Part shown: one piece after another, positions 1-64,000 of the stretch | Layout: every line of letters begins with the position of its first letter | How positions within the stretch are numbered: the first letter of the stretch is position 1 | NCBI RefSeq assembly: GCF_001019715.1 | Contig: NZ_BBXJ01000001.1 | Coordinates: forward strand, 930,001-994,000 | Direction: 5' to 3' | DNA from: Rodentibacter caecimuris | GTDB lineage: Bacteria > Pseudomonadota > Gammaproteobacteria > Enterobacterales > Pasteurellaceae | Length of the DNA: 64,000 nt | The notes under the pieces: model-generated | What the model was told of the DNA's origin: nothing | What the model saw: only the letters and a program-made list of their open reading frames with translations | The model's database searches: none | Translations under genes and position numbers: made by a program

Positions 1-764
1 TCAACCAGTTCCATTGCTTTGGTCGGTGCGGCACGCTCACCTATCGCCACCGCTTCGGCTAATTCAATATTGGCGGCATAGTCGGATTCGGTGGAGAAAA
101 TCACATCGTCTTCCCCACTATTCGCCAACACTTGGAATTCATGGGAAGCGCTGCCGCCAATAGAGCCCGTATCCGCTTGCACCGCACGGAAATCCAACCC
201 TAACCGAGTAAAAATATTACTATAGGTTTGATACATCACCTCGTAAGTTTGTTGCAAACTTTCTTTATCGGTGTGGAAAGAATAGGCATCTTTCATTATA
301 AATTCACGGCTACGCATCACACCAAAACGTGGACGGACTTCATCGCGGAATTTGGTTTGAATATGATAAAGATTAATAGGTAACTGGCGATAAGAGGTAA
401 CTTCGCGACGCATTAAATCGGTAATGGCTTCTTCATTCGTCGGGCCAATCACAAAACCACGCTCTCCACGATCGGTAAAACGCAATAATTCCGGGCCATA
501 TTGCTCCCAACGACCGGACTCTTGCCAAAGTTCTGCCGGTTGTACCACCGGCATTTTAATTTCAAGCGCACCGCTTTTATCCATTTCTTCGCGAATCACC
601 TTTTCCACTTTACGCAATACGCGCCAACCTGTTGGCATCCAGTTATAAAGTCCGGCGGCGAGAGGACGAATCATTCCCGCACGTAACATCAGTTGGTGGC
701 TGACAATGGCGGCTTCCGCCGGGGTTTCTTTTAATGTCGAAAATAAATATTGACTTGTACGCAT
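1..764 (-). CDS. proS: Prolyl-tRNA synthetase, N-terminal part (cut by window edge)
   Basis: The start codon is at 764 and the frame stays open to the window edge, giving about 254 residues of the N-terminal part. The protein begins [18 protein letters not shown] and continues with the class II synthetase core of bacterial ProS, including [20 protein letters not shown], the [17 protein letters not shown] segment and [17 protein letters not shown] (motif 2 area). The cytoplasmic enzyme charges tRNA-Pro with proline. No frameshift is seen in the visible part. The region up to about residue 225 is the catalytic core, and the editing INS domain should follow outside the window. It is transcribed away from potD's terminator. 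Identity is very secure; length and C-terminus cannot be judged. Confidence 0.97.
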
Positions 765-814
765 TGAATTAACCTTAAATTCGTTAAATGAAGAAAAAAT
801 TGGTGGGAGTATAA

Positions 815-849
815 CAAAAAGTGCGGTCATTTTTAACCGCACTTTTTTG
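815..849 (-). terminator. USS-pair terminator downstream of potD-like gene
   Basis: An inverted pair of uptake signal sequences (AAAAAGTGCGGT and ACCGCACTTTTT) is separated by about eight bases. Read on the minus strand it forms a stable hairpin followed by a T-rich tail, just after the potD-like stop codon at 860. This is the classic use of paired uptake sequences as intrinsic terminators in Haemophilus-type genomes. Confidence 0.8.
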
Positions 850-859
850 AAAGAAAAAA

Positions 860-1912
860 TTAATTGGTTTTTAATTTATTCCAGTATTTTTCGTAGATAT
901 CCACGGCATCGCCGACATCACCTTGCATGATACCTTTTTCCACTTCTTCTGAAGGCGGGAATAAGGTCGGATCATTCACCAGTTCAGGACTGAGTAACGC
1001 TTTTACGCCCTCATTCGGCATCGAAAAGCCCATGCGTTCCACTACCACTTTGGCATTTTCAGGACGAAGTAGGAAATCAATAAATTTGTGCGCCCCTTCC
1101 ACATTTTTTGCCGTTTTAGGGATAGCATAGTTATCCATCCAGAAAATCGCCCCCTCTTGCGGATACACAAATTGCAGGCTTGGGTTTTCTTTACGAGCAA
1201 GATAAGCCGAACCGTTCCAAATCATCCCAATGGTGGCTTCACCCTGTACATAAGGCACTTCCGGTGAGTCAGAGTTGAACGTTACCACATTAGGCAATAA
1301 TTTCAGCAAACGCTCGTAGGCAGCTTTTATCTCCTCTTCATTTGTGGTGTTAGGCGATTTTCCTTCCAATAATAAAGCGATGTGGAACACTTCACGGGCA
1401 TCGCTGGTCATCAATACTTTGTGTTTAAATTCAGGTTTCCAAAGATCCGCCCAGCTTGTGATGGTTTTCGGATCAATCTCATCTGCGTTCACTTCAATTC
1501 CGGTTAAACCATACACATAAGGTAGAGAATATTTATTCTCAGGATCAAATTCTTTATTAAGCAAATGTGTCGGAATCTGTTTTAAATTACTTAATTTGCT
1601 GTGATCAAGGGGTTGCAACATATTTTCCTTGATCATCTTATTCACATAATAGCTTGACGGGAATACCAAATCATAGCCGGAGCCGGTATTCTCCGTTAAT
1701 TTTAGTTTGGCATACATTTCTTCGTTGCTCTCAAAGGTGGAATAAATGACTTCCACACCGGTTTCTTTGGTAAATTGAGCGACGAGTTCGGGCGGCACAT
1801 AGTCCGTCCAGTTATACACATAAAGTTTGTTGTTGGCAAAAGCAGAGGCCGCAAAAAGTGCGGTCGCAGAGAGGAAAAGGTTTTTGATGGAACAAACAAC
1901 AGATTTTTTCAA
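860..1912 (-). CDS. potD: Spermidine/putrescine ABC transporter substrate-binding protein
   Basis: A periplasmic solute-binding protein of the PotD/PotF family, 350 residues, the usual length. A cleavable signal peptide ([13 protein letters not shown] then a hydrophobic run ending ASAFA, about residues 1-26) precedes [17 protein letters not shown], the typical PotD start. Conserved features include [39 protein letters not shown] and [13 protein letters not shown], which form the polyamine cleft in the family. No permease or ATPase genes lie nearby, so it probably works with a PotABC system encoded elsewhere, as for the orphan second potD of H. influenzae (recalled, not checked). Substrate (spermidine or putrescine) cannot be decided. 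The next genes are an autotransporter and a FAD amine oxidase that could act on the same polyamines. Confidence 0.92.
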
Positions 1913-1991
1913 TTTATCAGTCTCCTAGGGGGATTATTACAAGTAAAGAAATATTAGCTCAGTAATAGCATTACCGAGCCGAATTTATTTG

Positions 1992-4682
1992 CTACCAAAC
2001 ATATTGTACACCGGCACCAATTTGGTAAGCGCGGCGTGTTTGTTTTTGCAAAGAATGTTCAATATGCGTGTGAGCGTAAAAAGAGAGATTATTCGTTGCA
2101 TTCCATTGGAACTGTAATCCCGTATCCAACCAAGTTTTTGCATAATATTCGCGATAATCCCGATTACCAATTTTTACCGGCTTATTGTTCAAGAAATCAT
2201 GCCAAACATTTGCCGTAAGCGCAAATAAATAGGCATTATCTCGGAAATTAAGGCTTGAACCCAGTCGTCCGCGTAATCCGGATTGGTTACGATATTGAAT
2301 ATTAAGGTGTTTATCATACAGATCTTTTAAGTATAAATGTTGATAAATTAACTGAGTTTGTGGCTCAAATGACCAATTTTCATTTAAATGGAATGTTAGC
2401 CCCATCTCTGTTGAGATTAAGGCTGTCATACCCTCTTGAGTCATTTTGTTTCCTTCTCTTGGGCGATATTCATTGCGTAAGTAACCTACTTGTCCGATAA
2501 GATCAAGATAAGATTCATTTTGCCAAAAAACCGAGTGATAAACTCCGAACAATCCTGCTTTGGTTTTTCCTGTTCCCGTATGTTTATCGCTGACAATCCG
2601 ACCGTTTTCGGCACGGAATCTGTCGGAAAAATTAATGTGGTTATAACCAAAGGTTGCATAAATCCCAGTTTGTTTAGTTACTGAATCTTGTGTATGTCTA
2701 TCCAAATCAACACCTACCTGAGCAAGATATTGATGTTGTTTATTATTCAAACGATGTTTTCCATCAGCTTTAAGGTATTTACTCACAACGCGTCCCCAAA
2801 CACCATGCTGTGTAGTGGTTTGCGAATTAACCGTACTACCGCGTCGTTTAGCCAACGTATCAACAGCACTGTAAGCCAACTCCATATTGGTATAAGGCAT
2901 TTGAATATAAGCCGATGATGCTGCTGTTCTAATTTTCTTATTTGGTTTTGGTTCAGGTTGTGGTCGAGACTCAAGTTGCGGTTGCAACTCAGGCTGTGGT
3001 TGAGACTCAGGCTGTGGTTGAGATTCTGGTTGTGGTTGAGACTCAGGCTGTGGTTGAGATTCTGGTTGTGGTTGAGATTCTCGTTGTGGTTGAGGCTCTG
3101 GTTGTGGTTGAGGCTCTGGTTGTGGTTGAGGCTCTGGTTGTGGTTGAGGCTCTAGTTGTGGTTGAGGCTCTAGTTGTGGTTGAGGCTCTAGTTGTGGTTG
3201 AGGCTCTAGTTGTGGTTGAGGCTCAGGCTGCGGTTGAGGCTCAGGCTGTGGCTGAGGCTCAGGCTGTGGTTGAGGCTCAGGTTTCGACTCAAGTGCTTCA
3301 AGTGTCCAATAATATTTGTTGCCCACTTTAACTAATTGCGCTTCTCCGGCATTCAATGTTGCCGATTTGCCTATAAATGCCAGACCATTGTGATCTTTTT
3401 CGGCAATAGCGACGAGGGAAGAAGTTTGTTTTTGATTTGTCTTTTCGATATCACCAAAAATTCCGTTTTTCGTTTTGACGGTAGTTGCACCGCGTGAGGA
3501 ATCAATATTTCCTAAGATGTGCAAAATATCACTGCCGGATGTACTCGAATCTTTATTCCAAACCGTATCAACAAGTAATGTTCCGCCGGAAGTATAGTTA
3601 TTTACAACAAGATGAGAGAAATTAGGTTGATTTGAACCGTCTGCCAAATCAAGTGTACCTTGATGAATAAAATTTTCTTGTACAAAAGGTGAATTGTTCA
3701 AATTATTTTCATCATAAGCCGATTTTTGCCCGATATTACTGAGGGAAAGAGTACCATCATTGAAAATTGTTAAATTTTTTACGCCAAAACGCTCAAACGT
3801 TGATTGGTCTGTCAATGCCAATGTACCTTGGTTAATAAGCATTTCATTAACTGAATTTTTACCTGCTCTTGATATATTGTTTATCTGCATTTTTTCAGGC
3901 GCGTCATATTCAATATTACAATTATAACAATGCACTAATGGAAAAATAATATCGTCTTCTTTGAGTTTTTTAAAAACTAACCGGGCATTTGGACTTGCAA
4001 TAATTCCTCTAGGAAAGTTAAATTCGCCCGCTTGTGTATGATCATCGCTTCCTATTTTTAATGTTTTTCTAATCACAATACCGTGGGCAGTATTAAAATA
4101 TCCTTGGTTCTCAACATCATAAAGATAAGTTGTCCCCTTGTTATAGTTTACGTTAAAAGTGCCGCCATTCAGAATACGGATTTTACTTACCAGATCTGCT
4201 TCAATACTATCATTATAAGTGAGCTCCGAATCCTTTCCATCAATAACGATAAGTGAAGTGGTACTTCCGCCGTGTCCCAAATAATTATCGTTAAATCTTT
4301 TGTTTGCTTGGGTCACTTTTGCACCATTAGTTATCCAGAGTTCAGCATTTGCGCCGGATTGCCCTACATTAAGCGCATCATTTGCTTTTAAAATAGTTCC
4401 TGCACCATCGACTCTTAATATTCCATAACCGCCACTATGGTTACCGATATGGGTAACATCATTAAATTTAACTTTTGAGCCATTATTAATGGTTAGCTCG
4501 CTTGGTGGAGATAATCTCTCCCCAAATTTAGCACCGATAATAACGCTACTATAGACACTATACCCTTCCTCATCGGTCGGTGGATTATCCGTAACATTGT
4601 GAATATTATCTATTGACCCGCTTTTTATCACGTCAGCATAACTCAAGCAGGGAAGAATAAGAAGAAAAGACAATTTTTTCAT
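1992..4682 (-). CDS. Autotransporter (type Va) with EPQPQ hexapeptide repeat linker
   Basis: 896 residues. A short signal peptide (MKKLSFLLILPCLSYA) is followed by a passenger of about 450 residues with beta-helix-like repeats (phrases such as LTINNGSKV, LWITNGAKV, IRILNGGTF and TIFNDGTLSL). Then comes a proline/glutamine/glutamate-rich stretch at about residues 466-578 made of 18 six-residue units, and finally an autotransporter beta-barrel of about 280 residues ending in aromatic YVW. The barrel region contains HGVWGRVVSKYL, the usual start of the pertactin/AidA-type translocator. No protease triad or RGD is evident, so an adhesin or surface structural role is inferred. The gene stands alone on the minus strand and is divergent from the FAD oxidoreductase gene. 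The repeat number is likely variable between strains and cannot change the frame. Function of the passenger is unknown. Confidence 0.9.
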   Translation of the reverse strand: MKKLSFLLILPCLSYADVIKSGSIDNIHNVTDNPPTDEEGYSVYSSVIIGAKFGERLSPPSELTINNGSKVKFNDVTHIGNHSGGYGILRVDGAGTILKANDALNVGQSGANAELWITNGAKVTQANKRFNDNYLGHGGSTTSLIVIDGKDSELTYNDSIEADLVSKIRILNGGTFNVNYNKGTTYLYDVENQGYFNTAHGIVIRKTLKIGSDDHTQAGEFNFPRGIIASPNARLVFKKLKEDDIIFPLVHCYNCNIEYDAPEKMQINNISRAGKNSVNEMLINQGTLALTDQSTFERFGVKNLTIFNDGTLSLSNIGQKSAYDENNLNNSPFVQENFIHQGTLDLADGSNQPNFSHLVVNNYTSGGTLLVDTVWNKDSSTSGSDILHILGNIDSSRGATTVKTKNGIFGDIEKTNQKQTSSLVAIAEKDHNGLAFIGKSATLNAGEAQLVKVGNKYYWTLEALESKPEPQPQPEPQPQPEPQPQPEPQPQLEPQPQLEPQPQLEPQPQLEPQPQPEPQPQPEPQPQPEPQPQRESQPQPESQPQPESQPQPESQPQPESQPQPELQPQLESRPQPEPKPNKKIRTAASSAYIQMPYTNMELAYSAVDTLAKRRGSTVNSQTTTQHGVWGRVVSKYLKADGKHRLNNKQHQYLAQVGVDLDRHTQDSVTKQTGIYATFGYNHINFSDRFRAENGRIVSDKHTGTGKTKAGLFGVYHSVFWQNESYLDLIGQVGYLRNEYRPREGNKMTQEGMTALISTEMGLTFHLNENWSFEPQTQLIYQHLYLKDLYDKHLNIQYRNQSGLRGRLGSSLNFRDNAYLFALTANVWHDFLNNKPVKIGNRDYREYYAKTWLDTGLQFQWNATNNLSFYAHTHIEHSLQKQTRRAYQIGAGVQYVW
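2948..3285 (-). repeat. 18-bp tandem repeat array encoding E(P/S)QPQ(P/L) units
   Basis: About 18 copies of an 18-bp unit lie inside the autotransporter gene. They encode six-residue units in the order 3x EPQPQP, 4x EPQPQL, 3x EPQPQP, 1x EPQPQR, 5x ESQPQP, ELQPQL, ESRPQP. Variant units cluster in blocks, which is what slippage or unequal exchange produces. Because the unit is a multiple of three, copy-number change alters linker length but not frame. Confidence 0.9.
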
Positions 4683-4839
4683 GATTATGATTCCATGGTT
4701 ATAATTCTTTATTAAATAGTAAATTATTAGATGACAATCCTTATGTCTTACATATCAAACTACTACTGAATTTCAAGGCGAGATAAATAGCATATAAAGT
4801 GTACAAATACAAGCTAATAACATTTTTTTTACAAAGAAT

Positions 4840-4867
4840 TTGACATATTTCCCCATCCGAGTAAGAT
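4840..4867 (+). promoter_or_regulatory. Sigma70-type promoter of the FAD oxidoreductase gene
   Basis: TTGACA at 4840-4845, a 16-base spacer and TAAGAT at 4862-4867. The predicted transcript would begin near 4874, leaving about 23 bases before the ATG at 4897 with a GAGAGG ribosome site. This rules out an upstream start near 4840, which would lie inside the -35 box. Confidence 0.6.
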
Positions 4868-4896
4868 TTTGCCAATTCTTATCAACGAGAGGTTTT

Positions 4897-6192
4897 ATGC
4901 TAACTTTTGCTCATCAAGAACACGTTCCTTCCTATTATTTCGATTCACGCAATCAGGACTTATCACTTCCAGCTTTAACACAACTTGAACACGCCGATGT
5001 CTGTGTTGTCGGTGCCGGTTTTTTTGGCTTATCCGCGGCATTAGAACTGGCGGAAAAAGGGAAAAAAGTGGTGGTATTGGAAGGGGCTCGGGTTGGTTTC
5101 GGCGCTTCCGGTCGTAGTGGTGGGCAAGCCATAAACGGTTTTGAAGAAGGCATTGATGAGTACATAAAACAAGTAGGTTTTGATAAAGCACGCAAGCTTT
5201 GGGAAATGTCACTGGAAGCGATAGAGATTATAGATGAACGCATTACAAAATATAATATTCAATGCGACTGGAAAAAAGGCTATGCGACCCTTGCACTCAA
5301 CCCCCGCCGTATGGATGATCTGATTGCGGTAGAAAAAGCCGGGCGTGAAAATTTTGGCTATCAACATATGCAGCTTTGGGATAAAGCGAAACTCAAACAG
5401 CATCTAGGTAGTGATATTTATGTAGGCGGTTTATATGATGACAATTCAGGTCACTTACATCCTTTCAATTATTGCTTAGGGCTGGCTAAAGCCTGCTTAG
5501 ATCTTGGCGTGCGGATTTTTGAACAATCGCCGGTAGTGGATCTCATTGAAAAAAACGGTTGTATTGAAGTAAAAACCGACCAAAGTGCGGTCATTTCTCA
5601 AGATGTTGTTTTAGCCACCAATGCTTATATTGACGCGCTCCCTAAATCTATTCACCATGGCATTAACCGAAAAATTATGCCGGTGGAAAGTTTTATTATA
5701 GCCACAGAACCATTAAGCCAAGCCGTGGCAGATTCTGTGATTAATAATGGGATGTCCGTATGCGACAACAATTTATTGCTCGATTATTATCGGTTGAGTG
5801 CGGATAATCGCCTGCTTTTCGGTAGCGATTCCAGTTCGGAAAAAGATATGGTATCGGTGATGCGACAAAATATGTTGCATGTTTTCCCACAGTTAGAAGA
5901 TGTGAAAATCGATTACGGTTGGGCAGGGCCAATTGATATGACCATGAACTCAACCCCGCATTTTGGGCGAATTACCCCTCATATTTATTTTGCCCATGGT
6001 TATTCGGGGCATGGCGTAGCTTTAACGGGATTGGCCGGGCGTATTGTTGCGGAAGCCATTTTAGGCAACGACGAACGTCTGCAAATTTTTGAAGGATTAA
6101 AAGTGCCTTCCGTTTATGGCGGGAAATGGGTGAAAAATTTAGCCACGAAAATTGGGGTAAAATACTATCAGTTTTTAGACAAATATCGTTAA
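4897..6192 (+). CDS. FAD-dependent amine oxidoreductase (PuuB/DadA-like)
   Basis: 431 residues. An N-terminal dinucleotide-binding fold carries GAGFFG at residues 39-44 within VCVVGAGFFGLSAALELAEKG, followed by GFGASGRSGGQ, which in the DAO superfamily contacts FAD. The C-terminal part has IDYGWAGPIDMTMNSTPHFG and HGYSGHGVALTGLAG, strongly like gamma-glutamylputrescine oxidase (PuuB) and related amine oxidases. It probably oxidises an amine or amino acid using FAD in the cytoplasm. Proximity to a polyamine-binding protein gene suggests a putrescine-derived substrate, but no other puu genes are present. The start at 4897 was chosen from the GAGAGG site and the promoter just upstream. It appears to be the relative of the H. 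influenzae gene next to its second potD (from memory). Confidence 0.87.
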   Translation: MLTFAHQEHVPSYYFDSRNQDLSLPALTQLEHADVCVVGAGFFGLSAALELAEKGKKVVVLEGARVGFGASGRSGGQAINGFEEGIDEYIKQVGFDKARKLWEMSLEAIEIIDERITKYNIQCDWKKGYATLALNPRRMDDLIAVEKAGRENFGYQHMQLWDKAKLKQHLGSDIYVGGLYDDNSGHLHPFNYCLGLAKACLDLGVRIFEQSPVVDLIEKNGCIEVKTDQSAVISQDVVLATNAYIDALPKSIHHGINRKIMPVESFIIATEPLSQAVADSVINNGMSVCDNNLLLDYYRLSADNRLLFGSDSSSEKDMVSVMRQNMLHVFPQLEDVKIDYGWAGPIDMTMNSTPHFGRITPHIYFAHGYSGHGVALTGLAGRIVAEAILGNDERLQIFEGLKVPSVYGGKWVKNLATKIGVKYYQFLDKYR

Positions 6193-6246
6193 AAACAGAT
6201 TTAAAATTGACCGCACTTTAATAGTGCTGATTTAATGAGTTTGCCA

Positions 6247-6278
6247 ATATGACAGTATCTGTACAGATACTGTCATAT
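6247..6278. repeat. Perfect 32-bp palindrome between convergent genes
   Basis: Sixteen-base arms (ATATGACAGTATCTGT and its complement) meet with no spacer, centred between 6262 and 6263. It lies in the 116-bp gap between the convergent oxidoreductase and porin genes. No T-tract follows on either strand, so it is not a textbook terminator. It could still act as a bidirectional terminator or be a protein-binding site. A single uptake signal core lies nearby at about 6209. Confidence 0.7.
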
Positions 6279-6308
6279 CAATTAAAAGCGGCAGCCTTAT
6301 GCGTTTCT

Positions 6309-7388
6309 TTAAAAATGAATTCTCAGCCCTAAACTAACCACATAGTCCGAATTATTAACAAAATTCCATTTTACTGATTCACCTCCCGAATAGCGGTATT
6401 TCGCCCCTTCAAGAAAAGCGATAACCTGACGATGTAATTTGTAATCTGCACCTAAAATCACCCCTTTTAATTTTCTCGCCGTGAAATTTTCTTTTCCATT
6501 TTTAATGGGTGATCGGGCTTTACCCCATAAATAGCCGGCGAAGATTTTACTTTTCGGATTAAGTTGATATTTGGCAGCAATCAACCATTCTTCCACTTGA
6601 CGGAATTGGGCATTACTTTGTTTGCCTTTTGATTCAACTTGTTGCCCCCGCCAGCCAAATCCGTATTGTTGATAATAATGGCGCTTGCCGTAATCTAACC
6701 CGACTGCGAAATCCTGATAGCGGAATGCCATACCGAAGCCTAAACTGCGATCAACATTCGTTTCTGATTTTCGCTGTCGGCTAAACCCCGCTTTGACATC
6801 TATTTTCCAATCTTGAAAAGCTTTATTGAAAAATAGTGCGAGAACATAGCCATTGGTATTGGGTAGGTTTTTGACTTTCCCGTTTTTGTCGGTGGTTTGT
6901 TTCCCACTTTCACCAAAAATATAATCAGCTCCCAGTTTAAAACCATAGAAATCCTTCGATGTAAGGTGAATCACTTGGTCAGCTCGTTTAATTACTTTTT
7001 TTACATCAGTTAAGTTATAACTATAATCGGCAGTGCTAAGTAAATCACCATTCGTGGTTTGTTTACCGAAAGTCAATGTGCCTAATGATTTATGCTGAAA
7101 GCCTGCATAAAGATAGCGGGTATAAACTGAATCTCCGAGACTTTTATCGGTAAAACGCATTTCTACGTTACCAAGTGCGGTCAAATTTTCATTAATTTTA
7201 TGGGTAAGCCGTAAACTGATACGAGAACTGTTATCGACCAAGTCTGTGGGAACACCTTGTTTATGTTGTAATTGAAAGCGAAGTGAACCGCGTAAATCTA
7301 TACGGGAATTTTCTTGTTGGTAGAGCGGGACGGCAAAAGAAGAAGGAATAATGCTCGAAACCAGTAAAAATAAACATAGTTTTTTCAT
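6309..7388 (-). CDS. Gram-negative porin (OmpP2/OmpC-like)
   Basis: 359 residues. A signal peptide (MKKLCLFLLVSSIIPSSFA) is followed by a 16-strand-type general porin sequence: SRIDLRGSLRFQLQH, NSSRISLRLTHKINENLTALG, the YLYAGFQHKSLGTLTFGKQ segment typical of the strand before the constriction loop, and a final strand VVSLGLRIHF. The terminal phenylalanine is required for BAM recognition in this family. It forms a trimeric outer-membrane diffusion channel in known relatives. The gene is monocistronic, convergent with the FAD oxidoreductase gene and preceded by a strong hairpin that ends the upstream lipoprotein transcript. It is probably not the major P2 porin, since the sequence looks divergent, but this cannot be settled here. 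Confidence 0.9.
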   Translation of the reverse strand: MKKLCLFLLVSSIIPSSFAVPLYQQENSRIDLRGSLRFQLQHKQGVPTDLVDNSSRISLRLTHKINENLTALGNVEMRFTDKSLGDSVYTRYLYAGFQHKSLGTLTFGKQTTNGDLLSTADYSYNLTDVKKVIKRADQVIHLTSKDFYGFKLGADYIFGESGKQTTDKNGKVKNLPNTNGYVLALFFNKAFQDWKIDVKAGFSRQRKSETNVDRSLGFGMAFRYQDFAVGLDYGKRHYYQQYGFGWRGQQVESKGKQSNAQFRQVEEWLIAAKYQLNPKSKIFAGYLWGKARSPIKNGKENFTARKLKGVILGADYKLHRQVIAFLEGAKYRYSGGESVKWNFVNNSDYVVSLGLRIHF

Positions 7389-7417
7389 CAGATTTACCTT
7401 ATAAAAAGCGTGTTAAG

Positions 7418-7449
7418 CCCTTCCCCGTTTTGCTTTTAAACGGGGAGGG
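7418..7449 (-). terminator. Hairpin terminator after ElyC-like lipoprotein gene
   Basis: CCCTTCCCCGTTT and AAACGGGGAGGG pair with one bulged base and a short loop, just downstream of the minus-strand stop at 7480. A T-rich run follows after about ten bases on the minus strand. It separates the lipoprotein gene from the porin gene. Confidence 0.7.
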
Positions 7450-7479
7450 ATGACTCGAAAAATTGTAGGTTTTTAATGA

Positions 7480-8586
7480 TTATTGGAAACGTTGAAAATC
7501 ACTGAGAGTAAATAATCCCATTGAACGAGCAACATTGACATAGGTATAAAGCGCTTCAATATGTTTTTTCTCGGCACTTGGTGGATTACCGCCACCTACA
7601 CCATCAATCTTGAGTGGATAGCCCACATAATCAGCGTAACCTTTTAGAACAGCGGTGGCTCTTGGGATATGAAGTTGTGTCCCTATACCGAGAATAGTAT
7701 GCAAGTTATGTTGCTTAAATAGTTTGACCATACCAATTGCATTTCCCGGCGTATCACGGGCAATCGGATCAAGTAAAAAACGGTTTGGATTTACCCCATT
7801 TTCTTTAAGCCATTTTGCCATCACATCGGATTCTGCATAAGGCGTTTTAACCGGCCCACCACTTAGCACCAATTTGGCATTGGGATATTTTTCCGCCATT
7901 TCCTTGGTTTTTTCTAAACGTTGTAATAAGCCTTTTGAGGGTGATCCATCCGGATTGGGGGATTGTCCGAATACAGCAATGGCATCAAATGATAATTGGC
8001 TTTGAGGTTGGTAGGAAAACGATTGTTGTAGAATACTTTCGGTGAAACGAAAAAAATCACGCATAGCCTGTGCGGCTTGTGGCGAACGTTTTTCCAAGGC
8101 ATTTAAACGTTGTTTCACTTGTGTCTCATCTTCCAGCGTTTTCGCCGCCAAAATACTGACGGCAAGTGCATGTAAATCATCCGGTTTACGGCGCAAAATT
8201 TGATCTAATTGGGAAAGAGCGGGGCGGTAGTCTTTATTAATGAGATAGGCTTCGGCCTGAACACGGTAACTATTAAGATAATCGGGAGTTTGTTTCACTT
8301 TTTGATCTAAAGAATGATAAAGTTTCTGCCATTCCCAACGGCGAAAAGCTACCACATCTTCTCTCAAGTAAGGATCATTCACATAATCTTCTGCATATTT
8401 TACTACGAGATTCTCGATCGGTTGCCCACGCCCGCTTTCTTTACCTAGTGGTGCACTGATACTGTCCGATAAGGTCAATCCAAGAGGTGAAATCGGTTGA
8501 GCATTTTGCACGCATCCAGTCAGAGAGAATGCCCCCATTCCCAATAAAAGTGCGGTTAAAATTTGGCGGGTTTTAAACATTTTCAT
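7480..8586 (-). CDS. ElyC/SanA/YdcF-domain (DUF218) lipoprotein with TPR-like region
   Basis: 368 residues. The N-terminus MKMFKTRQILTALLLGMGAF followed by SLTGC is a lipoprotein signal, so the mature protein starts at the cysteine near residue 25. Residues about 95-160 read like two tetratricopeptide repeats (YLINKDYRPALSQLDQILRRKPDD). From about 200 onward it carries a DUF218 domain: DAIAVFGQSPNPDGSP, KLVLSGGPVKTPYAESDVM, LLDPIARDTPGNAIG. In E. coli, ElyC and SanA act in envelope integrity, whereas the biochemical activity of the domain is not established. The cell location is probably the periplasmic side of a membrane. The upstream gene is the PRD regulator, 64 bp away, possibly separately transcribed. 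Confidence 0.8.
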   Translation of the reverse strand: MKMFKTRQILTALLLGMGAFSLTGCVQNAQPISPLGLTLSDSISAPLGKESGRGQPIENLVVKYAEDYVNDPYLREDVVAFRRWEWQKLYHSLDQKVKQTPDYLNSYRVQAEAYLINKDYRPALSQLDQILRRKPDDLHALAVSILAAKTLEDETQVKQRLNALEKRSPQAAQAMRDFFRFTESILQQSFSYQPQSQLSFDAIAVFGQSPNPDGSPSKGLLQRLEKTKEMAEKYPNAKLVLSGGPVKTPYAESDVMAKWLKENGVNPNRFLLDPIARDTPGNAIGMVKLFKQHNLHTILGIGTQLHIPRATAVLKGYADYVGYPLKIDGVGGGNPPSAEKKHIEALYTYVNVARSMGLFTLSDFQRFQ

Positions 8587-8619
8587 GGATCACTCCTTAA
8601 CAATATTCAGTTTGGGAAT

Positions 8620-8640
8620 AATGAAGATAATATCTTCATT
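8620..8640 (-). terminator. Hairpin in the gap between PRD regulator and lipoprotein gene
   Basis: AATGAAGAT and ATCTTCATT form a 9-bp stem with a three-base loop, 11 bases after the regulator's stop codon on the minus strand. There is no clear T-run after it, so it may be a weak terminator or an mRNA-processing element. The ribosome site GGAGTG for the next gene follows downstream. Confidence 0.4.
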
Positions 8641-8650
8641 TTCTATCGCT

Positions 8651-10603
8651 TTAAATGTTGTAATCATCCTTCATAAAAAAGAATTGATAATTCGGATTTT
8701 CGCTTAAACAAAGCTGGCGTAAATCAAGTTGATGCCTTGCTATTTGTTTAATAATATTCATCAACATTTTTAGCTTCTGAGTATTTTGATTAATATTAAG
8801 ATTAATTACCATAAAAACAATTTCACTATGTAAAGTGAAATCTTCACTGTCGTGAAAATAGTGAATGTCAAGGGTTTCTTCTTTTGCAGATAAATTACAA
8901 TAAATACCTATTTTTTGTTTTTTAGATAAAATATCTAAACATAGATAATATTTATCTTTCTCTAAGTATTCTTGAATAGGAAATATGTTGAGCTTGTATT
9001 CTTTAGGAATGGGGCTAGGTGTGATTTTGGGTAAGATTTTATCATATTGGTAGGTATGATAGAAAATAGTAGAAAGTGAACTAACATATTCATTCTCCTT
9101 CATATTATCATCAGCATAATAAATAGGAGAATAAGTAATATCCATATTTTTACCATAGCTATTACATAAGTAATAGTCATAATCGAGATTTTTATTTAAG
9201 TCTAATTCATAGAGCATCTTTGTATCAATTTTAAGTATCTCATCACTAAAATAATTTCTCAAATTGAATTTTATTTGTTGAGTACTTAATCTGCCATTGA
9301 TTGAGATAATAGCCAGTTTAAGTTTTTTCTTATTCAATTTTATACGATTGAAAATACCGGAAATAACATCAAAAATAAAATAATTCTCACGCTGTGAGAA
9401 TTGATAATAATATTTTTGTTTAAATACCTTGTTTAAACGTTCAACAACTTTCAGTAGTAAAGGGTTAGATTGAGTAATATTTGTATTGTAAAAACCAAGA
9501 TCCACATCATCCGATATGCCAAGTGAAATTTTCATTGTAATCGGAATGAGTAATTTAAACAGATCCTTGAAGCCTGTGTGATCCGTTGAAATATCTACAT
9601 ATAAAATAGCGGTGATTTCATTAAAAATAAATTGATGAATTTCAGCGGTTTGTTTGATGAGGTTATTGTAGTTTTCCTTACTGCAATCAGCATAACGGTA
9701 AAGATCATTACTCATAATGAGAACATAAGTGAGAAAACGTATTACTTCCGGGGAGAAATAGCAAGCTATATCTTCTTTTTGTAGATTTTCCAACAGTTGG
9801 ATTAAAAATAGATATTCTTTTGTTTTCTTATAATGGAAGGGTAGGACGGGTAAATCAATACGATAATCTTGTTGGCGATCATATTGGTGATAAAAATAGA
9901 TTAAATATAATAAAAATCTTTCTGCATAAATATCGGAAAGTAAAATTTCAGATTGAATTAATGTTTTATTTAATATAAGTCGAATTTTTTCTTTGTTAGG
10001 GTGGATGAAAAGTTGATTAAATTGAGGTATGAAAAAATTTGGTTTCGTTTTATAGTTAAAATACTTATACATTCTTATTGTAAGCATAATTTTCTTAAAG
10101 GTTGCCCCTTCAATTTTTATACCATAATAAGGCTTGCTTACTAATTTTAAATCATACTTTTCAAGTGTTTTTCTCACTTGACATAACTCTTTACTTAACG
10201 AGCTATTAAAACTTAAGAATAGTGCTTCTTGCAATTGCTCAATTTTAATATAGTATTCACTGGAAAGTAATCTACGTAGAATATAATTCACCCGATGTTC
10301 AAATTTATTATTAATATTAGAGAGTTGCGAGATTTGAAAGTGAGAAAGTAAGGCATTGGCGAGTTCGTCTTGCTCGATATGTAATTTATAACCATAAGCC
10401 GCTTTAGACAAAATAACAACATGATATTTCTCTAGCATTTCTTTCAAATATTTAATGTCATTTTTTATTGTTCGGCTACTTACCTGTATTTCAGTTGATA
10501 ATTTTTCACTATTGATATATTGATTACTTCTCAATAGTAGTAAAAAAATCGCTTTATACCGTTTGTTTTTATCTAATATCCTTAAAATTTGACTGATGTC
10601 CAT
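8651..10603 (-). CDS. BglG/MtlR/LicR-type PRD transcriptional regulator
   Basis: 650 residues. The N-terminus holds two helix-turn-helix units: residues about 15-60 with RYKAIFLLLLRSNQYINSEK and VSSRTIKNDIKYLKEML (HTH_11-like), and a second, Mga-like one at about 110-170. Middle segments about 180-400 resemble PTS regulation domains with scattered histidines (for example LIYFYHQYDRQQDY and AEIHQFIFNEI). The C-terminus looks like degenerate EIIB/EIIA-like domains. Such proteins sense PTS phosphorylation state and activate sugar operons. It lies directly after the mannose-family PTS genes on the same strand and is the obvious candidate regulator of that locus. Its gene is visibly more AT-rich than its neighbours, which fits acquisition by transfer. 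Exact domain limits are uncertain. Confidence 0.78.
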   Translation of the reverse strand: MDISQILRILDKNKRYKAIFLLLLRSNQYINSEKLSTEIQVSSRTIKNDIKYLKEMLEKYHVVILSKAAYGYKLHIEQDELANALLSHFQISQLSNINNKFEHRVNYILRRLLSSEYYIKIEQLQEALFLSFNSSLSKELCQVRKTLEKYDLKLVSKPYYGIKIEGATFKKIMLTIRMYKYFNYKTKPNFFIPQFNQLFIHPNKEKIRLILNKTLIQSEILLSDIYAERFLLYLIYFYHQYDRQQDYRIDLPVLPFHYKKTKEYLFLIQLLENLQKEDIACYFSPEVIRFLTYVLIMSNDLYRYADCSKENYNNLIKQTAEIHQFIFNEITAILYVDISTDHTGFKDLFKLLIPITMKISLGISDDVDLGFYNTNITQSNPLLLKVVERLNKVFKQKYYYQFSQRENYFIFDVISGIFNRIKLNKKKLKLAIISINGRLSTQQIKFNLRNYFSDEILKIDTKMLYELDLNKNLDYDYYLCNSYGKNMDITYSPIYYADDNMKENEYVSSLSTIFYHTYQYDKILPKITPSPIPKEYKLNIFPIQEYLEKDKYYLCLDILSKKQKIGIYCNLSAKEETLDIHYFHDSEDFTLHSEIVFMVINLNINQNTQKLKMLMNIIKQIARHQLDLRQLCLSENPNYQFFFMKDDYNI

Positions 10604-10630
10604 TCAATTTCCTTTATTTTAAAGAATTAG

Positions 10631-10650
10631 GGCTGCCTGAAAGAACAGCC
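10631..10650 (-). terminator. Possible weak terminator after the acid phosphatase gene
   Basis: GGCTG and CAGCC are separated by ten bases, 12 bases after the minus-strand stop at 10662, and are followed on that strand by CTAATTCTTT. The stem is only five pairs, so termination would be partial and the PRD regulator gene could still be read through. Confidence 0.4.
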
Positions 10651-10661
10651 TCTATTTAACT

Positions 10662-11906
10662 TTAATCAAATGATTGATTTATAATTTTAGTCATTTTGGC
10701 TTCAATATCCGAATATGCACAAAATCCCAATTCGTTTTCATTACATTGTTCAAAATGGAGTTGTACCGCTTGCGGTGGGGTTGCTAAAGTTAATACTTTA
10801 TCTTTTTGAATTTGCTCAATACTTTGATAAATGTACTGTGTATTCACCCATTTTGTATTATTCTTTTTATTCCGCCAAATTTCAAAAAAGACTTTTCCTC
10901 CGATAGGCGTAGATTCATACTGATTCGGCAAACGGTATGATTTTACCCCCAATGCTCCAAGTAGAGTAATAATATTGGTATCATGTCCGACCAATAGACT
11001 AATCGTTCTTTGGGAATTGTGCAATTCTTGCTGCATAAACACCGCTAAGGGCTGGGCTAGGTGACTTGCAATGAATTTTTCCCCTCTTAAAATGGCGAAG
11101 TATTCATTTTTAATCTGATTGATGGTTTCCCACTTTTCAGGTGTTAATTGGCTGAGCATTTTCGATGAAGTTGAATTTGCATAGAGCTCAATTAATAAAT
11201 TATCTACGATAGTTTTCCCTAGACGTAATGTTCCTGATACTCCCAATTCTTTTCCTTTTTCTACCTTCAGTTTCCCCTCTTCAGAGAAAAACTTACAATC
11301 ATCTCTCCCTTGACACTGTGAAGATTGAGCATAATTAATGACCTCACCGAGAACTTTATACGCTGTTTGTAATTTTTGATGAGCTTGTTTTAATGTAATG
11401 CGTGAAATAATTGCTTGTTTGAAGGTTTCGCTACCATTACGCACAATGGGATTAAATACCGAATCCATTGTACCAAGAGCTACATTATTTACCGGATGAA
11501 TACCACAACCAGGGAAAAGTCCTAATGTTAATGCTTGCCCGGTTGCTAAGGTTCGCTGAAGGCTATTGGTATAAATCAACACTTGTTCCGGCGGTAAACA
11601 TTGGTTGATTTTTGTTAAACCTTGTTGATTGAGGTAGTCTCGAATATAACGTCCAAATTTAACTTCCAAGTCTGCCCCTTTGGACATCAATTCTCCCGGC
11701 GCTTCTTGCCATGCAGTCCATTGATAAGGAGTGACTTGTGTAAGTTTACTATCAGATTTGATAATTGGCGTTCTGACTCCGTGTCGGCTGAAAATAAAGA
11801 CCTTTTCCAACTGATAGTCAGTATTTGACGTAGTACGAACAGTGCTTGCCGCATAATTTGATAAAAAGCTCATAGCACAGAGTAGTAGAAGGCAGGATTT
11901 TGTCAT
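10662..11906 (-). CDS. Periplasmic histidine-type acid phosphatase (AppA/Agp-like)
   Basis: 414 residues from the start at 11906, where GAGG sits six bases upstream and a signal peptide (MTKSCLLLLCAMSFLSNYAAS) begins. A longer open frame upstream overlaps the preceding gene and was not used. The catalytic signature FIFSRHGVRTP (RHG at about 41-43) and the later GHDTNIITLLGAL proton-donor motif identify histidine acid phosphatases such as phytase AppA and glucose-1-phosphatase Agp. These hydrolyse phosphomonoesters in the periplasm through a phosphohistidine intermediate. It sits directly after the PTS and tyrosine-phosphatase genes. A plausible role is to free a sugar from an external sugar phosphate before PTS uptake. 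Substrate unknown. Confidence 0.86.
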   Translation of the reverse strand: MTKSCLLLLCAMSFLSNYAASTVRTTSNTDYQLEKVFIFSRHGVRTPIIKSDSKLTQVTPYQWTAWQEAPGELMSKGADLEVKFGRYIRDYLNQQGLTKINQCLPPEQVLIYTNSLQRTLATGQALTLGLFPGCGIHPVNNVALGTMDSVFNPIVRNGSETFKQAIISRITLKQAHQKLQTAYKVLGEVINYAQSSQCQGRDDCKFFSEEGKLKVEKGKELGVSGTLRLGKTIVDNLLIELYANSTSSKMLSQLTPEKWETINQIKNEYFAILRGEKFIASHLAQPLAVFMQQELHNSQRTISLLVGHDTNIITLLGALGVKSYRLPNQYESTPIGGKVFFEIWRNKKNNTKWVNTQYIYQSIEQIQKDKVLTLATPPQAVQLHFEQCNENELGFCAYSDIEAKMTKIINQSFD

Positions 11907-11988
11907 GTTAGACCTCAATGAGTGAGTAGTGCGGCATAATGCAAAAATATCGGCAAAATTGACCGCACTTTGAGAAGATATTGCCCGA

Positions 11989-12831
11989 TTATTCAAGATA
12001 ATCCGCTTGTAATTGAAGGATTTCCGCACGACTGATACCAAGCTGTTGTTCGGCATAGTATTGAATTGAACCATATTGTCGCTCAATGGTATTGATCGAC
12101 ATTTCAATAAACTCAGGTTTGGTATCAATGAGCGAGTAAAGATAATTCAATACTTCTTGATCTTGAGTGATTTGACGATAAACCGCCATTTTCTGTCGAT
12201 TGCGTTCTAAGCGATTGATATGGGTCAGCATATAATCATCAATTATTTGATTCTTATCGACTCCTAAAACCCCTAACAGTAACATTGCCCCAAAACCGGT
12301 GCGATCTTTCCCTCCACGACAATGCTGTATAAAAGCGCCACCTTTCAGATTAGCGGCAACTTTTAACATTGAAGCAAAAGCCTGTTGGCATTCCGGCTTT
12401 TCCACAAAATTTTTGTATTGCCTCATCACAATATCATCATAATGTACCAAACTACCGTTTTGTTTCTGCTCAATGATTTTATTCACTAAATTTTCATCTT
12501 CGTTTTCCTTTGATGAGGTGAATTGTGCTGCCAATTCTGCCGTATGGGCATTGGGATCAAATTGGTAAATTTGCTCCGTTCCAATAATCTTATTGGGGTA
12601 TTTGGCAATTTCATTGGGGCTACGATAGTCAATTACCGCCTGAATGTTGAGTGGTTTTAACATTGCTATCCCATTTTCGCTCGTATTGTATAAATGATCG
12701 GAACGATAAAGCCGTTGCCATTTGACTTTTCGATGATCCCGTGTGAGATACCCACCCATATCACGAAAGTTATTCATTCCTTCTATGGAGAGGGTTCGTA
12801 ATTGGGCTTGCTGTTGTAAATTTGCCGTCAT
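11989..12831 (-). CDS. Protein-tyrosine/serine phosphatase-like protein
   Basis: 280 residues. The P-loop HCRGGKDRTGFG with nucleophile Cys171 and Arg177 matches the CX5R signature of the Y_phosphatase3 (MptpB/lipid-phosphatase-like) family. The N-terminal IEGMNNFRDMGGYLT and LYRSDHL motifs also match this family. No signal peptide is present, so it is cytoplasmic. Its start overlaps the EIID stop by ATGA, indicating translational coupling with the PTS. Members can act on phosphotyrosine, phosphoserine or phosphoinositides. In this setting it might instead remove phosphate from the imported sugar phosphate or from a PTS protein. An 82-bp gap with an uptake signal separates it from the acid phosphatase gene. 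Confidence 0.85.
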   Translation of the reverse strand: MTANLQQQAQLRTLSIEGMNNFRDMGGYLTRDHRKVKWQRLYRSDHLYNTSENGIAMLKPLNIQAVIDYRSPNEIAKYPNKIIGTEQIYQFDPNAHTAELAAQFTSSKENEDENLVNKIIEQKQNGSLVHYDDIVMRQYKNFVEKPECQQAFASMLKVAANLKGGAFIQHCRGGKDRTGFGAMLLLGVLGVDKNQIIDDYMLTHINRLERNRQKMAVYRQITQDQEVLNYLYSLIDTKPEFIEMSINTIERQYGSIQYYAEQQLGISRAEILQLQADYLE

Positions 12832-13646
12832 TTTACTAATACTCCCAAATATACGAGGGCGATACAGAGTAGCATTGTGCCGATAATTAATGTGGCGGCA
12901 TATTTACCATTGGTTTTCTTCAGTATTGAATAAATCCCCACCGTCACTAATAAACTGAACAAACCGGGCATCACTTTATCAAACATTTCTTGGAGTTTGA
13001 TCGTATTTTCACCGACACTAAATTCGACACCGAATTTCACCCTCACAACCGAAGCGATTAAAGCGCCAATCACCATTAGCCCCACAACATTCGCCATATT
13101 GCTGACTCGTTGTAAAACATTGCTGTTACCGTTAATCATATCCATACCTTTATGGTAACCATAATGGATACCGTAATATTTAGACGCAACATTCACAATA
13201 TTGTAAAGCAGGAACATTAAAATTGGGCCTAATACGCTACCATTTAGTGCTAGTGCTGCACCGATACTGCCACAGATAGGTAACCAAGTGAATTTCAAAA
13301 TACTGTCGCCTAATCCTGCTAGCGGTCCCATTAAACCGGTTTTTATTGCAGTGACCGTTTCTTTTTCACTTTCTTGGGTGGACTCTTCCACCGCTGCGGC
13401 AATACCTAGAATCAGCGCATCTGAATTGACATGGCTATTAAGGAATTTTAGGTGACGCTTCATTGCCTCTACTTTCTGTTCTTTAGGCTTGTCTTGATAG
13501 AGCCGTTTTAAAACAGGGATGAAACTTGATAGAAAACCGATTGCCTGCATAGATTGATAATTGTTGGTGACATTGAGTAACTGCATTCGCCAGAAGACTT
13601 TGTTTAAATCTTGTTTCGTAATTTGGTGTGACGTTTGTTCGGTCAT
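12828..13646 (-). CDS. PTS mannose/fructose/sorbose family EIID component
   Basis: 272 residues. Typical EIID sequence: KQDLNKVFWRMQLLNVTNNYQSMQAIGF at the N-terminus, GLMGPLAGLGDSI in the middle and hydrophobic segments toward the C-terminus (MVIGALIASVVRV, ATLIIGTMLLCIALVYLG). With EIIC it forms the membrane channel of the mannose-type transporter. It overlaps EIIC upstream and the phosphatase gene downstream by ATGA, so these genes are translated as a coupled unit. Length is normal and no defects are seen. Confidence 0.93.
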   Translation of the reverse strand: MTEQTSHQITKQDLNKVFWRMQLLNVTNNYQSMQAIGFLSSFIPVLKRLYQDKPKEQKVEAMKRHLKFLNSHVNSDALILGIAAAVEESTQESEKETVTAIKTGLMGPLAGLGDSILKFTWLPICGSIGAALALNGSVLGPILMFLLYNIVNVASKYYGIHYGYHKGMDMINGNSNVLQRVSNMANVVGLMVIGALIASVVRVKFGVEFSVGENTIKLQEMFDKVMPGLFSLLVTVGIYSILKKTNGKYAATLIIGTMLLCIALVYLGVLVK

Positions 13647-14413
13647 AGATCATAATCCTCATCATTAGTATTTTGATTAGAAACTATCGCTTGAGTATTT
13701 TTATGAATTGCTAAGTCATAAATTAATGCTAACGGTAAAGCGATCAGAGTAATCGGCAAGACGGATAATTTAAGGTAAACGGCTAACGTAAAACCCGCGA
13801 CTAAGAAAAGCCAAAGTTCTGCTTTTTTCAACATCATTAACATGAGTAAACCAATGCCTATAGAGGGAATGATTTTGCCGGCAACATTCAAACCGGTAAT
13901 GATTTTATCCGGTAATTGCGCCACGATTTGTGCAATTAAATCCGCACCGAAATAGACGGCTAAAAAGGTAGGTACAGCTCGAATCAAGAAAGCGATTATC
14001 ATCGGAATATATTGAATCCGAAAAATCTTATCGAAATCCCCTTCTTCTGCCCAACGTTCTGCAATTGGATTTAGAGCCACAATGCCGGAACGGTATAAAA
14101 TCAAAAGCTGCTGAGCAAGTAACGACGTTGGAACGGCAAGAGCGATAGCTGCTTCCGTACCTCCGGCGGCAATCCCTAATGCGGTGCCAATTGCGGTGCC
14201 TGAAATCATATCCGGTGCAGAATAAGCTCCAACATTGCCTACCCCCATCCACATCACTTCTAAAGTTGCACCAATTAAAAGTGCGGTTTGTAAGTCGCCC
14301 ATAATCAAGCCGACAACTGTTGCGATCAATAGTGGTCGTCTAATCATTTGCGTACCAATATCGTCAATTGCACAAATGCCCGCCCATAATGCAACGAAAA
14401 GTGCAGCTATCAT
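13643..14413 (-). CDS. PTS mannose/fructose/sorbose family EIIC component
   Basis: 256 residues, a polytopic membrane protein. Conserved EIIC motifs are GLIMGDLQTALLIGATLEVMWMGVGNVGAYSAPD, GTALGIAAGG and a following proline-rich transport domain. Known EIIC subunits of this family translocate mannose, fructose, sorbose, N-acetylgalactosamine or similar sugars. The sequence does not show which one. It overlaps EIIB by ATGA upstream and EIID by ATGA downstream. Two uptake signal cores lie inside or near its reading frame. Confidence 0.93.
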   Translation of the reverse strand: MIAALFVALWAGICAIDDIGTQMIRRPLLIATVVGLIMGDLQTALLIGATLEVMWMGVGNVGAYSAPDMISGTAIGTALGIAAGGTEAAIALAVPTSLLAQQLLILYRSGIVALNPIAERWAEEGDFDKIFRIQYIPMIIAFLIRAVPTFLAVYFGADLIAQIVAQLPDKIITGLNVAGKIIPSIGIGLLMLMMLKKAELWLFLVAGFTLAVYLKLSVLPITLIALPLALIYDLAIHKNTQAIVSNQNTNDEDYDL

Positions 14414-14880
14414 TTAATCACCTCCGTCAAGTTGATTTTTTCATCGTTCGGTACCATTTGAATAGTAACCGTAACCTCTTTATCCAACAGTTGTTGGAAA
14501 GCAGAACGCTCTTCGTTAGTCACCGATAAAGCTTTGGTTAATTGAGTTCTCCCCTCTTGAAAACGCATTCCGCCAACATTTAGTTCATTAATAGGAACGC
14601 CGGCATTGACAGTTGATAACACATCAATGCTGTTAGTGAACAACAACATTGTGCGTCTGCTGAGTCCTTTTGTTTGATAAATTTCTGCAAATTTTTCAAT
14701 CGTAAGTACGACGACTTTGATACCTTGCGGTGCTGCCATGGTCAAAATATTTTTTTGGGTTTGATCTATCGCTAATTTATCGTTTAGCACCACAATTTGT
14801 TCCACTTTGAATAGATTGACCCAAGTTGTGACGACTTGGCCGTGAATCAAGCGATCATCAATACGACTAAAGCAAATCAT
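14410..14880 (-). CDS. PTS mannose/fructose/sorbose family EIIB component
   Basis: 156 residues starting MICFSRIDDRLIHGQVV. His13 in DDRLIHGQ is the phosphorylated residue of mannose-type EIIB proteins. The start at 14880 is preferred because AGGAGG lies six bases upstream, whereas an in-frame ATG at 14886 lies right against that site. The product is a soluble cytoplasmic phosphocarrier that takes phosphate from EIIA and gives it to the incoming sugar. The start lies inside the end of the EIIA gene (14-base overlap). Confidence 0.92.
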   Translation of the reverse strand: MICFSRIDDRLIHGQVVTTWVNLFKVEQIVVLNDKLAIDQTQKNILTMAAPQGIKVVVLTIEKFAEIYQTKGLSRRTMLLFTNSIDVLSTVNAGVPINELNVGGMRFQEGRTQLTKALSVTNEERSAFQQLLDKEVTVTIQMVPNDEKINLTEVIK

Positions 14881-15298
14881 CTTCATCCTCCTGTTTTTGT
14901 AGGTCATTGAAATCTCGAATGGTTAATCCGTTTTGATAGGCGTTTTTAATGAGTGATTTCATTTCATCAAATGGCAAATCACGATTCATGAGTACATCTA
15001 ACAATAGTGGTAAATTTAAGCCACAACAGACCAAGATGTTTTCTTTCGTGAGTAAGTGAGAGGCCAAATTCATAGGGGTACCACCGAGAATATCGGTTAA
15101 AAAGATAATCCCCGATTGTGTATCTAATGCGTCAATTTTTTCTTGTAGCTCTTGTTTTAAATGAGCTACATTATCTACGGTAAATACTGATAAGGTATCG
15201 AAGTTAGTTTGTTTCCCTACAATTAACTCAGCACTTTCTATTGCAGCCTTAGCAAAATTTCCGTGGCTCATTAACATTAGGGCAATTTCTTTCGGCAT
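14867..15298 (-). CDS. PTS mannose/fructose/sorbose family EIIA component
   Basis: 143 residues from the ATG at 15298. The phosphorylation site is His12 in LMLMSHGNFAKA, and FLTDILGGTPMNLA is the second conserved motif of EIIA-Man. A GGAG site lies nine bases upstream of 15298, while an alternative in-frame ATG at 15313 has no ribosome site and would leave a leader of only about 13 bases after the predicted transcription start. The protein receives phosphate from HPr. It is the first gene of a coupled operon EIIA-EIIB-EIIC-EIID-phosphatase-acid phosphatase, perhaps continuing into the PRD regulator. Confidence 0.9.
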   Translation of the reverse strand: MPKEIALMLMSHGNFAKAAIESAELIVGKQTNFDTLSVFTVDNVAHLKQELQEKIDALDTQSGIIFLTDILGGTPMNLASHLLTKENILVCCGLNLPLLLDVLMNRDLPFDEMKSLIKNAYQNGLTIRDFNDLQKQEDEDDLL

Positions 15299-15332
15299 TG
15301 TATTTTTCTCCATAAGTTTAAGTATTGATTAC

Positions 15333-15361
15333 AATGTAGGAGAAAGTTGCTAGAGACTCAA
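15333..15361 (-). promoter_or_regulatory. Sigma70-type promoter of the PTS operon
   Basis: On the minus strand TTGAGT (15361-15356), a 17-base spacer and TACATT (15338-15333) place the transcription start near 15326, about 28 bases before the EIIA start at 15298. The -35 box is imperfect, which fits dependence on an activator bound at the palindrome just upstream. Confidence 0.6.
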
Positions 15362-15370
15362 TTTTTAGCA

Positions 15371-15390
15371 TTGCACGATATATCGTGCAA
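15371..15390. promoter_or_regulatory. 20-bp perfect palindrome, likely regulator site of the PTS operon
   Basis: TTGCACGATATATCGTGCAA is a perfect palindrome ending nine bases upstream of the predicted -35 box of the PTS operon. Position and symmetry fit an activator site for the PRD regulator encoded at the other end of the locus, or for another dimeric regulator. The regulator has not been identified. Confidence 0.6.
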
Positions 15391-15443
15391 ACTAAATCTT
15401 GGTGACAGGGAATGTAGAGTAAATTGAGAAATAGTTAATTGGC

Positions 15444-15590
15444 TTAAGTTGGTACAACTTTGCCAATAAAAAGAACTTGATGGAATCGTTGCCCAATATA
15501 ATATTCTGTTCGCAATGCTGAATGAATGCTCTTAGCACTAAACAAATTTTCCTCATAAATAAAAGAAACCAAGTAGCCAGCATAGTCCAT
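15444..15590 (-). pseudogene. Possible 3' gene remnant (about 48-58 codons)
   Basis: The 310-bp gap between asnC and the PTS promoter holds a short minus-strand frame reading MDYAGYLVSFIYEENLFSAK and ending FIGKVVPT before a stop at 15444. The frame stays open upstream for about ten more codons. The composition looks protein-like (aromatic, charged and hydrophobic residues well mixed) but no family was recognised and no ribosome site precedes the ATG. It may be the tail of a gene lost when the PTS locus was inserted, or chance. Confidence 0.25.
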
Positions 15591-15623
15591 TAGAAATGGT
15601 AAACGTCCACCAAGTAAATAAAG

Positions 15624-16076
15624 TCAAGGCTTAATATCCCTCAAAATAGGGTTTTGCATTGAAATCAGTGTTTCGGTGGATTGGATCTCATCAATTAGCT
15701 GAATTTTCGTCGCTAAAACAGAATGCAATTCGGCAATGGTATGAGTCATCACTTTTATAAAAATTGAGTAATTTCCTGTGGTGTAATAGGCCTCAACCAC
15801 TTCATCAAACGTTTCTAGCTTTTTAATCACTTTCTCGTAATCTTTTGCACTTTTTAGAATGATCCCGATAAAGCAACATACGTCGTAGCCGAGTTTACGT
15901 TCGTCAATAATCACTTTGGTGCCTTCAATAATGCCGGATTGTCGCATTTTTTCGACACGGACATGAATAGTGCCGGGGCTGACACCAAAATTTTTTGCCA
16001 TTTCTGCATAGGGCGTGCGTGCATCTTTAGTCAGTACACGGAGAATTTGTTGATCGAGATTATCAATATTGTGCAT
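15624..16076 (-). CDS. asnC: AsnC, Lrp/AsnC-family regulator of asnA
   Basis: 150 residues. The N-terminal winged helix-turn-helix (LDQQILRVLTKDARTPYAEMA, then FGVSPGTIHVRVEKMRQSGII) is followed by an Lrp-type ligand-binding domain with GYDVCCFIGIILKSAKD and YYTTGNYSIFIKVMT. In E. coli AsnC activates the divergent asnA gene when asparagine is low and represses itself. The divergent arrangement with asnA at 16230 is the same here. Normal length. Confidence 0.96.
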   Translation of the reverse strand: MHNIDNLDQQILRVLTKDARTPYAEMAKNFGVSPGTIHVRVEKMRQSGIIEGTKVIIDERKLGYDVCCFIGIILKSAKDYEKVIKKLETFDEVVEAYYTTGNYSIFIKVMTHTIAELHSVLATKIQLIDEIQSTETLISMQNPILRDIKP

Positions 16077-16089
16077 AAAACAGCCTCCT

Positions 16090-16104
16090 TTAGAATTATT
16101 CTAA
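16090..16104. promoter_or_regulatory. Palindrome upstream of asnC, likely AsnC site
   Basis: TTAGAATTATTCTAA is a 15-bp perfect palindrome 13 bases upstream of the asnC start codon, inside the 153-bp AT-rich intergenic region shared with asnA. Placement fits autorepression by AsnC. The assignment is by position only. Confidence 0.45.
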
Positions 16105-16229
16105 TAAATCACAAATTAATTAGATATTATTCAAAGTTATTTGAAATGTAAATAAAATACTTGAAAAATAATTATGATTTATTGAATAATGCTCAAAACC
16201 TTACTTATTGTTAAATACAGGCGGAAAAT

Positions 16230-17222
16230 ATGAAGAAAACATTTATTTTACAACAGCAAGAAATTAGTTTTGTGAAAAATACCTTTACTCAAAACCTAAT
16301 CGAACAACTCGGTATTATTGAGGTTCAAGGGCCAATTCTTAGTGAAGTGGGCAACGGAATGCAAGATAACTTGTCCGGTATTGAAAAAGCGGTTCAAGTC
16401 CACGTGAAATGTATTCCGAACGCAGTGTATGAGGTGGTTCACTCTCTGGCAAAATGGAAACGTCATACTCTTGCACGTTTTCACTTTAAAGAAGGAGAAG
16501 GGCTGTTTGTTCATATGAAAGCGTTACGCCCCGATGAAGATTCTTTAGATCCAACCCACTCTATTTATGTTGATCAATGGGACTGGGAAAAAGTGATTCC
16601 TGCCGGTCATCGTAATTTTGCCTATTTAAAAGAGACCGTCAATTCGATTTATCGTGCAATTCGTTTAACAGAACTTGCGGTGGAAGCCCGTTTTGACATT
16701 CCTTCAATTTTGCCAAGACAAATTACCTTTGTGCATAGTGAAGATTTAGTAAAACGTTATCCGAATCTCACCAGCAAAGAGCGGGAAAACGCAATCTGTA
16801 AAGAATATGGCGCGGTATTTTTAGTGGGTATCGGTGGTGAACTATCCGATGGCAAACCACACGATGGGCGCGCACCGGATTATGACGACTGGACAACAGA
16901 ATCCGAAAACGGCTACAAAGGTTTAAATGGTGATATTCTTGTTTGGAACGAGCAACTTAATACGGCATTTGAACTGTCTTCTATGGGAATTCGTGTCGAT
17001 GAATCCGCGCTTCGTTTGCAAGTCGCTTTAAGCGGCAAAGAAGATTGTCTAAAAATGGATTGGCATCAAGAGTTGCTGGACGGAAAATTACCTCTCTCAA
17101 TTGGTGGCGGAATCGGTCAATCACGTTTAGCCATGTTCTTGTTGCGTAAGAAACATATCGGTGAAGTTCAATCAAGCGTATGGCCAAAAGAAATGTTAGC
17201 GCAATATCAACACATTCTTTAA
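16230..17222 (+). CDS. asnA: Aspartate--ammonia ligase (asparagine synthetase A)
   Basis: 330 residues, the standard length for AsnA. It begins [19 protein letters not shown] and contains [46 protein letters not shown] and the C-terminal [14 protein letters not shown] characteristic of this class II synthetase-like enzyme. It makes asparagine from aspartate, ammonia and ATP with AMP release in the cytoplasm. It is divergent from its regulator asnC and ends in a strong uptake-sequence terminator shared with serA. Confidence 0.98.
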
Positions 17223-17229
17223 TTTGCTA

Positions 17230-17263
17230 AAAAAAGTGCGGTTAAAATTAACCGCACTTTTTT
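17230..17263. terminator. Bidirectional USS-pair terminator between asnA and serA
   Basis: AAAAAAGTGCGGTTAA and TTAACCGCACTTTTTT form 16-bp arms with a two-base loop between the convergent asnA and serA genes. A/T runs on both sides make it functional in both directions. Confidence 0.88.
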
Positions 17264-17266
17264 ATT

Positions 17267-18499
17267 CTAATACAACACTCTAGCCCGTATTGTGCCGTCA
17301 ATTTCACGCAATTTAACTAATAGCGGTTCTGCATTTTCCGTTTCCACATCCACTACGACATAACCAATTTTAGGATCGGTTTGTAAGTATTGTGCGGCGA
17401 TATTAATATTGGCTTCTACAAAAATTTGGTTAAGCTTATTCAATACGCCCGGACGATTTTCGTGAATATGCAATAAACGTTTGGTGCCTGCGTGTTCCGG
17501 TAGGGAAACCTCTGGGAAATTCACTGAGGATAATGTTGAGCCGTTATCGGAATATTTAACGAATTTTCCCGCCACTTCAAAACCAATATTTTCCTGTGCT
17601 TCTGCCGTTGATCCGCCAATATGCGGCGTTAAAATCACATTATCAAACTCACGTAATGGCGAGACAAATTCTTCATTGATTGAAGCCGGTTCAACCGGGA
17701 ACACATCAATAGCCGCCCCATGAATTTTGCCCTCTTTTAAGGCGTGGGCAAGGGCATCAATATCGACAACCGATCCGCGTGCCGCATTGATTAAAATAGC
17801 CCCTTGTTTCAGTTGTGCAATACGTTCCGCACTCATTAAATTACGGGTCGAAGGTAATTCCGGCACATGTAAAGAAATCACATCACAAGAACCCAGCAAT
17901 TCTTCTAAACTACGTACTTGTTTCGCATTACCTAGCGGCAATTTATTTTCAATATCATAGAAATGCACATCCATCCCTAATGACTCTGCAATAATACTTA
18001 ATTGCGAACCGATATGACCATAACCGACGATACCTAATTTTTTACCGCGTACTTCGTGCGAACCGGTGGCGGATTTATTCCATATACCGCGATGTACTTC
18101 CGCATTGGCTTGCGGAACATTACGCATCAAAAGCAAAATCTCGCCTAAAACCAATTCAGCGACCGAACGGGTATTTGAGAATGGCGCATTAAATACCGGA
18201 ATACCCCGCGCTTTTGCCGCATTAAGATCAACCTGATTGGTACCAATACAAAAGCAGCCGATAGCAATAAGTTTTGGTGCGGCATCAATCATTGCCTCGG
18301 TTAAATGCGTACGCGAACGCAAACCGATAAAATGCGCGTCCTTAATCGCTGCTTTTAGTTCATCACCATCAAGGGCTTTTTTGTAATAATCAATATTGGT
18401 ATAACCCGCCGCATGCAGCGTATCCAACGCACTTTGGTGTACCCCCTCCAGTAATACAAATTTGATTTTTGATTTGTCGAGTGAAACTTTATTTGTCAT
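17267..18499 (-). CDS. serA: D-3-phosphoglycerate dehydrogenase
   Basis: 410 residues, matching the short bacterial SerA. Features are the N-terminal substrate-binding part (VLLEGVHQSALDTL), the NAD-binding loop GIVGYGHIGSQ near residue 157, catalytic Arg in INAARGSVVD, and His in LTPHIGGSTAEAQ. A C-terminal ACT domain (LLHIHENRPGVLNKLNQ onward) mediates serine feedback in the family. It catalyses the first step of serine synthesis. rpiA lies upstream on the same strand with a 30-bp gap, as in H. influenzae (recalled). Confidence 0.97.
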   Translation of the reverse strand: MTNKVSLDKSKIKFVLLEGVHQSALDTLHAAGYTNIDYYKKALDGDELKAAIKDAHFIGLRSRTHLTEAMIDAAPKLIAIGCFCIGTNQVDLNAAKARGIPVFNAPFSNTRSVAELVLGEILLLMRNVPQANAEVHRGIWNKSATGSHEVRGKKLGIVGYGHIGSQLSIIAESLGMDVHFYDIENKLPLGNAKQVRSLEELLGSCDVISLHVPELPSTRNLMSAERIAQLKQGAILINAARGSVVDIDALAHALKEGKIHGAAIDVFPVEPASINEEFVSPLREFDNVILTPHIGGSTAEAQENIGFEVAGKFVKYSDNGSTLSSVNFPEVSLPEHAGTKRLLHIHENRPGVLNKLNQIFVEANINIAAQYLQTDPKIGYVVVDVETENAEPLLVKLREIDGTIRARVLY

Positions 18500-18529
18500 G
18501 TTTGCCTTCCTTATATTTATTTCTATAAA

Positions 18530-19189
18530 TTATTCGATAATTTTTGCACCTTCAGGCGTACCGATAATCACGACATCTGCGCCACGTAGAGCAAAAATAC
18601 CATTTGTTACCACACCGGCAATATTGTTTAATTCTTTTTCCATTTCGACCGGATTTAAAATAGCAAAATTATGTACATCTAAAATCACATTACCGTTATC
18701 CGTTACCACACCTTCACGGTATTCCGGCGCGCCACCAAGTACGACTAATTTTCTCCCCACTTGCGAACGTGCCATTGGAATGACTTCCACAGGCAATGGG
18801 AAAGTTGAACCTAACACATCGACTTGCTTACTTTCATCGACAATGCAAATAAATTTTTTCGCTAATGCCGCCACAATTTTTTCCCGAGTCAGTGCCGCAC
18901 CACCGCCTTTAATCATCATTTTTTGCGGATTAATTTCATCTGCGCCGTCCACATAGATATCCAAGCCTGAAACTTCATTGGCGCTAAAGACTTCAATGCC
19001 TTGTTTGCGTAATAATTCCTCTGAGTTTTTTGAAGCAGCCACGGCACCTTTAATTTGATCTTTCATCGCGCCTAAGGCTTCAATAAAACAATTTACAGTA
19101 GAACCACTGCCCACGCCGACAATCGTATCCGCTTTCACATACTGCAACGCGGCTTTTGCCGCCAATTTTTTCATTTCTAATTGATTCAT
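18530..19189 (-). CDS. rpiA: Ribose-5-phosphate isomerase A
   Basis: 219 residues, typical. Motifs include [16 protein letters not shown] (phosphate-binding loop), [24 protein letters not shown] (active-site Asp and Lys region) and [20 protein letters not shown] at the C-terminus. It interconverts ribose-5-phosphate and ribulose-5-phosphate in the pentose phosphate pathway. It probably forms a two-gene transcript with serA. Ribosome site AGAGC/AGAAT-like sequence is weak. Confidence 0.97.
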
Positions 19190-19294
19190 TATTCTGCTCT
19201 TTTTGTTTAAAAGTAAACGATTGCGTTACTTTAATATGCACGCATTAAATAAACAAGTGCAAATTTTGATAAGTCATTATGAAAAAAATAACAC

Positions 19295-20449
19295 TTATTC
19301 ATCTTCCGGTAAAAATAGTGTGAGTAATTCATTTAAAAACAATTTGCCATGTTCGGTAATCTGCCAAGATGTGTCGGTTTCTACGATGTAGTTCTGCTTA
19401 AGAGCAAAATCAATCCGGTTTTTGACCGCACTTTGCGGTAATCCGGTATAGTATTCAAACTCCCTTTTCGGCACTGCTTCCAATAAACGAAAACGGTTCA
19501 TAAAAAATTCAAAAGGGCGGTCAATTTCAGAGACGTTTTTTTCTTCATAAAGATATTCGCCCCGCAAATATCCCCGCGGGTGCTTAGTTTTAGAAAAACG
19601 CCGAATTCCACCATTTGAAAAAGTTAATTTTCCGTGTGCCCCACAACCAATCGCCAAATAATCACCAAAACGCCAATAATTCAAATTATGTCGGCATTGA
19701 AAACCCGGTTTGGCATAAGCGGAAGTTTCATACTGTTGATAACCTGCCGCAGTAAGAAGTTGATGGCCTTGCTCAAAAATCGCCCACAGATTGTCTTCAT
19801 CCGGTAATTGCGGCGGGCGGTAAGCAAACATCGTATTGGGTTCAATCGTAAGCTGATACCAAGAAATATGCGGCGGAGCAAGCTCAATGGCTTGGCGTAA
19901 ATCGTCCAAGGCTTCGGCAAGGGTTTGATTCGGCAAACCGTGCATTAAATCCAAGTTGAAACTTTTAAGACCGGAAACTTTCGCTAAACCGACAGCACTT
20001 TTGGCTTCCTCCGCATTGTGAATACGCCCTAGACGCTTAAGTTTGTCATCATTAAAACTTTGAATTCCCATTGAAATACGGGTAACGCCAGCCGCTACAT
20101 ATCCATTAAACCGTTCGGCTTCTACCGTGCCGGGATTGGCTTCCAAGGTAATTTCGATATCATCTTGAAAAGGAATAGATTTTTTTATTTCACTTAACAA
20201 ATAAGCAATACTATCCGCCGAAAACAAACTCGGCGTGCCGCCGCCGATAAAAATCGAATGTAATTTTCGCTCTTGAATACTTGCCTGAAAACGGACTAAA
20301 TCCGCTTTCAAATCTTGTAGCAAATGGTGAATATAGTCTTGTTCGGGAATATCACCTTTTTGGGCATGGGAATTAAAATCGCAATAGGGGCATTTCTGCA
20401 CACACCAAGGAATATGGATATAAAGAGAAAGCGGGGGAAGTCTAAGCAT
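19295..20449 (-). CDS. hemW: HemW, radical SAM heme chaperone
   Basis: 384 residues. The radical SAM cysteines C16, C20 and C23 in WCVQKCPYCDF form a CX3CX2C cluster motif, followed by FIGGGTPSLFS, EANPGTVE and ISMGIQSFNDDKLK. An extra cysteine after the cluster, found in true HemN coproporphyrinogen dehydrogenases, is absent (CPYCDF is followed by NSH), so it is HemW, a heme-trafficking chaperone, rather than HemN. The N-terminus at MLRLPPLSLYIHIPW is standard. It lies between rpiA and an AbgT transporter gene. Confidence 0.93.
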   Translation of the reverse strand: MLRLPPLSLYIHIPWCVQKCPYCDFNSHAQKGDIPEQDYIHHLLQDLKADLVRFQASIQERKLHSIFIGGGTPSLFSADSIAYLLSEIKKSIPFQDDIEITLEANPGTVEAERFNGYVAAGVTRISMGIQSFNDDKLKRLGRIHNAEEAKSAVGLAKVSGLKSFNLDLMHGLPNQTLAEALDDLRQAIELAPPHISWYQLTIEPNTMFAYRPPQLPDEDNLWAIFEQGHQLLTAAGYQQYETSAYAKPGFQCRHNLNYWRFGDYLAIGCGAHGKLTFSNGGIRRFSKTKHPRGYLRGEYLYEEKNVSEIDRPFEFFMNRFRLLEAVPKREFEYYTGLPQSAVKNRIDFALKQNYIVETDTSWQITEHGKLFLNELLTLFLPEDE

Positions 20450-20595
20450 GATAATTAATAGATTAAAAAATATTTTTCGCTATTTTATGCGATTCTAAAA
20501 TTCAACGGAAAAAATTTTAAAGGATTACTCTTTTAACTATCATTTTAACTTTAAATCAGTTAGATACAGGGCAACGTTTTATTAGGAAAAATAAT

Positions 20596-20615
20596 AGGCT
20601 CTGTATTAAGAGCCT
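20596..20615 (-). terminator. Terminator after abgT-family gene
   Basis: AGGCTCT and AGAGCCT form a 7-bp stem with a six-base loop and are followed on the minus strand by ATTATTTTT. It lies 33 bases after the transporter stop codon. Confidence 0.7.
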
Positions 20616-20648
20616 GATTATTGACAGTCATTTCAACATACTGCTTAG

Positions 20649-22211
20649 TTATGGCGTTGAGAAATAAGTAAATGAGCCCGGCCCGACCGGTAAACCAAGC
20701 ACAAAAACCCAGAGGTAGAAAAGGGTTATCCAACCGATGATAAAAATAAATGAATAAGGAATCATCATCGCCATTAACGTACCTACCCCCGTATCTTTTT
20801 TGTAACGCACCGCCACCGCCATAATCAAGCCAAAATAACTCATCATCGGCGTAATAATATTCGTTGTTGAATCCCCAATACGATATGCCGCCTGAATCAC
20901 TTCCGGTGCATAACCCACCAACATCAGCATCGGCACAAAAATAGGCGCAGTTAATGCCCACTGTGCCGACGCGGAGGAAATCATCAAATTGATAAATGCA
21001 CAAACCAAGATGAAACCAACAAAAAGTATAGGCCCGGTTAAACCGAGATTGATCAGTAAATTAGCCCCTTTTACCGCAACAATTGAACCTAAGTTTGTCC
21101 ATTTAAAAAATGCCACAAACTGTGCAGCAAAGAATACCAGTACAATGTACATCCCCATTGAAGCCATACCTTTCGACATCGCTTTTACGATGTCTTGAGA
21201 AAATCGCATTGAACCGGTCACTCGTCCATAAATATAACCGGGAATGGCAAAAAAGATAAAAATGAAGACCACGATACCGTGTAAGAAAGGGGAACCCGCT
21301 ACAAGCCCTGTTTTGGTATTACGCAAAATGCCGTCTTCGGGAACAATGGTCCAGGCAAGTAGTAAGGAAAAAATTAACATTGCTATGCCGGCCCACATCA
21401 AGCCTTTTTTCTCATTAGGTGCTAATTTTTCCACTTTATGTTGAAGAATTGAAGGGTCATCTGCAGCTTGGGGATCGTAGCTTCCTAACTGAGGCTCAAC
21501 GATTTTTTCTGTAACCAAATAGCCTAAAATGCTCACTAAAAAGGTACTAACAAACATAAAATACCAGTTTGCTTCAGGCCCGACGACATAATTTGGGTCA
21601 ATTAAACGGGCAGCCTCTTGCGTAATGCCCGATAAAAGCGGATCGACCGTACCTAATAACAAATTCGCGCTATATCCGCCTGAAACACCGGCAAATGCGG
21701 CTGCAAGTCCTGCAAGCGGATGACGACCCAATGCGTGAAAAATCATTGCAGCAAGAGGAATTAATACCACATAACCAAGTTCTGCCGCCGTATTTGAAAT
21801 CACACCAGCAAATACAATAGTGAACGTCACCAATTTTTTCGGTGTACCAACAACCAACCCTCTCAATGCGGCAGAAATCATACCTGAAGATTCAGCAATG
21901 GATACCCCGAGCATTGCTACTAAAACAGTACCGAGCGGCGCAAAACCCGTGAAGTTTTTTACCAGACTGCTGACCATATAAGCCAGCCCTTCTTGGCTAA
22001 ATAAACTTTTCACGATAATGTCGCCGGCGTGATTCGGGCGAGGATCCAAAACGCTCACGCCAAAGTAGTGCAAAACGGCTGAAAGTACGATCAAAATGCC
22101 ACACATCAACATAAATAAAATAATAGGGTGCGGCAGTAAATTTCCAAGCCATTCCACCCCTTTTAAAAAATGCTGAATCCGGCTGTTTTTTTGAGAAATT
22201 GTTGATGACAT
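20649..22211 (-). CDS. AbgT-family transporter
   Basis: 520 residues with about eleven hydrophobic segments. The N-terminus GVEWLGNLLPHPIILFMLM and segments VSIAESSGMISAALR, FAGVSGGYSANLLLGTVDPLLSG and GDSTTNIITPMMSYFGLIM are characteristic of AbgT (p-aminobenzoyl-glutamate transporter) and MtrF. Family members import p-aminobenzoyl-glutamate or export sulfonamides using an ion gradient. No abgA/abgB hydrolase genes are adjacent, so its substrate here is open. The neighbours hemW and lon are adjacent genes in H. influenzae as I recall, so this gene may be an insertion between them, or a loss in that species. Confidence 0.88.
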   Translation of the reverse strand: MSSTISQKNSRIQHFLKGVEWLGNLLPHPIILFMLMCGILIVLSAVLHYFGVSVLDPRPNHAGDIIVKSLFSQEGLAYMVSSLVKNFTGFAPLGTVLVAMLGVSIAESSGMISAALRGLVVGTPKKLVTFTIVFAGVISNTAAELGYVVLIPLAAMIFHALGRHPLAGLAAAFAGVSGGYSANLLLGTVDPLLSGITQEAARLIDPNYVVGPEANWYFMFVSTFLVSILGYLVTEKIVEPQLGSYDPQAADDPSILQHKVEKLAPNEKKGLMWAGIAMLIFSLLLAWTIVPEDGILRNTKTGLVAGSPFLHGIVVFIFIFFAIPGYIYGRVTGSMRFSQDIVKAMSKGMASMGMYIVLVFFAAQFVAFFKWTNLGSIVAVKGANLLINLGLTGPILFVGFILVCAFINLMISSASAQWALTAPIFVPMLMLVGYAPEVIQAAYRIGDSTTNIITPMMSYFGLIMAVAVRYKKDTGVGTLMAMMIPYSFIFIIGWITLFYLWVFVLGLPVGPGSFTYFSTP

Positions 22212-22347
22212 AGGCGTATCCTTTTGAATTGGTTAAAGAATGAACTCCATATTCGCATATTTTTTAGCAAACTCAAAAAAATAAAGTTTCACTTATCCAA
22301 TAATAACATGACATTTTCGTCAAAAATCAGTATTTAACGATACAAAA

Positions 22348-22369
22348 AGGGCTTGTTTTCACAAGCCCT
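22348..22369 (-). terminator. lon terminator
   Basis: AGGGCTTGT and ACAAGCCCT form a 9-bp stem with a four-base loop, followed on the minus strand by TTTTTG, 13 bases after the lon stop codon. Confidence 0.85.
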
Positions 22370-22382
22370 AAAAAATAGTTGA

Positions 22383-24797
22383 TTAATTGACCGCTCTTGT
22401 TGTTTTCGTGACAGCTTTACGACGCGGTGTTTTGGGTTTGGCTGCTACCTTGACGAACTCCACGCCTTCCGGTGGATTTTCCAATGCTAAGCCAAGCACC
22501 TCATCAATCGCTTCTACCGCATGAATAGCAAGACTTTGTTTTACGTTATCCGGAATCTCTTCCAAATCTTTCATGTTATCTTTTGGAATCAATACGGTTT
22601 TAATACCGCCACGGTGCGCCGCTAAAAGTTTTTCTTTTAAACCGCCGATTGGCAACACTTTACCGCGTAAGCTGATTTCCCCCGTCATTGCCACATCCGC
22701 ACGTACCGGATTGCCCGTCAAACAAGACACAAGGGCGGTACACATTGCGATACCCGCACTTGGACCGTCTTTCGGCGTTGCGCCGTCCGGCACATGAATA
22801 TGAATATCACGTTTCTCGTGGAACTCAGGGTTAATACCCAGTTTATCGGCACGTGAACGCACCACCGTCATTGCCGCTTGAATGGATTCTTTCATCACAT
22901 CACCCAGGGAACCGGTAAAGGTTAATTTACCTTTGCCCAGCACAGAGGCGGTTTCAATGGTCAGTAAATCGCCGCCGACTTCCGTCCATGCCAAACCGGT
23001 CACTTCACCGACTCGGTTTTGCGTATCGGCTTTGCCAAACTCAAAACGTTTCACGCCAAGATAATCTTTTAAATTATCGGCATTCACCGTAATGGATTTC
23101 AGTTTCCCATCCACCAATAAATTTTTCACCGCTTTACGGCAGATTTTGGAAATTTCACGTTCTAAACTACGAACGCCTGCCTCACGGGTGTAATAGCGAA
23201 TAATGTCTAAAACGGCACTTTCTTCTACCACTAACTCGCCTTTTTTCAACCCGTTACGTTCAATTTGTTTTTGTAACAAATGACGCATAGCGATATTGAG
23301 TTTTTCATCTTCCGTGTAACCGGAAAGGCGAATCACTTCCATACGATCAAGTAACGGCCCCGGGATATTCATGGAGTTTGACGTTGCCACAAACATGACA
23401 TCGGAAAGATCATAATCCACTTCTAAATAATGATCGTTAAAGCTCGTATTTTGTTCCGGATCAAGCACTTCTAATAAAGCGGAAGCCGGATCGCCACGCA
23501 TATCCGATGCCATTTTATCAATCTCATCCAGTAGGAATAATGGGTTTTTCACCCCCACTTTTGCCATTTTTTGAATGAGTTTGCCCGGTAATGCACCGAT
23601 ATAGGTTTTACGGTGCCCCCGAATTTCCGCTTCATCACGCACACCGCCAAGCGCCATGCGCACATACTTACGCCCCGTTGCATTGGCAATGGATTGACCC
23701 AATGAAGTTTTACCTACCCCTGGTGGGCCAACCAAACAAAGAATCGGCCCTTTCACTTTATTGAGACGCGCTTGCACCGCAAGGTATTCTAAAATGCGTT
23801 CTTTCACCCGCTCTAAACCATAATGGTCAGCGTCTAACACTTGCTGTGCTTTACTAATATCTTTTTTCACTTTTGTGCGTTGATGCCATGGAACTTGAAT
23901 CATCCATTCAATGTAACTACGAACAACGGTCGCTTCCGCTGACATTGCTGACATCATTTTGAGTTTTTGCAACTCGCTTTCCACTTTCTCACGCACTTCT
24001 GCCGGCATCCCTGCGGCATCTACTTTTTGACGAAGTTGTTCTACTTCATCAATAGTGTCTTCATTTTCGCCATCGTCCATTTCTTTGCGAATCGCTTTAA
24101 TTTGCTCGCTCAAATAATAGTTACGCTGGCTTTTTTCCATTTGTTTTTTCACTCGACCACGAATGCGTTTTTCCACTTGTAGGATATCCGCTTCCGATTC
24201 CATCATACCCAGCAAATATTCTAAACGTGCTTGAACATCGGCAAGTTCCAATACGCTTTGTTTATGACGAACACTCACCGGCAAATGCGCCGCCATGGTA
24301 TCAGCAAGACGATCTGCATTATCAATGCGTTGAAGTGCGTTTAATATATCGGCAGGCACTTTTTTGTTTAACGTCAGGTAATTTTCAAACTCAGAAAGTA
24401 CCGCACTTTTTACGACATCCAATTCTTTTTCATTGCCATAAGTCGTTTCGATCGGTGCAACCTTCGCCGAAAAGAATTGTTCATTCTCTTCAAGTTGATT
24501 AATTTTCGCGCGTTGCTGCCCTTCCACCAACACTTTAACCGTTCCGTCCGGTAATTTTAAAAGCTGGATAATATTGGCAATCGTCCCGACATCATACACA
24601 TCATCAATGGTCGGTTCTTCTAAATCCGCTTGTTTTTGTGAAACCAAAAGAAGCTGTTTATTTTCATTCATCGCTTCTTCAAGAGCATTAATGGATTTTG
24701 CACGCCCGACAAAAAGCGGCATCACCATATAAGGAAAAACCACAACATCACGTAATGGCAGTACGGGCATCGTATATTGTGTTCTTTTGGTAGTCAT
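22383..24797 (-). CDS. lon: ATP-dependent Lon protease
   Basis: 804 residues. The N-terminal LON substrate domain ([21 protein letters not shown]) leads into an AAA+ module with Walker [13 protein letters not shown], Walker [10 protein letters not shown] and sensor motifs. A C-terminal serine protease domain has the catalytic Ser in DGPSAGIAM and Lys in [14 protein letters not shown]. Lon degrades misfolded and regulatory proteins as a cytoplasmic hexamer. The last 20 residues are basic ([12 protein letters not shown]). A sigma32-type promoter lies upstream, so heat-shock control is expected. Single-gene transcription unit. Confidence 0.98.
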
Positions 24798-24831
24798 ATC
24801 TTCTCTCTAACTATCTTAATGATTGGAAACT

Positions 24832-24859
24832 ATATGGGGATAGGTTTGCTGAATTCAAG
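24832..24859 (-). promoter_or_regulatory. Sigma32 (heat-shock) promoter of lon
   Basis: On the minus strand CTTGAA (24859-24854), a 14-base spacer and CCCCATAT (24839-24832) match the RpoH consensus of CTTGAA and CCCCATnT. It lies 35 bases upstream of the lon start codon. Confidence 0.8.
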
Positions 24860-24879
24860 GGAATCGGGTTGTTCAGAGT

Positions 24880-24909
24880 AAAAGTGCGGTCATTTTTCAC
24901 CGCACTTTT
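24880..24909 (-). terminator. USS-pair terminator after gph
   Basis: AAAAGTGCGGT and ACCGCACTTTT are separated by eight bases just after the gph stop codon at 24919, with a run of A on the plus strand giving T on the transcript side. Confidence 0.8.
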
Positions 24910-24918
24910 TGAGAAAAA

Positions 24919-25593
24919 TTAAAGAATCTCTAATAGTTTATCAAAATCATCAAACACCCAATCCGGATTGGATTCACTAATCGGAATATTATAGTTATAA
25001 CCGTAGGTTAAACCTACCACGGCACAACCGGCAGCGTGTGCAGCAAGAATATCATTTTTAGAATCCCCGACAAATAATACTTGTCGAGGCTCAACCCCAA
25101 ATTTACCGCATAGATAATAAAGCGGTGCAGGATGAGGTTTGATAGCAGGTAACGATTGCCCGCCCAAGGTTTCACTAAATAAATGATCGATACCAAATGC
25201 CGCCAAAACGGGTTGAACATGTTTGGTCGGTTTATTGGTTACTACCGCCAATATGTAGCCTTTCGCCTTTAATGCTTCCAACGTTTCTTTTACATTCGGA
25301 TATAATCGGCTCACATTGCAAAGATTTTCGCCGTAATAATAACTAAAACGTTCTTTTACTTTTTCTACATCCGCTTCAGTTAAGGTTTTGCCTGTTTGTT
25401 CTTTTGCCCAACCCAATGCACGCGCAATCAATACCGGTGCGCCATTGCCAATCCAAGTTAAAACCAGCGATTCCGGTGCTTGCGGTAAATCAAATTCAGC
25501 CAACGCTGAATTCACCGATAAGGCTAAATCCGGCAAACTATCGACTAACGTGCCGTCTAAATCAAAGCCAATTAATTTAAATTGTGTGTTCAT
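24919..25593 (-). CDS. gph: Phosphoglycolate phosphatase
   Basis: 224 residues. HAD hydrolase motifs: motif I GFDLDGTLVDSLPDL (nucleophile Asp11 and Asp13), motif II in VVTNKPTKHV, and motif III/IV FVGDSKNDILAAHAAGC. The cap-domain layout and GYNYNIPISESNPDWV ending match Gph. It removes 2-phosphoglycolate formed during DNA repair. It follows rpe with a 41-bp gap, a pairing common in gammaproteobacteria. Confidence 0.95.
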   Translation of the reverse strand: MNTQFKLIGFDLDGTLVDSLPDLALSVNSALAEFDLPQAPESLVLTWIGNGAPVLIARALGWAKEQTGKTLTEADVEKVKERFSYYYGENLCNVSRLYPNVKETLEALKAKGYILAVVTNKPTKHVQPVLAAFGIDHLFSETLGGQSLPAIKPHPAPLYYLCGKFGVEPRQVLFVGDSKNDILAAHAAGCAVVGLTYGYNYNIPISESNPDWVFDDFDKLLEIL

Positions 25594-25634
25594 TCAATAT
25601 CTCTATCCTACATAAATGGGAAAAATTCAAAGGG

Positions 25635-26309
25635 TTATTTCTTGATTCCGGCAAGTTGGGTTCTCATTTGATCAATCACTTGCTTATAATCCGGCTGGTC
25701 AAAAATCGCGGATCCCGCCACAAACATATCCGCACCGGCGGCGGCGATTTCTGCGATGTTATTCACTTTCACTCCGCCATCAACTTCTAAGCGGATATCA
25801 AAACCGCTGTTATCAATGATTTGGCGTACTTGTTGTAATTTTTTTAATGTAGAAGGCAAGAAAGATTGCCCGCCAAATCCCGGATTTACCGACATTAACA
25901 AAACGATGTCGATTTTATCCAATACATAATCCAAATAACTCAACGGCGTTGCGGGATTAAATACTAAACCGGATTTACAACCGTGATCACGAATCAATTG
26001 CAAAGAGCGGTCAATATGCTCGGAACTTTCCGGATGGAAAGTAATATAATTCGCCCCGGCTTTGGCGAAATCAGGGATAATCCGATCCACCGGCTTAACC
26101 ATCAAATGTACATCAATCGGTGCGGTAATCCCATAATCACGTAAAGCTTGGCAAACCGACGGACCGAAAGTCAAATTCGGTACATAATGATTATCCATCA
26201 CATCAAAATGAATAACATCCGCACCGGCATTAAGCACATTTTGAACATCATCGCCAAGGCGTGCAAGATCGGCGGAAAGAATGGAAGGGGCAATAAGGTA
26301 AGGTTTCAT
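25635..26309 (-). CDS. rpe: Ribulose-phosphate 3-epimerase
   Basis: 224 residues starting [21 protein letters not shown]. The start at 26309 is set by GGAG six bases upstream; a TTG further out was rejected. Family motifs include [44 protein letters not shown] and [12 protein letters not shown], which carry the metal-binding histidines and the two catalytic aspartates. It interconverts ribulose-5-phosphate and xylulose-5-phosphate. Probably co-transcribed with gph. Confidence 0.97.
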
Positions 26310-26399
26310 TGTTATCTCCAAGAAGCTCGTTGTTGCCCTAGTTTACTACGTAAGTTTACGAATTGCCCTGATTATTTGCAGAAAACTTGAGAAAAAATA

Positions 26400-26443
26400 A
26401 CCGCACTTTGAATGTTCTTTTAGTAAAGAAAACAAAGTGCGGT
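26400..26443 (-). terminator. USS-pair terminator after the glycine-zipper lipoprotein gene
   Basis: ACCGCACTTTG and CAAAGTGCGGT face each other across a 22-base loop, 16 bases after the lipoprotein stop codon. The long loop makes it weaker than the other uptake-sequence hairpins. Confidence 0.55.
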
Positions 26444-26458
26444 CGATATAATCTCGCT

Positions 26459-26662
26459 TTATTTGCCCACTTGGCTACCGATTAAACCGCCTAATGCCGC
26501 GCCGCCTAATGTCGTTGCGGTATTGCCTTTAATCATATAACCGGCTGCACCGCCAATTGCCGCACCGACAGCCGTATTTTTTTGCGTTCGGTTCATATGA
26601 CTGCAAGCGGCTAATGAAATAAGTGTCATACCAATAACCAATGATTTTGTTATTAATTTCAT
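26459..26662 (-). CDS. Glycine-zipper lipoprotein (OsmB-like)
   Basis: 67 residues from the ATG at 26662, which has GGAGAG five bases upstream. The lipoprotein signal ends LISLAAC, with the lipidated Cys near residue 19. The rest is a glycine-zipper segment: GAAIGGAAGYMI and TTLGGAALGGLIGSQVG. Small OsmB/YgdI-type lipoproteins of this kind sit in the outer membrane and are often stress induced, but the function here is not known. An in-frame extension of 29 codons upstream was rejected because it hides the signal peptide. Confidence 0.82.
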   Translation of the reverse strand: MKLITKSLVIGMTLISLAACSHMNRTQKNTAVGAAIGGAAGYMIKGNTATTLGGAALGGLIGSQVGK

Positions 26663-26784
26663 AAAATCTCTCCGTATAAAACGTATAAAATTAAAAACTA
26701 TCCATCGTGATAGCAATTGTAAGACTAATATCACTGAATAAAAGTTCATTTTTAGAAAAGAATCTTACTTTTGCACAATTATGC

Positions 26785-27105
26785 TTAACGGTTTCTTTGA
26801 TCCAAAATTTCGGTTATCACTTTTAAATAGTCGATAGCAAGGCTTTGTTGCTCTGCACTGGCATTAAAAATAAGATCTTCTGAAAGCACGCCGCAAGGTT
26901 GCGAATTAGGAATCTCGCCTTTTTCATAGGCTTCAAAATCTTCCCGCCAATTACCTTCAAAATAATAATGCTCTAAACGTTGCATTTTAGGTAAAAAGGC
27001 TTGCCATTTTGCAAGAAAAGTCTCCGCCTCTGTCAAAAACTCATTGGCTTCATTCAGAATCTTTTCCATCTCGGCTAATTGTGCCAGGCGTGTTTGAGGT
27101 AACAT
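26785..27105 (-). CDS. DUF4298 domain protein
   Basis: 106 residues from the ATG at 27105, which has GGAGAG four bases upstream. The sequence is a helical, acidic protein: LAQLAEMEKILNEANEFLTE and LAKWQAFLPKMQRLEHYYFEG, ending in SEDLIFNASAEQ and a last helix. It resembles DUF4298 proteins, whose role is unknown. No signal peptide or membrane segment, so cytoplasmic. It follows gnd and may be separated from it by the uptake-sequence hairpin at 27134. Confidence 0.75.
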   Translation of the reverse strand: MLPQTRLAQLAEMEKILNEANEFLTEAETFLAKWQAFLPKMQRLEHYYFEGNWREDFEAYEKGEIPNSQPCGVLSEDLIFNASAEQQSLAIDYLKVITEILDQRNR

Positions 27106-27133
27106 TGTTCTCTCCAAAATAAGATAAAAAGAA

Positions 27134-27160
27134 ACCGCACTTTGGCCTTGAAAGTGCGGT
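27134..27160 (-). terminator. USS-pair terminator after gnd
   Basis: ACCGCACTTT and AAAGTGCGGT with a seven-base loop, 21 bases after the gnd stop codon on the minus strand. Confidence 0.75.
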
Positions 27161-27181
27161 CAATTTATACTGTGTTTTTAA

Positions 27182-28636
27182 TTACACATCATAGGTCGTG
27201 GAAGCCGTGTTACCGCCACGCCCTGTCCAGTTAGTATGGAAAAACTCACCACGTGGTTTATCTGTACGTTCGTAAGTATGTGCACCAAAGTAATCACGCT
27301 GAGCTTGTAATAAATTAGCCGGTAAACGGGCGGAAGTGTAACCATCTAAGAAGGTAATCGCTGACGCCATACACGGCATTGGAATCCCCACCTCAATAGA
27401 TTTTGCCACCACTTTGCGCCAATCGCCCATTGCATTTTCTAAAATACCTTTGAAATACGCATCAGAGCCTAAGAAAATCAAATCCGGATTGGTTTCATAC
27501 GCATCACGAATGTTGCCTAAGAAACGGCTGCGGATAATACAGCCTTCACGCCATAACAGTGCGGTATTGCCGTAGTTGATATTCCAATTAAAGTTTTCTG
27601 AGGCTTCGCGAATCAACATAAAACCTTGTGCGTAAGAAATGATTTTGGACGCCAATAATGCTTTACGCACCGCTTCGATCCAGACTTTTTTATCGCCTTC
27701 TACTTTGCCGATGGTTTTACTGAACAGTTTACTTGCCGCCACACGTTGATCTTTGAAAGCAGAGACACAACGGGCAAAAACAGATTCGGTAATTAAGGTT
27801 AATGGAATACCAAAATCAAGGGCATTAATCCCCGTCCATTTTCCCGTGCCTTTTTGCCCAGCGGTATCCAAAATTTTATCCACTAAACGTGTGTCATCAG
27901 TATCTTTATAGCCTAAAATATCCGCTGTAATATCAATTAAGTAACTATCTAATTCAGTCTTACGCCATTCGTTAAAAGTGGCTTCCAATTCATCATCGGA
28001 TAATCCCACGCCCTCTTTTAAGAATTGGTAGGCTTCACAAATTAATTGCATATCGCCGTATTCAATGCCGTTATGCACCATTTTGACAAAATGGCCTGCA
28101 CCGTCTTTGCCCACCCAATCACAGCAAGGCTCACCTTGTTCGGTTTTAGCTGCAATGCCTTGTAAAATCGGTTTCACGAATTGCCACGTTTCTTCGTTCC
28201 CCCCCGGCATAATAGAAGGTCCGTGTCTTGCCCCTTCTTCACCACCGGAAACCCCCGTACCAAGGAAACGAATCCCTTTTTCACGCAATGCGGCTACACG
28301 ACGATTGGTATCCGGATAATTGGAATTACCCCCATCAATAATAATATCGCCTTCTTCTAAGTGCGGTAGTAATGCGTCAATAAATTGATCCACCACCTCG
28401 CCCGCACGCACCATTAACATCACTTTACGCGGTTTTTCCAATTTAGCGGCTAAATCTTCCAAGGAATATGCCCCAATAATGTTCGTTCCTTTCGCCGCAC
28501 CTTGCAAAAACTCATCCACTTTAGAGGTGGTTCGGTTATACGCCACCACGTTAAACCCATGGTCATTCATATTTAAAATGAGGTTCTGCCCCATCACGGC
28601 TAAGCCGATAACACCGATGTCGCCTTTTACTGACAT
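27182..28636 (-). CDS. gnd: 6-phosphogluconate dehydrogenase (decarboxylating)
   Basis: 484 residues, full length. It has the NADP loop IGVIGLAVMGQNLILN, substrate-binding GTGVSGGEEGARHGPSIMPGG, catalytic KMVHNGIEYGDMQLICEAY, and the C-terminal FGAHTYERTD region. It oxidises 6-phosphogluconate to ribulose-5-phosphate with NADPH production. Together with zwf and pgl upstream on the same strand it completes the oxidative pentose phosphate branch. A toxin-antitoxin pair and a DUF1304 gene lie between it and pgl. Confidence 0.98.
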   Translation of the reverse strand: MSVKGDIGVIGLAVMGQNLILNMNDHGFNVVAYNRTTSKVDEFLQGAAKGTNIIGAYSLEDLAAKLEKPRKVMLMVRAGEVVDQFIDALLPHLEEGDIIIDGGNSNYPDTNRRVAALREKGIRFLGTGVSGGEEGARHGPSIMPGGNEETWQFVKPILQGIAAKTEQGEPCCDWVGKDGAGHFVKMVHNGIEYGDMQLICEAYQFLKEGVGLSDDELEATFNEWRKTELDSYLIDITADILGYKDTDDTRLVDKILDTAGQKGTGKWTGINALDFGIPLTLITESVFARCVSAFKDQRVAASKLFSKTIGKVEGDKKVWIEAVRKALLASKIISYAQGFMLIREASENFNWNINYGNTALLWREGCIIRSRFLGNIRDAYETNPDLIFLGSDAYFKGILENAMGDWRKVVAKSIEVGIPMPCMASAITFLDGYTSARLPANLLQAQRDYFGAHTYERTDKPRGEFFHTNWTGRGGNTASTTYDV

Positions 28637-28696
28637 GTTTTTCTCCTGTTGGTTGTGGGGAAGAATATTCGCCCACTTTTATATTTAAATTCGTAT

Positions 28697-29008
28697 TTAT
28701 TCACTATCCGAAATGATGACGTACTTTTGTGCAATAATTTCTCGAAACCCTTCGGAAGTAGTAGCCCAATCAAGCAGATCAACTTTATAAGGCAGATCAC
28801 TTTCGCTAAAAGCTTCCGAGACATCTGCAAAGCGCTGTAAAGAAAGTGGTTGCTCGCTCATCACTACCAAATCCAAATCAGAAAATTTGCGAGCCGTCCC
28901 TTTCACTCTTGAACCAAATGCGCGCACTTCATAGTCTGGTAAATATGTGCGTAAAATATCCTGCACAATTGCGAGATGTTTGGGTTCGATATCAAAAACT
29001 TTATCCAT
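28697..29008 (-). CDS. MNT-type nucleotidyltransferase antitoxin (MntA-like)
   Basis: 103 residues. A minimal nucleotidyltransferase fold carries GSX10DXD (Gly32-Ser33, Asp44, Asp46) in FGSRVKGTARKFSDLDLVV, the signature of MNT antitoxins. In characterised HEPN-MNT systems the enzyme adds AMP to a tyrosine of the partner HEPN toxin and neutralises it. Its start overlaps the HEPN gene by eight bases. It corresponds to the HI0073 type of H. influenzae (recalled). Intact by inspection. Confidence 0.88.
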   Translation of the reverse strand: MDKVFDIEPKHLAIVQDILRTYLPDYEVRAFGSRVKGTARKFSDLDLVVMSEQPLSLQRFADVSEAFSESDLPYKVDLLDWATTSEGFREIIAQKYVIISDSE

Positions 29009-29405
29009 TTTGACCGCACTTTAATTTTGCGTGAAGATGTTTCACTTCACTTAAAAATTTAGGAATTCCTTGCACCACTAGAATTGCCGTATCTTCATCG
29101 TAAGTATGACTCGTTCGGCTACGCATTTCACGATACTGTTTCCAATCTAACCATTCTCCCTGCAATAATCCATATTCGTTACCGGTACGAATGAGATCTT
29201 GAAAACTGATACCTTCATAAAGTTCCGAATTAGGCGAAATTGCAACCAAATGACGTTTTAACATTTTATGACTAAGTTCATAGGTAAATTCAAAGCGTTG
29301 AATTAAACCATCACGGATTTGAATATCGTTAATATCTTGCAGATAACGATTTAGCCCTTCCTCTAAACGGAAAATCGCTTTTTCTAATGGTGTAAAATCA
29401 AGCAT
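29001..29405 (-). CDS. HEPN-domain toxin (HI0074 family)
   Basis: 134 residues, all helical in appearance. RX4HXY is present as Arg95, His100, Tyr102 in MRSRTSHTYDED, the RNase motif of HEPN toxins; the tyrosine is the AMPylation target in studied pairs. The family name 'nucleotidyltransferase substrate binding protein' fits FEFTYELSHKMLKRHL. Together with the downstream MNT gene it makes a complete toxin-antitoxin module inserted in the pentose phosphate gene group. Toxicity is inferred from family knowledge. Confidence 0.88.
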   Translation of the reverse strand: MLDFTPLEKAIFRLEEGLNRYLQDINDIQIRDGLIQRFEFTYELSHKMLKRHLVAISPNSELYEGISFQDLIRTGNEYGLLQGEWLDWKQYREMRSRTSHTYDEDTAILVVQGIPKFLSEVKHLHAKLKCGQNG

Positions 29406-29438
29406 AATTTAGTCCCTTTAATTTTCTCCCACAGAATA

Positions 29439-29804
29439 TTAATTTTGAGTTGCAATTTGTAAAACTAGTGCCAACACCGTCGGCAATCCCTGCTTCATCA
29501 AAATCCCTTTATTCTTCGCTGTCATCGCTCCAAAAACCGCAGCAATAATCACGCAAGTTAAAAAGAAATAAATCACTGAAATTTGCTGAATGGCATAGCC
29601 GAAAATAATCCCGGCAGCCAGAAAACCGTTGTACAACCCTTGATTGGCAAACATCACCTTCACTTTCTGTTGGGCGATAAATTCGTCCGTTAGACCAAAA
29701 ATGCGTTTGGCTGCTTTTCCTTCAACAGCGAACATTTCTAAATAAAGAATATAAAAATGTTCGAGTGCCACAAGTGCGGTCAAAATATGGGCTACAATTT
29801 CCAC
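29439..29804 (-). CDS. DUF1304 family membrane protein
   Basis: 121 residues starting at a GTG (29804) that shares one base with the pgl stop codon (TAGTG), so translation is coupled. Four hydrophobic segments are visible; typical family phrases are ALVALEHFYILYLEMF, VMFANQGLYNGFLAAG and TAKNKGILMKQGLPTVLAL. It is an inner-membrane protein of unknown function. Co-location with pgl and zwf suggests cotranscription rather than a metabolic role. Confidence 0.85.
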   Translation of the reverse strand: MEIVAHILTALVALEHFYILYLEMFAVEGKAAKRIFGLTDEFIAQQKVKVMFANQGLYNGFLAAGIIFGYAIQQISVIYFFLTCVIIAAVFGAMTAKNKGILMKQGLPTVLALVLQIATQN

Positions 29805-30502
29805 TATAACAATTCTGCCGCTGCTTTATCCAAGTACCACTCCGTTATGCCGTTTTGGGCTTTAATTTTCGCTGCCGGATAAGGTGAATCTTCAGCCGGT
29901 ACAGTTTGGATTTCTTTTAAAATTTCTGCCTTACTTTCCCCCGTGACAAGATAAGTAATGCGCTTTGCCCGCTCAATTAATTTTGCCGTTTTCGAAATAC
30001 GGATTTGCCCGCTTTCAGGATGTGTCGCAATCACCGCAAGGTTTTCATCATCAAAATTAGTTTGATTTGGGAATAACGAAGCCGTATGTCCGTCAGTCCC
30101 CATACCCAAAATAATCCAATCAAAAACACCGTCAGAAATGACCGCACTTAGTTCTTCTTGGAAACGTTTTAGCTCAAAGAGCGGTTCATTTTCGCCACAA
30201 ATTCGGTGAATGTTCTCAGCAGGAATTTGAATATGATCGAACAACAGTTTTTGCACTTCGCCATAATTACTTTCAGGATCTTGTGCCGCAACCATTCGCT
30301 CATCCCCCCACCAGAAATGGAGGTTTTTCCAATGAATTTCCGTATTGTACGGGCGGTGTGCTAAGGTTTTAAACAATAATTTTGGCGTACTGCCACCCGA
30401 TAACGAAATATGAATCGGGCGTTGTTGTTCACTATATGTTTTTAATTCTTGCGCAATTTTTTCAACCGCTTGTTGGGCTGTATCAAAAATTATGGTGTTC
30501 AT
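29804..30502 (-). CDS. pgl: 6-phosphogluconolactonase
   Basis: 232 residues. The DevB-type lactonase is recognised by HISLSGGSTPKLLFKTL, FWWGDERMVAAQDPESNYG and WIILGMGTDGHTASLFPN. It hydrolyses 6-phosphogluconolactone made by Zwf. It sits three bases downstream of zwf on the same strand, so the two are surely cotranscribed. Confidence 0.96.
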   Translation of the reverse strand: MNTIIFDTAQQAVEKIAQELKTYSEQQRPIHISLSGGSTPKLLFKTLAHRPYNTEIHWKNLHFWWGDERMVAAQDPESNYGEVQKLLFDHIQIPAENIHRICGENEPLFELKRFQEELSAVISDGVFDWIILGMGTDGHTASLFPNQTNFDDENLAVIATHPESGQIRISKTAKLIERAKRITYLVTGESKAEILKEIQTVPAEDSPYPAAKIKAQNGITEWYLDKAAAELL

Positions 30503-30505
30503 TTT

Positions 30506-31990
30506 TTATACCTTTTTCTTCATCAATCCGTTCGGTTTACGCCATACTCTGCCCTGTCTGGCAATGAGTTTATCCGCAGCCACCGGCCCCCAAGTACCGG
30601 CTTCGTATTCATGAATTCGCCCGCCATTGGCTTTGTAATCTAAAATCGGTTGAACGAATTTCCATGCTGCGTGGACGGCATCGGTACGGGCGAATAGCGT
30701 CGCATCTCCTTTCATCGCATCTAACAATAAACGCTCATAGGCAGTCAAGACTTGCGCTCCGGCAAGATCCGCATAGCGGAAATCCATTGATACTTCTTTG
30801 GCCTCAAAACCGGCGCCCGGTTTTTTCAAACCAAAACGCATTGAAATGCCTTCATCAGGTTGAATACGGATGATCAGTTTATTTTCCGGCGCATTTTGAC
30901 TGAATACCGGATGAGGTGTGGTTTTAAAATGAATCACAATTTCTGTTACGCGAGCAGGTAAGCGTTTACCCGTACGCACATAGAAAGGAACCCCTGCCCA
31001 ACGCCAGTTTTCGATCTCACAACGCAACGCAATATAGGTTTCAGTGTGTGAATCTGCCGGCACGCCTTTTTCTTCCAAATATCCCTTCACCATTTTGCCG
31101 TTCACTTCACCTGCGACATATTGACCAAGCACTAAATTATGCTCCACATCCTCTTGCGTGAGCGGGCGTAAACAGTGCATCACTTTTGCTACTTCGTCAC
31201 GCATTGAGTCCGCGTTAATAATTGCAGGCGGTTCCATTGCCACCATGGCAAGCACTTGCAATAAGTGATTTTGGAACATATCCCGCATTGCACCGGAACC
31301 ATCATAATAGCCGCCCCGCTCTTCAACGCCAATTGATTCAGCACCGGTGATTTCAACATAATCAATAAAATTACGATTCCAAAGCGGTTCAAACCAGCCG
31401 TTAGAAAAACGCAATACGAGCAAGTTTTGCACGGTTTCTTTACCGAGATAATGATCGATACGGTAGATTTGATGTTCTTCAAAGAAACGGTGAATTTGCA
31501 CATCCAACACTTGTGCCGTTTTTTCATCGTAACCAAAAGGTTTTTCTACGATAATACGTTTCCAACCGTATTCTTCCGTATTTAGGCCATGTGCCGCCAA
31601 ACATTCAGGAATAACGCCGTAAAGGCTTGGTGGAGTGGACATATAATAGAGAGTGTTGCCACAGGTTTGATATTTATCGTGTAATTCGTCCAAACGAGGC
31701 ACTAATTTGCCATAGTCTGCGGCATCCGCCGTATTCACAGTTTGGTAATAAAGATGATGACAAAATTCATCAAGGGTTTCAGGTGTGGTATCTTCATTAT
31801 TGATTAAGGCTTCACGCATTTTCATACGGAAAGTTTCATCGTTAAGTTCCGAACGTGCAACACCAAGCACAGAGAAGTGCCCACCCAATCTTCCAATTTT
31901 GAAGAGATTATAAAGTGCCGGAATGAGTTTTCGGTGGGTTAAATCACCGGATGCGCCAAAAATGACGATACAGCTGTTCTCAGTTTGCAT
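30506..31990 (-). CDS. zwf: Glucose-6-phosphate 1-dehydrogenase
   Basis: 494 residues. NADP-binding [17 protein letters not shown] at the N-terminus, the active-site motif [19 protein letters not shown] around residue 180, and EKPFGYD are all present. It starts the oxidative pentose phosphate pathway. First gene of the zwf-pgl-DUF1304 unit, with HEPN, MNT and gnd following on the same strand. cysQ lies upstream with a 67-bp gap. Confidence 0.98.
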
Positions 31991-32057
31991 AATTATCCTT
32001 ATAAAAATACCGAGTGAAATGACAGGCTATTCTAACGAAAATTCCCCATCTAACCAA

Positions 32058-32882
32058 TCAATTAAATCGAAAGATAGATTTCCAATTTATTGATTTATCC
32101 GACACCATCACAAAAGCGGGGTTAATCAATGTTTCGCGTTGATTGTATGTCAGCGGTGCAAATTGCGGATCAAAAATTTGCCCGTTCGTTTCCCCCAATA
32201 ACACTTCCGCTCCTGCCGTATCCCATTCTCCGGTTTGCCCAAGACGAACATAGCAATCTACCATACCTTCCGCCACGAAACCGCTTTTTAAACTGCTCGA
32301 CCCCATCACAACAAATTCACAAGGCAAATCTTTCGGTAAAATTGACCGCACTTTTTCCTGCGACGTTGTTGCTCCCACCGCAATGCGTAATATCGGGGAA
32401 CAAGAAGTGCAGTTAAAATCTGTGGTGTTTTTAACCAATTTTTTGACTTGTTCGCCTTGTTTTTTAAATGCGCCAAAATTCTCCATCGCATAATAAGTGA
32501 GCGATAAAATCGGCGCATGAACAATGCTTAACACCGGTTTATTTTGACGTACGAGGGTAATTAAAACGGAAAATTGATCCGTACGATTAATAAATTGTTG
32601 TGTACCGTCAAGGGGATCGATTAACCAATATTCTTTCCAAGCTTTGCGTTCCTCAAAAGGAATATCACAATTTTCTTCGGAAAGTACCGGTGTTTGAGGG
32701 AAAAGTGCGGTCAGTTTTTCTGTTAAAAATTGGCTAACAAAAAGATCGGCTTCGGTCACCGGCGTATTATCTTGTTTAATTTGTACATCAATATGCTGTT
32801 GATAAAAATCTTGTAGATAATTTCCGGCTTGGTAAGCAATCGGTAGAATTTGATTGAGTAAATGTTCATTGAGTAGCAACAT
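32058..32882 (-). CDS. cysQ: 3'(2'),5'-bisphosphate nucleotidase CysQ
   Basis: 274 residues of the inositol monophosphatase superfamily. Metal-binding motifs are PVLSEE, WLIDPLDGTQQFINR and WDTAGAEVLLGETNG. It degrades 3'-phosphoadenosine 5'-phosphate, which accumulates in sulfate assimilation, in the cytoplasm. H. influenzae carries a cysQ-like gene next to zwf (recalled). An alternative function as an inositol-type phosphatase cannot be excluded from sequence. Confidence 0.9.
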   Translation of the reverse strand: MLLLNEHLLNQILPIAYQAGNYLQDFYQQHIDVQIKQDNTPVTEADLFVSQFLTEKLTALFPQTPVLSEENCDIPFEERKAWKEYWLIDPLDGTQQFINRTDQFSVLITLVRQNKPVLSIVHAPILSLTYYAMENFGAFKKQGEQVKKLVKNTTDFNCTSCSPILRIAVGATTSQEKVRSILPKDLPCEFVVMGSSSLKSGFVAEGMVDCYVRLGQTGEWDTAGAEVLLGETNGQIFDPQFAPLTYNQRETLINPAFVMVSDKSINWKSIFRFN

Positions 32883-32904
32883 AAAATCTCCCTACAATAT
32901 TTTT

Positions 32905-33318
32905 TCATAATGATTTTGTTTTCGGCAACAGCCATGGCAACACAAATAGGGTGTAAAAGACCATACAGCAAGCACTTAGTATCCCTAATGTTAAACCGCC
33001 TTCAGTAAGCCATTGCCAAAATGAAGCGTCCTGTTTACCCATAAACAATAAATAGAAATAGGACGCGACATTACAATAAAAAAAGCTAATCAATGATGAG
33101 CATAATACGATGGCTGCAATATTATGACGAATATAATGAAGCCTCGCGGCAACCAAGGCAATTAAAAAAGCAGGGATTGTGGTGAGAAAAAATGCCACCA
33201 TAAGATAGCGAGTAAAAGGGGTCGGTTCAAAATCCCAATTCAAAAACCAAAATAGTGCGGTCACTAATCCTTGTAAAATGAGAGGAAATAAAATTAATGT
33301 TTTGAGATAAGGTTTCAT
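32905..33318 (-). CDS. Small four-helix membrane protein, unknown function
   Basis: 137 residues with four clear hydrophobic segments: residues about 7-27 (LILFPLILQGLVTALFWFL), 38-58, 68-92 and 112-134. No recognised family, no signal peptide and no catalytic motif. It lies 22 bp upstream of cysQ on the same strand and 51 bp downstream of the OPT transporter fragment. An inner-membrane location is the only supported statement. Confidence 0.7.
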   Translation of the reverse strand: MKPYLKTLILFPLILQGLVTALFWFLNWDFEPTPFTRYLMVAFFLTTIPAFLIALVAARLHYIRHNIAAIVLCSSLISFFYCNVASYFYLLFMGKQDASFWQWLTEGGLTLGILSACCMVFYTLFVLPWLLPKTKSL

Positions 33319-33369
33319 AAAAAAATAGACTATCGGGAAAGATAGCCTATTTTAAAGGAATTTTAGGGA

Positions 33370-34752
33370 TTAATCAGATTTTTTCGCACGTAATACACGG
33401 GAAGCAAAAATAATGATTCCGGCAATAAATACGGTTAAACCTAATATTTCACCAATGCCGTCCCAATTTTCAAGGTTAAGCGCCAGTGGTGCTTCAGAAC
33501 CACCGGATGTGACAGAAGCTGCAATAATGAAGGCGAGAATCACCCCCATGAGGCTTTCACCGACAATCAAGCCTGCCGAAAAAAGCGTACCGAAACGTTC
33601 TGCTTTAGCCGAGGCTTGTTTATCGCCGGTTCGTGCCGCATAGTTTGCAATATGGCGGTTAATGAACCATGCTAAAAATGCCCCAACGACAACCGGTGTA
33701 TTAATAGATGGTGGTAAATAAATACCAATTCCCACCGCTAATACCGGCAATGCGAAGGCTTTATTACTCACTTTTTTCAAAAATTCATCAATAATAATTA
33801 ACACAGCCCCTAAGCCCACACCAGTTAAAATGTACGTCCATTCTAATTGGTTAGTAAAAATACCTTGTGAGATAGTCGTCATAATCGTGGCTTGCGGTGC
33901 GGAAAGTGCTTGAGTCGGATCCATATCCGGACGTGGCAACGCTCCGGTAAAGCCATAAGCGTGATACAAAATTTCCAATACCGGAGCAATCACCAGTGCG
34001 CCGACAAAGCAACCGATAATCAATGCCACTTGCTGACGCCACGGCGTGGCTTCAACTAACAGACCGGTTTTTAAATCTTGTAAGTTATCGTTGGAAATCG
34101 TCGCGGTAGTTAGCACGATAGAGGCTGTAAAGAGCGTAAGTGCGGTTAAAAATTTCTGACCATCTGTGGTTTCAAATAAACCCGTAGCATTACCGATAGA
34201 AACCAATACGAGAGAAATCACAATCACCGAAATAATCCCGATACCGGAAATTGGGCTTGATGATGCCCCTACTAATCCAGCCATATAACCGGAAGCCGCA
34301 GCCACAAAAAAGCCAATAAATACAGCCAAGAAGGTACAAACCACCACTAATAAAATAGAAAGTTCCGGTGAAATAGGTGCGACTGCAATAAAGTGATGTA
34401 ATGAAATCACGATCAATGCAACGGTTGCAATGAGGATATAAATCATCGTTTTTGGTGAAAGATCGATATCAATGCGATCATCAGATTCTGATTGGCCCCT
34501 TTTCAACATACGGAATGAATGTATCATACCTTCTACCATCGGTTTCATTAAAACCAGTAATGTCCAAATTGCGGCAATACCGATCGTCCCCACTCCAATA
34601 AAGCGAACCTTGGTTTTCCATGTCCTCATGGCAAAGTCGATTAACCCCATATCTGTCGGCATATCACCGGACACAGTAAAGAACGGAACGGCGACACCCC
34701 AAGTCAGCACTAAGCCGACTAACATAGCAATACCTCCAACAATACCGATCAC
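33370..34752 (-). CDS. OPT-family oligopeptide transporter, C-terminal fragment (frame 2)
   Basis: 460 residues in a frame beginning at GTG 34752. Hydrophobic segments and family phrases such as ATISNDNLQDLKTGLLVEATPW and VGIGIYLPPSINTPVVVGAFLAWFINR identify the OPT transporter superfamily (oligopeptide or metal-chelate importers). The start overlaps the stop of the N-terminal fragment as GTGA. Joining the two reading frames gives a smooth continuation (LLGAGYL then VIGIVGGIAML) and about 667 residues, the usual size, so a single-base deletion is the simplest explanation. Reinitiation at the GTG could in principle allow a split protein. Confidence 0.75.
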   Translation of the reverse strand: MIGIVGGIAMLVGLVLTWGVAVPFFTVSGDMPTDMGLIDFAMRTWKTKVRFIGVGTIGIAAIWTLLVLMKPMVEGMIHSFRMLKRGQSESDDRIDIDLSPKTMIYILIATVALIVISLHHFIAVAPISPELSILLVVVCTFLAVFIGFFVAAASGYMAGLVGASSSPISGIGIISVIVISLVLVSIGNATGLFETTDGQKFLTALTLFTASIVLTTATISNDNLQDLKTGLLVEATPWRQQVALIIGCFVGALVIAPVLEILYHAYGFTGALPRPDMDPTQALSAPQATIMTTISQGIFTNQLEWTYILTGVGLGAVLIIIDEFLKKVSNKAFALPVLAVGIGIYLPPSINTPVVVGAFLAWFINRHIANYAARTGDKQASAKAERFGTLFSAGLIVGESLMGVILAFIIAASVTSGGSEAPLALNLENWDGIGEILGLTVFIAGIIIFASRVLRAKKSD

Positions 34753-35372
34753 AAATAACCTGCACCTAATAATGCCAGAGAGAACCCCATTGGTAATTGG
34801 AAAGCGGCTTTACCGGTTTGAATCCAGGCGCTTGCCCCATCCGCCATTACACGTAAGCCATTGGTTAAAAATGCTACAACACCAGCTAACACGCCACCAT
34901 AAGCAATGTCTTTTACACCGGTATCACCTTTGTCATGATTTCCCACCTTTAAAATTTCGGCAGCGGCGACGCCTTCCGGATAAGGTAAATCACTATTCAC
35001 TACCATCACTCGGCGTAGCGGAATCGTAAACAATACACCTAATGTTCCGCCGGAAGCACAAATTAACATGGTTTGCCAAAATGGAAAATCGTTCCAGTAA
35101 CCCATCATTAACAAACCCGGTAAAACGAAAATAACGGAAGATAAAGTGCCGGCAGCAGAAGCCTGAGTTTGCACCATATTATTTTCCAAAATACTGGAAT
35201 CTTTAAAGAATTTTAACACTGCCATGGAAATAACAGCGGCAGGAATGGAAGAAGCAAAAGTCATTCCGACTTTTAATCCCAAATAGACGTTAGACGCGGT
35301 GAAAATCACCGTAATTAACGCCCCGAGAATAATCCCACGAAACGTGAGTTCTTTTAAATTTGAATGAGGCAT
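34749..35372 (-). CDS. OPT-family oligopeptide transporter, N-terminal fragment (frame 1)
   Basis: 207 residues: KELTFRGIILGALITVIFTASNVYLGLKVG and LPYPEGVAAAEILKVG are typical OPT N-terminal motifs. It ends at a TGA at 34751-34749, inside what should be a membrane segment. The rest of the family sequence continues in the next frame downstream. I recall that the H. influenzae Rd homologue is also split into two open frames, which would argue against a sequencing error here. The upstream 147 bp is AT-rich with no recognised gene. Confidence 0.75.
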   Translation of the reverse strand: MPHSNLKELTFRGIILGALITVIFTASNVYLGLKVGMTFASSIPAAVISMAVLKFFKDSSILENNMVQTQASAAGTLSSVIFVLPGLLMMGYWNDFPFWQTMLICASGGTLGVLFTIPLRRVMVVNSDLPYPEGVAAAEILKVGNHDKGDTGVKDIAYGGVLAGVVAFLTNGLRVMADGASAWIQTGKAAFQLPMGFSLALLGAGYL

Positions 35373-35519
35373 AATTTTTCCCTAGGTTAAATAAAAAGCT
35401 CTTCACTTTCCCAAGAAACGGCAAAAAACTCAAGAATTATTTAAATATTTATGCAATTAAATTAAAAAATATTTAATAAATACTCTCTTTATTAGAAAAA
35501 TTATTAATATCTCATTATC

Positions 35520-36080
35520 TTATCTTAGACCGTCCAAATAATCTCTTAAGGCATAAAGTGCGGTCAAATTTCTCGCCTCATTGAAATCGGGATCTGCAAT
35601 TAATTCATCTAATTTTACCAATGGAAAACGAACCAATTCTAATGGTTCGGGCTCATCCCCTTCAAGTTTGCAAGGATAAAAATCCTGCACAATAAAAATA
35701 TGCATTGGGTTACACATATAACTTGGGCTGGTAATGATCGTGCGTAAAAAACGGATGTGCTTTGCCCCAACGCCAATTTCTTCTTTCAATTCACGATTAG
35801 CCGCTTCCTCCGGCGTTTCCCCTACATCGATTCCCCCTTTAGGAAAACTCAGCTCATAACGTTCCGTACCCACAGCATATTCCCGAATCATTAAAAGTTC
35901 ATCACCCTCAATAGGCACCATCATCACCGCCTGATGCACTCCCGGTTTAAAGCGTTCATAGGTGCGTTTTTCGCCATTACTAAATGCCAAATCAACCGCC
36001 TGAATTTCAAATAAGCGTGATTTTGCAACGGTACGTGTAGAAAGAATTTGAGGCAAGTGTTTTTGACTATTTGACGACAT
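35520..36080 (-). CDS. nudE: ADP compounds hydrolase NudE
   Basis: 186 residues from the ATG at 36080, the same length as E. coli NudE, with AGGA seven bases upstream. The Nudix box lies in GGIDVGETPEEAANRELKEE and continues IGVGAK. Flanking phrases LSTRTVAKSRLFEIQAVDL and ADPDFNEARNLTALYALRDYL are NudE-like. It hydrolyses ADP-ribose, NADH and AP3A. It is divergent from hslR. Confidence 0.93.
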   Translation of the reverse strand: MSSNSQKHLPQILSTRTVAKSRLFEIQAVDLAFSNGEKRTYERFKPGVHQAVMMVPIEGDELLMIREYAVGTERYELSFPKGGIDVGETPEEAANRELKEEIGVGAKHIRFLRTIITSPSYMCNPMHIFIVQDFYPCKLEGDEPEPLELVRFPLVKLDELIADPDFNEARNLTALYALRDYLDGLR

Positions 36081-36151
36081 CGGTTTTCCTTTATTTTGTG
36101 ATACCATTGGGCTCAAACTGTATCATAAATTGAGCAATAGAGAGATCCCAA

Positions 36152-36544
36152 ATGGAAGAAAAAGACGTTCGCCTAGATAAATGGCTATGGGCTGCCCGTT
36201 TTTATAAAACCCGCAGTCTTGCTAAAGCTATGATTGAAGGGGGAAAAGTACATTACAACGGACAACGGGCAAAAGTCAGCAAAATAGTGGAAGTAGGCGC
36301 TATCTTAAAATTACGTCAAGGCAATGAAGAAAAAGAAGTAGAAATTTTGGCGTTAAGCGATCAACGCCGTGGTGCACCCGAAGCACAATTACTTTATCGA
36401 GAAACGAGCCAAAGTGTGAAAAAACGGGAAGAAATGGCATGGGCAAGAAAAAATAACGCCCTTTCAATGCCCCACCCCGACCGTCGCCCAAATAAAAAAG
36501 AGCGTCGGGATTTATTGAAGTTTAAACATCAAGAATTAAATTGA
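36152..36544 (+). CDS. hslR: Heat-shock protein Hsp15 (ribosome-associated)
   Basis: 130 residues with an N-terminal S4 RNA-binding domain: VRLDKWLWAARFYKTRSLAK and GGKVHYNGQRAKVSKIVEVG, then a basic C-terminal helix (AWARKNNALSMPHPDRRPNKKERRDL). Hsp15 binds free 50S subunits carrying nascent chains and helps recycle them. The darA-like gene starts only 19 bases after its stop, with no terminator between. Confidence 0.95.
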   Translation: MEEKDVRLDKWLWAARFYKTRSLAKAMIEGGKVHYNGQRAKVSKIVEVGAILKLRQGNEEKEVEILALSDQRRGAPEAQLLYRETSQSVKKREEMAWARKNNALSMPHPDRRPNKKERRDLLKFKHQELN

Positions 36545-36563
36545 ATCTATTTTTGAATTTGAT

Positions 36564-37496
36564 ATGACCATACCCATGCAAAAAGAATCTCAAAATATCC
36601 TCGTCATTTCCTATTCACAAACAGGGCAACTTTCCCGTCTTGTGGAACATTTTCTTACACCGTTACAAAGTAATAGTATTCACATGGAACATCACATCAT
36701 TAAGCCATGCGAACCTTACCCTTTCCCTTGGAAATTTCTTTCCTTTTTTAACCAATTTCCTGAATCTGTACATTTACAACCAGCCCCTATTCATTCCCCC
36801 GAATTCCAACAAGAAAAATACGATCTCGTGATTATCGCCTACACGGTTTGGTTTCTTTCACCAAGTCAGCCAATAACGGCTTTTTTACAATCAAAACAAG
36901 CCAAAAGACATTTAAAAAATACGCCGGTCATTACTCTGATCGGCTGCCGTAATATGTGGTTACAAGCACAAGAAAAAATGAAAATCTTATTGGCAGATTG
37001 TGGTGCAAATTTGATTGCGAATGTGGTAAAAGTGGATCAGTCTAATGATTGGGCAAGTTTTATTACCACACCAATGTGGATGCTCACAGGCAAGAAAAAA
37101 GCACTCTCTTGGTTGCCAAGTGCGGGCATTGCCGAAAATGAAATAAAAGATATGCAACGCTTTGGCGAAAAACTTTTACAAATCTTGCAACAAAATCAAC
37201 CACTTGACACCACAATTTTCCAAGAAATGGGCGCAGTAAAAATTGATGAAAAATTAATGATGAGTGAAAAAGTTGGTAGCCGAAGTTTTCATATTTGGGG
37301 AAAATTACTGATAAAGTGCGGTCAAATTTCGCCAAGTTTTCGCAAAATCGTGCTATGTTTCTACATTGTCTTTCTAGTAGCAATGATTTTAACGGTTGTC
37401 CCGATTTCAGCGATCATAAAACGTGTATTAAATCCATTGATACGGAAAAAATTAGATGAGCAAAAACGGTATTTTGCCAAACCAAGTGGAGAGTAA
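36564..37496 (+). CDS. darA: Dialkylresorcinol biosynthesis protein DarA-like (flavodoxin-fold aromatase)
   Basis: 310 residues. The N-terminus has a flavodoxin-like FMN loop (VISYSQTGQLSRLVEHF, about residues 13-29), followed by YDLVIIAYTVWFLSPSQP and VITLIGCRNMWLQAQEKM. A C-terminal hydrophobic segment (IVLCFYIVFLVAMILTVVPI, about 262-281) would anchor it in the membrane. This matches the family called dialkylrecorsinol-condensing enzyme DarA, reported to aromatise the cyclohexanedione intermediate made by DarB. The start at 36564 is close to an in-frame ATG at 36576; neither has a good ribosome site. It is followed 21 bp later by a DarB-like gene. Confidence 0.8.
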   Translation: MTIPMQKESQNILVISYSQTGQLSRLVEHFLTPLQSNSIHMEHHIIKPCEPYPFPWKFLSFFNQFPESVHLQPAPIHSPEFQQEKYDLVIIAYTVWFLSPSQPITAFLQSKQAKRHLKNTPVITLIGCRNMWLQAQEKMKILLADCGANLIANVVKVDQSNDWASFITTPMWMLTGKKKALSWLPSAGIAENEIKDMQRFGEKLLQILQQNQPLDTTIFQEMGAVKIDEKLMMSEKVGSRSFHIWGKLLIKCGQISPSFRKIVLCFYIVFLVAMILTVVPISAIIKRVLNPLIRKKLDEQKRYFAKPSGE

Positions 37497-37517
37497 AATT
37501 TTTCTACAGGATAAATT

Positions 37518-38663
37518 ATGTTATCAAATGTTTATATCAATAAAATTTCTGCGTTCTTACCTAATGAGCCGATTGCCAACGAGAAAATGGAGGCGGTGCT
37601 TGGAATGGTGGGGAAAACGCCATCTCGTGTAAGGAAAATGATTTTACGATCCAACGGTATTCAGCAACGTTACTATGCGATCGATCCTACCACTCGCCAA
37701 GCTACTCATACCAGCACAGAATTAGCCGTACAAGCGGTCAAAAATTTGGGGATTTCTGCAACGGATTTTACCAGTCTTGCGGTGGCAACCTCCTATCCCG
37801 ATCAAATTATGCCGGGGCAAGGGGTGATGGTACACGGTTTGTTGGAAAACGCTCCGCCGATGGAGGTGATGTCAATGTCGGGTGTATGTGCGGCGGGAAT
37901 GGCGGCGATGAAGCACGCTTTCAATGCTGTTCGCACAGGGGAGCATCAATGTGCCGTGGCGGTAGCATCGGAATGTGCTTCAGCAATTATGCGGAGTGAG
38001 AATTTTAAGGCAGAAGCAGACAGCAAATTGCTGGAAAACGCCAAGCCCGAAATTGGTTTTGAGAAAGATTTTTTACGTTGGATGTTATCAGACGGAGCTG
38101 GGGCGGTTGCACTTTCCAATCGACCGAATGAAACAGGTTTGAGCTTTAAAATCAATTGGATTGAATTGGTTTCCTTCGCCAATGAAATGCCCGTGTGTAT
38201 GTACGCAGGCGGTGATGTAAAAAATGGACAATTTGTAAGTTGGAAATCGGTGTCGCAAACTGAGCGAGACAGCCAAAGTTTTATGGCGATCAAACAAGAT
38301 GTGAAGTTGCTTAACGAAAATATTGTGCGTTGCACCGTAGAAAATGCACTCAAGCGGTTTATTGCTAAGCATAATTTGCAAGCAGACAATATCGACTATT
38401 TCCTACCGCATTATTCGTCGGGCTTCTTCCGTGATCGTCTGCTAGACGGCTTACGCAATATTGACTTTGAAATTCCACAGCAAAAATGGTTCACCAACCT
38501 CACCACCAAAGGCAATACGGGATCGGCCTCGCTCTACATTATGTTGGAAGAATTTGCCCGCACTTTCCCGCTTAAATCGGGACAAAAAGTACTGTGTTAT
38601 GTGCCGGAGAGCGGTCGATTTTCAAGTTGTTTTATGTTGCTAGAGGTGGTTAATGGAAATTGA
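37518..38663 (+). CDS. darB: Beta-ketoacyl-ACP synthase III-type DarB-like enzyme
   Basis: 381 residues with the thiolase fold of KAS III. The active-site Cys124 lies in MSMSGVCAAGMAAMKHAF, the histidine in YFLPHYSSGFF (about 298) and the asparagine in TTKGNTGSASLY (about 335), so the Cys-His-Asn triad is complete. DarB condenses two beta-oxoacyl/acyl chains to a cyclohexanedione carboxylate, the precursor of dialkylresorcinols. The gene directly follows darA, and its last 11 bases overlap the next open frame. No sign of damage. Confidence 0.85.
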   Translation: MLSNVYINKISAFLPNEPIANEKMEAVLGMVGKTPSRVRKMILRSNGIQQRYYAIDPTTRQATHTSTELAVQAVKNLGISATDFTSLAVATSYPDQIMPGQGVMVHGLLENAPPMEVMSMSGVCAAGMAAMKHAFNAVRTGEHQCAVAVASECASAIMRSENFKAEADSKLLENAKPEIGFEKDFLRWMLSDGAGAVALSNRPNETGLSFKINWIELVSFANEMPVCMYAGGDVKNGQFVSWKSVSQTERDSQSFMAIKQDVKLLNENIVRCTVENALKRFIAKHNLQADNIDYFLPHYSSGFFRDRLLDGLRNIDFEIPQQKWFTNLTTKGNTGSASLYIMLEEFARTFPLKSGQKVLCYVPESGRFSSCFMLLEVVNGN

Positions 38664-39030
38664 AGACATTCCCCAAGACAGCAGCAAAGTTTTCCACGGG
38701 CAGAAAAAAGTGATTTACGCCACCCGTAATGGAAAATTTGAAGCAGGCACTAGCACAGGTTGGCAAGCGGAAGAATTTGCCACCGAACAAGCGGTGGACG
38801 AACTTAACCAACTCACCGAAGCCGCTTTACAAGCGGTCAAAAACGGCGAAAAATCGGTCATTTACTACCTGATGTATAAAAACCGCTATGATCTCCAAAG
38901 CCTCGCCCAAGCCACAGGCTTCTGGCAATGGCAAATTAAACGGCATTTTAGACCGGAGGTTTTTGCGAAGTTGTCGGAGGGGAAGTTGGAAGTGTATGCA
39001 GGGGCGTTTGGGGGAAATTTGAGCATTTAA
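38653..39030 (+). CDS. Conserved-looking protein of the dialkylresorcinol arm, unknown function
   Basis: 125 residues. Its start overlaps the darB stop region by 11 bases, so it is probably translated with darB. It shows DIPQDSSKVFHGQKKVIYAT, then GTSTGWQAEEFATEQAVDEL, a helical middle, and GFWQWQIKRHFRPEVFAKL. No signal peptide or membrane segment; no recognised family. Position suggests a helper in resorcinol formation. Two CAAGCGGT-like sequences in it are unrelated to the uptake core. The RhuM-like gene begins one base after its stop. Confidence 0.7.
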   Translation: MEIEDIPQDSSKVFHGQKKVIYATRNGKFEAGTSTGWQAEEFATEQAVDELNQLTEAALQAVKNGEKSVIYYLMYKNRYDLQSLAQATGFWQWQIKRHFRPEVFAKLSEGKLEVYAGAFGGNLSI

Positions 39031-39031
39031 A

Positions 39032-40024
39032 ATGTCAAATAACAATATTATTATCTACACTACCGAAGACGGTTTATCCCAATTTACCCTGCGTGAATTG
39101 GGATCGCAACTGTGGCTAAGCCAGTTGGAAATTGCTGAACTCTATCAAACCACTAAACAAAATATCAGCAAGCATATTAAAGCAATTTTGGCAGAAAATG
39201 AGTTGAGTGAACATTCAGTTGTCAACTTTCAGTTGACAACTGCCACTGACGGTAAGAATTACAATACACAGATTTATGCATTACCAATGATTTTAGCCAT
39301 TGGCTACCGTGTGCGTTCTACTCGTGGCACACAGTTTCGTCAGTGGGCAACTCGTACATTGGGTGAATATATCCAAAAGGGCTTTGTGCTAGATGAGGAG
39401 CGGTTAAAAAATCCGCCGATTGGTACAAATCAGGCAGACGATTATTTCGATCTATTATTGGAAAAAATTCGGGATATTCGGGCGAGTGAACGGCGAATGT
39501 ACTTGCGTGTGCGAGAAATTTTTACACTAGCGGCAGATTATCAGCCAAGCTTTAGGGAAACTAATCAATTTTTCCAAAAAATCCAAAATAAATTGCATTT
39601 TGCTTGTACTGATAAAACAGCGGCAGAGCTTATTTTTCAACGTTCAAATGCTGAATTGCCAAATATGGGACTAACAAATTTTCGTGGTTCAGAAGTGATA
39701 AGAAAAGATGTCACCATTGCGAAAAATTATTTGAATGAGCAAGAAATTACAGCATTAAATCGGATCGTTTCAATGTGGTTGGATTTTGCCGAAGATCAGG
39801 CTAGCCGTAAAAAGCAATTTTTCTTAAAAGATTGGGAAGACAAATTGGATAGTTTCCTTGTCTTTAATGAGAGAAATATGTTGAAAAATCAAGGCTCTAT
39901 AACAAAAAAACAAGCAGATGAAAAAGCTTTGTTGGAATATGATAAATTTAATCAACAACGCCGTTTAGAAAAAGAAAAAGCGGGCGAAAATTATATTGAG
40001 CAGCTCCTAAAATTAAAGAAATAA
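39032..40024 (+). CDS. RhuM-family (virulence protein/KilA-N-like) protein
   Basis: 330 residues. Typical RhuM features: LWLSQLEIAELYQTTKQNISKHIKAIL (helix-turn-helix-like N-terminus), YALPMILAIGYRVRSTRGTQFRQWAT and TLGEYIQKGFVLDEERLKNP, then the Fic-cap-like central region RVREIFTLAADYQPS and a basic C-terminal tail. The role of RhuM proteins is not established; they occur on pathogenicity islands and mobile DNA. It lies between two dialkylresorcinol-arm genes with which it has no evident link, so it is probably an insertion. Intact. Confidence 0.85.
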   Translation: MSNNNIIIYTTEDGLSQFTLRELGSQLWLSQLEIAELYQTTKQNISKHIKAILAENELSEHSVVNFQLTTATDGKNYNTQIYALPMILAIGYRVRSTRGTQFRQWATRTLGEYIQKGFVLDEERLKNPPIGTNQADDYFDLLLEKIRDIRASERRMYLRVREIFTLAADYQPSFRETNQFFQKIQNKLHFACTDKTAAELIFQRSNAELPNMGLTNFRGSEVIRKDVTIAKNYLNEQEITALNRIVSMWLDFAEDQASRKKQFFLKDWEDKLDSFLVFNERNMLKNQGSITKKQADEKALLEYDKFNQQRRLEKEKAGENYIEQLLKLKK

Positions 40025-40052
40025 GCAGTCATTTTTTATAGAAATTTTGCAA

Positions 40053-41039
40053 ATGAAAAACTTCCCCCACCAACACACCGCTCATTGCGAGAGCGGGGTA
40101 ATGTCCACCTTGCTAAAATCACAGGGGATAGATTTAAACGAAGCTATGGTTTTTGGTTTAGCCTCAGCTTTAACCTTTGTTTATCTGCCGATTATCAAAG
40201 TCAGCGGAATGCCTTTGATTTCTTACCGTATGCCGCCGAAGAGTATTATCAAAAATGTATCGAAAATGCTGAAAGTGCGGTTGAAAATGCAGAAATTTTC
40301 TAATGAAACGGCAGGGCAAATGGCGTTAGATCAGGCGTTGCAGAAGGGTAAATTAGTCGGCTTGCAGACGTCGGTTTTTTGGCTGCCTTATTTCCCGCCT
40401 GAAATGCGCTTTCATTTTAATGCGCATAATTTATTGGTATATGGTAAGGATCAAGATGATTATTTAATCAGCGACCCTGTGTTTGAAACGGTGCAACGTT
40501 GCCCAACAGGCGATTTGCAAAAAGCCCGTTTTGCTAAAGGGGCATTGGCGGCAAAAGGGTTGATGTATTATTTTGAGCAAACGCCTGATTTTTCACAAAT
40601 TGATTTGCCAGAATTAGTTCGAAAGTCTATTCGTAAACAAGCGAAACAAATGCTTGCGCCGCTGTTTTTTGTCGGTGTGAAAGGGATTCGTACCGTGGCG
40701 AAATCCATTGAAAATCTCGCCGCTTGCAAAAAAGGCGAAAAGTATAACAAACTCTATTTGGGACATATTGTGCGTATGCAGGAAGAAATTGGCACGGGCG
40801 GGGCAGGTTTCCGCTATCTTTATGCCTATTTCCTTGAACAAGCTGCTGAAATCTGTAACGAACCTAAATTCAAACAGGCTTCTGAACAGATGACTGAAAT
40901 TGGCGACCTCTGGCGAGAATTCGCCACCCTTTGCGTGAAACAATGTCGTAAACCGAGTATGGAAGGGTATAAAGAAGTGGCGGCGTTTTTGCGAGGAATT
41001 GCGGAGAGGGAAGAAACTTTGTGGAGAATACTAAAATAG
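40053..41039 (+). CDS. BtrH-like (BtrH N-terminal domain) putative acyltransferase
   Basis: 328 residues from the ATG at 40053. The N-terminus NFPHQHTAHCESGVMSTLL contains the His11-Cys12-Glu13 motif of the BtrH N-terminal domain. Further segments are LVGLQTSVFWLPYFPPEMRF, HNLLVYGKDQDDYLISDPVF and a helical C-terminal half resembling DUF4872. BtrH moves an acyl group from an acyl carrier protein to butirosin's aminoglycoside core. By analogy this protein could attach an ACP-bound aryl polyene to a dialkylresorcinol. The neighbouring ABC exporter genes support a role late in the pathway. The RhuM-like gene separates it from the upstream dar genes. A TTG six bases upstream was rejected as start. 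Confidence 0.78.
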   Translation: MKNFPHQHTAHCESGVMSTLLKSQGIDLNEAMVFGLASALTFVYLPIIKVSGMPLISYRMPPKSIIKNVSKMLKVRLKMQKFSNETAGQMALDQALQKGKLVGLQTSVFWLPYFPPEMRFHFNAHNLLVYGKDQDDYLISDPVFETVQRCPTGDLQKARFAKGALAAKGLMYYFEQTPDFSQIDLPELVRKSIRKQAKQMLAPLFFVGVKGIRTVAKSIENLAACKKGEKYNKLYLGHIVRMQEEIGTGGAGFRYLYAYFLEQAAEICNEPKFKQASEQMTEIGDLWREFATLCVKQCRKPSMEGYKEVAAFLRGIAEREETLWRILK

Positions 41040-41089
41040 CCATTGGAAGCGTGCAAATGTTTGGATGGATAAAATAGGATTATCAGGAT

Positions 41090-41644
41090 ATGGATTATAA
41101 CATTGAAATTTATGAAACAGATGAATATAACCAGTGTAGATTTGCATTAGGAAACATTGCATTAGAAAATATTACGAACAGTACATTATTTGTATTTGGT
41201 ATTAATCCTAGTACTGCAGATGATCAGAAACCTGACCATACAATTAAGAAGGTAATAGGATTTGCTGAACACAATAGCTATTCTAGCTTTGTAATGTTTA
41301 ATGTATATCCCTTGAGAGAAACATATCCCTATAAACTGCCACCAGAAATGAATGATGATATTTTTAACCAGAATTTAAATGTTATTAAAGAGATATTGAG
41401 TGATATAAATAATCCTCATATTCTATTAGCGTATGGTAAATTAATAAATAGTAGAAATTATTTAAGACCGTGTTTAAATCAAATTTATAGAGAAATACAA
41501 AATCTTAATCAAGATATAAAATGGTTAAGAATTGGTCCAATGTTAGTATGTGGTCATCCAAGGCATCCTTTATACGCTCCTTATAGATATAAGTTAGAAG
41601 AAATTGATATGGATAGATATTTATCTAATGATACAAATAACTAA
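41090..41644 (+). CDS. DUF1643 family protein
   Basis: 184 residues. The segment LFVFGINPSTADDQKPDHTI, followed by FVMFNVYPLRET, is characteristic of DUF1643, whose role is unknown. The gene is clearly more AT-rich than the ones around it, and 17 bases of its 3' end overlap the start of the ABC ATPase gene. It has no known link to aryl polyene or resorcinol pathways and looks like an insertion. Intact reading frame. Confidence 0.82.
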   Translation: MDYNIEIYETDEYNQCRFALGNIALENITNSTLFVFGINPSTADDQKPDHTIKKVIGFAEHNSYSSFVMFNVYPLRETYPYKLPPEMNDDIFNQNLNVIKEILSDINNPHILLAYGKLINSRNYLRPCLNQIYREIQNLNQDIKWLRIGPMLVCGHPRHPLYAPYRYKLEEIDMDRYLSNDTNN

Positions 41645-42338
41645 TGTAAACCATCAATACCCCAACTCTCCAATTTCTGCTTTGCGAGATGTAAACCTAC
41701 ACATTCTCCAAGGTTCCTCCATCGGTTTACTCGGCCCTAACGGTGCAGGGAAAACCACGTTAATGTCATTAATGGCTGGATTACAAGAAGTACAATCCGG
41801 GCAGATTTTGTTTGATGATGTCCCCTTTGAACGTTTAACCAAAAAACAGCGCCATCAAATCTCTCTTGTGCCTCAGGATTTTGCGTTTTATCCGTTATTA
41901 ACGGTGTGGGAAAATTTGATATTTTTTGCCGCTCTTTATGCTATTTCGGATAAAAATTGGTTGTTGGAATTGTTGGAAAAAACAGGATTAACCACACATA
42001 AATCCAAGCTAGCAAAACATTTATCCGGCGGATTAAAACGCCGTTTAAATTTTGCTATTGGGTTAATTAACCGCCCGAAAGTAATTTTCTTAGACGAAAT
42101 CACAGTTGGAATCGATCCACAATCCCGTCAATTTATTTTAAATAGTGTAGCAGATCTAACCGATCAAGGCGTAACGGTAATTTATACCTCCCACTATCTA
42201 CAAGAAATTGAACAACTTTGTTCACAATTAGTGCTATTAAACGAGGGAAAAGTCATTTATCAAGGTAATTTGCAAGAAATTATCGGTAATCAACCGCTTG
42301 AGAAGTTTTATTTGGATTTTTTGGATAAGCAGATATAA
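41628..42338 (+). CDS. ABC transporter ATP-binding protein (dialkylresorcinol arm)
   Basis: 236 residues from the ATG at 41628. Walker A GPNGAGKT at 36-43, signature motif HLSGGLKRRLNFAIG, Walker B KVIFLDEITVGIDP (DEIT instead of DEPT), and the switch histidine in YTSHYLQE. It is the ATPase of an ABC-2 type exporter. The matching permease is at 44000, 1.66 kb away, separated by a convergent pair and a regulator gene. A longer start eight codons upstream was rejected as it lies inside the DUF1643 frame. A hairpin immediately downstream would end the transcript. Confidence 0.92.
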   Translation: MIQITNVNHQYPNSPISALRDVNLHILQGSSIGLLGPNGAGKTTLMSLMAGLQEVQSGQILFDDVPFERLTKKQRHQISLVPQDFAFYPLLTVWENLIFFAALYAISDKNWLLELLEKTGLTTHKSKLAKHLSGGLKRRLNFAIGLINRPKVIFLDEITVGIDPQSRQFILNSVADLTDQGVTVIYTSHYLQEIEQLCSQLVLLNEGKVIYQGNLQEIIGNQPLEKFYLDFLDKQI

Positions 42339-42340
42339 AG

Positions 42341-42360
42341 AATCCCACAGGTGTGGGATT
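42341..42360. terminator. Palindromic terminator between ABC ATPase and lipoprotein genes
   Basis: AATCCCACA and TGTGGGATT form a 9-bp stem with a two-base centre between the plus-strand ATPase gene and the convergent minus-strand lipoprotein gene. It would stop ATPase transcription before the permease gene. Confidence 0.6.
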
Positions 42361-42367
42361 ATCTAAT

Positions 42368-42817
42368 TTATTGCTTAGTTTTTGCCATTTTCAGTTTTTG
42401 AACCGCCGCTTTTCCTTTTTCTTCAGAAACTTGTTCTAAATTAGCGCCACCAACAAAAACACCCATTTTTATATACTGTCGGATAAAGTAATTTTTGCCT
42501 GAATCCGTCTTGATATTGAGATCATTGTTACTGAATTCCGATTCAGTTGAAATTTTATGATCACCCGCTTTTACTTGTTTGTAGAAAAAAACTTTTGGCG
42601 CCGATTCACCAATAAATTTATCATCGACATAAAGATTTTTCTTCAAGGCTGCACCAAAGACAGAATCACGATAGATATAAAGACCGGATAAACCTTTCTT
42701 TGGTGTATCAAATCTTTTCGCTTGAGCGTCTTGTTGTGGTGATGCCATTTCTGTTTTTGCACAAGCCGTTAAGAATAAAACGGCACTTAATCCTAAAAAA
42801 TTAAAAAATTTTTTCAT
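42368..42817 (-). CDS. DUF2846-type lipoprotein
   Basis: 149 residues from the ATG at 42817, with GAGG six bases upstream. The signal MKKFFNFLGLSAVLFLTAC is a lipoprotein signal with Cys19. The mature part (KGLSGLYIYRDSVFGAALKK, NLYVDDKFIGES and DLNIKTDSGKNYFIRQYIKM) resembles DUF2846 lipoproteins of unknown function. It is downstream of an outer-membrane barrel gene, from which it is separated by a hairpin. It interrupts the ABC exporter gene pair. Function unknown. Confidence 0.8.
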   Translation of the reverse strand: MKKFFNFLGLSAVLFLTACAKTEMASPQQDAQAKRFDTPKKGLSGLYIYRDSVFGAALKKNLYVDDKFIGESAPKVFFYKQVKAGDHKISTESEFSNNDLNIKTDSGKNYFIRQYIKMGVFVGGANLEQVSEEKGKAAVQKLKMAKTKQ

Positions 42818-42839
42818 TATAAACCTCGTCAAAATAAAT

Positions 42840-42861
42840 AAGCCTCTCGTAAAAGAGGCTT
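42840..42861 (-). terminator. Terminator after outer-membrane barrel gene
   Basis: AAGCCTCT and AGAGGCTT with a six-base loop lie just downstream of the minus-strand stop at 42868, followed by ATTT on the transcript. Confidence 0.65.
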
Positions 42862-42867
42862 AAAAAA

Positions 42868-43446
42868 TTAGAAACGATAAGAGACATTCAGAGCAATTTT
42901 ATTCACTTTTGCTTTGATGTCTGATTCAATATTGCGCAATCTTGTTTGCGTATATTCTACGCCTGCTTCAAGTTTGTCGGTGAGTGCAAATTTAACACCT
43001 GCACCGTAGGCGACACCAAAGAGACTTGAACCTTCGACATATTGAGAAACTTCTTCGCCTAAATCAAAGGAGCTGACTTCAGCACCAATTTTTACATAAG
43101 GTAAAATGCTATCAGTCACACGATAGCCTTGTAAGTAAGCAATGCCAATATTGAATGTTTCTTTGGAAACAGAACTACCTGCATTACTGGTTTCAGAGCC
43201 GCCCGTTCTTAATTTGACTTCTCCAATGCCGACAAAATCTTTTGCAAAGTCAAAGCCATATTGGCCAAATACACCAATACTCGCTTTGTTTGAACTATTG
43301 GCACTCACCCCAAAACCCGGGATTTCAAAAGTATGCTTAGTTGAACTTAATTCTGTACCAACTGCAAATCCTGTAAAATTGCCTTCCGCTACGGCAAAAC
43401 TGCTAACCGAAACTGCCAGAATACCCACTAATGTTGTTTTTTTCAT
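42868..43446 (-). CDS. Outer-membrane beta-barrel protein (opacity/NspA-like)
   Basis: 192 residues. Signal peptide MKKTTLVGILAVSVSSFAVA, then about eight amphipathic strands (FTGFAVGTELSSTKHTFEI, KASIGVFGQYGFDFAKDFVG, LEAGVEYTQTRLRN) ending in LNVSYRF with terminal Phe. This fits an eight-strand barrel of the opacity-protein/porin-like superfamily. It may form a surface adhesin or a stability protein; no specific role can be given. It is divergent from an XRE regulator, with 158 bp between start codons, and could be under its control. Confidence 0.85.
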   Translation of the reverse strand: MKKTTLVGILAVSVSSFAVAEGNFTGFAVGTELSSTKHTFEIPGFGVSANSSNKASIGVFGQYGFDFAKDFVGIGEVKLRTGGSETSNAGSSVSKETFNIGIAYLQGYRVTDSILPYVKIGAEVSSFDLGEEVSQYVEGSSLFGVAYGAGVKFALTDKLEAGVEYTQTRLRNIESDIKAKVNKIALNVSYRF

Positions 43447-43604
43447 AGAAAAGCCTCGCTAAATGTGTGAAAATTGATTCGTATGGTTGCGCTTAAAAGC
43501 GATGGTTATTGTAAAAGAGTCGTCTTTTTTCTCCATTGACAGATAAGACAGAAAACCGCCTTTTTAATCCAAAAACAGTACTGAAAAGACAAATAGGTAA
43601 CCGA

Positions 43605-43982
43605 ATGAGTGTACAAGATAAAATCAGAGGATTGCGTGAGCAAAATAGGCTTTCGCAGGAAGAAATGGCTGAACGATTGAATATGTCGCCAAGTGGTTAT
43701 GCAAAAATTGAACGGGGCGAAACCAAATTATATTTAGAAAAACTTGAACAAATTGCACAGGTTTTTAATCTTGACATAACTGATCTAATTAATACAAAAA
43801 ATATTTGTTTCTTAATTAGTGAGAATAGTCAATCAAGTTCAAATTATTATAATTCTGATGATGCCTTAATTATTGAAAATGAAAAATTAAAGCTTTCACT
43901 CTCTTTTCAAGAACAACTCATTGAGCAACAAAAAAGAGAAATTGCGTTATTAAAAGAGATGAACGCACTGCTTAAAGCCTAA
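43605..43982 (+). CDS. XRE-family helix-turn-helix regulator
   Basis: 125 residues from the ATG at 43605 (AGGTAA four bases upstream). The Cro/CI-type helix-turn-helix is in IRGLREQNRLSQEEMAERLN and continues MSPSGYAKIERGE (residues about 8-40). A C-terminal coiled-coil-like stretch (LKLSLSFQEQLIEQQKREIA, about 95-120) would mediate oligomerisation. It likely regulates the divergent barrel gene or itself. The ABC permease gene starts 17 bp downstream, so the two may share a transcript. Confidence 0.85.
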   Translation: MSVQDKIRGLREQNRLSQEEMAERLNMSPSGYAKIERGETKLYLEKLEQIAQVFNLDITDLINTKNICFLISENSQSSSNYYNSDDALIIENEKLKLSLSFQEQLIEQQKREIALLKEMNALLKA

Positions 43983-43999
43983 ATAAATCGACAATAATT

Positions 44000-45247
44000 A
44001 TGTTAATAGCTTCAATCTGTAAAGAACTTCGCCTGTTAAGTCGCGATTTACACGGGGTTGCGGTGTTATTTATTATGCCGATCTTATTTATGTTTATTAT
44101 GTCCGCCGCATTAAGTAATGAGAGTGAATTAAGCCAAGAAACACCGATTATGCTGTTATCGGAAAGGGAAAATCCATTAAATGAGGCTTTATTTCAGGCT
44201 TTAAAAGAGGAAGGGCTGAGTGTAGTGCAGGGTAATATTCGGTCAGAGCGGATAAAAGCAGAAAATGCATTAACAGAGGGCATATATTCTTTATTAATTA
44301 TCAATTCTAACTCAAAATTGACCGCTCTTTCCGGCGAAAAACCGTTGGAATTACGTTTAAATCCAAGTATTGATCGAGGCTGGTTGTTAGGTGTGAAAGG
44401 CATTTTACAAAAGCACTACACAAGACTACGCTTGGAACAATATTTAGCGGACAATCACATCAAGTTGAAAAATCGTCAGCAGAAGCAAATCAAAGAGATA
44501 GAGAAAAAAGTCAATCAGAATCTAGATGAAAAATTTGCACAAATCAATGATTATTTAGCCAAAGCACAGTGGCAGGAAGTCTATCTTAATCGTCAAGGAG
44601 AGCAAGTCACAAAGCCTAACTCGGTACAGCATAGTGTACCTGCTTGGCTGATTTTTGGCATGTTTTTTATTATGATTCCGCTGTCAAATGTGATGGCAAT
44701 GGAACGCCAAACCAATACCATTACTCGCTTACGAATGGCTAGGGCTTCGGCATTAAATTTAATCGTAGCGAAATTGCTCCCCTATTTTTTGATTAACCAA
44801 TTACAATTTATCGGTATGATTTCACTGGGGTATTTTGTATTGCCATACTTTGATATGCCGGCATTTTCTTTGAATGGTGAATGGTGGCAATATGGGGTGT
44901 TATCAATGACGGTCAGCATTGCCGCACTCGGCTATGGTTTATTCGTGAGTGTTATCGCGCGTACAACCGAACACGCCGTTGTGTTAGGTGGTGGAGGAAT
45001 TATCATTATGGCGGCTATCGGCGGTATTATGGTGCCGACCTATGTGATGCCCGATATGATGCAAACAGTTGCGGAATTTTCACCGATGGGATGGGCGTTA
45101 AGCGGTTTCCAAAATTTATTGCTCAACCGGTATGAACTAATCCAAATTGCCGATTATTTAATAAAATTGACTGCTTTCGGCATACTGATGATCGGGTTGG
45201 CGGCTGTTCTCTATCAACAACAATTGAAAAAACAAGTGAGATTTTAA
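44000..45247 (+). CDS. ABC-2 type permease (dialkylresorcinol arm)
   Basis: 415 residues. An N-terminal membrane segment (VAVLFIMPILFMFIMSAAL) is followed by a large extracytoplasmic domain with a coiled-coil-like part (about residues 150-195) and then five membrane segments (for example FGMFFIMIPLSNVMAM, ISLGYFVLPYF, VVLGGGGIIIMAAIGGIMVP). This is the layout of ABC-2/Ybh-type exporters. Its partner ATPase is at 41628. It may export the lipid product or its resorcinol part. The stop codon overlaps the next start as TAATG. Confidence 0.9.
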   Translation: MLIASICKELRLLSRDLHGVAVLFIMPILFMFIMSAALSNESELSQETPIMLLSERENPLNEALFQALKEEGLSVVQGNIRSERIKAENALTEGIYSLLIINSNSKLTALSGEKPLELRLNPSIDRGWLLGVKGILQKHYTRLRLEQYLADNHIKLKNRQQKQIKEIEKKVNQNLDEKFAQINDYLAKAQWQEVYLNRQGEQVTKPNSVQHSVPAWLIFGMFFIMIPLSNVMAMERQTNTITRLRMARASALNLIVAKLLPYFLINQLQFIGMISLGYFVLPYFDMPAFSLNGEWWQYGVLSMTVSIAALGYGLFVSVIARTTEHAVVLGGGGIIIMAAIGGIMVPTYVMPDMMQTVAEFSPMGWALSGFQNLLLNRYELIQIADYLIKLTAFGILMIGLAAVLYQQQLKKQVRF

Positions 45248-45534
45248 TGGCTTATCTTTTTACTCTTGAATCAAATTTGCTTGAATTAGAGTTAAAAAAA
45301 CTCATTTTACAGGAATCGGAAAAAGAGGAACTTGAACCTGATGAAATTTCTGATGACGAACCTCTTTTTGGCGGGCAAAGCCGTATTCAGTTAGATTCCC
45401 TTGATGCGTTACAAATTGCGGTGGCATTACAGGCACATTTTAAAGTACGTTTACAGGGTGACCGAATGGTGCGTAAGCATATGATGAACGTGCGCGATCT
45501 TGCGGCTTTTATTCGTGAACAACACCAAAAATGA
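45247..45534 (+). CDS. Acyl carrier protein (dialkylresorcinol arm)
   Basis: 95 residues. Ser51 in IQLDSLDALQIAVAL is the expected phosphopantetheine attachment site. The first 40 residues are strongly acidic (ESEKEELEPDEISDDEP). By position it is the carrier for the resorcinol arm, comparable to DarC. It is coupled by TAATG to the permease and by ATGA to the ketosynthase gene. Confidence 0.9.
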   Translation: MAYLFTLESNLLELELKKLILQESEKEELEPDEISDDEPLFGGQSRIQLDSLDALQIAVALQAHFKVRLQGDRMVRKHMMNVRDLAAFIREQHQK

Positions 45535-46583
45535 CCGTCTATATTAACGCCGTTTCTGCCCAATTTGCGGAAAAACTCGGACAACGAACCAGCCAAATGT
45601 TAGGGCAAACAACAGTATTACCTTACTTCAATGCATTTAAAGAACCACTGCTTTCCCTTGAACGGCTTTATGCTTATTTTGATGAGCAAATCGACGGCAC
45701 TTTAAAACAAGTAAATTGGAATAAAACTGAAGTTAAAAATATTCCCATTTTGCTTGGCTCCACAGCTTATGTCATGAGTGATTGCGAAGCCCGTATTGCC
45801 AATCAACAACCGCTACCAAAAGAATACAGCTTGGCGGTGATAGCTGATCATTTACGAGAACGGTATCAAACACAAGTATTTAGTTTTGCAACCTCCTGCA
45901 CCTCTTCCGCCCAAGCCATTGGCTATGCCTATAAAATGCTGAAAAATAACATAGCAGAAAAAGCCTTAGTACTCGGTTTTGAAATGTTTAATCGCTTAAC
46001 GTTTGAGCATTTTCAAGCAATGAATTTACTTTCCCAAGAGCCATCTTATTTACCGATGATCGCATCCAATGGCATGATTTTAGGTGAGGGTATGGGGTGT
46101 ATAGCATTATCTATCCAACCAAATCGCTCCTTATATTGCGAAATCTTAGGTGTAACGAGCGTAACAGACAATGAAAATCTGACCAATAGCAACAAAAACT
46201 CATTGAAAACCTTGCTTAAGCAATGCCTTAAAAAAGCCCAAATATCAGCGGAACAAATCCAAGGAATCAAAATTCATGGTGTGGGCGGTAGTAGTGATGA
46301 AATGGAAAAACAAGTACTGAGAGAACTTTTCCCACAAACAGAGTGGATGTTAGTCAAACCTTATATGGGACACACACTCGGCGCAAGCGGTGTATTGGAA
46401 ACAGTATTTTTTTATCAAAGTTTACAAGCCAAATACCTTGCAGAATTACCTTGGCAAATGCAAATAGAAAGTAAAAGTCAATCGCTGACCCATGGAAAAG
46501 CCTTAAAGTGCGGTTATTATTTACACTATTTTTTAGGTTTCGGCGGTAGTCATATCGCATGGGTAACCAAGGTGGGAGGGTGA
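45531..46583 (+). CDS. Beta-ketoacyl-ACP synthase (dialkylresorcinol arm)
   Basis: 350 residues, somewhat short for FabF-type enzymes. Active-site Cys123 in FATSCTSSAQAIGYAY, histidine in IKIHGVGGSSDEMEKQ (about residue 250) and histidine in KPYMGHTLGASGVLE (about 282) complete the Cys-His-His set. It therefore should be able to condense acyl-ACPs. The N-terminal region is shortened relative to FabF. It overlaps the ACP gene start-to-stop by four bases and is followed four bases later by a short ketosynthase-like gene, which could be its partner. Confidence 0.85.
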   Translation: MTVYINAVSAQFAEKLGQRTSQMLGQTTVLPYFNAFKEPLLSLERLYAYFDEQIDGTLKQVNWNKTEVKNIPILLGSTAYVMSDCEARIANQQPLPKEYSLAVIADHLRERYQTQVFSFATSCTSSAQAIGYAYKMLKNNIAEKALVLGFEMFNRLTFEHFQAMNLLSQEPSYLPMIASNGMILGEGMGCIALSIQPNRSLYCEILGVTSVTDNENLTNSNKNSLKTLLKQCLKKAQISAEQIQGIKIHGVGGSSDEMEKQVLRELFPQTEWMLVKPYMGHTLGASGVLETVFFYQSLQAKYLAELPWQMQIESKSQSLTHGKALKCGYYLHYFLGFGGSHIAWVTKVGG

Positions 46584-46587
46584 ATGA

Positions 46588-47169
46588 ATGATTTATTTAC
46601 AACAGAAAAATACGTTTATAGCAAACGGAAAGACGGATAAAGCCCTTCGCCAACAACTACAAATAGAGGGCATTGATCCCCGTCGTTTTAGCCGTTTCAC
46701 CCAGCTCGCCTTGTTGGGTGCATTACCACTAAAAAATAGTATTCAGCCCACTTGTGGTATTTATCTTGGTTCCCCCTTTAACTCACCAAGTAAATTTGAC
46801 AAGATGTTTCATCAACTTAATGAATACGATATGCCGAGTCCATTAGATTTTATGGCGAATATCAATAATGCAGCGACGTTTCAACTTGCTCAAATCTTTC
46901 AAATAATGGGAAATTCAATCTTTCTACCGATTAATCAAAAAACAATCTGGCAACCACTTCAATTAGCAAAACTAGATTTAATCAACGGTGATATAGAACA
47001 AGCTTTGATCGGATGGGTGCTGGAAGGAAACCTAGAAAAACAACCGGAAGGCGCGATATTTTGGCTAGTATCCAAAGAGTCAGAAAGTGCGGTCAAAAAA
47101 TTAGCAGTTTTGCCAAAATGTGAAGATATGCAAAATTTGGATTTTTTGTCGATTGTGCAAAAGATTTAA
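46588..47169 (+). CDS. Short ketosynthase-like protein without active-site cysteine
   Basis: 193 residues. RFSRFTQLALLGALPLKN, CGIYLGSPFNSPSKFDKM and NINNAATFQLAQIFQIMG resemble the N-terminal half of beta-ketoacyl synthases (Ketoacyl-synt_2 type), but the place expected for the catalytic Cys lacks it and the C-terminal half is missing. Such proteins can act as chain-length-factor partners, as ApeC does with ApeO. Located right after the ketosynthase gene, it probably forms a heterodimer with that product. Last gene of the plus-strand arm. Confidence 0.7.
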   Translation: MIYLQQKNTFIANGKTDKALRQQLQIEGIDPRRFSRFTQLALLGALPLKNSIQPTCGIYLGSPFNSPSKFDKMFHQLNEYDMPSPLDFMANINNAATFQLAQIFQIMGNSIFLPINQKTIWQPLQLAKLDLINGDIEQALIGWVLEGNLEKQPEGAIFWLVSKESESAVKKLAVLPKCEDMQNLDFLSIVQKI

Positions 47170-47172
47170 TTT

Positions 47173-47191
47173 GGTCGGGTTTCACCCGACC
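47173..47191. terminator. Bidirectional terminator between the two arms of the pigment locus
   Basis: GGTCGGGT and ACCCGACC form an 8-bp GC-rich stem with a three-base loop, flanked by A/T-rich ATTAAAT/TTAATTT on both sides. It lies in the 29-bp gap between the convergent last genes. Confidence 0.75.
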
Positions 47192-47198
47192 GATTAAA

Positions 47199-48443
47199 TT
47201 ATGCTTTCCACCGCTTAAAAATCAATGAGGTATTTACACCGCCAAAGGCAAAGTTATTATTCATCACATAATCTGTGTGAATTTCACGCCCCTCCCCTCG
47301 AATATAATCTAGCTTACCACAGCGTTCATCAATATTATCTAAGTTTAACGTTGGGGCAAACCAAGCATCCCGCATCATTTCAATAGAAAACCACGACTCC
47401 AAAGCACCACAAGCACCGAGTGTATGACCAAAATAGCTTTTTTGTGAACTGAGTGGAATTTTTCCGAAGATAGCTTCGGTTGCGAGGGTTTCAGCAATAT
47501 CGCCTTGTTCTGTCGCCGTACCGTGCCCATTCACATAACCAATTTTTTCGGGTGATAGATTGGCATCTTTAAGTGCTAATTCCATACAGCGTTGCATAGT
47601 GTCTTTTTGTGGACGGGTAACATGTGCCCCATCACTGTTTGCTCCATAACCGACCAGCTCGGCAATGATGTTCGCACCGCGTGCAAGGGCGTGTTCTAAT
47701 TCTTCTAATACAAACATTCCTGCTCCCTCACCAATGACGAGACCGTCCCGATCTTTATCGTACGGACGTGGGGTTTTGCTTGGATTGTCCACGTTTCGAC
47801 TTGCTGCATAAAGGGAATCGAAAACATAGACTTCCGACGGACAAAATTCCTCACCACCACCAGCTAGCATCATTGGAATAAGCCCATACTTAATTGCTTC
47901 ATAAGCATAACCGATTCCTTGGCTGCCTGAAGAACAAGCACTGGAGGTTGGGATAATTCGCCCTGTTAAACCAAAGAAAATACCAATGTTTGCCGCAGTG
48001 GTATGAGGCATCATTCGAACATAAGTATTGGCATTGAAACCGTCCGATTTACCTGTCATCAAAAGTTCGGCCGCATCTTTGATGTCGTTGGTAGAGCCGG
48101 TTGAAGAACCACAAGCCACGCCCATTCTGCCATCTTTGAGATAAGCTAAAATTTCACCGTTTCCATCAAGTAAATTAGCGTTAGCCAAAGCACGCTCGCT
48201 AGCCTCCACAACAAACTGTGAAACACGCCCAAGACTGCGTAATTGTTTCCGCGTCCAATGTTTTGGTGGTTGGTAATTGTGAATTTCTGCACCTAAACGT
48301 GCTTCTAATTCAGGGTAGCGTTCAACCCAATCTTTTTTAGCTTGCACGGCATTTTGTTTGCGTTGAAATGCAGACTTTATTTCTTGCCATTCTTTACCAA
48401 AGGCAGTAACAGCCCCAATACCGGTGACAACAACTCGTTTCAT
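47199..48443 (-). CDS. apeR: Beta-ketoacyl-ACP synthase (ApeR-like)
   Basis: 414 residues from the ATG at 48443 (MKRVVVTGIGAVTAFG); a start four codons upstream lacks a ribosome site. Catalytic residues are the Cys in PTSSACSSGSQGIGYAY, the His in VNGHGTATEQGD and the His in KSYFGHTLGACGALES. FabF-like in length. In aryl polyene clusters ApeR is a second ketosynthase thought to start or extend the chain. Last gene of the minus-strand operon, downstream of apeQ with a 56-bp gap. Confidence 0.85.
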   Translation of the reverse strand: MKRVVVTGIGAVTAFGKEWQEIKSAFQRKQNAVQAKKDWVERYPELEARLGAEIHNYQPPKHWTRKQLRSLGRVSQFVVEASERALANANLLDGNGEILAYLKDGRMGVACGSSTGSTNDIKDAAELLMTGKSDGFNANTYVRMMPHTTAANIGIFFGLTGRIIPTSSACSSGSQGIGYAYEAIKYGLIPMMLAGGGEEFCPSEVYVFDSLYAASRNVDNPSKTPRPYDKDRDGLVIGEGAGMFVLEELEHALARGANIIAELVGYGANSDGAHVTRPQKDTMQRCMELALKDANLSPEKIGYVNGHGTATEQGDIAETLATEAIFGKIPLSSQKSYFGHTLGACGALESWFSIEMMRDAWFAPTLNLDNIDERCGKLDYIRGEGREIHTDYVMNNNFAFGGVNTSLIFKRWKA

Positions 48444-48499
48444 CTTTGCTCTCATTATTTATTATAAAACAGGCTGATATAGAATCAGCCCTTACACAG

Positions 48500-49228
48500 T
48501 TAGCACAAGCCACCATTTACGCCGATAACTTGTCGGGTAATATAGGCAGCTCTTTCATCCATCAAGAAATCAACAGTATGAGCCACTTCATCAGGATTAC
48601 CCATTCTGCCGGTTGGGATCATTTTTAAAATTTCATCAATCGGTAGATTTTCATCTAAAATTTCCGTATCAATTAATCCCGGAGCGACACAGTTAACGGT
48701 AATTTTGCGTTTTGCCAATTCTACTGCAAGGGCTTTTGCCGCCCCAATAATACCAGCTTTCGATGCACTATAATTCACTTGCCCACGATTACCAATAATG
48801 CCAGAAACAGAGGTAATACAAACAATGCGTCCGGCTTTTCGACGACGGATCATTGGCATCATAATCGGATGAAGCACATTGTAAAAACCGTCCAAATTAG
48901 TACGTAGTACCACATCCCAATCCTCATTGGTCAGTGCAGGAAAGGCATTATCACGGGTTAAACCAGCATTAAGCACCACACCATAATACGCACCATACTC
49001 TTCTACGTCTGCCAATAATTTCTGGGCGGTTTGCTCACGATTGCTCACATCAAATTGTAGCACTCTTGCACTTTTCCCTAAATTTCTGATTGATTGAGCG
49101 ACATCTTCCGCCTCTTCAATACGGTTGCGGCAATGTACGACAATATCAAAGCCTGATTGAGCGAGACGCAAGGCAATCGCTTTGCCAATGCCTCGGCTAG
49201 AGCCGGTAATTAAAATAGTTTGCTTCAT
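48500..49228 (-). CDS. apeQ: 3-oxoacyl-ACP reductase (ApeQ-like)
   Basis: 242 residues of the short-chain dehydrogenase family. NADP loop ITGSSRGIGKAIAL near the N-terminus, VLNAGLTRDNAF, catalytic Ser in CITSVSGIIGNRGQ, and YSASKAGIIG (Tyr and Lys). The GxxxGIG and N-A-G features are FabG-like. It reduces the 3-keto group on the growing aryl polyene chain. It lies between apeP and apeR in the conserved KS-DH-KR-KS order. Confidence 0.88.
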   Translation of the reverse strand: MKQTILITGSSRGIGKAIALRLAQSGFDIVVHCRNRIEEAEDVAQSIRNLGKSARVLQFDVSNREQTAQKLLADVEEYGAYYGVVLNAGLTRDNAFPALTNEDWDVVLRTNLDGFYNVLHPIMMPMIRRRKAGRIVCITSVSGIIGNRGQVNYSASKAGIIGAAKALAVELAKRKITVNCVAPGLIDTEILDENLPIDEILKMIPTGRMGNPDEVAHTVDFLMDERAAYITRQVIGVNGGLC

Positions 49229-49240
49229 TGTATTCTCTTT

Positions 49241-49726
49241 TTAAAAAAGTGCGGTTAATTTTCTGTGTGTTTTTTTATCGGTATTTACTTGAGGACGGTA
49301 AACATTCAACGCTCCTTCAATTAAAACTTGCTCGGTGTCTAAATCTGTCAGGGAGCAGTCAAACACACCAAACCCGGTTGCATCTTCAATAGAAAGTTGA
49401 ATACGAATCTGCAACCGATGTCCCAGTGTGACCAAGGGGGTGTAAAATTTTAGCTTTCGAGAACCAATCCAATAACCTAAACTAATTGGCTGTCCGGCTT
49501 TCATACATTTACAACCCGCCCAAGCCGCAATACCTTGTGCCATAATCTCAGCCGCCATATAAGTAGGTAATTCCCCATTTTTGACCAATAAACAAGCTTC
49601 CGTTGGTGTGGCTTCAGCAATCAGAAAATTATCGCCAAAATCGGTAATTTTTTCCAACATCACCATTTTTCCACTATGCGGTATAAGGGAAGCAACATTG
49701 GTTATCGGACATGTCAAGTCAATCAT
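49241..49726 (-). CDS. apeP: Beta-hydroxyacyl-ACP dehydratase (ApeP-like hotdog protein)
   Basis: 161 residues from the ATG at 49726 with GGGGG six bases upstream; longer in-frame start rejected. Phrases ASLIPHSGKMVMLEKITDFG and MAAEIMAQGIAAWAGCKCM fit the hotdog-fold dehydratases used in aryl polyene synthesis. The IPH histidine is the usual catalytic one. It removes water from 3-hydroxyacyl-ACP to leave a trans double bond. It overlaps the apeO stop by eight bases. Confidence 0.83.
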   Translation of the reverse strand: MIDLTCPITNVASLIPHSGKMVMLEKITDFGDNFLIAEATPTEACLLVKNGELPTYMAAEIMAQGIAAWAGCKCMKAGQPISLGYWIGSRKLKFYTPLVTLGHRLQIRIQLSIEDATGFGVFDCSLTDLDTEQVLIEGALNVYRPQVNTDKKTHRKLTALF

Positions 49727-50945
49727 CTGTTTCCCCCAAAATAAGTACCGTATTATTACCGCCAAAAGCGAAAGAGCTACTTGCCCCTATTCGTTTGTCA
49801 TTTATCCAACGACTGTGAGAATCCGTTAATGCAATGTCTGGTAGCAGTGGATCCTTTTCGCCATCCCATAATTGAGCGGGTAATTGCCCGGTTGGATTTA
49901 ATGTTCGGTCAATCATTCCCCATAAAATCGCCGCTTCAATTGCACCCGCAGCCCCTAGAGTATGCCCGGTATAAGGTTTGGTACTGGTACAAAAAGTTTG
50001 ATTGCCAAATACAACGCTGACAGCAAGAGATTCCATTTGATCATTATGGATTGTGCCTGTACCGTGTAAATTAATCCAACCGATTTGATGTGGTTCTACT
50101 TGTGCTGAGGCTAATGCGGCATGAAAAGCGGTCATTGCGCCTTCCCCCTGTGGGTGTGGCGATGACATATGATATGCATCGCTACTTGCCCCGTAACCTA
50201 ATAGTTGTACGGATGTGTCATCAAGTTTTTCACGACTCATGATAAACACGGCCGCGCCTTCACCAATATTAATACCTTGACGATTAACGGAAAACGGATT
50301 GGTTCTTTTATCCGATAATACAGAAAGTGAGTTAAAACCCTTTACTGTGAGCAAGGAGAGGGTATCCACGCCACCACAAATCACTGCATCGCATATATTG
50401 ACTTTGAGCAAACGTGCCGCAGTGATCAGTGCCTTTGCCCCTGAGGTGCAAGCGGTAGAAATGCCATAAACCAAGCCTTTCAAGCCATATTGATGTGCAA
50501 TGAAATCAGCCGGAGCAGAAAAATATTGCTGTTGTTGTTTGAATTTTTCCCCAGACCAATCATTTGGATGTGCGGCTTCATATTTAAACACGGGAATGTT
50601 TTCATCCACACCAGTGGTAGAAGAGCCGATAACGACTGCAATACGATGCTCACCAAATCTTGTGATCGCCACCTCAATTTGAGGTTCCAGTTGCTGCAAG
50701 CAATGCCATAGTACTTGGTTGTTTCGGCTACGATGTTCATCAGCCAAATTCACCGGGAAGGGACGTAAATCCGTTTTAATCGATCCAAGCATATAGGCAG
50801 AGCCATTAAGATTCTCTGCTCGGAATAGCTGATCGGATAATGCTAGTGGTGAATCGCCCCTTTCCAATAAGGCTCGGACATGATGGGCAATACCTTCCCC
50901 CAAGCAAGTCAAAATAGCCGGACGGCTTAAATAAAGTGCGGTCAT
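49719..50945 (-). CDS. apeO: Beta-ketoacyl-ACP synthase (ApeO-like)
   Basis: 408 residues. Active-site Cys in GISTACTSGAKALITAA, His in INLHGTGTIHNDQM and His in TKPYTGHTLGAAGAIEA. In characterised aryl polyene systems ApeO pairs with the inactive ApeC to form the elongating ketosynthase/chain-length-factor complex. The start codon overlaps an uptake signal core (AAGTGCGGTCAT read on the plus strand). Two bases separate it from the lipoprotein gene upstream. Confidence 0.85.
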   Translation of the reverse strand: MTALYLSRPAILTCLGEGIAHHVRALLERGDSPLALSDQLFRAENLNGSAYMLGSIKTDLRPFPVNLADEHRSRNNQVLWHCLQQLEPQIEVAITRFGEHRIAVVIGSSTTGVDENIPVFKYEAAHPNDWSGEKFKQQQQYFSAPADFIAHQYGLKGLVYGISTACTSGAKALITAARLLKVNICDAVICGGVDTLSLLTVKGFNSLSVLSDKRTNPFSVNRQGINIGEGAAVFIMSREKLDDTSVQLLGYGASSDAYHMSSPHPQGEGAMTAFHAALASAQVEPHQIGWINLHGTGTIHNDQMESLAVSVVFGNQTFCTSTKPYTGHTLGAAGAIEAAILWGMIDRTLNPTGQLPAQLWDGEKDPLLPDIALTDSHSRWINDKRIGASSSFAFGGNNTVLILGETDD

Positions 50946-50947
50946 TT

Positions 50948-51433
50948 TTAATTTAGTTCTTCAATGTGCCAATAACTCATATCAGCTAGTTCAATATCTA
51001 CCCCCGACTGCCGGGAAATAATTCGCCAAACTTGTTTTTTATCTACAAAATAGGTAGTCGCCTGTTGGGTTCGCTCAATGTGGCTAAATGTAAACAACGA
51101 CTCCGTATTAAGTGCCGTAGCAATCGCCGAAAATAGCTGTTTGGCTTGCTGATTTGGCATAACAAAACCGTCATTTTGCCACCCTTCATTATTCAAAATG
51201 ACGCGGGCGATAGGTGCACCCAAAGGATCACTTTGCACCCATCGCCATACCTGTGGTTGAGCGGATAAACTCAGCAAGCTGGATTGTTTCAACCCACCAT
51301 TTATATCCCGTTGTTCCACTTTAAATAACCGCTCCGTTTTTTGTTGTAGTGGCAAAGTTTGAACCCTGGGTAGATTTGAACAGGCAGTTAAAAACAAACC
51401 GAACAAGCCCAACAAAAGGTATTTTTTCATCAT
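50948..51433 (-). CDS. DUF3261 lipoprotein of the aryl polyene cluster
   Basis: 161 residues from the ATG at 51433, which overlaps the stop of the flavoprotein gene as TAATG. The lipoprotein signal MMKKYLLLGLFGLFLTAC is followed by SNLPRVQTLPLQQKTERLF and SQPQVWRWVQSDPLGAPIAR, typical of DUF3261 proteins found with LolA-like and MMPL genes in aryl polyene clusters. It probably sits in the outer membrane and receives or inserts the lipid product, analogous to LolB. That role is inferred. Confidence 0.83.
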   Translation of the reverse strand: MMKKYLLLGLFGLFLTACSNLPRVQTLPLQQKTERLFKVEQRDINGGLKQSSLLSLSAQPQVWRWVQSDPLGAPIARVILNNEGWQNDGFVMPNQQAKQLFSAIATALNTESLFTFSHIERTQQATTYFVDKKQVWRIISRQSGVDIELADMSYWHIEELN

Positions 51434-52668
51434 TAATCTTGTGTCGCAACTCCGCACACTTCAGCCAAAGCTTTTAAACGTGCTTCAGATTTCGCCACAT
51501 AAGGATTATTGGTATCCCAAGCATAACCTGCCAAAATCGAAGAAATCATTTGGCAGATCTCCGGTTGAGGATTGCGAGCATATACCACATCTTGGAATGA
51601 TCCCTCATACCAACCTGTGACATAAGTTCTGAACGCATTTACGCCAACCATCAACTCATCAGCGAATTCGGTTTTCCAATCCACATTTTCTCCATTTAAT
51701 TGATGGATAATTAAACCGCTTGCCAAACGAGCCGAGTGCAATGCAATGGTTACCCCTGATGAGAAAACGGGATCTAAAAATTCTGCCGCATTGCCCAACA
51801 GAGCAAAGTGTTTACCGAATAAGGTTTTCACGTTTGCAGAATAACCTTGAATATTACGAAACGGAAACTCGTTTTCCCAATTTGCATTCGCTAAAATGCG
51901 TTTTAGCATTGGACATTCCAGTGCAAATTTTTTCAATACAGTCTCATTATCACCTTCAAGGGTTTCAGGCAAGCCCACTACACCAATAGAACAACGGTTA
52001 TCGGCAAATGGAATGAGCCATAGCCACACATCACGGTGTATTGGGTGGGTAGTAATTAAAATTTTGTTACGGTCAAAATCAGGATCGGTGATATTGTCAT
52101 CAATATGCGTAAAACGTGCCACACGTGCAGGCAAACAAGAGGGCGTTTCTAAATCAAGTAAACGGGGCAATACTCGTCCGTAACCACTGGCATCTAATAC
52201 AAAACGGGCTGACAAGCGGTATTCTTCGCCGTTTTCTTTGCGAATGGAAAGCTCTGCATTTTCTTGCGAATTATCGAACGCCAACACTTCTTCACCAAAA
52301 CGAACATCTACACCTTTTTTCGCCACTTCATCAATTAAAATTTTATCAAAAATGCCTCGGCGAACTTGGTAAGTCGTACCGGGGCCGGGGGTGAATTTAT
52401 CCGTAAAATCAAAATAGGTATAACGATTACCCCAAGTGAACGCTGCACCGTTTTTAAATTGGAAACTTGGCTCTGCGTGAACAGCATCGACTAAGCCTGC
52501 TTCTTCCAACATATCCATACAATAAGGCAGTAAACTTTCGCCAATCACAAAACGTGGGAAATGCTGTTTTTCAATCACACAAACCTTTAGGCCTTGTTTG
52601 TGCAATAAGGCGGCAGCAACCGAACCGGACGGACCGGCGCCAATAATTGCGACATCAAATAACGCCAT
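51433..52668 (-). CDS. FAD-dependent halogenase-like oxidoreductase
   Basis: 411 residues. FAD loop IIGAGPSGSVAAALL (GAGPSG at 10-15), GESLLP at 43-48, a lysine in the position of the halogenase catalytic lysine (Lys72 in FQFKNGAAFTWG), and the halogenase signature WxWxIP as WLWLIP at 215-220. GNAAEFLDPVFSSGV (292 onward) contacts FAD. The motif set is that of flavin-dependent halogenases such as those of xanthomonadin and flexirubin loci, though some non-halogenating relatives share it. If active it would chlorinate or brominate the aryl head group or resorcinol. It is co-located with the exporter and lipoprotein genes and is in tight coupling on both sides. Confidence 0.78.
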   Translation of the reverse strand: MALFDVAIIGAGPSGSVAAALLHKQGLKVCVIEKQHFPRFVIGESLLPYCMDMLEEAGLVDAVHAEPSFQFKNGAAFTWGNRYTYFDFTDKFTPGPGTTYQVRRGIFDKILIDEVAKKGVDVRFGEEVLAFDNSQENAELSIRKENGEEYRLSARFVLDASGYGRVLPRLLDLETPSCLPARVARFTHIDDNITDPDFDRNKILITTHPIHRDVWLWLIPFADNRCSIGVVGLPETLEGDNETVLKKFALECPMLKRILANANWENEFPFRNIQGYSANVKTLFGKHFALLGNAAEFLDPVFSSGVTIALHSARLASGLIIHQLNGENVDWKTEFADELMVGVNAFRTYVTGWYEGSFQDVVYARNPQPEICQMISSILAGYAWDTNNPYVAKSEARLKALAEVCGVATQD

Positions 52669-52684
52669 AGATAATTCTCCAAAT

Positions 52685-54952
52685 TTAACGAAATAATTTA
52701 AATGTGATTGCTACGCTAAACAATACGCCGATACTGACGGTTAACCCAAACATCGCCACCGCAGGGGTAGAACTAATACCCAATAACATAAAGGAAATCA
52801 AGGTAGTAAATGCGGTTAATAATACAGCAATCCGCTTATTAGATAAAGGTTCTTGAGCAGTTTGCATATAGGCGGTGTAATCCACGCCAATAGCGGAAAC
52901 GAGCAACAGACCGAATAGTGAAAACAGTCCTATCGACAAACCGAGCCAACCGAAAACAGCAATCGTCATTACAATGGCAAGTAGTGCGGGTAACAACATC
53001 ATCACGCCACGTTTTACCCCCCAAAACCGCCACAATAAAATGCCCGCCAAAACAAAAGAAAGCAGTTTCAGCCATGCCGCCTGATTGCGGGTATGTTCAA
53101 AGGATACATTTAAGTGAGCGCGTTTGTCTTGCCAAAAAATATCTTTGCCATTGGCAAATTGTTCGGCTGATTGACCCGCTTTTAAATTCACCCTCACTAG
53201 GCTTGCAACCTGATTACCTTCCAACTTGCCTAAATAAAACCCTTGCCAACCTTGCCCTATCTGTGTTTGTAACGCTTCCTTTAAAGATACCGTTTTAGCA
53301 GTTTTTAACTGCCGAACAGCTTGCCCAATCTCACTGTTCGACACACCAATTTGCGCCATAACGGCATAACTTTCTGGTGGTAATTCGGTTAGTTTTTCTG
53401 CCCATACCTGTTGTTGTTCTTTTGACATTACCCATTGTGAAAGAGCTTGGAATGCAATGCCTTGTTGAGATAATTGTTCTGTCAGTTTGTTCTCTTTTCG
53501 CAACAGTTTTTCATCATCGGGGGCGATCACTAACAAGTATTGACTACTTAAGTTCCCCCCCGTTAATTGAGCAATTTGTTGAGCTTCCTTCAACATCTTG
53601 TCCGGTAAGACAACCCATTGACGAATATCGTCTTTCCATTGAGTTTGGTAAATGCCCGCAACGGAAAAAAGCACCAAAAACAATATCATTATTTTATGGA
53701 AAGGTTGGCTAAAAAATCGATCTAAAACTGACCGCACTTTGATCCAACACATAGAAGGGGGCTTGACTTGCCAATGTTGAAATAAGTTCGGCAAAATAAA
53801 CATTGTCGTTAACATCGCCCCAACTAATGCCACCATCGAAAATAATGCCGTTTGTTTTAAAATCGGTAAATGGGTAAAACCAAGCAATGCATAACCTACA
53901 AAGGTAATCAGTAAACTCATCAAAAAAGTAAAACGTAGCGAACGCATTGCCTGCATACCTTGCCAATTTGACGCAAACAAGGAAGAGGCAAGCCAGTGCA
54001 ATGGGAAATCAATTAGTACGCCCACAAGGCTCGTACCAATTACAATGGTGAGAATATGCACCTGACCAAAACCTAAAATCACCCCACATAACCCACTTAG
54101 CATACCGACTAAGATCGGTAAAAATAACCATACAATTCGCCATGTTCGGAATACAAATAGCAATAACATCAGTGTTAAAGAAATACCTAATACACTCATC
54201 ACACTGCTTTCGGTTTCTGCTTTTTGTTGGGCATCTGCGGTAAATAGGGCAGCACCGGTTACTAAAAATGTGGCTTGTTTTGCTTCTGCCAAGAGGCGAT
54301 TTTCGCCCACCATATTTAATAAGGTGTGGACAGGTTTTATTGTTTCAGCTTGAGCCAATTCGCCACGCAATAGCACCCAAGTCATGCCATCTTGCTCGGT
54401 GTAAAGCATACCGTTATCCATATTCCACTGCATCGCAATGGCTGACGAGTTAAACACAAAACGTCCAAAGCCCAGCCAATCTTGTTCTAATGGCAATAAA
54501 TTTGCTTTCTCGAATGGGTTTAAGATCTGCTCGGCGTAATGCTGAAAATAAGTTTCAGGTTGTTCAACCAACTGCTTACGCACTGAGGCAGGCAATGTGG
54601 CAAACTTCAATAAATTAAGTTCTTGTTGTAAAGCGGGTAAATCAGGTTGGATGTTGTCATTAATTTGCGAAAATAGATCACTTGCTTGCCATTGTCGGAC
54701 AATCTCTGTCGCTAACTGAAAGGCTTGCTCTGCATCCTGATGACCAACCATTGCAATTAGCTGTTGGTTAAAACGGGTTTCTTGTTTTTGATCGGCTTGG
54801 ATTTGAATAGACTGCCAACTTTGCTCTTCAGGTAACAAAGTACGCAGATCCGTTTGCAGCCAGTTTCCTTGACAAATGAGAAAGGTAAACAAGCCACAAA
54901 CAGTAAGTAAGAAAAAAGTTGAAAGAACAGAAAGAGCGGTTGATTTTTTCAT
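52685..54952 (-). CDS. MMPL/RND-family exporter of the aryl polyene cluster
   Basis: 755 residues. Two halves each with an extracytoplasmic domain and a group of membrane segments: first TM at about 8-30, then SVLGISLTLMLLLFVFRTW onward, and a second group near the C-terminus (LFSLFGLLLVSAIGVDYTAYM, LLTAFTTLISFMLLG, VSIGVLFSVAITF). GIDYTAYM/VDYTAYM-type Asp in TM4/10 region suggests proton coupling. The family exports lipids; in aryl polyene clusters this gene (ApeM-like) is assumed to move the polyene lipid from the inner membrane. The LolA-like gene lies 12 bp upstream. Confidence 0.88.
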   Translation of the reverse strand: MKKSTALSVLSTFFLLTVCGLFTFLICQGNWLQTDLRTLLPEEQSWQSIQIQADQKQETRFNQQLIAMVGHQDAEQAFQLATEIVRQWQASDLFSQINDNIQPDLPALQQELNLLKFATLPASVRKQLVEQPETYFQHYAEQILNPFEKANLLPLEQDWLGFGRFVFNSSAIAMQWNMDNGMLYTEQDGMTWVLLRGELAQAETIKPVHTLLNMVGENRLLAEAKQATFLVTGAALFTADAQQKAETESSVMSVLGISLTLMLLLFVFRTWRIVWLFLPILVGMLSGLCGVILGFGQVHILTIVIGTSLVGVLIDFPLHWLASSLFASNWQGMQAMRSLRFTFLMSLLITFVGYALLGFTHLPILKQTALFSMVALVGAMLTTMFILPNLFQHWQVKPPSMCWIKVRSVLDRFFSQPFHKIMILFLVLFSVAGIYQTQWKDDIRQWVVLPDKMLKEAQQIAQLTGGNLSSQYLLVIAPDDEKLLRKENKLTEQLSQQGIAFQALSQWVMSKEQQQVWAEKLTELPPESYAVMAQIGVSNSEIGQAVRQLKTAKTVSLKEALQTQIGQGWQGFYLGKLEGNQVASLVRVNLKAGQSAEQFANGKDIFWQDKRAHLNVSFEHTRNQAAWLKLLSFVLAGILLWRFWGVKRGVMMLLPALLAIVMTIAVFGWLGLSIGLFSLFGLLLVSAIGVDYTAYMQTAQEPLSNKRIAVLLTAFTTLISFMLLGISSTPAVAMFGLTVSIGVLFSVAITFKLFR

Positions 54953-54964
54953 TAAATTTGCAAA

Positions 54965-55552
54965 TTATTCCAATGCCTGACGGACAAAATCTGCCAAAGG
55001 CTGATTAATTCGATTATTTTTAAACGTGATGTCAGTTCTATCGCCCTGAGTTTCATCAAGCTGAATTCTTTTCACTACCTCATTACCTTGAATTGTGATC
55101 TGATTAAAGATCTGTTTCATCAATAGGGAGTCCGGCGTTAGCGTGACTTTCCATTGTTCTGTCGTACCGCTTAATGCCAGTTTAAACTGCGTCTTCAACC
55201 CATTCACATCCCCCGAAAGCAAGCCTAAAAAAAGTCGGATTTGCTCTGCTTGCCCTAATTTGCCATTATTGATCCATTGCTTGCCGTTCCACTGCATAAT
55301 GCCCTTTTCGGTCACTCGAAGTTGGATGGGGAAGGGTTTTTCCATTTGCCATAACAACCCTTTATTTGCCACAAGCGTAAATTCCCCTTCAGTTATAATC
55401 GGGCGACTGAGAGCTTTAAGATGGCGTTCTTGCACAAAATCGCCTTGTACACTTTGTGGTTTTTGCAGCTGACTGATTAAATCTTGCTCTGAAAAACCAT
55501 ACGACCAAGTGCTTATCAATAAGCCCAAGAGAAAAATAATTTTCTTCATCAT
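54965..55552 (-). CDS. LolA-like outer-membrane lipid carrier protein
   Basis: 195 residues. Signal peptide MMKKIIFLLGLLISTWSYGF, then SEQDLISQLQKPQSVQGDFVQ, RPIITEGEFTLVANKGLLWQ and PDSLLMKQIFNQITIQGNEV, typical of the LolA-related proteins (DUF1571/LolA superfamily) in aryl polyene clusters. Periplasmic carrier that likely takes the product from the MMPL exporter to the DUF3261 lipoprotein. Overlaps the thioesterase gene by ATGA. Confidence 0.87.
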   Translation of the reverse strand: MMKKIIFLLGLLISTWSYGFSEQDLISQLQKPQSVQGDFVQERHLKALSRPIITEGEFTLVANKGLLWQMEKPFPIQLRVTEKGIMQWNGKQWINNGKLGQAEQIRLFLGLLSGDVNGLKTQFKLALSGTTEQWKVTLTPDSLLMKQIFNQITIQGNEVVKRIQLDETQGDRTDITFKNNRINQPLADFVRQALE

Positions 55553-55992
55553 CTTTGCTCCGCTTTAAAACTCGGGTGACTTTCAACCGCACTTCGCCAA
55601 CAGTTCGGCGTTTGGAATTGCATTTCTCCGCTTGCGATTTCCACCGCTACTTGAGTGGTACTCGCCGTGGTGAGTTTTTTTCCTGAAAGGGCATCGCGGA
55701 TGACATAATCAATGCGAAGACTGCTCTCATATTCAACTAGGTTCAGCTCAATACGGATTTTTTGGCGAAATAAGGCAGGACGAACATATTTCACGTTCAA
55801 CTGCACAATCGGCCAAGCGTAACCTTGGTTTTTCATCACATCGTAGGTGTAATGAATTTCTTCCAATAAAGCACAACGAGCCATTTCTAAATATTTGACG
55901 TAATGTCCGTGCCACATAATATCCATCGAATCCACATCAAAAAATTGAATATCGTATTCGGAAACGTGGTAGCAGAAAATGTGTTTTTTCAT
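55549..55992 (-). CDS. Hotdog acyl-CoA thioesterase (ApeK-like)
   Basis: 147 residues. HVSEYDIQFFDVDSMDIMWH followed by GHYVKYLEMARCALLEEI is the 4HBT-type active-site region (Asp before the HGHYVKY helix). Fold and size fit acyl-CoA/ACP thioesterases such as YbgC. It may release the polyene acid from its carrier or edit mis-primed carriers. It overlaps the acyltransferase gene by ATGA upstream and LolA by ATGA downstream. Confidence 0.87.
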   Translation of the reverse strand: MKKHIFCYHVSEYDIQFFDVDSMDIMWHGHYVKYLEMARCALLEEIHYTYDVMKNQGYAWPIVQLNVKYVRPALFRQKIRIELNLVEYESSLRIDYVIRDALSGKKLTTASTTQVAVEIASGEMQFQTPNCWRSAVESHPSFKAEQR

Positions 55993-56927
55993 TCGGATTT
56001 TTTCCAGAAATCGTAAAAATTAAACCAAAGAAGCGGGTTGGCTTCACATTCTTTGGCAAGGCAATCGGCATATTGTTGCATAGCTTGTCGAATGTTTTCT
56101 TCCCGTTCTTTTCCACGCCCCGTAATTTGCGGGCAAAAACGGCGTAATTTCAAGCGGTAACGCCCTTGTTCTTTTAAACAAAAAACGGTATTGATCGGGG
56201 CTTTTAACAGTGAGGCTAAAAACCATACCCCTTGCGGAAAATCGGCTTCTTGCCCGAGAAAATTAATTTTCGCCATTTTATCGCCCCGCACCGGAATACG
56301 ATCCGCCGCAATAGCAATCCACTCGCCACGTTCCAAGCGTTCGTGCAGCTCTAGCATTTTTTGTGCATCTAAATCTTCCACTTGAATCAGTGATAATTCG
56401 CTTGCTCCCGCTTTCACTAAAGCTCGATTAAAGGCTTCTGCGTGACGGCTATGTACTAATACATTCAAGCGAAAATTTGGGTGATGTCCATCGCCCACTA
56501 AAGAACGACATACTTCAATGTTACCGAAATGGGAACAAACGAGTAATTGTCCGCGATGCTGGTGGCTTGCACGAATATCTTGATAAAGGTTATCCGCATC
56601 ATCAACGGTTAAATCTTTATAAGTCATTTTATGTTGCCATACTGCAAAGCGATCGGTAATTGATTCGCCAAAAGCTAAAAATTGTCGAAAAACCGAGAAC
56701 GTAGGGAGTTTTACCTTTGGATAATTCCGGCTAAGATTATATTGATAAGTGCGGATATTCTTACGGGTGTTTTTTGATGTGGCAAAAAAATAACACACCA
56801 CAAAAAAGGTCACGACACGAATAGCAAATAACGGTAAATACTGCACAATTAAGCGGGTAAGATTTAAGAAAAAATGATTACCACGCTCCTGCTGCTTCGC
56901 CCAATGCTGCGAGTGTTGCTCACTCAT
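55989..56927 (-). CDS. LpxL-like acyltransferase of the aryl polyene cluster
   Basis: 312 residues from the ATG at 56927, which overlaps the glycosyltransferase stop as ATGA and has AGGA eight bases upstream. A hydrophobic segment (AIRVVTFFVVCYFFATSK, about 35-55) precedes the acyltransferase motifs LLVCSHFGNIEVCRSL (HFGN, catalytic His) and IAIAADRIPVRGDKM. The HtrB/LpxL family transfers acyl chains to a lipid sugar or glycerolipid. It probably attaches the polyene to a lipid carrier. In several other clusters I recall this domain fused to the glycosyltransferase next to it. Confidence 0.85.
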   Translation of the reverse strand: MSEQHSQHWAKQQERGNHFFLNLTRLIVQYLPLFAIRVVTFFVVCYFFATSKNTRKNIRTYQYNLSRNYPKVKLPTFSVFRQFLAFGESITDRFAVWQHKMTYKDLTVDDADNLYQDIRASHQHRGQLLVCSHFGNIEVCRSLVGDGHHPNFRLNVLVHSRHAEAFNRALVKAGASELSLIQVEDLDAQKMLELHERLERGEWIAIAADRIPVRGDKMAKINFLGQEADFPQGVWFLASLLKAPINTVFCLKEQGRYRLKLRRFCPQITGRGKEREENIRQAMQQYADCLAKECEANPLLWFNFYDFWKKSE

Positions 56928-57646
56928 AGTGGTTTTCCTGTCAACCAACGGGCTAACATACCGAAGAAAAGTTTGGTATGCATTTTGCTAATCAGCCAGT
57001 TATCTGCCCACGCCCGAAAATGTGATACGCCTCCCTGCTCATAATGCACCGACGTATCTACCCAAATAAGTGGAATTTGATACCAATGAGCTTTAATCAG
57101 AATTTCAATATCGAAATCCATTCTATCTCCAAGCGGTTCATTTTTGAGTAAATTTTGCAAAGTCTTGAGCGGGTAAAGGCGAAAACCGCACATTCCGTCT
57201 TTAATATCAAAAGAATGGGTATGAATGACATTCCAAAAATCCGTAATTTTACGTCCATAAAGGCGGGATTTGGGGACATCATCGCTGTAAATCGGGCGAC
57301 CACAAATAAGTGCGGTGGGATTTTTTTGCATTTTTTCCAGCATTATTTTTACATCGGCAAGATCATGTTGCCCGTCTGCATCAGCTTGTACGACATAATC
57401 AAATCCCATTTCTACGGCATATTTAAAACCACTTTTCATTGCCGCCCCTTTGCCGCCATTTTGTGAACGAAAATAAACAGAAACATCTTGTCTATTTTGT
57501 AGGGTTTGTAAGGTTGCTTGCTGTTCGACAGTCGAACCATCATCCACGACCAATACAGGTAAGCCAAGATCTAAAAACTGTTTCACCACATTGCAAATAG
57601 TGCCTGAGTGATTGTAGTGAGGGATTACCGCCAGTACCTTATGCAT
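56924..57646 (-). CDS. Family 2 glycosyltransferase
   Basis: 240 residues. The GT2 start VLAVIPHYNHSGTICNVVKQFL with VLVVDDGSTVEQ and the metal-binding VQADADGQHDLADVK identify a dolichol-phosphate-mannose-synthase-like glycosyltransferase. It has no extended membrane region. It probably forms part of the lipid head group in the aryl polyene product. It overlaps the acyl ligase gene by TAATG, and the acyltransferase gene downstream by ATGA. Confidence 0.88.
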   Translation of the reverse strand: MHKVLAVIPHYNHSGTICNVVKQFLDLGLPVLVVDDGSTVEQQATLQTLQNRQDVSVYFRSQNGGKGAAMKSGFKYAVEMGFDYVVQADADGQHDLADVKIMLEKMQKNPTALICGRPIYSDDVPKSRLYGRKITDFWNVIHTHSFDIKDGMCGFRLYPLKTLQNLLKNEPLGDRMDFDIEILIKAHWYQIPLIWVDTSVHYEQGGVSHFRAWADNWLISKMHTKLFFGMLARWLTGKPL

Positions 57647-58953
57647 TACAAGTTATCGTCCTGTTGAGTGAGAAAAATTTGGTTAAAATCCAAACGACTG
57701 ATTTTAGATTGGCTATTACGTGGTAGCTGTTGAGTGAAACGCCAAAACCGAGGAATACCGGCCATTTCTTGCGATTGCATTAGAAAATGACGGTGTTGTT
57801 CAATCAAGGCAACTCGTCCTTGTTGATGATAAACACGAATGCCTTCTTCCGTTAAGGCTACCCAAGCAGCAGGGCGTGCTTTCTTCGGGTGTGGGGCAAT
57901 GTAGCAATCTGCGACCAAAGGTTGTTGGAGTAAATGCTGCTCAATACTGACGAGCGAAATTCGCTTATCACCAAACTTGATAATGCGATCAATCCGCCCC
58001 AGTAGTTTAAATTGTTCACCGTAAAATTCTGCCGCATCGGCGGTTTGTTCCCGCTGATTAAGCCATTGGGAATCCACCCACAATGCGCCCTGTTCATTCA
58101 ATCCCACTTGAGTAAATGGGGTTGGGCGCCAAAGTCCATCGTCAGCCCGAAAAGCAATCGCGCCGGTTTCCGTACTACCATAGCACTCCACCACGGTTGT
58201 GTTGAGTTTTTCCCGTAAAGCATTGCCCACGTGAATAGGCAATACGCCACCTGCTGAAATGATGCCGGCAAGATTAAAATCAGCAAAACGTGAGTCAGCC
58301 GTATTTAAGTGGTTTAATAACGCAGGACTGCTGATCCAAAGACATTTTTTGGCATATAGACTCTCCGCGATCATATATTCAGGATAAGGCAACTGTTGAC
58401 GACCAATTGTCCAGCCCATCGCTAACGGCAGCATAATGCGATAAGACAATCCATAATGATGTTGTGCGGAAACGCTTGAAACGATGTGAAAATCCGGCGT
58501 GTTAAAAGGGATAGAAGAGACGATCGCTTGTGATTCAATCCACATTTGTTGTGCCGTTTTACATAGAATTTTGGGTTCGCCACTGCTACCTGAAGTCTTC
58601 AACCAAATTTCCGTTTGATTTTCTTTATCAAAGAGCGGTCGGTTTTCGCTAACTTTTTGCAAAATTCCGTAAGTTTCAAACCGCTTGTCATCAAATAAAA
58701 AATCACTATGCTCGGCGATCCACTGTTGGTTTTCCGGCAATAAGTTAGGCGGAAGTAAAATTCGAACATTGGCATTAAAACAAGCCAATATAGCACAAGC
58801 AAAACTGGCAGCATCATCAAACCAAAATGCCACCGAATGTACATTATCTTGTTTAAGTTGTGCGGTAATTTGTTGTGAGCGTTCGGCAAAATCCTGCCAT
58901 TTCCACTCAGGGTTTAATGCAATTAAGGTGTTAGGCGTAAAATTATTTTTCAT
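57646..58953 (-). CDS. apeH: AMP-dependent acyl/aryl ligase without dehydratase domain
   Basis: 435 residues of the adenylate-forming superfamily. The A3-like loop is LKTSGSSGEPKILC (about 120-133); later motifs include VECYGSTETGAIAFR and the hinge/A8 region FKLLGRIDRIIKFGDKRI. The family ligase ApeH activates an aryl acid such as 4-hydroxybenzoate and loads the carrier protein. Here a second ligase, at 59498, is fused to a dehydratase domain, so specialisation of the pair is likely. It overlaps the membrane protein gene upstream by 11 bases and is coupled to the glycosyltransferase by TAATG. Confidence 0.83.
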   Translation of the reverse strand: MKNNFTPNTLIALNPEWKWQDFAERSQQITAQLKQDNVHSVAFWFDDAASFACAILACFNANVRILLPPNLLPENQQWIAEHSDFLFDDKRFETYGILQKVSENRPLFDKENQTEIWLKTSGSSGEPKILCKTAQQMWIESQAIVSSIPFNTPDFHIVSSVSAQHHYGLSYRIMLPLAMGWTIGRQQLPYPEYMIAESLYAKKCLWISSPALLNHLNTADSRFADFNLAGIISAGGVLPIHVGNALREKLNTTVVECYGSTETGAIAFRADDGLWRPTPFTQVGLNEQGALWVDSQWLNQREQTADAAEFYGEQFKLLGRIDRIIKFGDKRISLVSIEQHLLQQPLVADCYIAPHPKKARPAAWVALTEEGIRVYHQQGRVALIEQHRHFLMQSQEMAGIPRFWRFTQQLPRNSQSKISRLDFNQIFLTQQDDNL

Positions 58954-59491
58954 AATGCTTCTTCATATATTGGCGGACAATCCATTCTCCCGCCATTAAT
59001 ATGCCCATTAAAAGATACGAAATGAAACCGTTATATAATGCCCAATAATCAAGTAAATTGGAATAAATCGTAATACTTGAAATCGCAATGTTGAAGATAA
59101 AAAAGCCGCACCAAATCAGGGTAACATTACGGGTATAACGTACACCTTTTTCACTCAGGTTCGGGGTTTGCATACGGGCAAAACGTTCAATGATGGTTTG
59201 TTTTTGCCATAAACTTGTGCCGAAAATAACCAACATCAAGCCGTTTATCATAATCGGATAACCATACATCATCTCATCGGTGCGGGTGATACCGACAATC
59301 ATCAGTAATATGGCAATACCCCACGAGAAATACCGCATAGCAGTTTGTTCGTAAATCCCTTTTAATCCCCAAAAAAAGCCGATAATAAAAGGCAGTAAAA
59401 CCAAAACCTGTGAACTTTCTCCCCATAACCAATAAATCGGATAAGCAAGACTAGCAAAAAATAAAACTAAATTGATAATGGCTTTCATCAA
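58943..59491 (-). CDS. COG4648-type membrane protein of the aryl polyene cluster
   Basis: 182 residues with about six hydrophobic segments (for example LVLFFASLAYPIYWLWGES, VLVLLPFIIGFFWGLKG, YNGFISYLLMGILMAGEW). It matches the inner-membrane proteins (ApeG-like) that accompany the ligase in aryl polyene clusters. Function unknown; a scaffold for the membrane-bound polyene synthase is a reasonable guess. Seven bases separate it from the ligase-dehydratase gene upstream. Confidence 0.82.
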   Translation of the reverse strand: MMKAIINLVLFFASLAYPIYWLWGESSQVLVLLPFIIGFFWGLKGIYEQTAMRYFSWGIAILLMIVGITRTDEMMYGYPIMINGLMLVIFGTSLWQKQTIIERFARMQTPNLSEKGVRYTRNVTLIWCGFFIFNIAISSITIYSNLLDYWALYNGFISYLLMGILMAGEWIVRQYMKKHYEK

Positions 59492-59497
59492 AACCGC

Positions 59498-61150
59498 CTA
59501 ATTTACCAACACCGCCACGCCACTACAGCATACCTCATTTTCAGTGGTGAGTTGGAAAACTACCTTGCCTTTGGCTTCATCCCATTTGAGGTTTAATGTA
59601 AATTGATCCGCCGGACGAAGAAATTTTTGGAACTTTAATTTATCAAGGTGTGAACACGTGTAGTGTTGTGGCACAAGTTTTGCTATTTGCTCAAAGATCC
59701 ATTGTAATTCCACCACACCCGGTACAAGTGGAAATTCAGAGAAATGATCTTTCAAGTAAACCAAGTCTAACGGTACTTTACCCATAGCCTGAAATATATT
59801 GCCCTCACATTTTTCTTCTAGCCAAATAGGCTCTTTGCAATCTTCTAAGAAAGTGCGGTTAAATGCCAGTTTATTTATTTTTGATTGGGTATTACGAGGT
59901 AAAGTATCGGTAAAACGCCAAAAACGTGGAATAGCCGCCTCTTCCTGAGAATATTTAAGACTGGTTTTTAAGATCCGAACCAATGCCCGATGACCTTTTT
60001 CACGCAGAAATGCGATGCCCTCCCAGTTCAATTCAACCCAAGATGCTAAGCGTTTTTTTTCTGGATGCTCTGCAATATAACAATCACTTACCCAGTTGTG
60101 CTGAATTAATGTATTTTCTACGTTAATCAAAGAAATGCGTTTATCTCCAATTTTCACAATCCGATCGGAACGCCCCAGTAAGAGAAAACCACTATTTTCA
60201 AACTTCACGACATCAGCGGTTTGTTCTCGTTGGGAAAGCCAACTTCCCTCAATCCATAATTCCCCTTGCTCATTGGTGCCAAGCCGACTTTCAGGTAAAG
60301 ATTGCCATAAACCGATATCTTCACGGATAGCGATTGGCCCGGTCTCTGTACTGCCGTAAATTTCAACAAGCGGTACATAACGACGGATAGTTTGCGATAA
60401 ATCTTCCGCCAACATACCGCCCGATGAAATAAGACCAATTACACTTTGTGGCAATTTAGCTTGCTTCCATTCCATACTTGCTAACATTGACGGGCTACTC
60501 ACCACCACAGCTGATTTGCATTGCTTCGCTTGCACAAAAATACATTCCGGATAAAACTGTTGAATGCGCCCAATTCGCCAACCTTTTACCAATGCCATCA
60601 GAATATGTACGGTTAAACCGTAAATATGCTGAATACTCACAGTGCTAATCACCGTAGTGGCATTGCCATTTGCAAAAGGTAAGGTTTGCGCAAGCACATT
60701 AGCCCCGAGCCACATTTGCTGTGCAGTTTTAACAATAGTTTTTGCCTCCCCCGTACTCCCCGAGGTTTTTAACCAAATTTCGGTTTGATTGTTGAAATCA
60801 AAGAGCGGTCGATTTTGTGTAGTTTTTTGAAAAGGGGGCGATGCAAATTCATCAAATTGAAAGGCGTTCTCTAATTCTCCTTCGCGATCGGTAATCCAAC
60901 ATTGAGCATGCTGATTGACCCATTGAATACTTTCTTCGGTAAAATTAGATGGAAATAATATACGAACATTAGCATGCCATGCACCGAGTAATAGGCAAGC
61001 CAACTTAGCACCATCTTCCATCCAAACGGCAATAGAATGAAATTGGCGGATGCTGAGCTCCGCAGAAATCTGCAAGGCTCGTTGCTCAAAATCCGCATAA
61101 GTCCAAGCCGGTTGATTGGCAACGAGATCTGAAGGGAGATAGGCTAACAT
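59498..61150 (-). CDS. AMP ligase fused to a hotdog dehydratase domain
   Basis: 550 residues. The first 435 residues are an acyl/aryl ligase much like the one at 57646: loop WLKTSGSTGEAKTIVK, EIYGSTETGPIAIRED and LLLGRSDRIVKIGDKRISL. The extra C-terminal part (about 450-550: VPLDLVYLKDHFSEFPLVPG with the VELQWIFEQI helix) is a FabZ/ApeI-like hotdog dehydratase (HFSEFPLVPG contains the catalytic His). Fusion of ligase and dehydratase is unusual relative to the separate apeH and apeI of other clusters that I recall. It should load the starter onto the ACP and dehydrate during elongation. Coupled by one-base overlap with the ACP gene (61150). Confidence 0.82.
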   Translation of the reverse strand: MLAYLPSDLVANQPAWTYADFEQRALQISAELSIRQFHSIAVWMEDGAKLACLLLGAWHANVRILFPSNFTEESIQWVNQHAQCWITDREGELENAFQFDEFASPPFQKTTQNRPLFDFNNQTEIWLKTSGSTGEAKTIVKTAQQMWLGANVLAQTLPFANGNATTVISTVSIQHIYGLTVHILMALVKGWRIGRIQQFYPECIFVQAKQCKSAVVVSSPSMLASMEWKQAKLPQSVIGLISSGGMLAEDLSQTIRRYVPLVEIYGSTETGPIAIREDIGLWQSLPESRLGTNEQGELWIEGSWLSQREQTADVVKFENSGFLLLGRSDRIVKIGDKRISLINVENTLIQHNWVSDCYIAEHPEKKRLASWVELNWEGIAFLREKGHRALVRILKTSLKYSQEEAAIPRFWRFTDTLPRNTQSKINKLAFNRTFLEDCKEPIWLEEKCEGNIFQAMGKVPLDLVYLKDHFSEFPLVPGVVELQWIFEQIAKLVPQHYTCSHLDKLKFQKFLRPADQFTLNLKWDEAKGKVVFQLTTENEVCCSGVAVLVN

Positions 61151-61404
61151 TACACAGAGTTTTGTTGTTTTAACACTGCTTGCACCACATCGTCTACGGT
61201 ACGCACATTGCGAAAATCTTCTGCCTGTAATTTATGCCCCGTTTTTCGTTTGATATGATCAATCAAGTCAATCGCATCAATGCTGTCAATCTCTAACTCT
61301 TCATAAAGATTGGTTTCCGGTTTAATTCGCTCCGGTTCAATTTCAAACAGCGATTGAAGTGCTTCGCTGAGTAAATCTCTGATTTCTTGTTCAGTCACAA
61401 TCAA
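61150..61404 (-). CDS. apeF: Acyl carrier protein (ApeF-like)
   Basis: 84 residues. Ser41 in LEIDSIDAIDLIDHI is the phosphopantetheine site. The region EEIRDLLSEAL and FEIEPERIKPETNLYEELE is standard for ACPs. It carries the growing polyene or the aryl starter. Overlaps the next ACP by ATGA and shares its last base with the ligase start. Confidence 0.9.
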   Translation of the reverse strand: MIVTEQEIRDLLSEALQSLFEIEPERIKPETNLYEELEIDSIDAIDLIDHIKRKTGHKLQAEDFRNVRTVDDVVQAVLKQQNSV

Positions 61405-61670
61405 ACTTCCCCTTTTTTACTACGAATAAATTGTGCCAGTGTTGCAACACTTTCAAAATGTTCACGTAATTGATTTTGTTCGCTATCCAACTGCAAACCA
61501 AATGTTTTTTGTACCGCCAAACCTAATTCAAGTGCATCCACCGAATCAAGTCCTAAACCCTCATCAGAAAATAATACCGTATTGTCTTCGATATCATTTA
61601 TAGAAACATCTTCTAGTGCGAGACTATCAATAATTAGTTGTTTAAGTTGCTGTTCGAGTGTCATTTTCAT
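61401..61670 (-). CDS. apeE: Acyl carrier protein (ApeE-like)
   Basis: 89 residues. Ser43 in GLGLDSVDALELGLAV is the phosphopantetheine site. It is the first of two tandem ACP genes in the minus-strand operon. Its start lies inside the end of the acyltransferase gene. Division of labour between the two ACPs (starter and elongation) is known for aryl polyene systems. Confidence 0.9.
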   Translation of the reverse strand: MKMTLEQQLKQLIIDSLALEDVSINDIEDNTVLFSDEGLGLDSVDALELGLAVQKTFGLQLDSEQNQLREHFESVATLAQFIRSKKGEV

Positions 61671-62430
61671 TATCCTTAGTTTGAGAGTTAAAATAATGTT
61701 GTAAATATTCGGTTAATCGGCGAGAAGCAATCGGTAATGGTTTTTCTGCCAGCCAATCCTTCGGATTGATGTCTTCTCCTACAATAAGTTCATATTGAAT
61801 ACGTTTTTTCGGCAACTGATACCAAGGTTGCCCTTTTTTAAAATTCAGCGGATTCATTCTAATGACGATTGGAGTAATAATATTTGCACTACGCAAGCCA
61901 ATAGATACGGCACCACGATTGAGTTTAATGTCACCATCCCAACCGGTTCTTGTGCCTTCAGGGAAAAGCAAAAGCGCTTGTTCTTTTAGTACCTCATCGC
62001 ATTCTTCCAGAAGTTCCAATGATTCGGTATTGGGTAAAAAACCGCAGGCTAAAATTTGGTTTCTCATTGTAGGATTATTCAGTAATTCTTTCTTTACAAT
62101 ACAATTCAGTTCGGGGGCTTTAGAGAGAATCAATACTACATCGAGTAGCGACGGGTGGTTTACCAACACTAATTGTCCTTGGCGTCCCAAACGTTCAAAA
62201 CCTTGATATTTCACCTCGAGAACACCCGAAATAGTTAAATATCGGATAAAATATGCCCAAATTTTACTAACTAGACGACGAATCTTAAATTGGGTAGCCA
62301 AACTATTTTTTTTATGATTTTTAGCATAAGGATAAAGATAGAGCTGAAATAAGCTACCTGCCACGCCCCAAAAAAGGAAACCTAATGCAGTGGCAATAAA
62401 ACGTCCGATCCAATCTAGTTTTTTCTCCAT
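61642..62430 (-). CDS. 1-acyl-sn-glycerol-3-phosphate acyltransferase-like protein
   Basis: 262 residues from the ATG at 62430 (AAGGAA seven bases upstream; a TTG two codons earlier was rejected). Two membrane segments at the N-terminus are followed by VLVNHPSLLDVVLILSKAPEL (catalytic HX4D, His-Asp) and LLFPEGTRTGWDGDIKLNRG, the PlsC motifs. It is the ApeD-like acyltransferase placed after ApeC in these clusters. It probably makes or extends the lipid anchor. It overlaps the upstream gene by 16 bases. Confidence 0.87.
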   Translation of the reverse strand: MEKKLDWIGRFIATALGFLFWGVAGSLFQLYLYPYAKNHKKNSLATQFKIRRLVSKIWAYFIRYLTISGVLEVKYQGFERLGRQGQLVLVNHPSLLDVVLILSKAPELNCIVKKELLNNPTMRNQILACGFLPNTESLELLEECDEVLKEQALLLFPEGTRTGWDGDIKLNRGAVSIGLRSANIITPIVIRMNPLNFKKGQPWYQLPKKRIQYELIVGEDINPKDWLAEKPLPIASRRLTEYLQHYFNSQTKDNENDTRTAT

Positions 62431-63149
62431 TGCCAAGTTCCTTTTGCGCTACTTTTCGTTTTCCATTCTTTAATGCTCAAGTACTGATGTTTTACCCAAG
62501 TTAATGCATTATCGGAGCCTGAAGGATCCCCCTCGCTCTCGCCTAACTCCAATGTGTAATCACCACCTTTTTCGACTAACAAACTTAACGCATAAGAAAA
62601 AGGCTGGCGATCAACGGGTGAAACATTGTATGAATCTCCTAAAGGCGATTCTGCCACAACAACCAACACTTGCTTTATTCCTTCGTTCAATAATAAATAG
62701 GCTTCTAACAAGGCGATCTCTAAATTATCTTGTTGAGCGGTTAATGCGGTGGTTTCCGCCTTTACACCATTAAGTTCTGACCATTGCCCTACCAAAGCAT
62801 TATGCACGGAAAGGCTAAAGGAAGTGGGGGAAACATCTCCCTCTGTCAATAAACTATGCCAAAGATCAAAATTACGATTAATTTCCCCATTTGAAGAGGC
62901 ATACACTACCGGAATATTTTTATTTTCGCCTAATAAATCCCACGCTGATTCAAAAAACAAACGAGCGGATGGGCTTAATCGGCGACGTTTTAACGGAGGT
63001 AAAAAAGCTAACTTAGGAGAAACATCTTCAAAATTAACCGCATTTTCTTGCCAAAAGGTTTCTCCTTTTTTCCAATCGTCTGACTCTAGTTTTTTAGAAC
63101 AAACCATTGCCCAGTTTTTAATATTGAATGAAAAGCGGCAGATTGACAT
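62415..63149 (-). CDS. apeC: Chain-length-factor-like ketosynthase protein (ApeC-like)
   Basis: 244 residues. LKRRRLSPSARLFFESAWDLLG, PTSFSLSVHNALVGQWSELNG and QVLVVVAESPLGDSYN resemble the N-terminal ketosynthase domain used in ApeC. The position of the catalytic Cys lacks one. In characterised systems ApeC forms an active complex with the catalytic ApeO. It is the first biosynthetic gene of the minus-strand operon, two bases after the lipoprotein gene at 63152. Confidence 0.8.
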   Translation of the reverse strand: MSICRFSFNIKNWAMVCSKKLESDDWKKGETFWQENAVNFEDVSPKLAFLPPLKRRRLSPSARLFFESAWDLLGENKNIPVVYASSNGEINRNFDLWHSLLTEGDVSPTSFSLSVHNALVGQWSELNGVKAETTALTAQQDNLEIALLEAYLLLNEGIKQVLVVVAESPLGDSYNVSPVDRQPFSYALSLLVEKGGDYTLELGESEGDPSGSDNALTWVKHQYLSIKEWKTKSSAKGTWQWRKN

Positions 63150-63151
63150 AA

Positions 63152-63583
63152 TTAATAATCTTTGAATAATTGACCAATCATAGTATCAGTTTGACCTTGC
63201 AAACCTACTTCGGCAACACGATCTTTTTCATCACCTTTGCGAGCATAAAGAACAAAGCCAACTTCACTTTGATTTTTAACTTCCATTAAACGTAGTTTTG
63301 CTTTTGCCACAATGTTACGGTTACCTTTTACGCCAAAGGCTAAAATATAATCACACTTCGCATCACTGGAGCTAGCGATTGATTCAGAGGTAATATTTTT
63401 CTTTTTCAGGCTTGTTTTTAAACTGGCTACAAATTGATCCGGTGCACCACGCGTACTACCTTTTACACAAACATGCTTTACATTCAAAGCACGATTCACA
63501 GGTTTTAAGCTGCCTTCATCAACCCCACCCGCAGAACATGCGGCTAAACCAAATGCCATTAACCCTAAAATAATGTTTTTCAT
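63152..63583 (-). CDS. Lipoprotein, first gene of the aryl polyene transcript
   Basis: 143 residues. The signal peptide MKNIILGLMAFGLAAC ends at Cys16, followed by SAGGVDEGSLKPVNRALNVK and CDYILAFGVKGNRNIVAKAK. GGAGAG lies just upstream of the start. The family was not recognised with certainty; it resembles small outer-membrane lipoproteins of the Sbal_3080 type. Only two bases separate it from the apeC-like gene, so the promoter in front of it should drive the whole minus-strand operon. Its link to the polyene pathway is only positional. Confidence 0.75.
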   Translation of the reverse strand: MKNIILGLMAFGLAACSAGGVDEGSLKPVNRALNVKHVCVKGSTRGAPDQFVASLKTSLKKKNITSESIASSSDAKCDYILAFGVKGNRNIVAKAKLRLMEVKNQSEVGFVLYARKGDEKDRVAEVGLQGQTDTMIGQLFKDY

Positions 63584-63615
63584 CCCCTCTCCTGTTCAAA
63601 TTAAAATCTTTAAAA

Positions 63616-63640
63616 CTAGCTAATTCTACCTAGCTAATTC
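63616..63640. repeat. Direct repeat CTAGCTAATTC in the operon promoter
   Basis: Two identical 11-bp copies at 63616-63626 and 63630-63640, spaced 14 bases centre to centre, overlap the -10 box and spacer of the predicted promoter. The spacing is about 1.3 helical turns. It may be a regulatory site or a chance duplication. Confidence 0.55.
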
Positions 63641-63651
63641 ATTGAAAGCAA
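63623..63651 (-). promoter_or_regulatory. Predicted promoter of the aryl polyene operon
   Basis: On the minus strand TTGCTT (63651-63646), a 17-base spacer and TAGAAT (63628-63623), followed by about 40 bases to the lipoprotein start codon at 63583. This is the only good promoter-like sequence seen upstream of the minus-strand arm. It predicts one transcript of about 16.4 kb covering the whole arm. Confidence 0.5.
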
Positions 63652-63679
63652 TGTAGATAATTTTAAATCAGAATAAAAA

Positions 63680-63688
63680 TGTTATACT
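63680..63688 (+). promoter_or_regulatory. Extended -10 promoter element of the divergent lipoprotein gene
   Basis: TGTTATACT contains the TG of an extended -10 and the hexamer TATACT at 63683-63688. The -35 region (ATTTTA) is poor, as is usual for extended -10 promoters. It lies about 58 bases upstream of the start at 63747. Confidence 0.5.
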
Positions 63689-63746
63689 TAATTTCGATCT
63701 GAAATAAAGATCCCGTTTCAACTCATTTACCTTGGAGAATTCCCCT

Positions 63747-64000
63747 ATGAAACTAAGTGCAAAACTCGGCATTATTGTATCAACTTTAGCAATCGCAGCC
63801 TGCGCTCCACGTGATACAACCCATCATTTATCTATTAGTCAAGCATTAAAATCACCGGAAGCTGCAGAGGTACTTAATCCAAATATCAAACTTTATTTTG
63901 GTACACCAGCACCGGGAAAAGTACTTATCGCAAACGCAGTAACAAATAAGAAAACTAATGCGGCAAATAAAAGTGATGAGAAAGCATGCCAGTGGGTATT
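63747..64000 (+). CDS. Lipoprotein, 5' part (cut by window edge)
   Basis: The ATG at 63747 follows GGAG nine bases upstream and the frame remains open to the window edge, about 84 residues. The protein begins MKLSAKLGIIVSTLAIAAC, a lipoprotein signal with Cys19, and continues APRDTTHHLSISQALKSPEA. The family was not recognised. It is divergent from the aryl polyene operon and may not belong to it. Length and function cannot be judged. Confidence 0.8.
   Translation, partial: MKLSAKLGIIVSTLAIAACAPRDTTHHLSISQALKSPEAAEVLNPNIKLYFGTPAPGKVLIANAVTNKKTNAANKSDEKACQWV

Follow-up and report, generated by a model that had tools for sequence, protein, structure and literature searches.

Does a single locus in a Pasteurellaceae genome hold the genes for a pigment in which an aryl polyene is esterified to a dialkylresorcinol (DAR), or do two separate pathways share a neighborhood? 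The question is raised by a 64,000-nucleotide stretch of the Rodentibacter caecimuris genome (the window), in which a sequence-only reading had placed a combined aryl polyene/DAR locus. This claim is borne out, and open reading frames fit its limits at 36564 and 63583.

Two convergent gene arms

The plus-strand arm consists of darA, darB, darG, darH, an ABC ATPase and permease, an acyl carrier protein (ACP), a ketosynthase (KS) and a KS-like protein of 193 amino acids; family searches show the minus-strand arm to be an ApeA to ApeR-type gene set (Table 1). The tail-to-tail meeting of the arms is as the earlier reading had described; they end at 47169 and 47199, on either side of an inverted repeat. 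The repeat lacks a T-run and a terminator scan made no call there; between 34000 and 64000 no Rfam match reached its gathering cut-off. All dar and ape reading frames of the window are open and, as far as sequence can tell, the locus looks like a complete set of genes for a membrane pigment of flexirubin-like type. The proposed search for this gene order in other Pasteurellaceae found that the dar order recurs in relatives, so the arrangement is not due to chance. At least four arrangements of the arms occur among these relatives, most of which keep the linkage.

Table 1 Features of the dar and ape arms and of the inserted genes
Feature	Coordinates	Strand	Basis
darA, candidate DAR aromatase; flavodoxin-fold N-terminal domain and helical tail	36564..37496	+	AlphaFold2 model, Foldseek
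darB, StlD/DarB-family ketosynthase	37518..38663	+	NF005293 554 bits vs cut-off 450
darG, DarG-family dialkylresorcinol biosynthesis protein	38653..39030	+	NF053536 167 bits vs 70
RhuM-family insert, darG–darH junction, not a dar gene	39032..40024	+	PF13310 E 9e-104; PADLOC candidate family PDC-S05 E 8e-145
darH, BtrH-like acyltransferase, candidate ester-forming enzyme	40047..41039	+	NF053550 512 bits vs 300; BtrH_N + DUF4872
DUF1643 insert, darH–ABC junction	41090..41644	+	PF07799 E 2e-25
ABC exporter ATPase	41604..42338	+	ABC ATPase families; Walker A and LSGG motifs
Lipoprotein, inserted block	42368-42832	-	family scans
Outer-membrane protein, inserted block	42868-43446	-	family scans
HTH regulator, inserted block	43536-43982	+	family scans
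ABC exporter permease	44000..45247	+	weak ABC-2 permease families; position conserved in relatives
ACP of dar arm	45247..45534	+	PF00550 E 2e-5; LDSL motif
darJ, ketosynthase with Cys-His-His	45531..46583	+	PF00109/PF02801; aligned residues, motifs
darK, chain-length-factor-like partner	46588..47169	+	predicted structure; Cys only at 56 and 178
Hairpin between arms, perfect inverted repeat GGTCGGGT-TTC-ACCCGACC	47173-47191		sequence
apeR-type KS	47199..48455	-	NF006587 688 bits vs 470
apeQ ketoreductase	48500..49228	-	TIGR01831 378 bits vs 339
apeP-type dehydratase	49241..49765	-	weak FabZ match E 0.02; position
apeO KS	49719..50945	-	6qsp_A E 1.6e-86; NF006618 437 bits vs 407
apeN-type lipoprotein	50948..51457	-	position and N-terminus only; no family match
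Halogenase-like flavoenzyme with WxWxIP motif	51433..52668	-	best match 3nix flavoprotein E 7e-106, then halogenases
apeM-type exporter	52685..54952	-	HpnN and HAE3 transporter families, below cut-off
apeL, LolA-like	54965..55552	-	LolA2_flexi 86.5 bits vs 125, below cut-off
apeK-type thioesterase	55549..55992	-	TIGR00051 60.2 bits vs 68.7, below cut-off
Acyltransferase and glycosyltransferase genes	55989..57646	-	family matches below cut-off
Second AMP ligase	57646..58953	-	family scan
apeG-type membrane protein	58943..59491	-	VC0807 family, below cut-off
AMP ligase fused to ApeI-like dehydratase	59498..61150	-	ligase families; residues 463-535 vs 6qsr_A (which we take to be ApeI) E 1e-8
apeF and apeE ACPs	61150..61670	-	family scan; IDSI and LDSV motifs
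apeD acyltransferase	61642..62436	-	TIGR00530 39 bits vs 103, below cut-off; NHPSLLD motif
apeC chain-length factor	62415..63149	-	PF13723; 6qsp_B E 1.7e-20; Cys only at 4 and 17
apeA-type lipoprotein	63152..63583	-	Sbal_3080 family 21 bits vs 80, below cut-off; position

DarB matches StlD (5gk0, PDB sequence match, E 9e-126), has Cys, His and Asn motifs readable in its sequence and scores below the narrow NCBIfam DarB model NF053539 (452.6 bits vs 550). DarA, of which 21 sequences were aligned, has no NCBIfam or Pfam family at E ≤ 0.001; its AlphaFold2 model has a pLDDT of 90.7, and its best Foldseek matches (E ~1e-6) include flavoproteins and WrbA, along with some receptor entries, one of which bears the title of a flavodoxin fusion. 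Its position and predicted flavodoxin fold are consistent with a candidate aromatase. DarH has no sequence match in the PDB. The true start of the ABC ATPase probably lies inside the annotated frame, downstream of 41604.

In the ape arm, ApeO and ApeC match the two chains of the solved ApeO:ApeC pair (6qsp), and the defining components of an aryl polyene cluster are found: an ApeO KS with ApeC, AMP ligase, ACPs, ketoreductase and dehydratase, the ligase substrate and ApeP being predictions. ApeP, ApeN, ApeA and ApeM are putative identities, assigned by position or sub-cut-off matches, and NCBIfam scans of the locus found no methyltransferase (the ApeB function). The WxWxIP motif of the flavoenzyme reads WLWLIP at residue 215.

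The earlier reading had also given each arm an ACP and a KS of its own with an inactive KS-like partner. A KS and an inactive-looking partner are present in each arm; the count of one ACP and one KS fails for the ape arm, which has two ACPs and two intact-looking KSs (ApeO and ApeR). Aligned residues and motifs place Cys-His-His in both DarJ and ApeO, and the active-site position, read by eye, is without Cys in DarK and ApeC. No NCBIfam or Pfam model matches DarK, and the best PDB match of its predicted structure (pLDDT 82.9) is ApeC (6qsp_B, E 2.5e-7, TM 0.57 on the query), which suggests an ApeC-like chain-length factor.

A probable flexirubin-type pathway

The families, folds, active-site motifs, conserved order and co-occurrence reported here are direct observations. 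Considering (i) the NCBIfam cut-offs passed by DarB, DarG, DarH, ApeR, ApeO and ApeQ, (ii) the PDB sequence matches to StlD, ApeO, ApeC and ApeI and the DarA and DarK models, (iii) a dar gene order equal to that of Azoarcus BH72, whose pigment is described in the available text of PMC3949708 as a polyene-DAR hybrid, and (iv) the presence of ApeM in all 35 genomes with DarH and the linkage kept in most relatives despite rearranged arms, the locus probably encodes a proteobacterial flexirubin-type pathway joining an aryl polyene to a DAR by an ester bond.

From these data we infer each of the reactions, what DarH and DarJ:DarK do, and the product with its use. An AMP ligase of the ape arm would load an aryl acid onto ACP, and ApeO:ApeC, with ApeQ and the dehydratases, would extend the aryl-ACP to an aryl polyene. 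DarB would convert two fatty-acid-derived thioesters, one of whose chains may come from DarJ:DarK and the dar ACP, to a cyclohexanedione, which DarA, with its flavodoxin fold, would aromatize to the DAR. DarH would then make the ester bond between polyene and resorcinol, and the lipid would be carried outward by the ABC exporter, ApeM and the LolA-like ApeL, probably to guard against oxidants. The locus offers a test of DarH as the maker of this ester and of DarJ:DarK as a second KS:chain-length-factor pair.

The sequence-only reading had called the product a flexirubin-like lipid, and the logic of the pathway agrees with it. The Bacteroidetes flexirubin equivalogs, like the narrow DarB model, stay below their cut-offs (flexirubin_DarG 123.9 vs 170, FlxB 268.8 vs 340, and LolA2_flexi, Table 1); the locus is therefore not filed as a member of that class, though it appears to work like one.

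Distribution and alternative products

That reading had further considered the trait uncommon for the family, a view we reject: of the Pasteurellaceae examined, 35 of 140 species carry DarH, and these belong to 15 of 43 genera. The locus is a flexirubin-like pigment set of an already known kind that is not rare in its family, and flexirubin-type chemistry, by prediction, extends to a quarter of the sampled species. A class-level DarH search gave 21 matches, of which two were from Pasteurellaceae, 16 were retrieved and three weak ones were left out. ApeM is found in 52 of the 140 genomes, including every genome with DarH (Fisher p 2e-20, ignoring kinship; genus-level hypergeometric p 2e-5).

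Such co-occurrence bears on the possibility, which we consider unlikely, that the arms make two products, a membrane-anchored aryl polyene and a free DAR acting as signal or antioxidant, and are neighbors only by shared history. DarH is never found without ApeM (0/35), even in two genomes that carry both genes far apart on one contig (G080 and G138); it falls in a curated acyltransferase family, and the sources available in part report esters in Azoarcus and Chitinophaga. Separate products would nevertheless account for the 17 of 52 ApeM genomes that lack DarH (three of these ApeM matches are just 26–28% identical) and for a genome with DarB and neither DarH nor ApeM (G094). They would also agree with accounts, in the available text, of E. 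coli aryl polyene lipids with no DAR part reported (PMC8253772) and of DAR made in another host from dar genes alone, whether Azoarcus proteins in E. coli (PMC3949708) or C. pinensis darA and darB.

The aryl starter raises a different doubt. Neither chorismate lyase UbiC (PF04345) nor a HAL/TAL aromatic ammonia-lyase (PF00221) has a match in the window's genome, with a positive control detected in each search, so the pathway could stand idle unless an aryl acid is supplied from outside. A search for chorismatase (PF21168) found no match and no positive control either, and is thus uninformative. The lack of UbiC and of an aromatic ammonia-lyase, three insert-bearing dar junctions and broken copies in relatives (DarH interrupted by a stop codon in G032 and G019, a split DarB in G024) would suit a decaying cluster that yields no product. 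We think this improbable: in the window every dar and ape frame is open, the motifs searched for at catalytic sites and in ACPs are present, and a genome of the same genus (G119) has UbiC. PF04345 is absent from 13 of the 35 DarH genomes, and the missing starter enzyme makes aryl-acid scavenging a testable idea for the flexirubin-type pathway.

Foreign genes at operon junctions

Five foreign genes, absent from the sequence-only reading, lie between the dar genes of the window: RhuM, DUF1643, a lipoprotein, an outer-membrane protein and an HTH regulator. Two of the inserts are antisense and could impair the distal dar genes. The DUF1643 gene has a G+C content of ~28% (computed over 41090-41610) and no PADLOC match; the three-gene block (42368..43982) has homologues at the apeG–lig2 junction of other genomes.

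The dar operon is invaded at fixed junctions by unrelated genes. In relatives, the darG–darH and darH–ABC junctions hold differing genes, nearly all co-oriented, which include the known or candidate defense families Shedu, DRT8, ThsB, HEC-01 and RhuM. Among 20 chosen dar-region proteins (two from the window), eight have a PADLOC match at E<1e-20, HEC-01A and HEC-01B, which lie side by side, among them, and ten have no match; PDC-S05, PDC-S02 and HEC-01 are candidate or provisional names, and ThsB and PtuA matches were taken without regard to their usual partners. For Pfam, 30 proteins were chosen; these include the 141-aa lipoprotein that is a regular member of other ape arms and, from G049, a gene lying upstream of darA, and one protein entered as its last 186 residues only.

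The slots are not specific to dar, as the his operon, our control, has 89 of 171 junctions filled; slot-filling is therefore wider than dar. GNATs are the commonest Pfam match among the his-slot genes, which cover many non-defense families (44 of 52 representatives scanned; six of the eight omitted come from one 6.3-kb block common to G128 and G129). In the ape arm of the same genomes, 11 of 346 junctions are filled, a count that omits two junctions at which some genomes have a regular gene, AT2–apeK and apeM–apeN. Loosely packed junctions tend to be the filled ones and overlapping junctions tend to be spared, a rule that is not strict because apeQ–apeR, often spaced by 15–211 bp, is filled in 0/22.

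It is quite possible, if not quite probable, that some biosynthetic-operon junctions of Pasteurellaceae (dar, his) are fixed slots for interchangeable cassettes, many of them from anti-phage families in dar, which are swapped horizontally independent of their neighbors, so that the pigment operon is a co-transcribed carrier of defense genes. The slots are the new part of this work, and we infer their mechanism and function. A more skeptical account, itself quite possible though somewhat less likely than not, sees neutral hitchhikers at loosely packed junctions, with no defense role and no link to the pigment. The even fuller his operon with its many non-defense genes, a Y1-transposase ORF with REP-like repeats among the inserts and the dar-region proteins that PADLOC leaves unmatched agree with it; the strong PADLOC matches and the co-orientation of the inserts argue against it.

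The idea that uptake sequences guide the insertions was rejected: 9-mers that we presume to be uptake signals are not clearly nearer the two dar slots than random places (median 219 vs 318 bp and 290 vs 380 bp; mean rank 0.43 in 33 genomes and 0.47 in 34), and transformation therefore remains a guess. The window has seven Apl-type signals, three of which fall in darB–darG; this fits an imported segment but is a small number. If fixed slots are real, junction packing would predict cassette sites genome-wide; if they are general, metabolic operons hide defense genes outside the usual defense islands, and new ones could be sought by looking at which junctions are occupied.

Comparison with known systems

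Among the matches listed, from open-licence papers available in part, there is no report of operon-slot cassettes or of a Pasteurellaceae polyene-DAR locus, although members of the family may appear in Table S7 of PMC3949708. For Aggregatibacter, aryl polyene clusters have already been published.

Arcuflavin of Azoarcus sp. BH72 is a proteobacterial precedent. The available text of PMC3949708 concludes a polyene-DAR hybrid from mass spectrometry and labeling and gives the same dar order (darA, darB, conserved hypothetical, BtrH-like, ATPase, permease, ACP, KS, last gene; Table 1 there), with polyene genes in the same genome. A further likeness is a Phd/PilT pair in the ATPase–permease junction, which holds the lipoprotein–outer-membrane protein–HTH block here. 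Unlike in the window, the polyene genes lie in two unlinked loci, with the dar genes ~20 gene numbers from one. Azoarcus also has a XanB2-type chorismatase (PMC3949708), whereas the window's genome has no UbiC or HAL/TAL match, its chorismatase search having had no positive control.

The flexirubin clusters of Chitinophaga pinensis and Flavobacterium johnsoniae, as far as the excerpt of PMC3992019 describes them, share DarA/DarB, type II polyene enzymes, LolA, glycosyltransferase, acyltransferase and exporter; they draw a 4-coumarate starter from tyrosine ammonia-lyase, whereas no aromatic lyase was found in the window's genome. ApeO:ApeC, an ApeI-type dehydratase, two ACPs and three KS-type proteins are shared with the aryl polyene clusters of E. 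coli and Xenorhabdus doucetiae (PMC8253772; PDB 6qsp). Relative to these, the window has a duplicated AMP ligase, one copy fused to the ApeI-like domain, and an added halogenase-like flavoenzyme. We know of no dar operon in the E. coli and X. doucetiae clusters. The slots recall the RhuM, Doc or HEPN toxins embedded in restriction-modification operons that PMC3710099 describes, where toxin or defense genes of the same kind are nested in a host operon; the hosts there are restriction-modification systems, whereas here they make pigment or histidine.

Organization of the dar and ape arms

The genome comprises two contigs totalling 2.72 Mb, and the window is part of contig 1. Between 36564 and 63583, open reading frames form a plus-strand dar arm and a minus-strand ape arm, as the sequence-only reading had described, and the arms meet at an inverted repeat with an 8-bp stem. 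DarB exceeds the StlD/DarB model cut-off and matches the sequence of the solved StlD structure in the PDB, and DarG and DarH pass curated family cut-offs. DarA and DarK were matched by no family model. The AlphaFold model of DarA (pLDDT 90.7) contains a flavodoxin/WrbA-like domain, a fold that would fit a flavin-dependent aromatase.

DarJ retains the Cys-His-His residues in the aligned motifs. The DarK model is KS-like, with ApeC as its best PDB match; its only cysteines are at positions 56 and 178 and, as read from the sequence, the active-site position lacks one. In the ape arm, ApeO and ApeC each correspond by sequence to one chain of the solved ApeO:ApeC complex. Each arm therefore has a KS and a partner that resembles a chain-length factor. 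The earlier proposal that each arm has its own ACP and a KS paired with a KS-like protein thus holds for both, but it understated the ape arm, which adds a second KS (ApeR) and has two ACPs. The serine motif is present in all three ACPs (one dar, two ape).

Two AMP ligases are encoded, and one of them carries a fused ApeI-like dehydratase; in the g2 genomes, this fusion is seemingly on the other ligase. A flavoenzyme carries the WxWxIP motif, which is associated with halogenases, and matches halogenases, its best match being titled only flavoprotein/dehydrogenase. This enzyme occurs in only part of the relatives, which suggests that the head group is halogenated in some of the species.

Coordinates of the features discussed (window positions unless a genome or stretch is named; L, stretch of a Pasteurellaceae genome around a locus)
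Feature	Position	Strand
dar arm	36564-47169	plus
Inverted repeat between the arms	47173-47191	
ape arm	47199-63583	minus
Lipoprotein-OMP-HTH block	42368-43982	
Halogenase-like flavoenzyme	51433-52668	
AMP ligase	57646-58953	
AMP ligase fused to ApeI-like dehydratase	59498-61150	
his operon of the window's genome, with inserts at hisD–hisC, hisB–hisH and hisH–hisA	L154:3753-4798, 7584-9207, 9821-10330	
Y1-transposase ORF in darH–ABC ATPase	L051:13036-13542	
DarB of a genome with no DarH or ApeM match	G094 C15:31535-32665	

Distribution and arrangement in Pasteurellaceae

Among 140 Pasteurellaceae genomes (numbered with the prefix G), DarH was found in 35 and ApeM in 52, three of the ApeM matches reaching just 26-28% identity. 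All 35 DarH genomes contain ApeM and 34 contain a strong DarB match (E<1e-100), the exception being G032, which has no DarB. By this count, the predicted pathway occurs in a quarter of the sampled species. One further genome, G094, encodes a 75%-identical DarB, gives no match to DarH or ApeM, and is possibly a producer of free dialkylresorcinol. A genome titled Pseudomonas stutzeri NCTC11607 (G128, stretch L044) has a Pasteurellaceae-type dar locus, groups in the window's genus and is probably mislabelled.

The relative placement of the arms varies among 34 relatives. The ape genes are convergent to dar, as in the window, in nine, divergent in six and in tandem in two; in ten, the dar genes are nested within the ape operon, with two more apparent cases interrupted by contig ends. 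The other five (G126, G017, G018, G080, G138) have no ape marker within the examined stretch, which for G126 spans only 14 kb; ApeM is about 27 kb away in G017 and G018, and far away on the same contig in G080 and G138.

Inserted cassettes at dar junctions

We counted a junction as filled when more than 250 bp separated the neighbouring genes, a count that includes junctions holding only a RhuM remnant (G120) or repeats (G021). By this measure, and with the window included, 25 of 33 genomes have a filled darG–darH junction and 19 of 34 a filled darH–ABC ATPase junction (24/32 and 18/33 in relatives alone). The remaining junctions in relatives are filled rarely (darA–darB, 4/30; ATPase–permease, 4/31; permease–ACP, 3/30) or never (darB–darG, 0/31; ACP–darJ, 0/30; darJ–darK, 0/29). 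Outside Pasteurellaceae, no more than about 0.1 kb separates darG from darH in any of the 16 gammaproteobacterial loci examined. The inserts vary among close relatives: the window carries RhuM and DUF1643, and in G127, the closest of the compared relatives, there is an unrelated gene of 251 aa, with nothing inserted at darH–ABC ATPase.

Of 20 dar-region proteins tested against PADLOC models of known or candidate defence families, eight matched at E<1e-20 (RhuM/PDC-S05, adjoining HEC-01A and HEC-01B, Shedu SduA, ThsB, DRT8, PDC-S02 (YhcG) and a PtuA-like ATPase), two matched weakly and ten did not match. Pfam added Phd/YefM with PIN, Schlafen AlbA_2 with a Fic-like C-terminus, GNAT and ankyrin repeats. 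The darH–ABC ATPase junction of L051 and relatives contains a Y1-transposase ORF, also assigned by Pfam, flanked by near-perfect inverted repeats of the GGGGCGGGTCCTGTGCCCGCCC type, resembling REP/RAYT elements.

The his operon served as a control and was examined in 32 DarH genomes (in the remaining three of the 35, histidinol dehydrogenase gave no match; G049 and G120 are truncated). Its junctions are filled in 89 of 171 cases: hisD–hisC, 16/32; hisC–hisB, 10/31; hisB–hisH, 29/30, including two 6.3-kb blocks (G128, G129) that are possibly an operon break; hisH–hisA, 23/28; hisF–hisI, 11/22; and hisA–hisF, whose genes overlap in the window's genome, 0/28. Slot filling is therefore not specific to the pigment locus. 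The hisD–hisC insert of the window's genome consists of a RhuM-cluster ORF and a 189-aa ORF. Only two of 98 insert clusters, a set that also covers two ape-arm junctions, are common to dar and his slots, namely the RhuM and YhcG types. As GNATs are the most frequent Pfam families among 44 his inserts and many others have no known defence link, defence cargo describes just part of the picture.

Signs of exchange within and between loci

The window's RhuM is 92% identical to that of G084, compared with 76% for DarG and 79% for DarH, and the cassette may thus have moved separately from its flanks; it is also possible that the same gap reflects differences in evolutionary rate. Homologues of the lipoprotein-OMP-HTH block, located at ATPase–permease in the window, occupy the junction of apeG with the second ligase in G056 (partially in G049 and G084), so the block has moved between junctions.

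The operon itself is a mosaic. Within the window's genus group, DarB is 90-92% identical to that of the window in G117, G118, G126 and G127, and 72-73% in G119 and G120; in another genus (G006, G007, G009) it is also 89-91% identical. This pattern is reversed for DarJ, with 77-89% in G119 and G120 and 46-49% in G117, G118, G006, G007 and G009 (G127, 90%; G126 not covered), and the front and back halves thus have different histories.

Predicted product and relation to known systems

By analogy with the pathways described in PMC3949708 and PMC3992019, the product is most likely an aryl polyene esterified to a dialkylresorcinol. Judging from its family name and co-occurrence, DarH would form the ester. 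The genome search found neither UbiC nor an aromatic ammonia-lyase in the window's genome, and UbiC is missing from 13 of the 35 DarH genomes, which counts against a simple reading of the pathway.

The locus is a Pasteurellaceae case of an already known kind of pathway. According to PMC3949708, the Azoarcus dar operon has nine dar genes in the same order as the window, 16 of the 39 genomes that carry polyene clusters also have dialkylresorcinol clusters (within or adjacent to them in nine), and polyene–dialkylresorcinol pigments are unsuitable as a marker for Bacteroidetes. Our literature search found no published account of interchangeable cassettes embedded in such a locus; these cassettes make it a variant of the known systems and are the more interesting lead.
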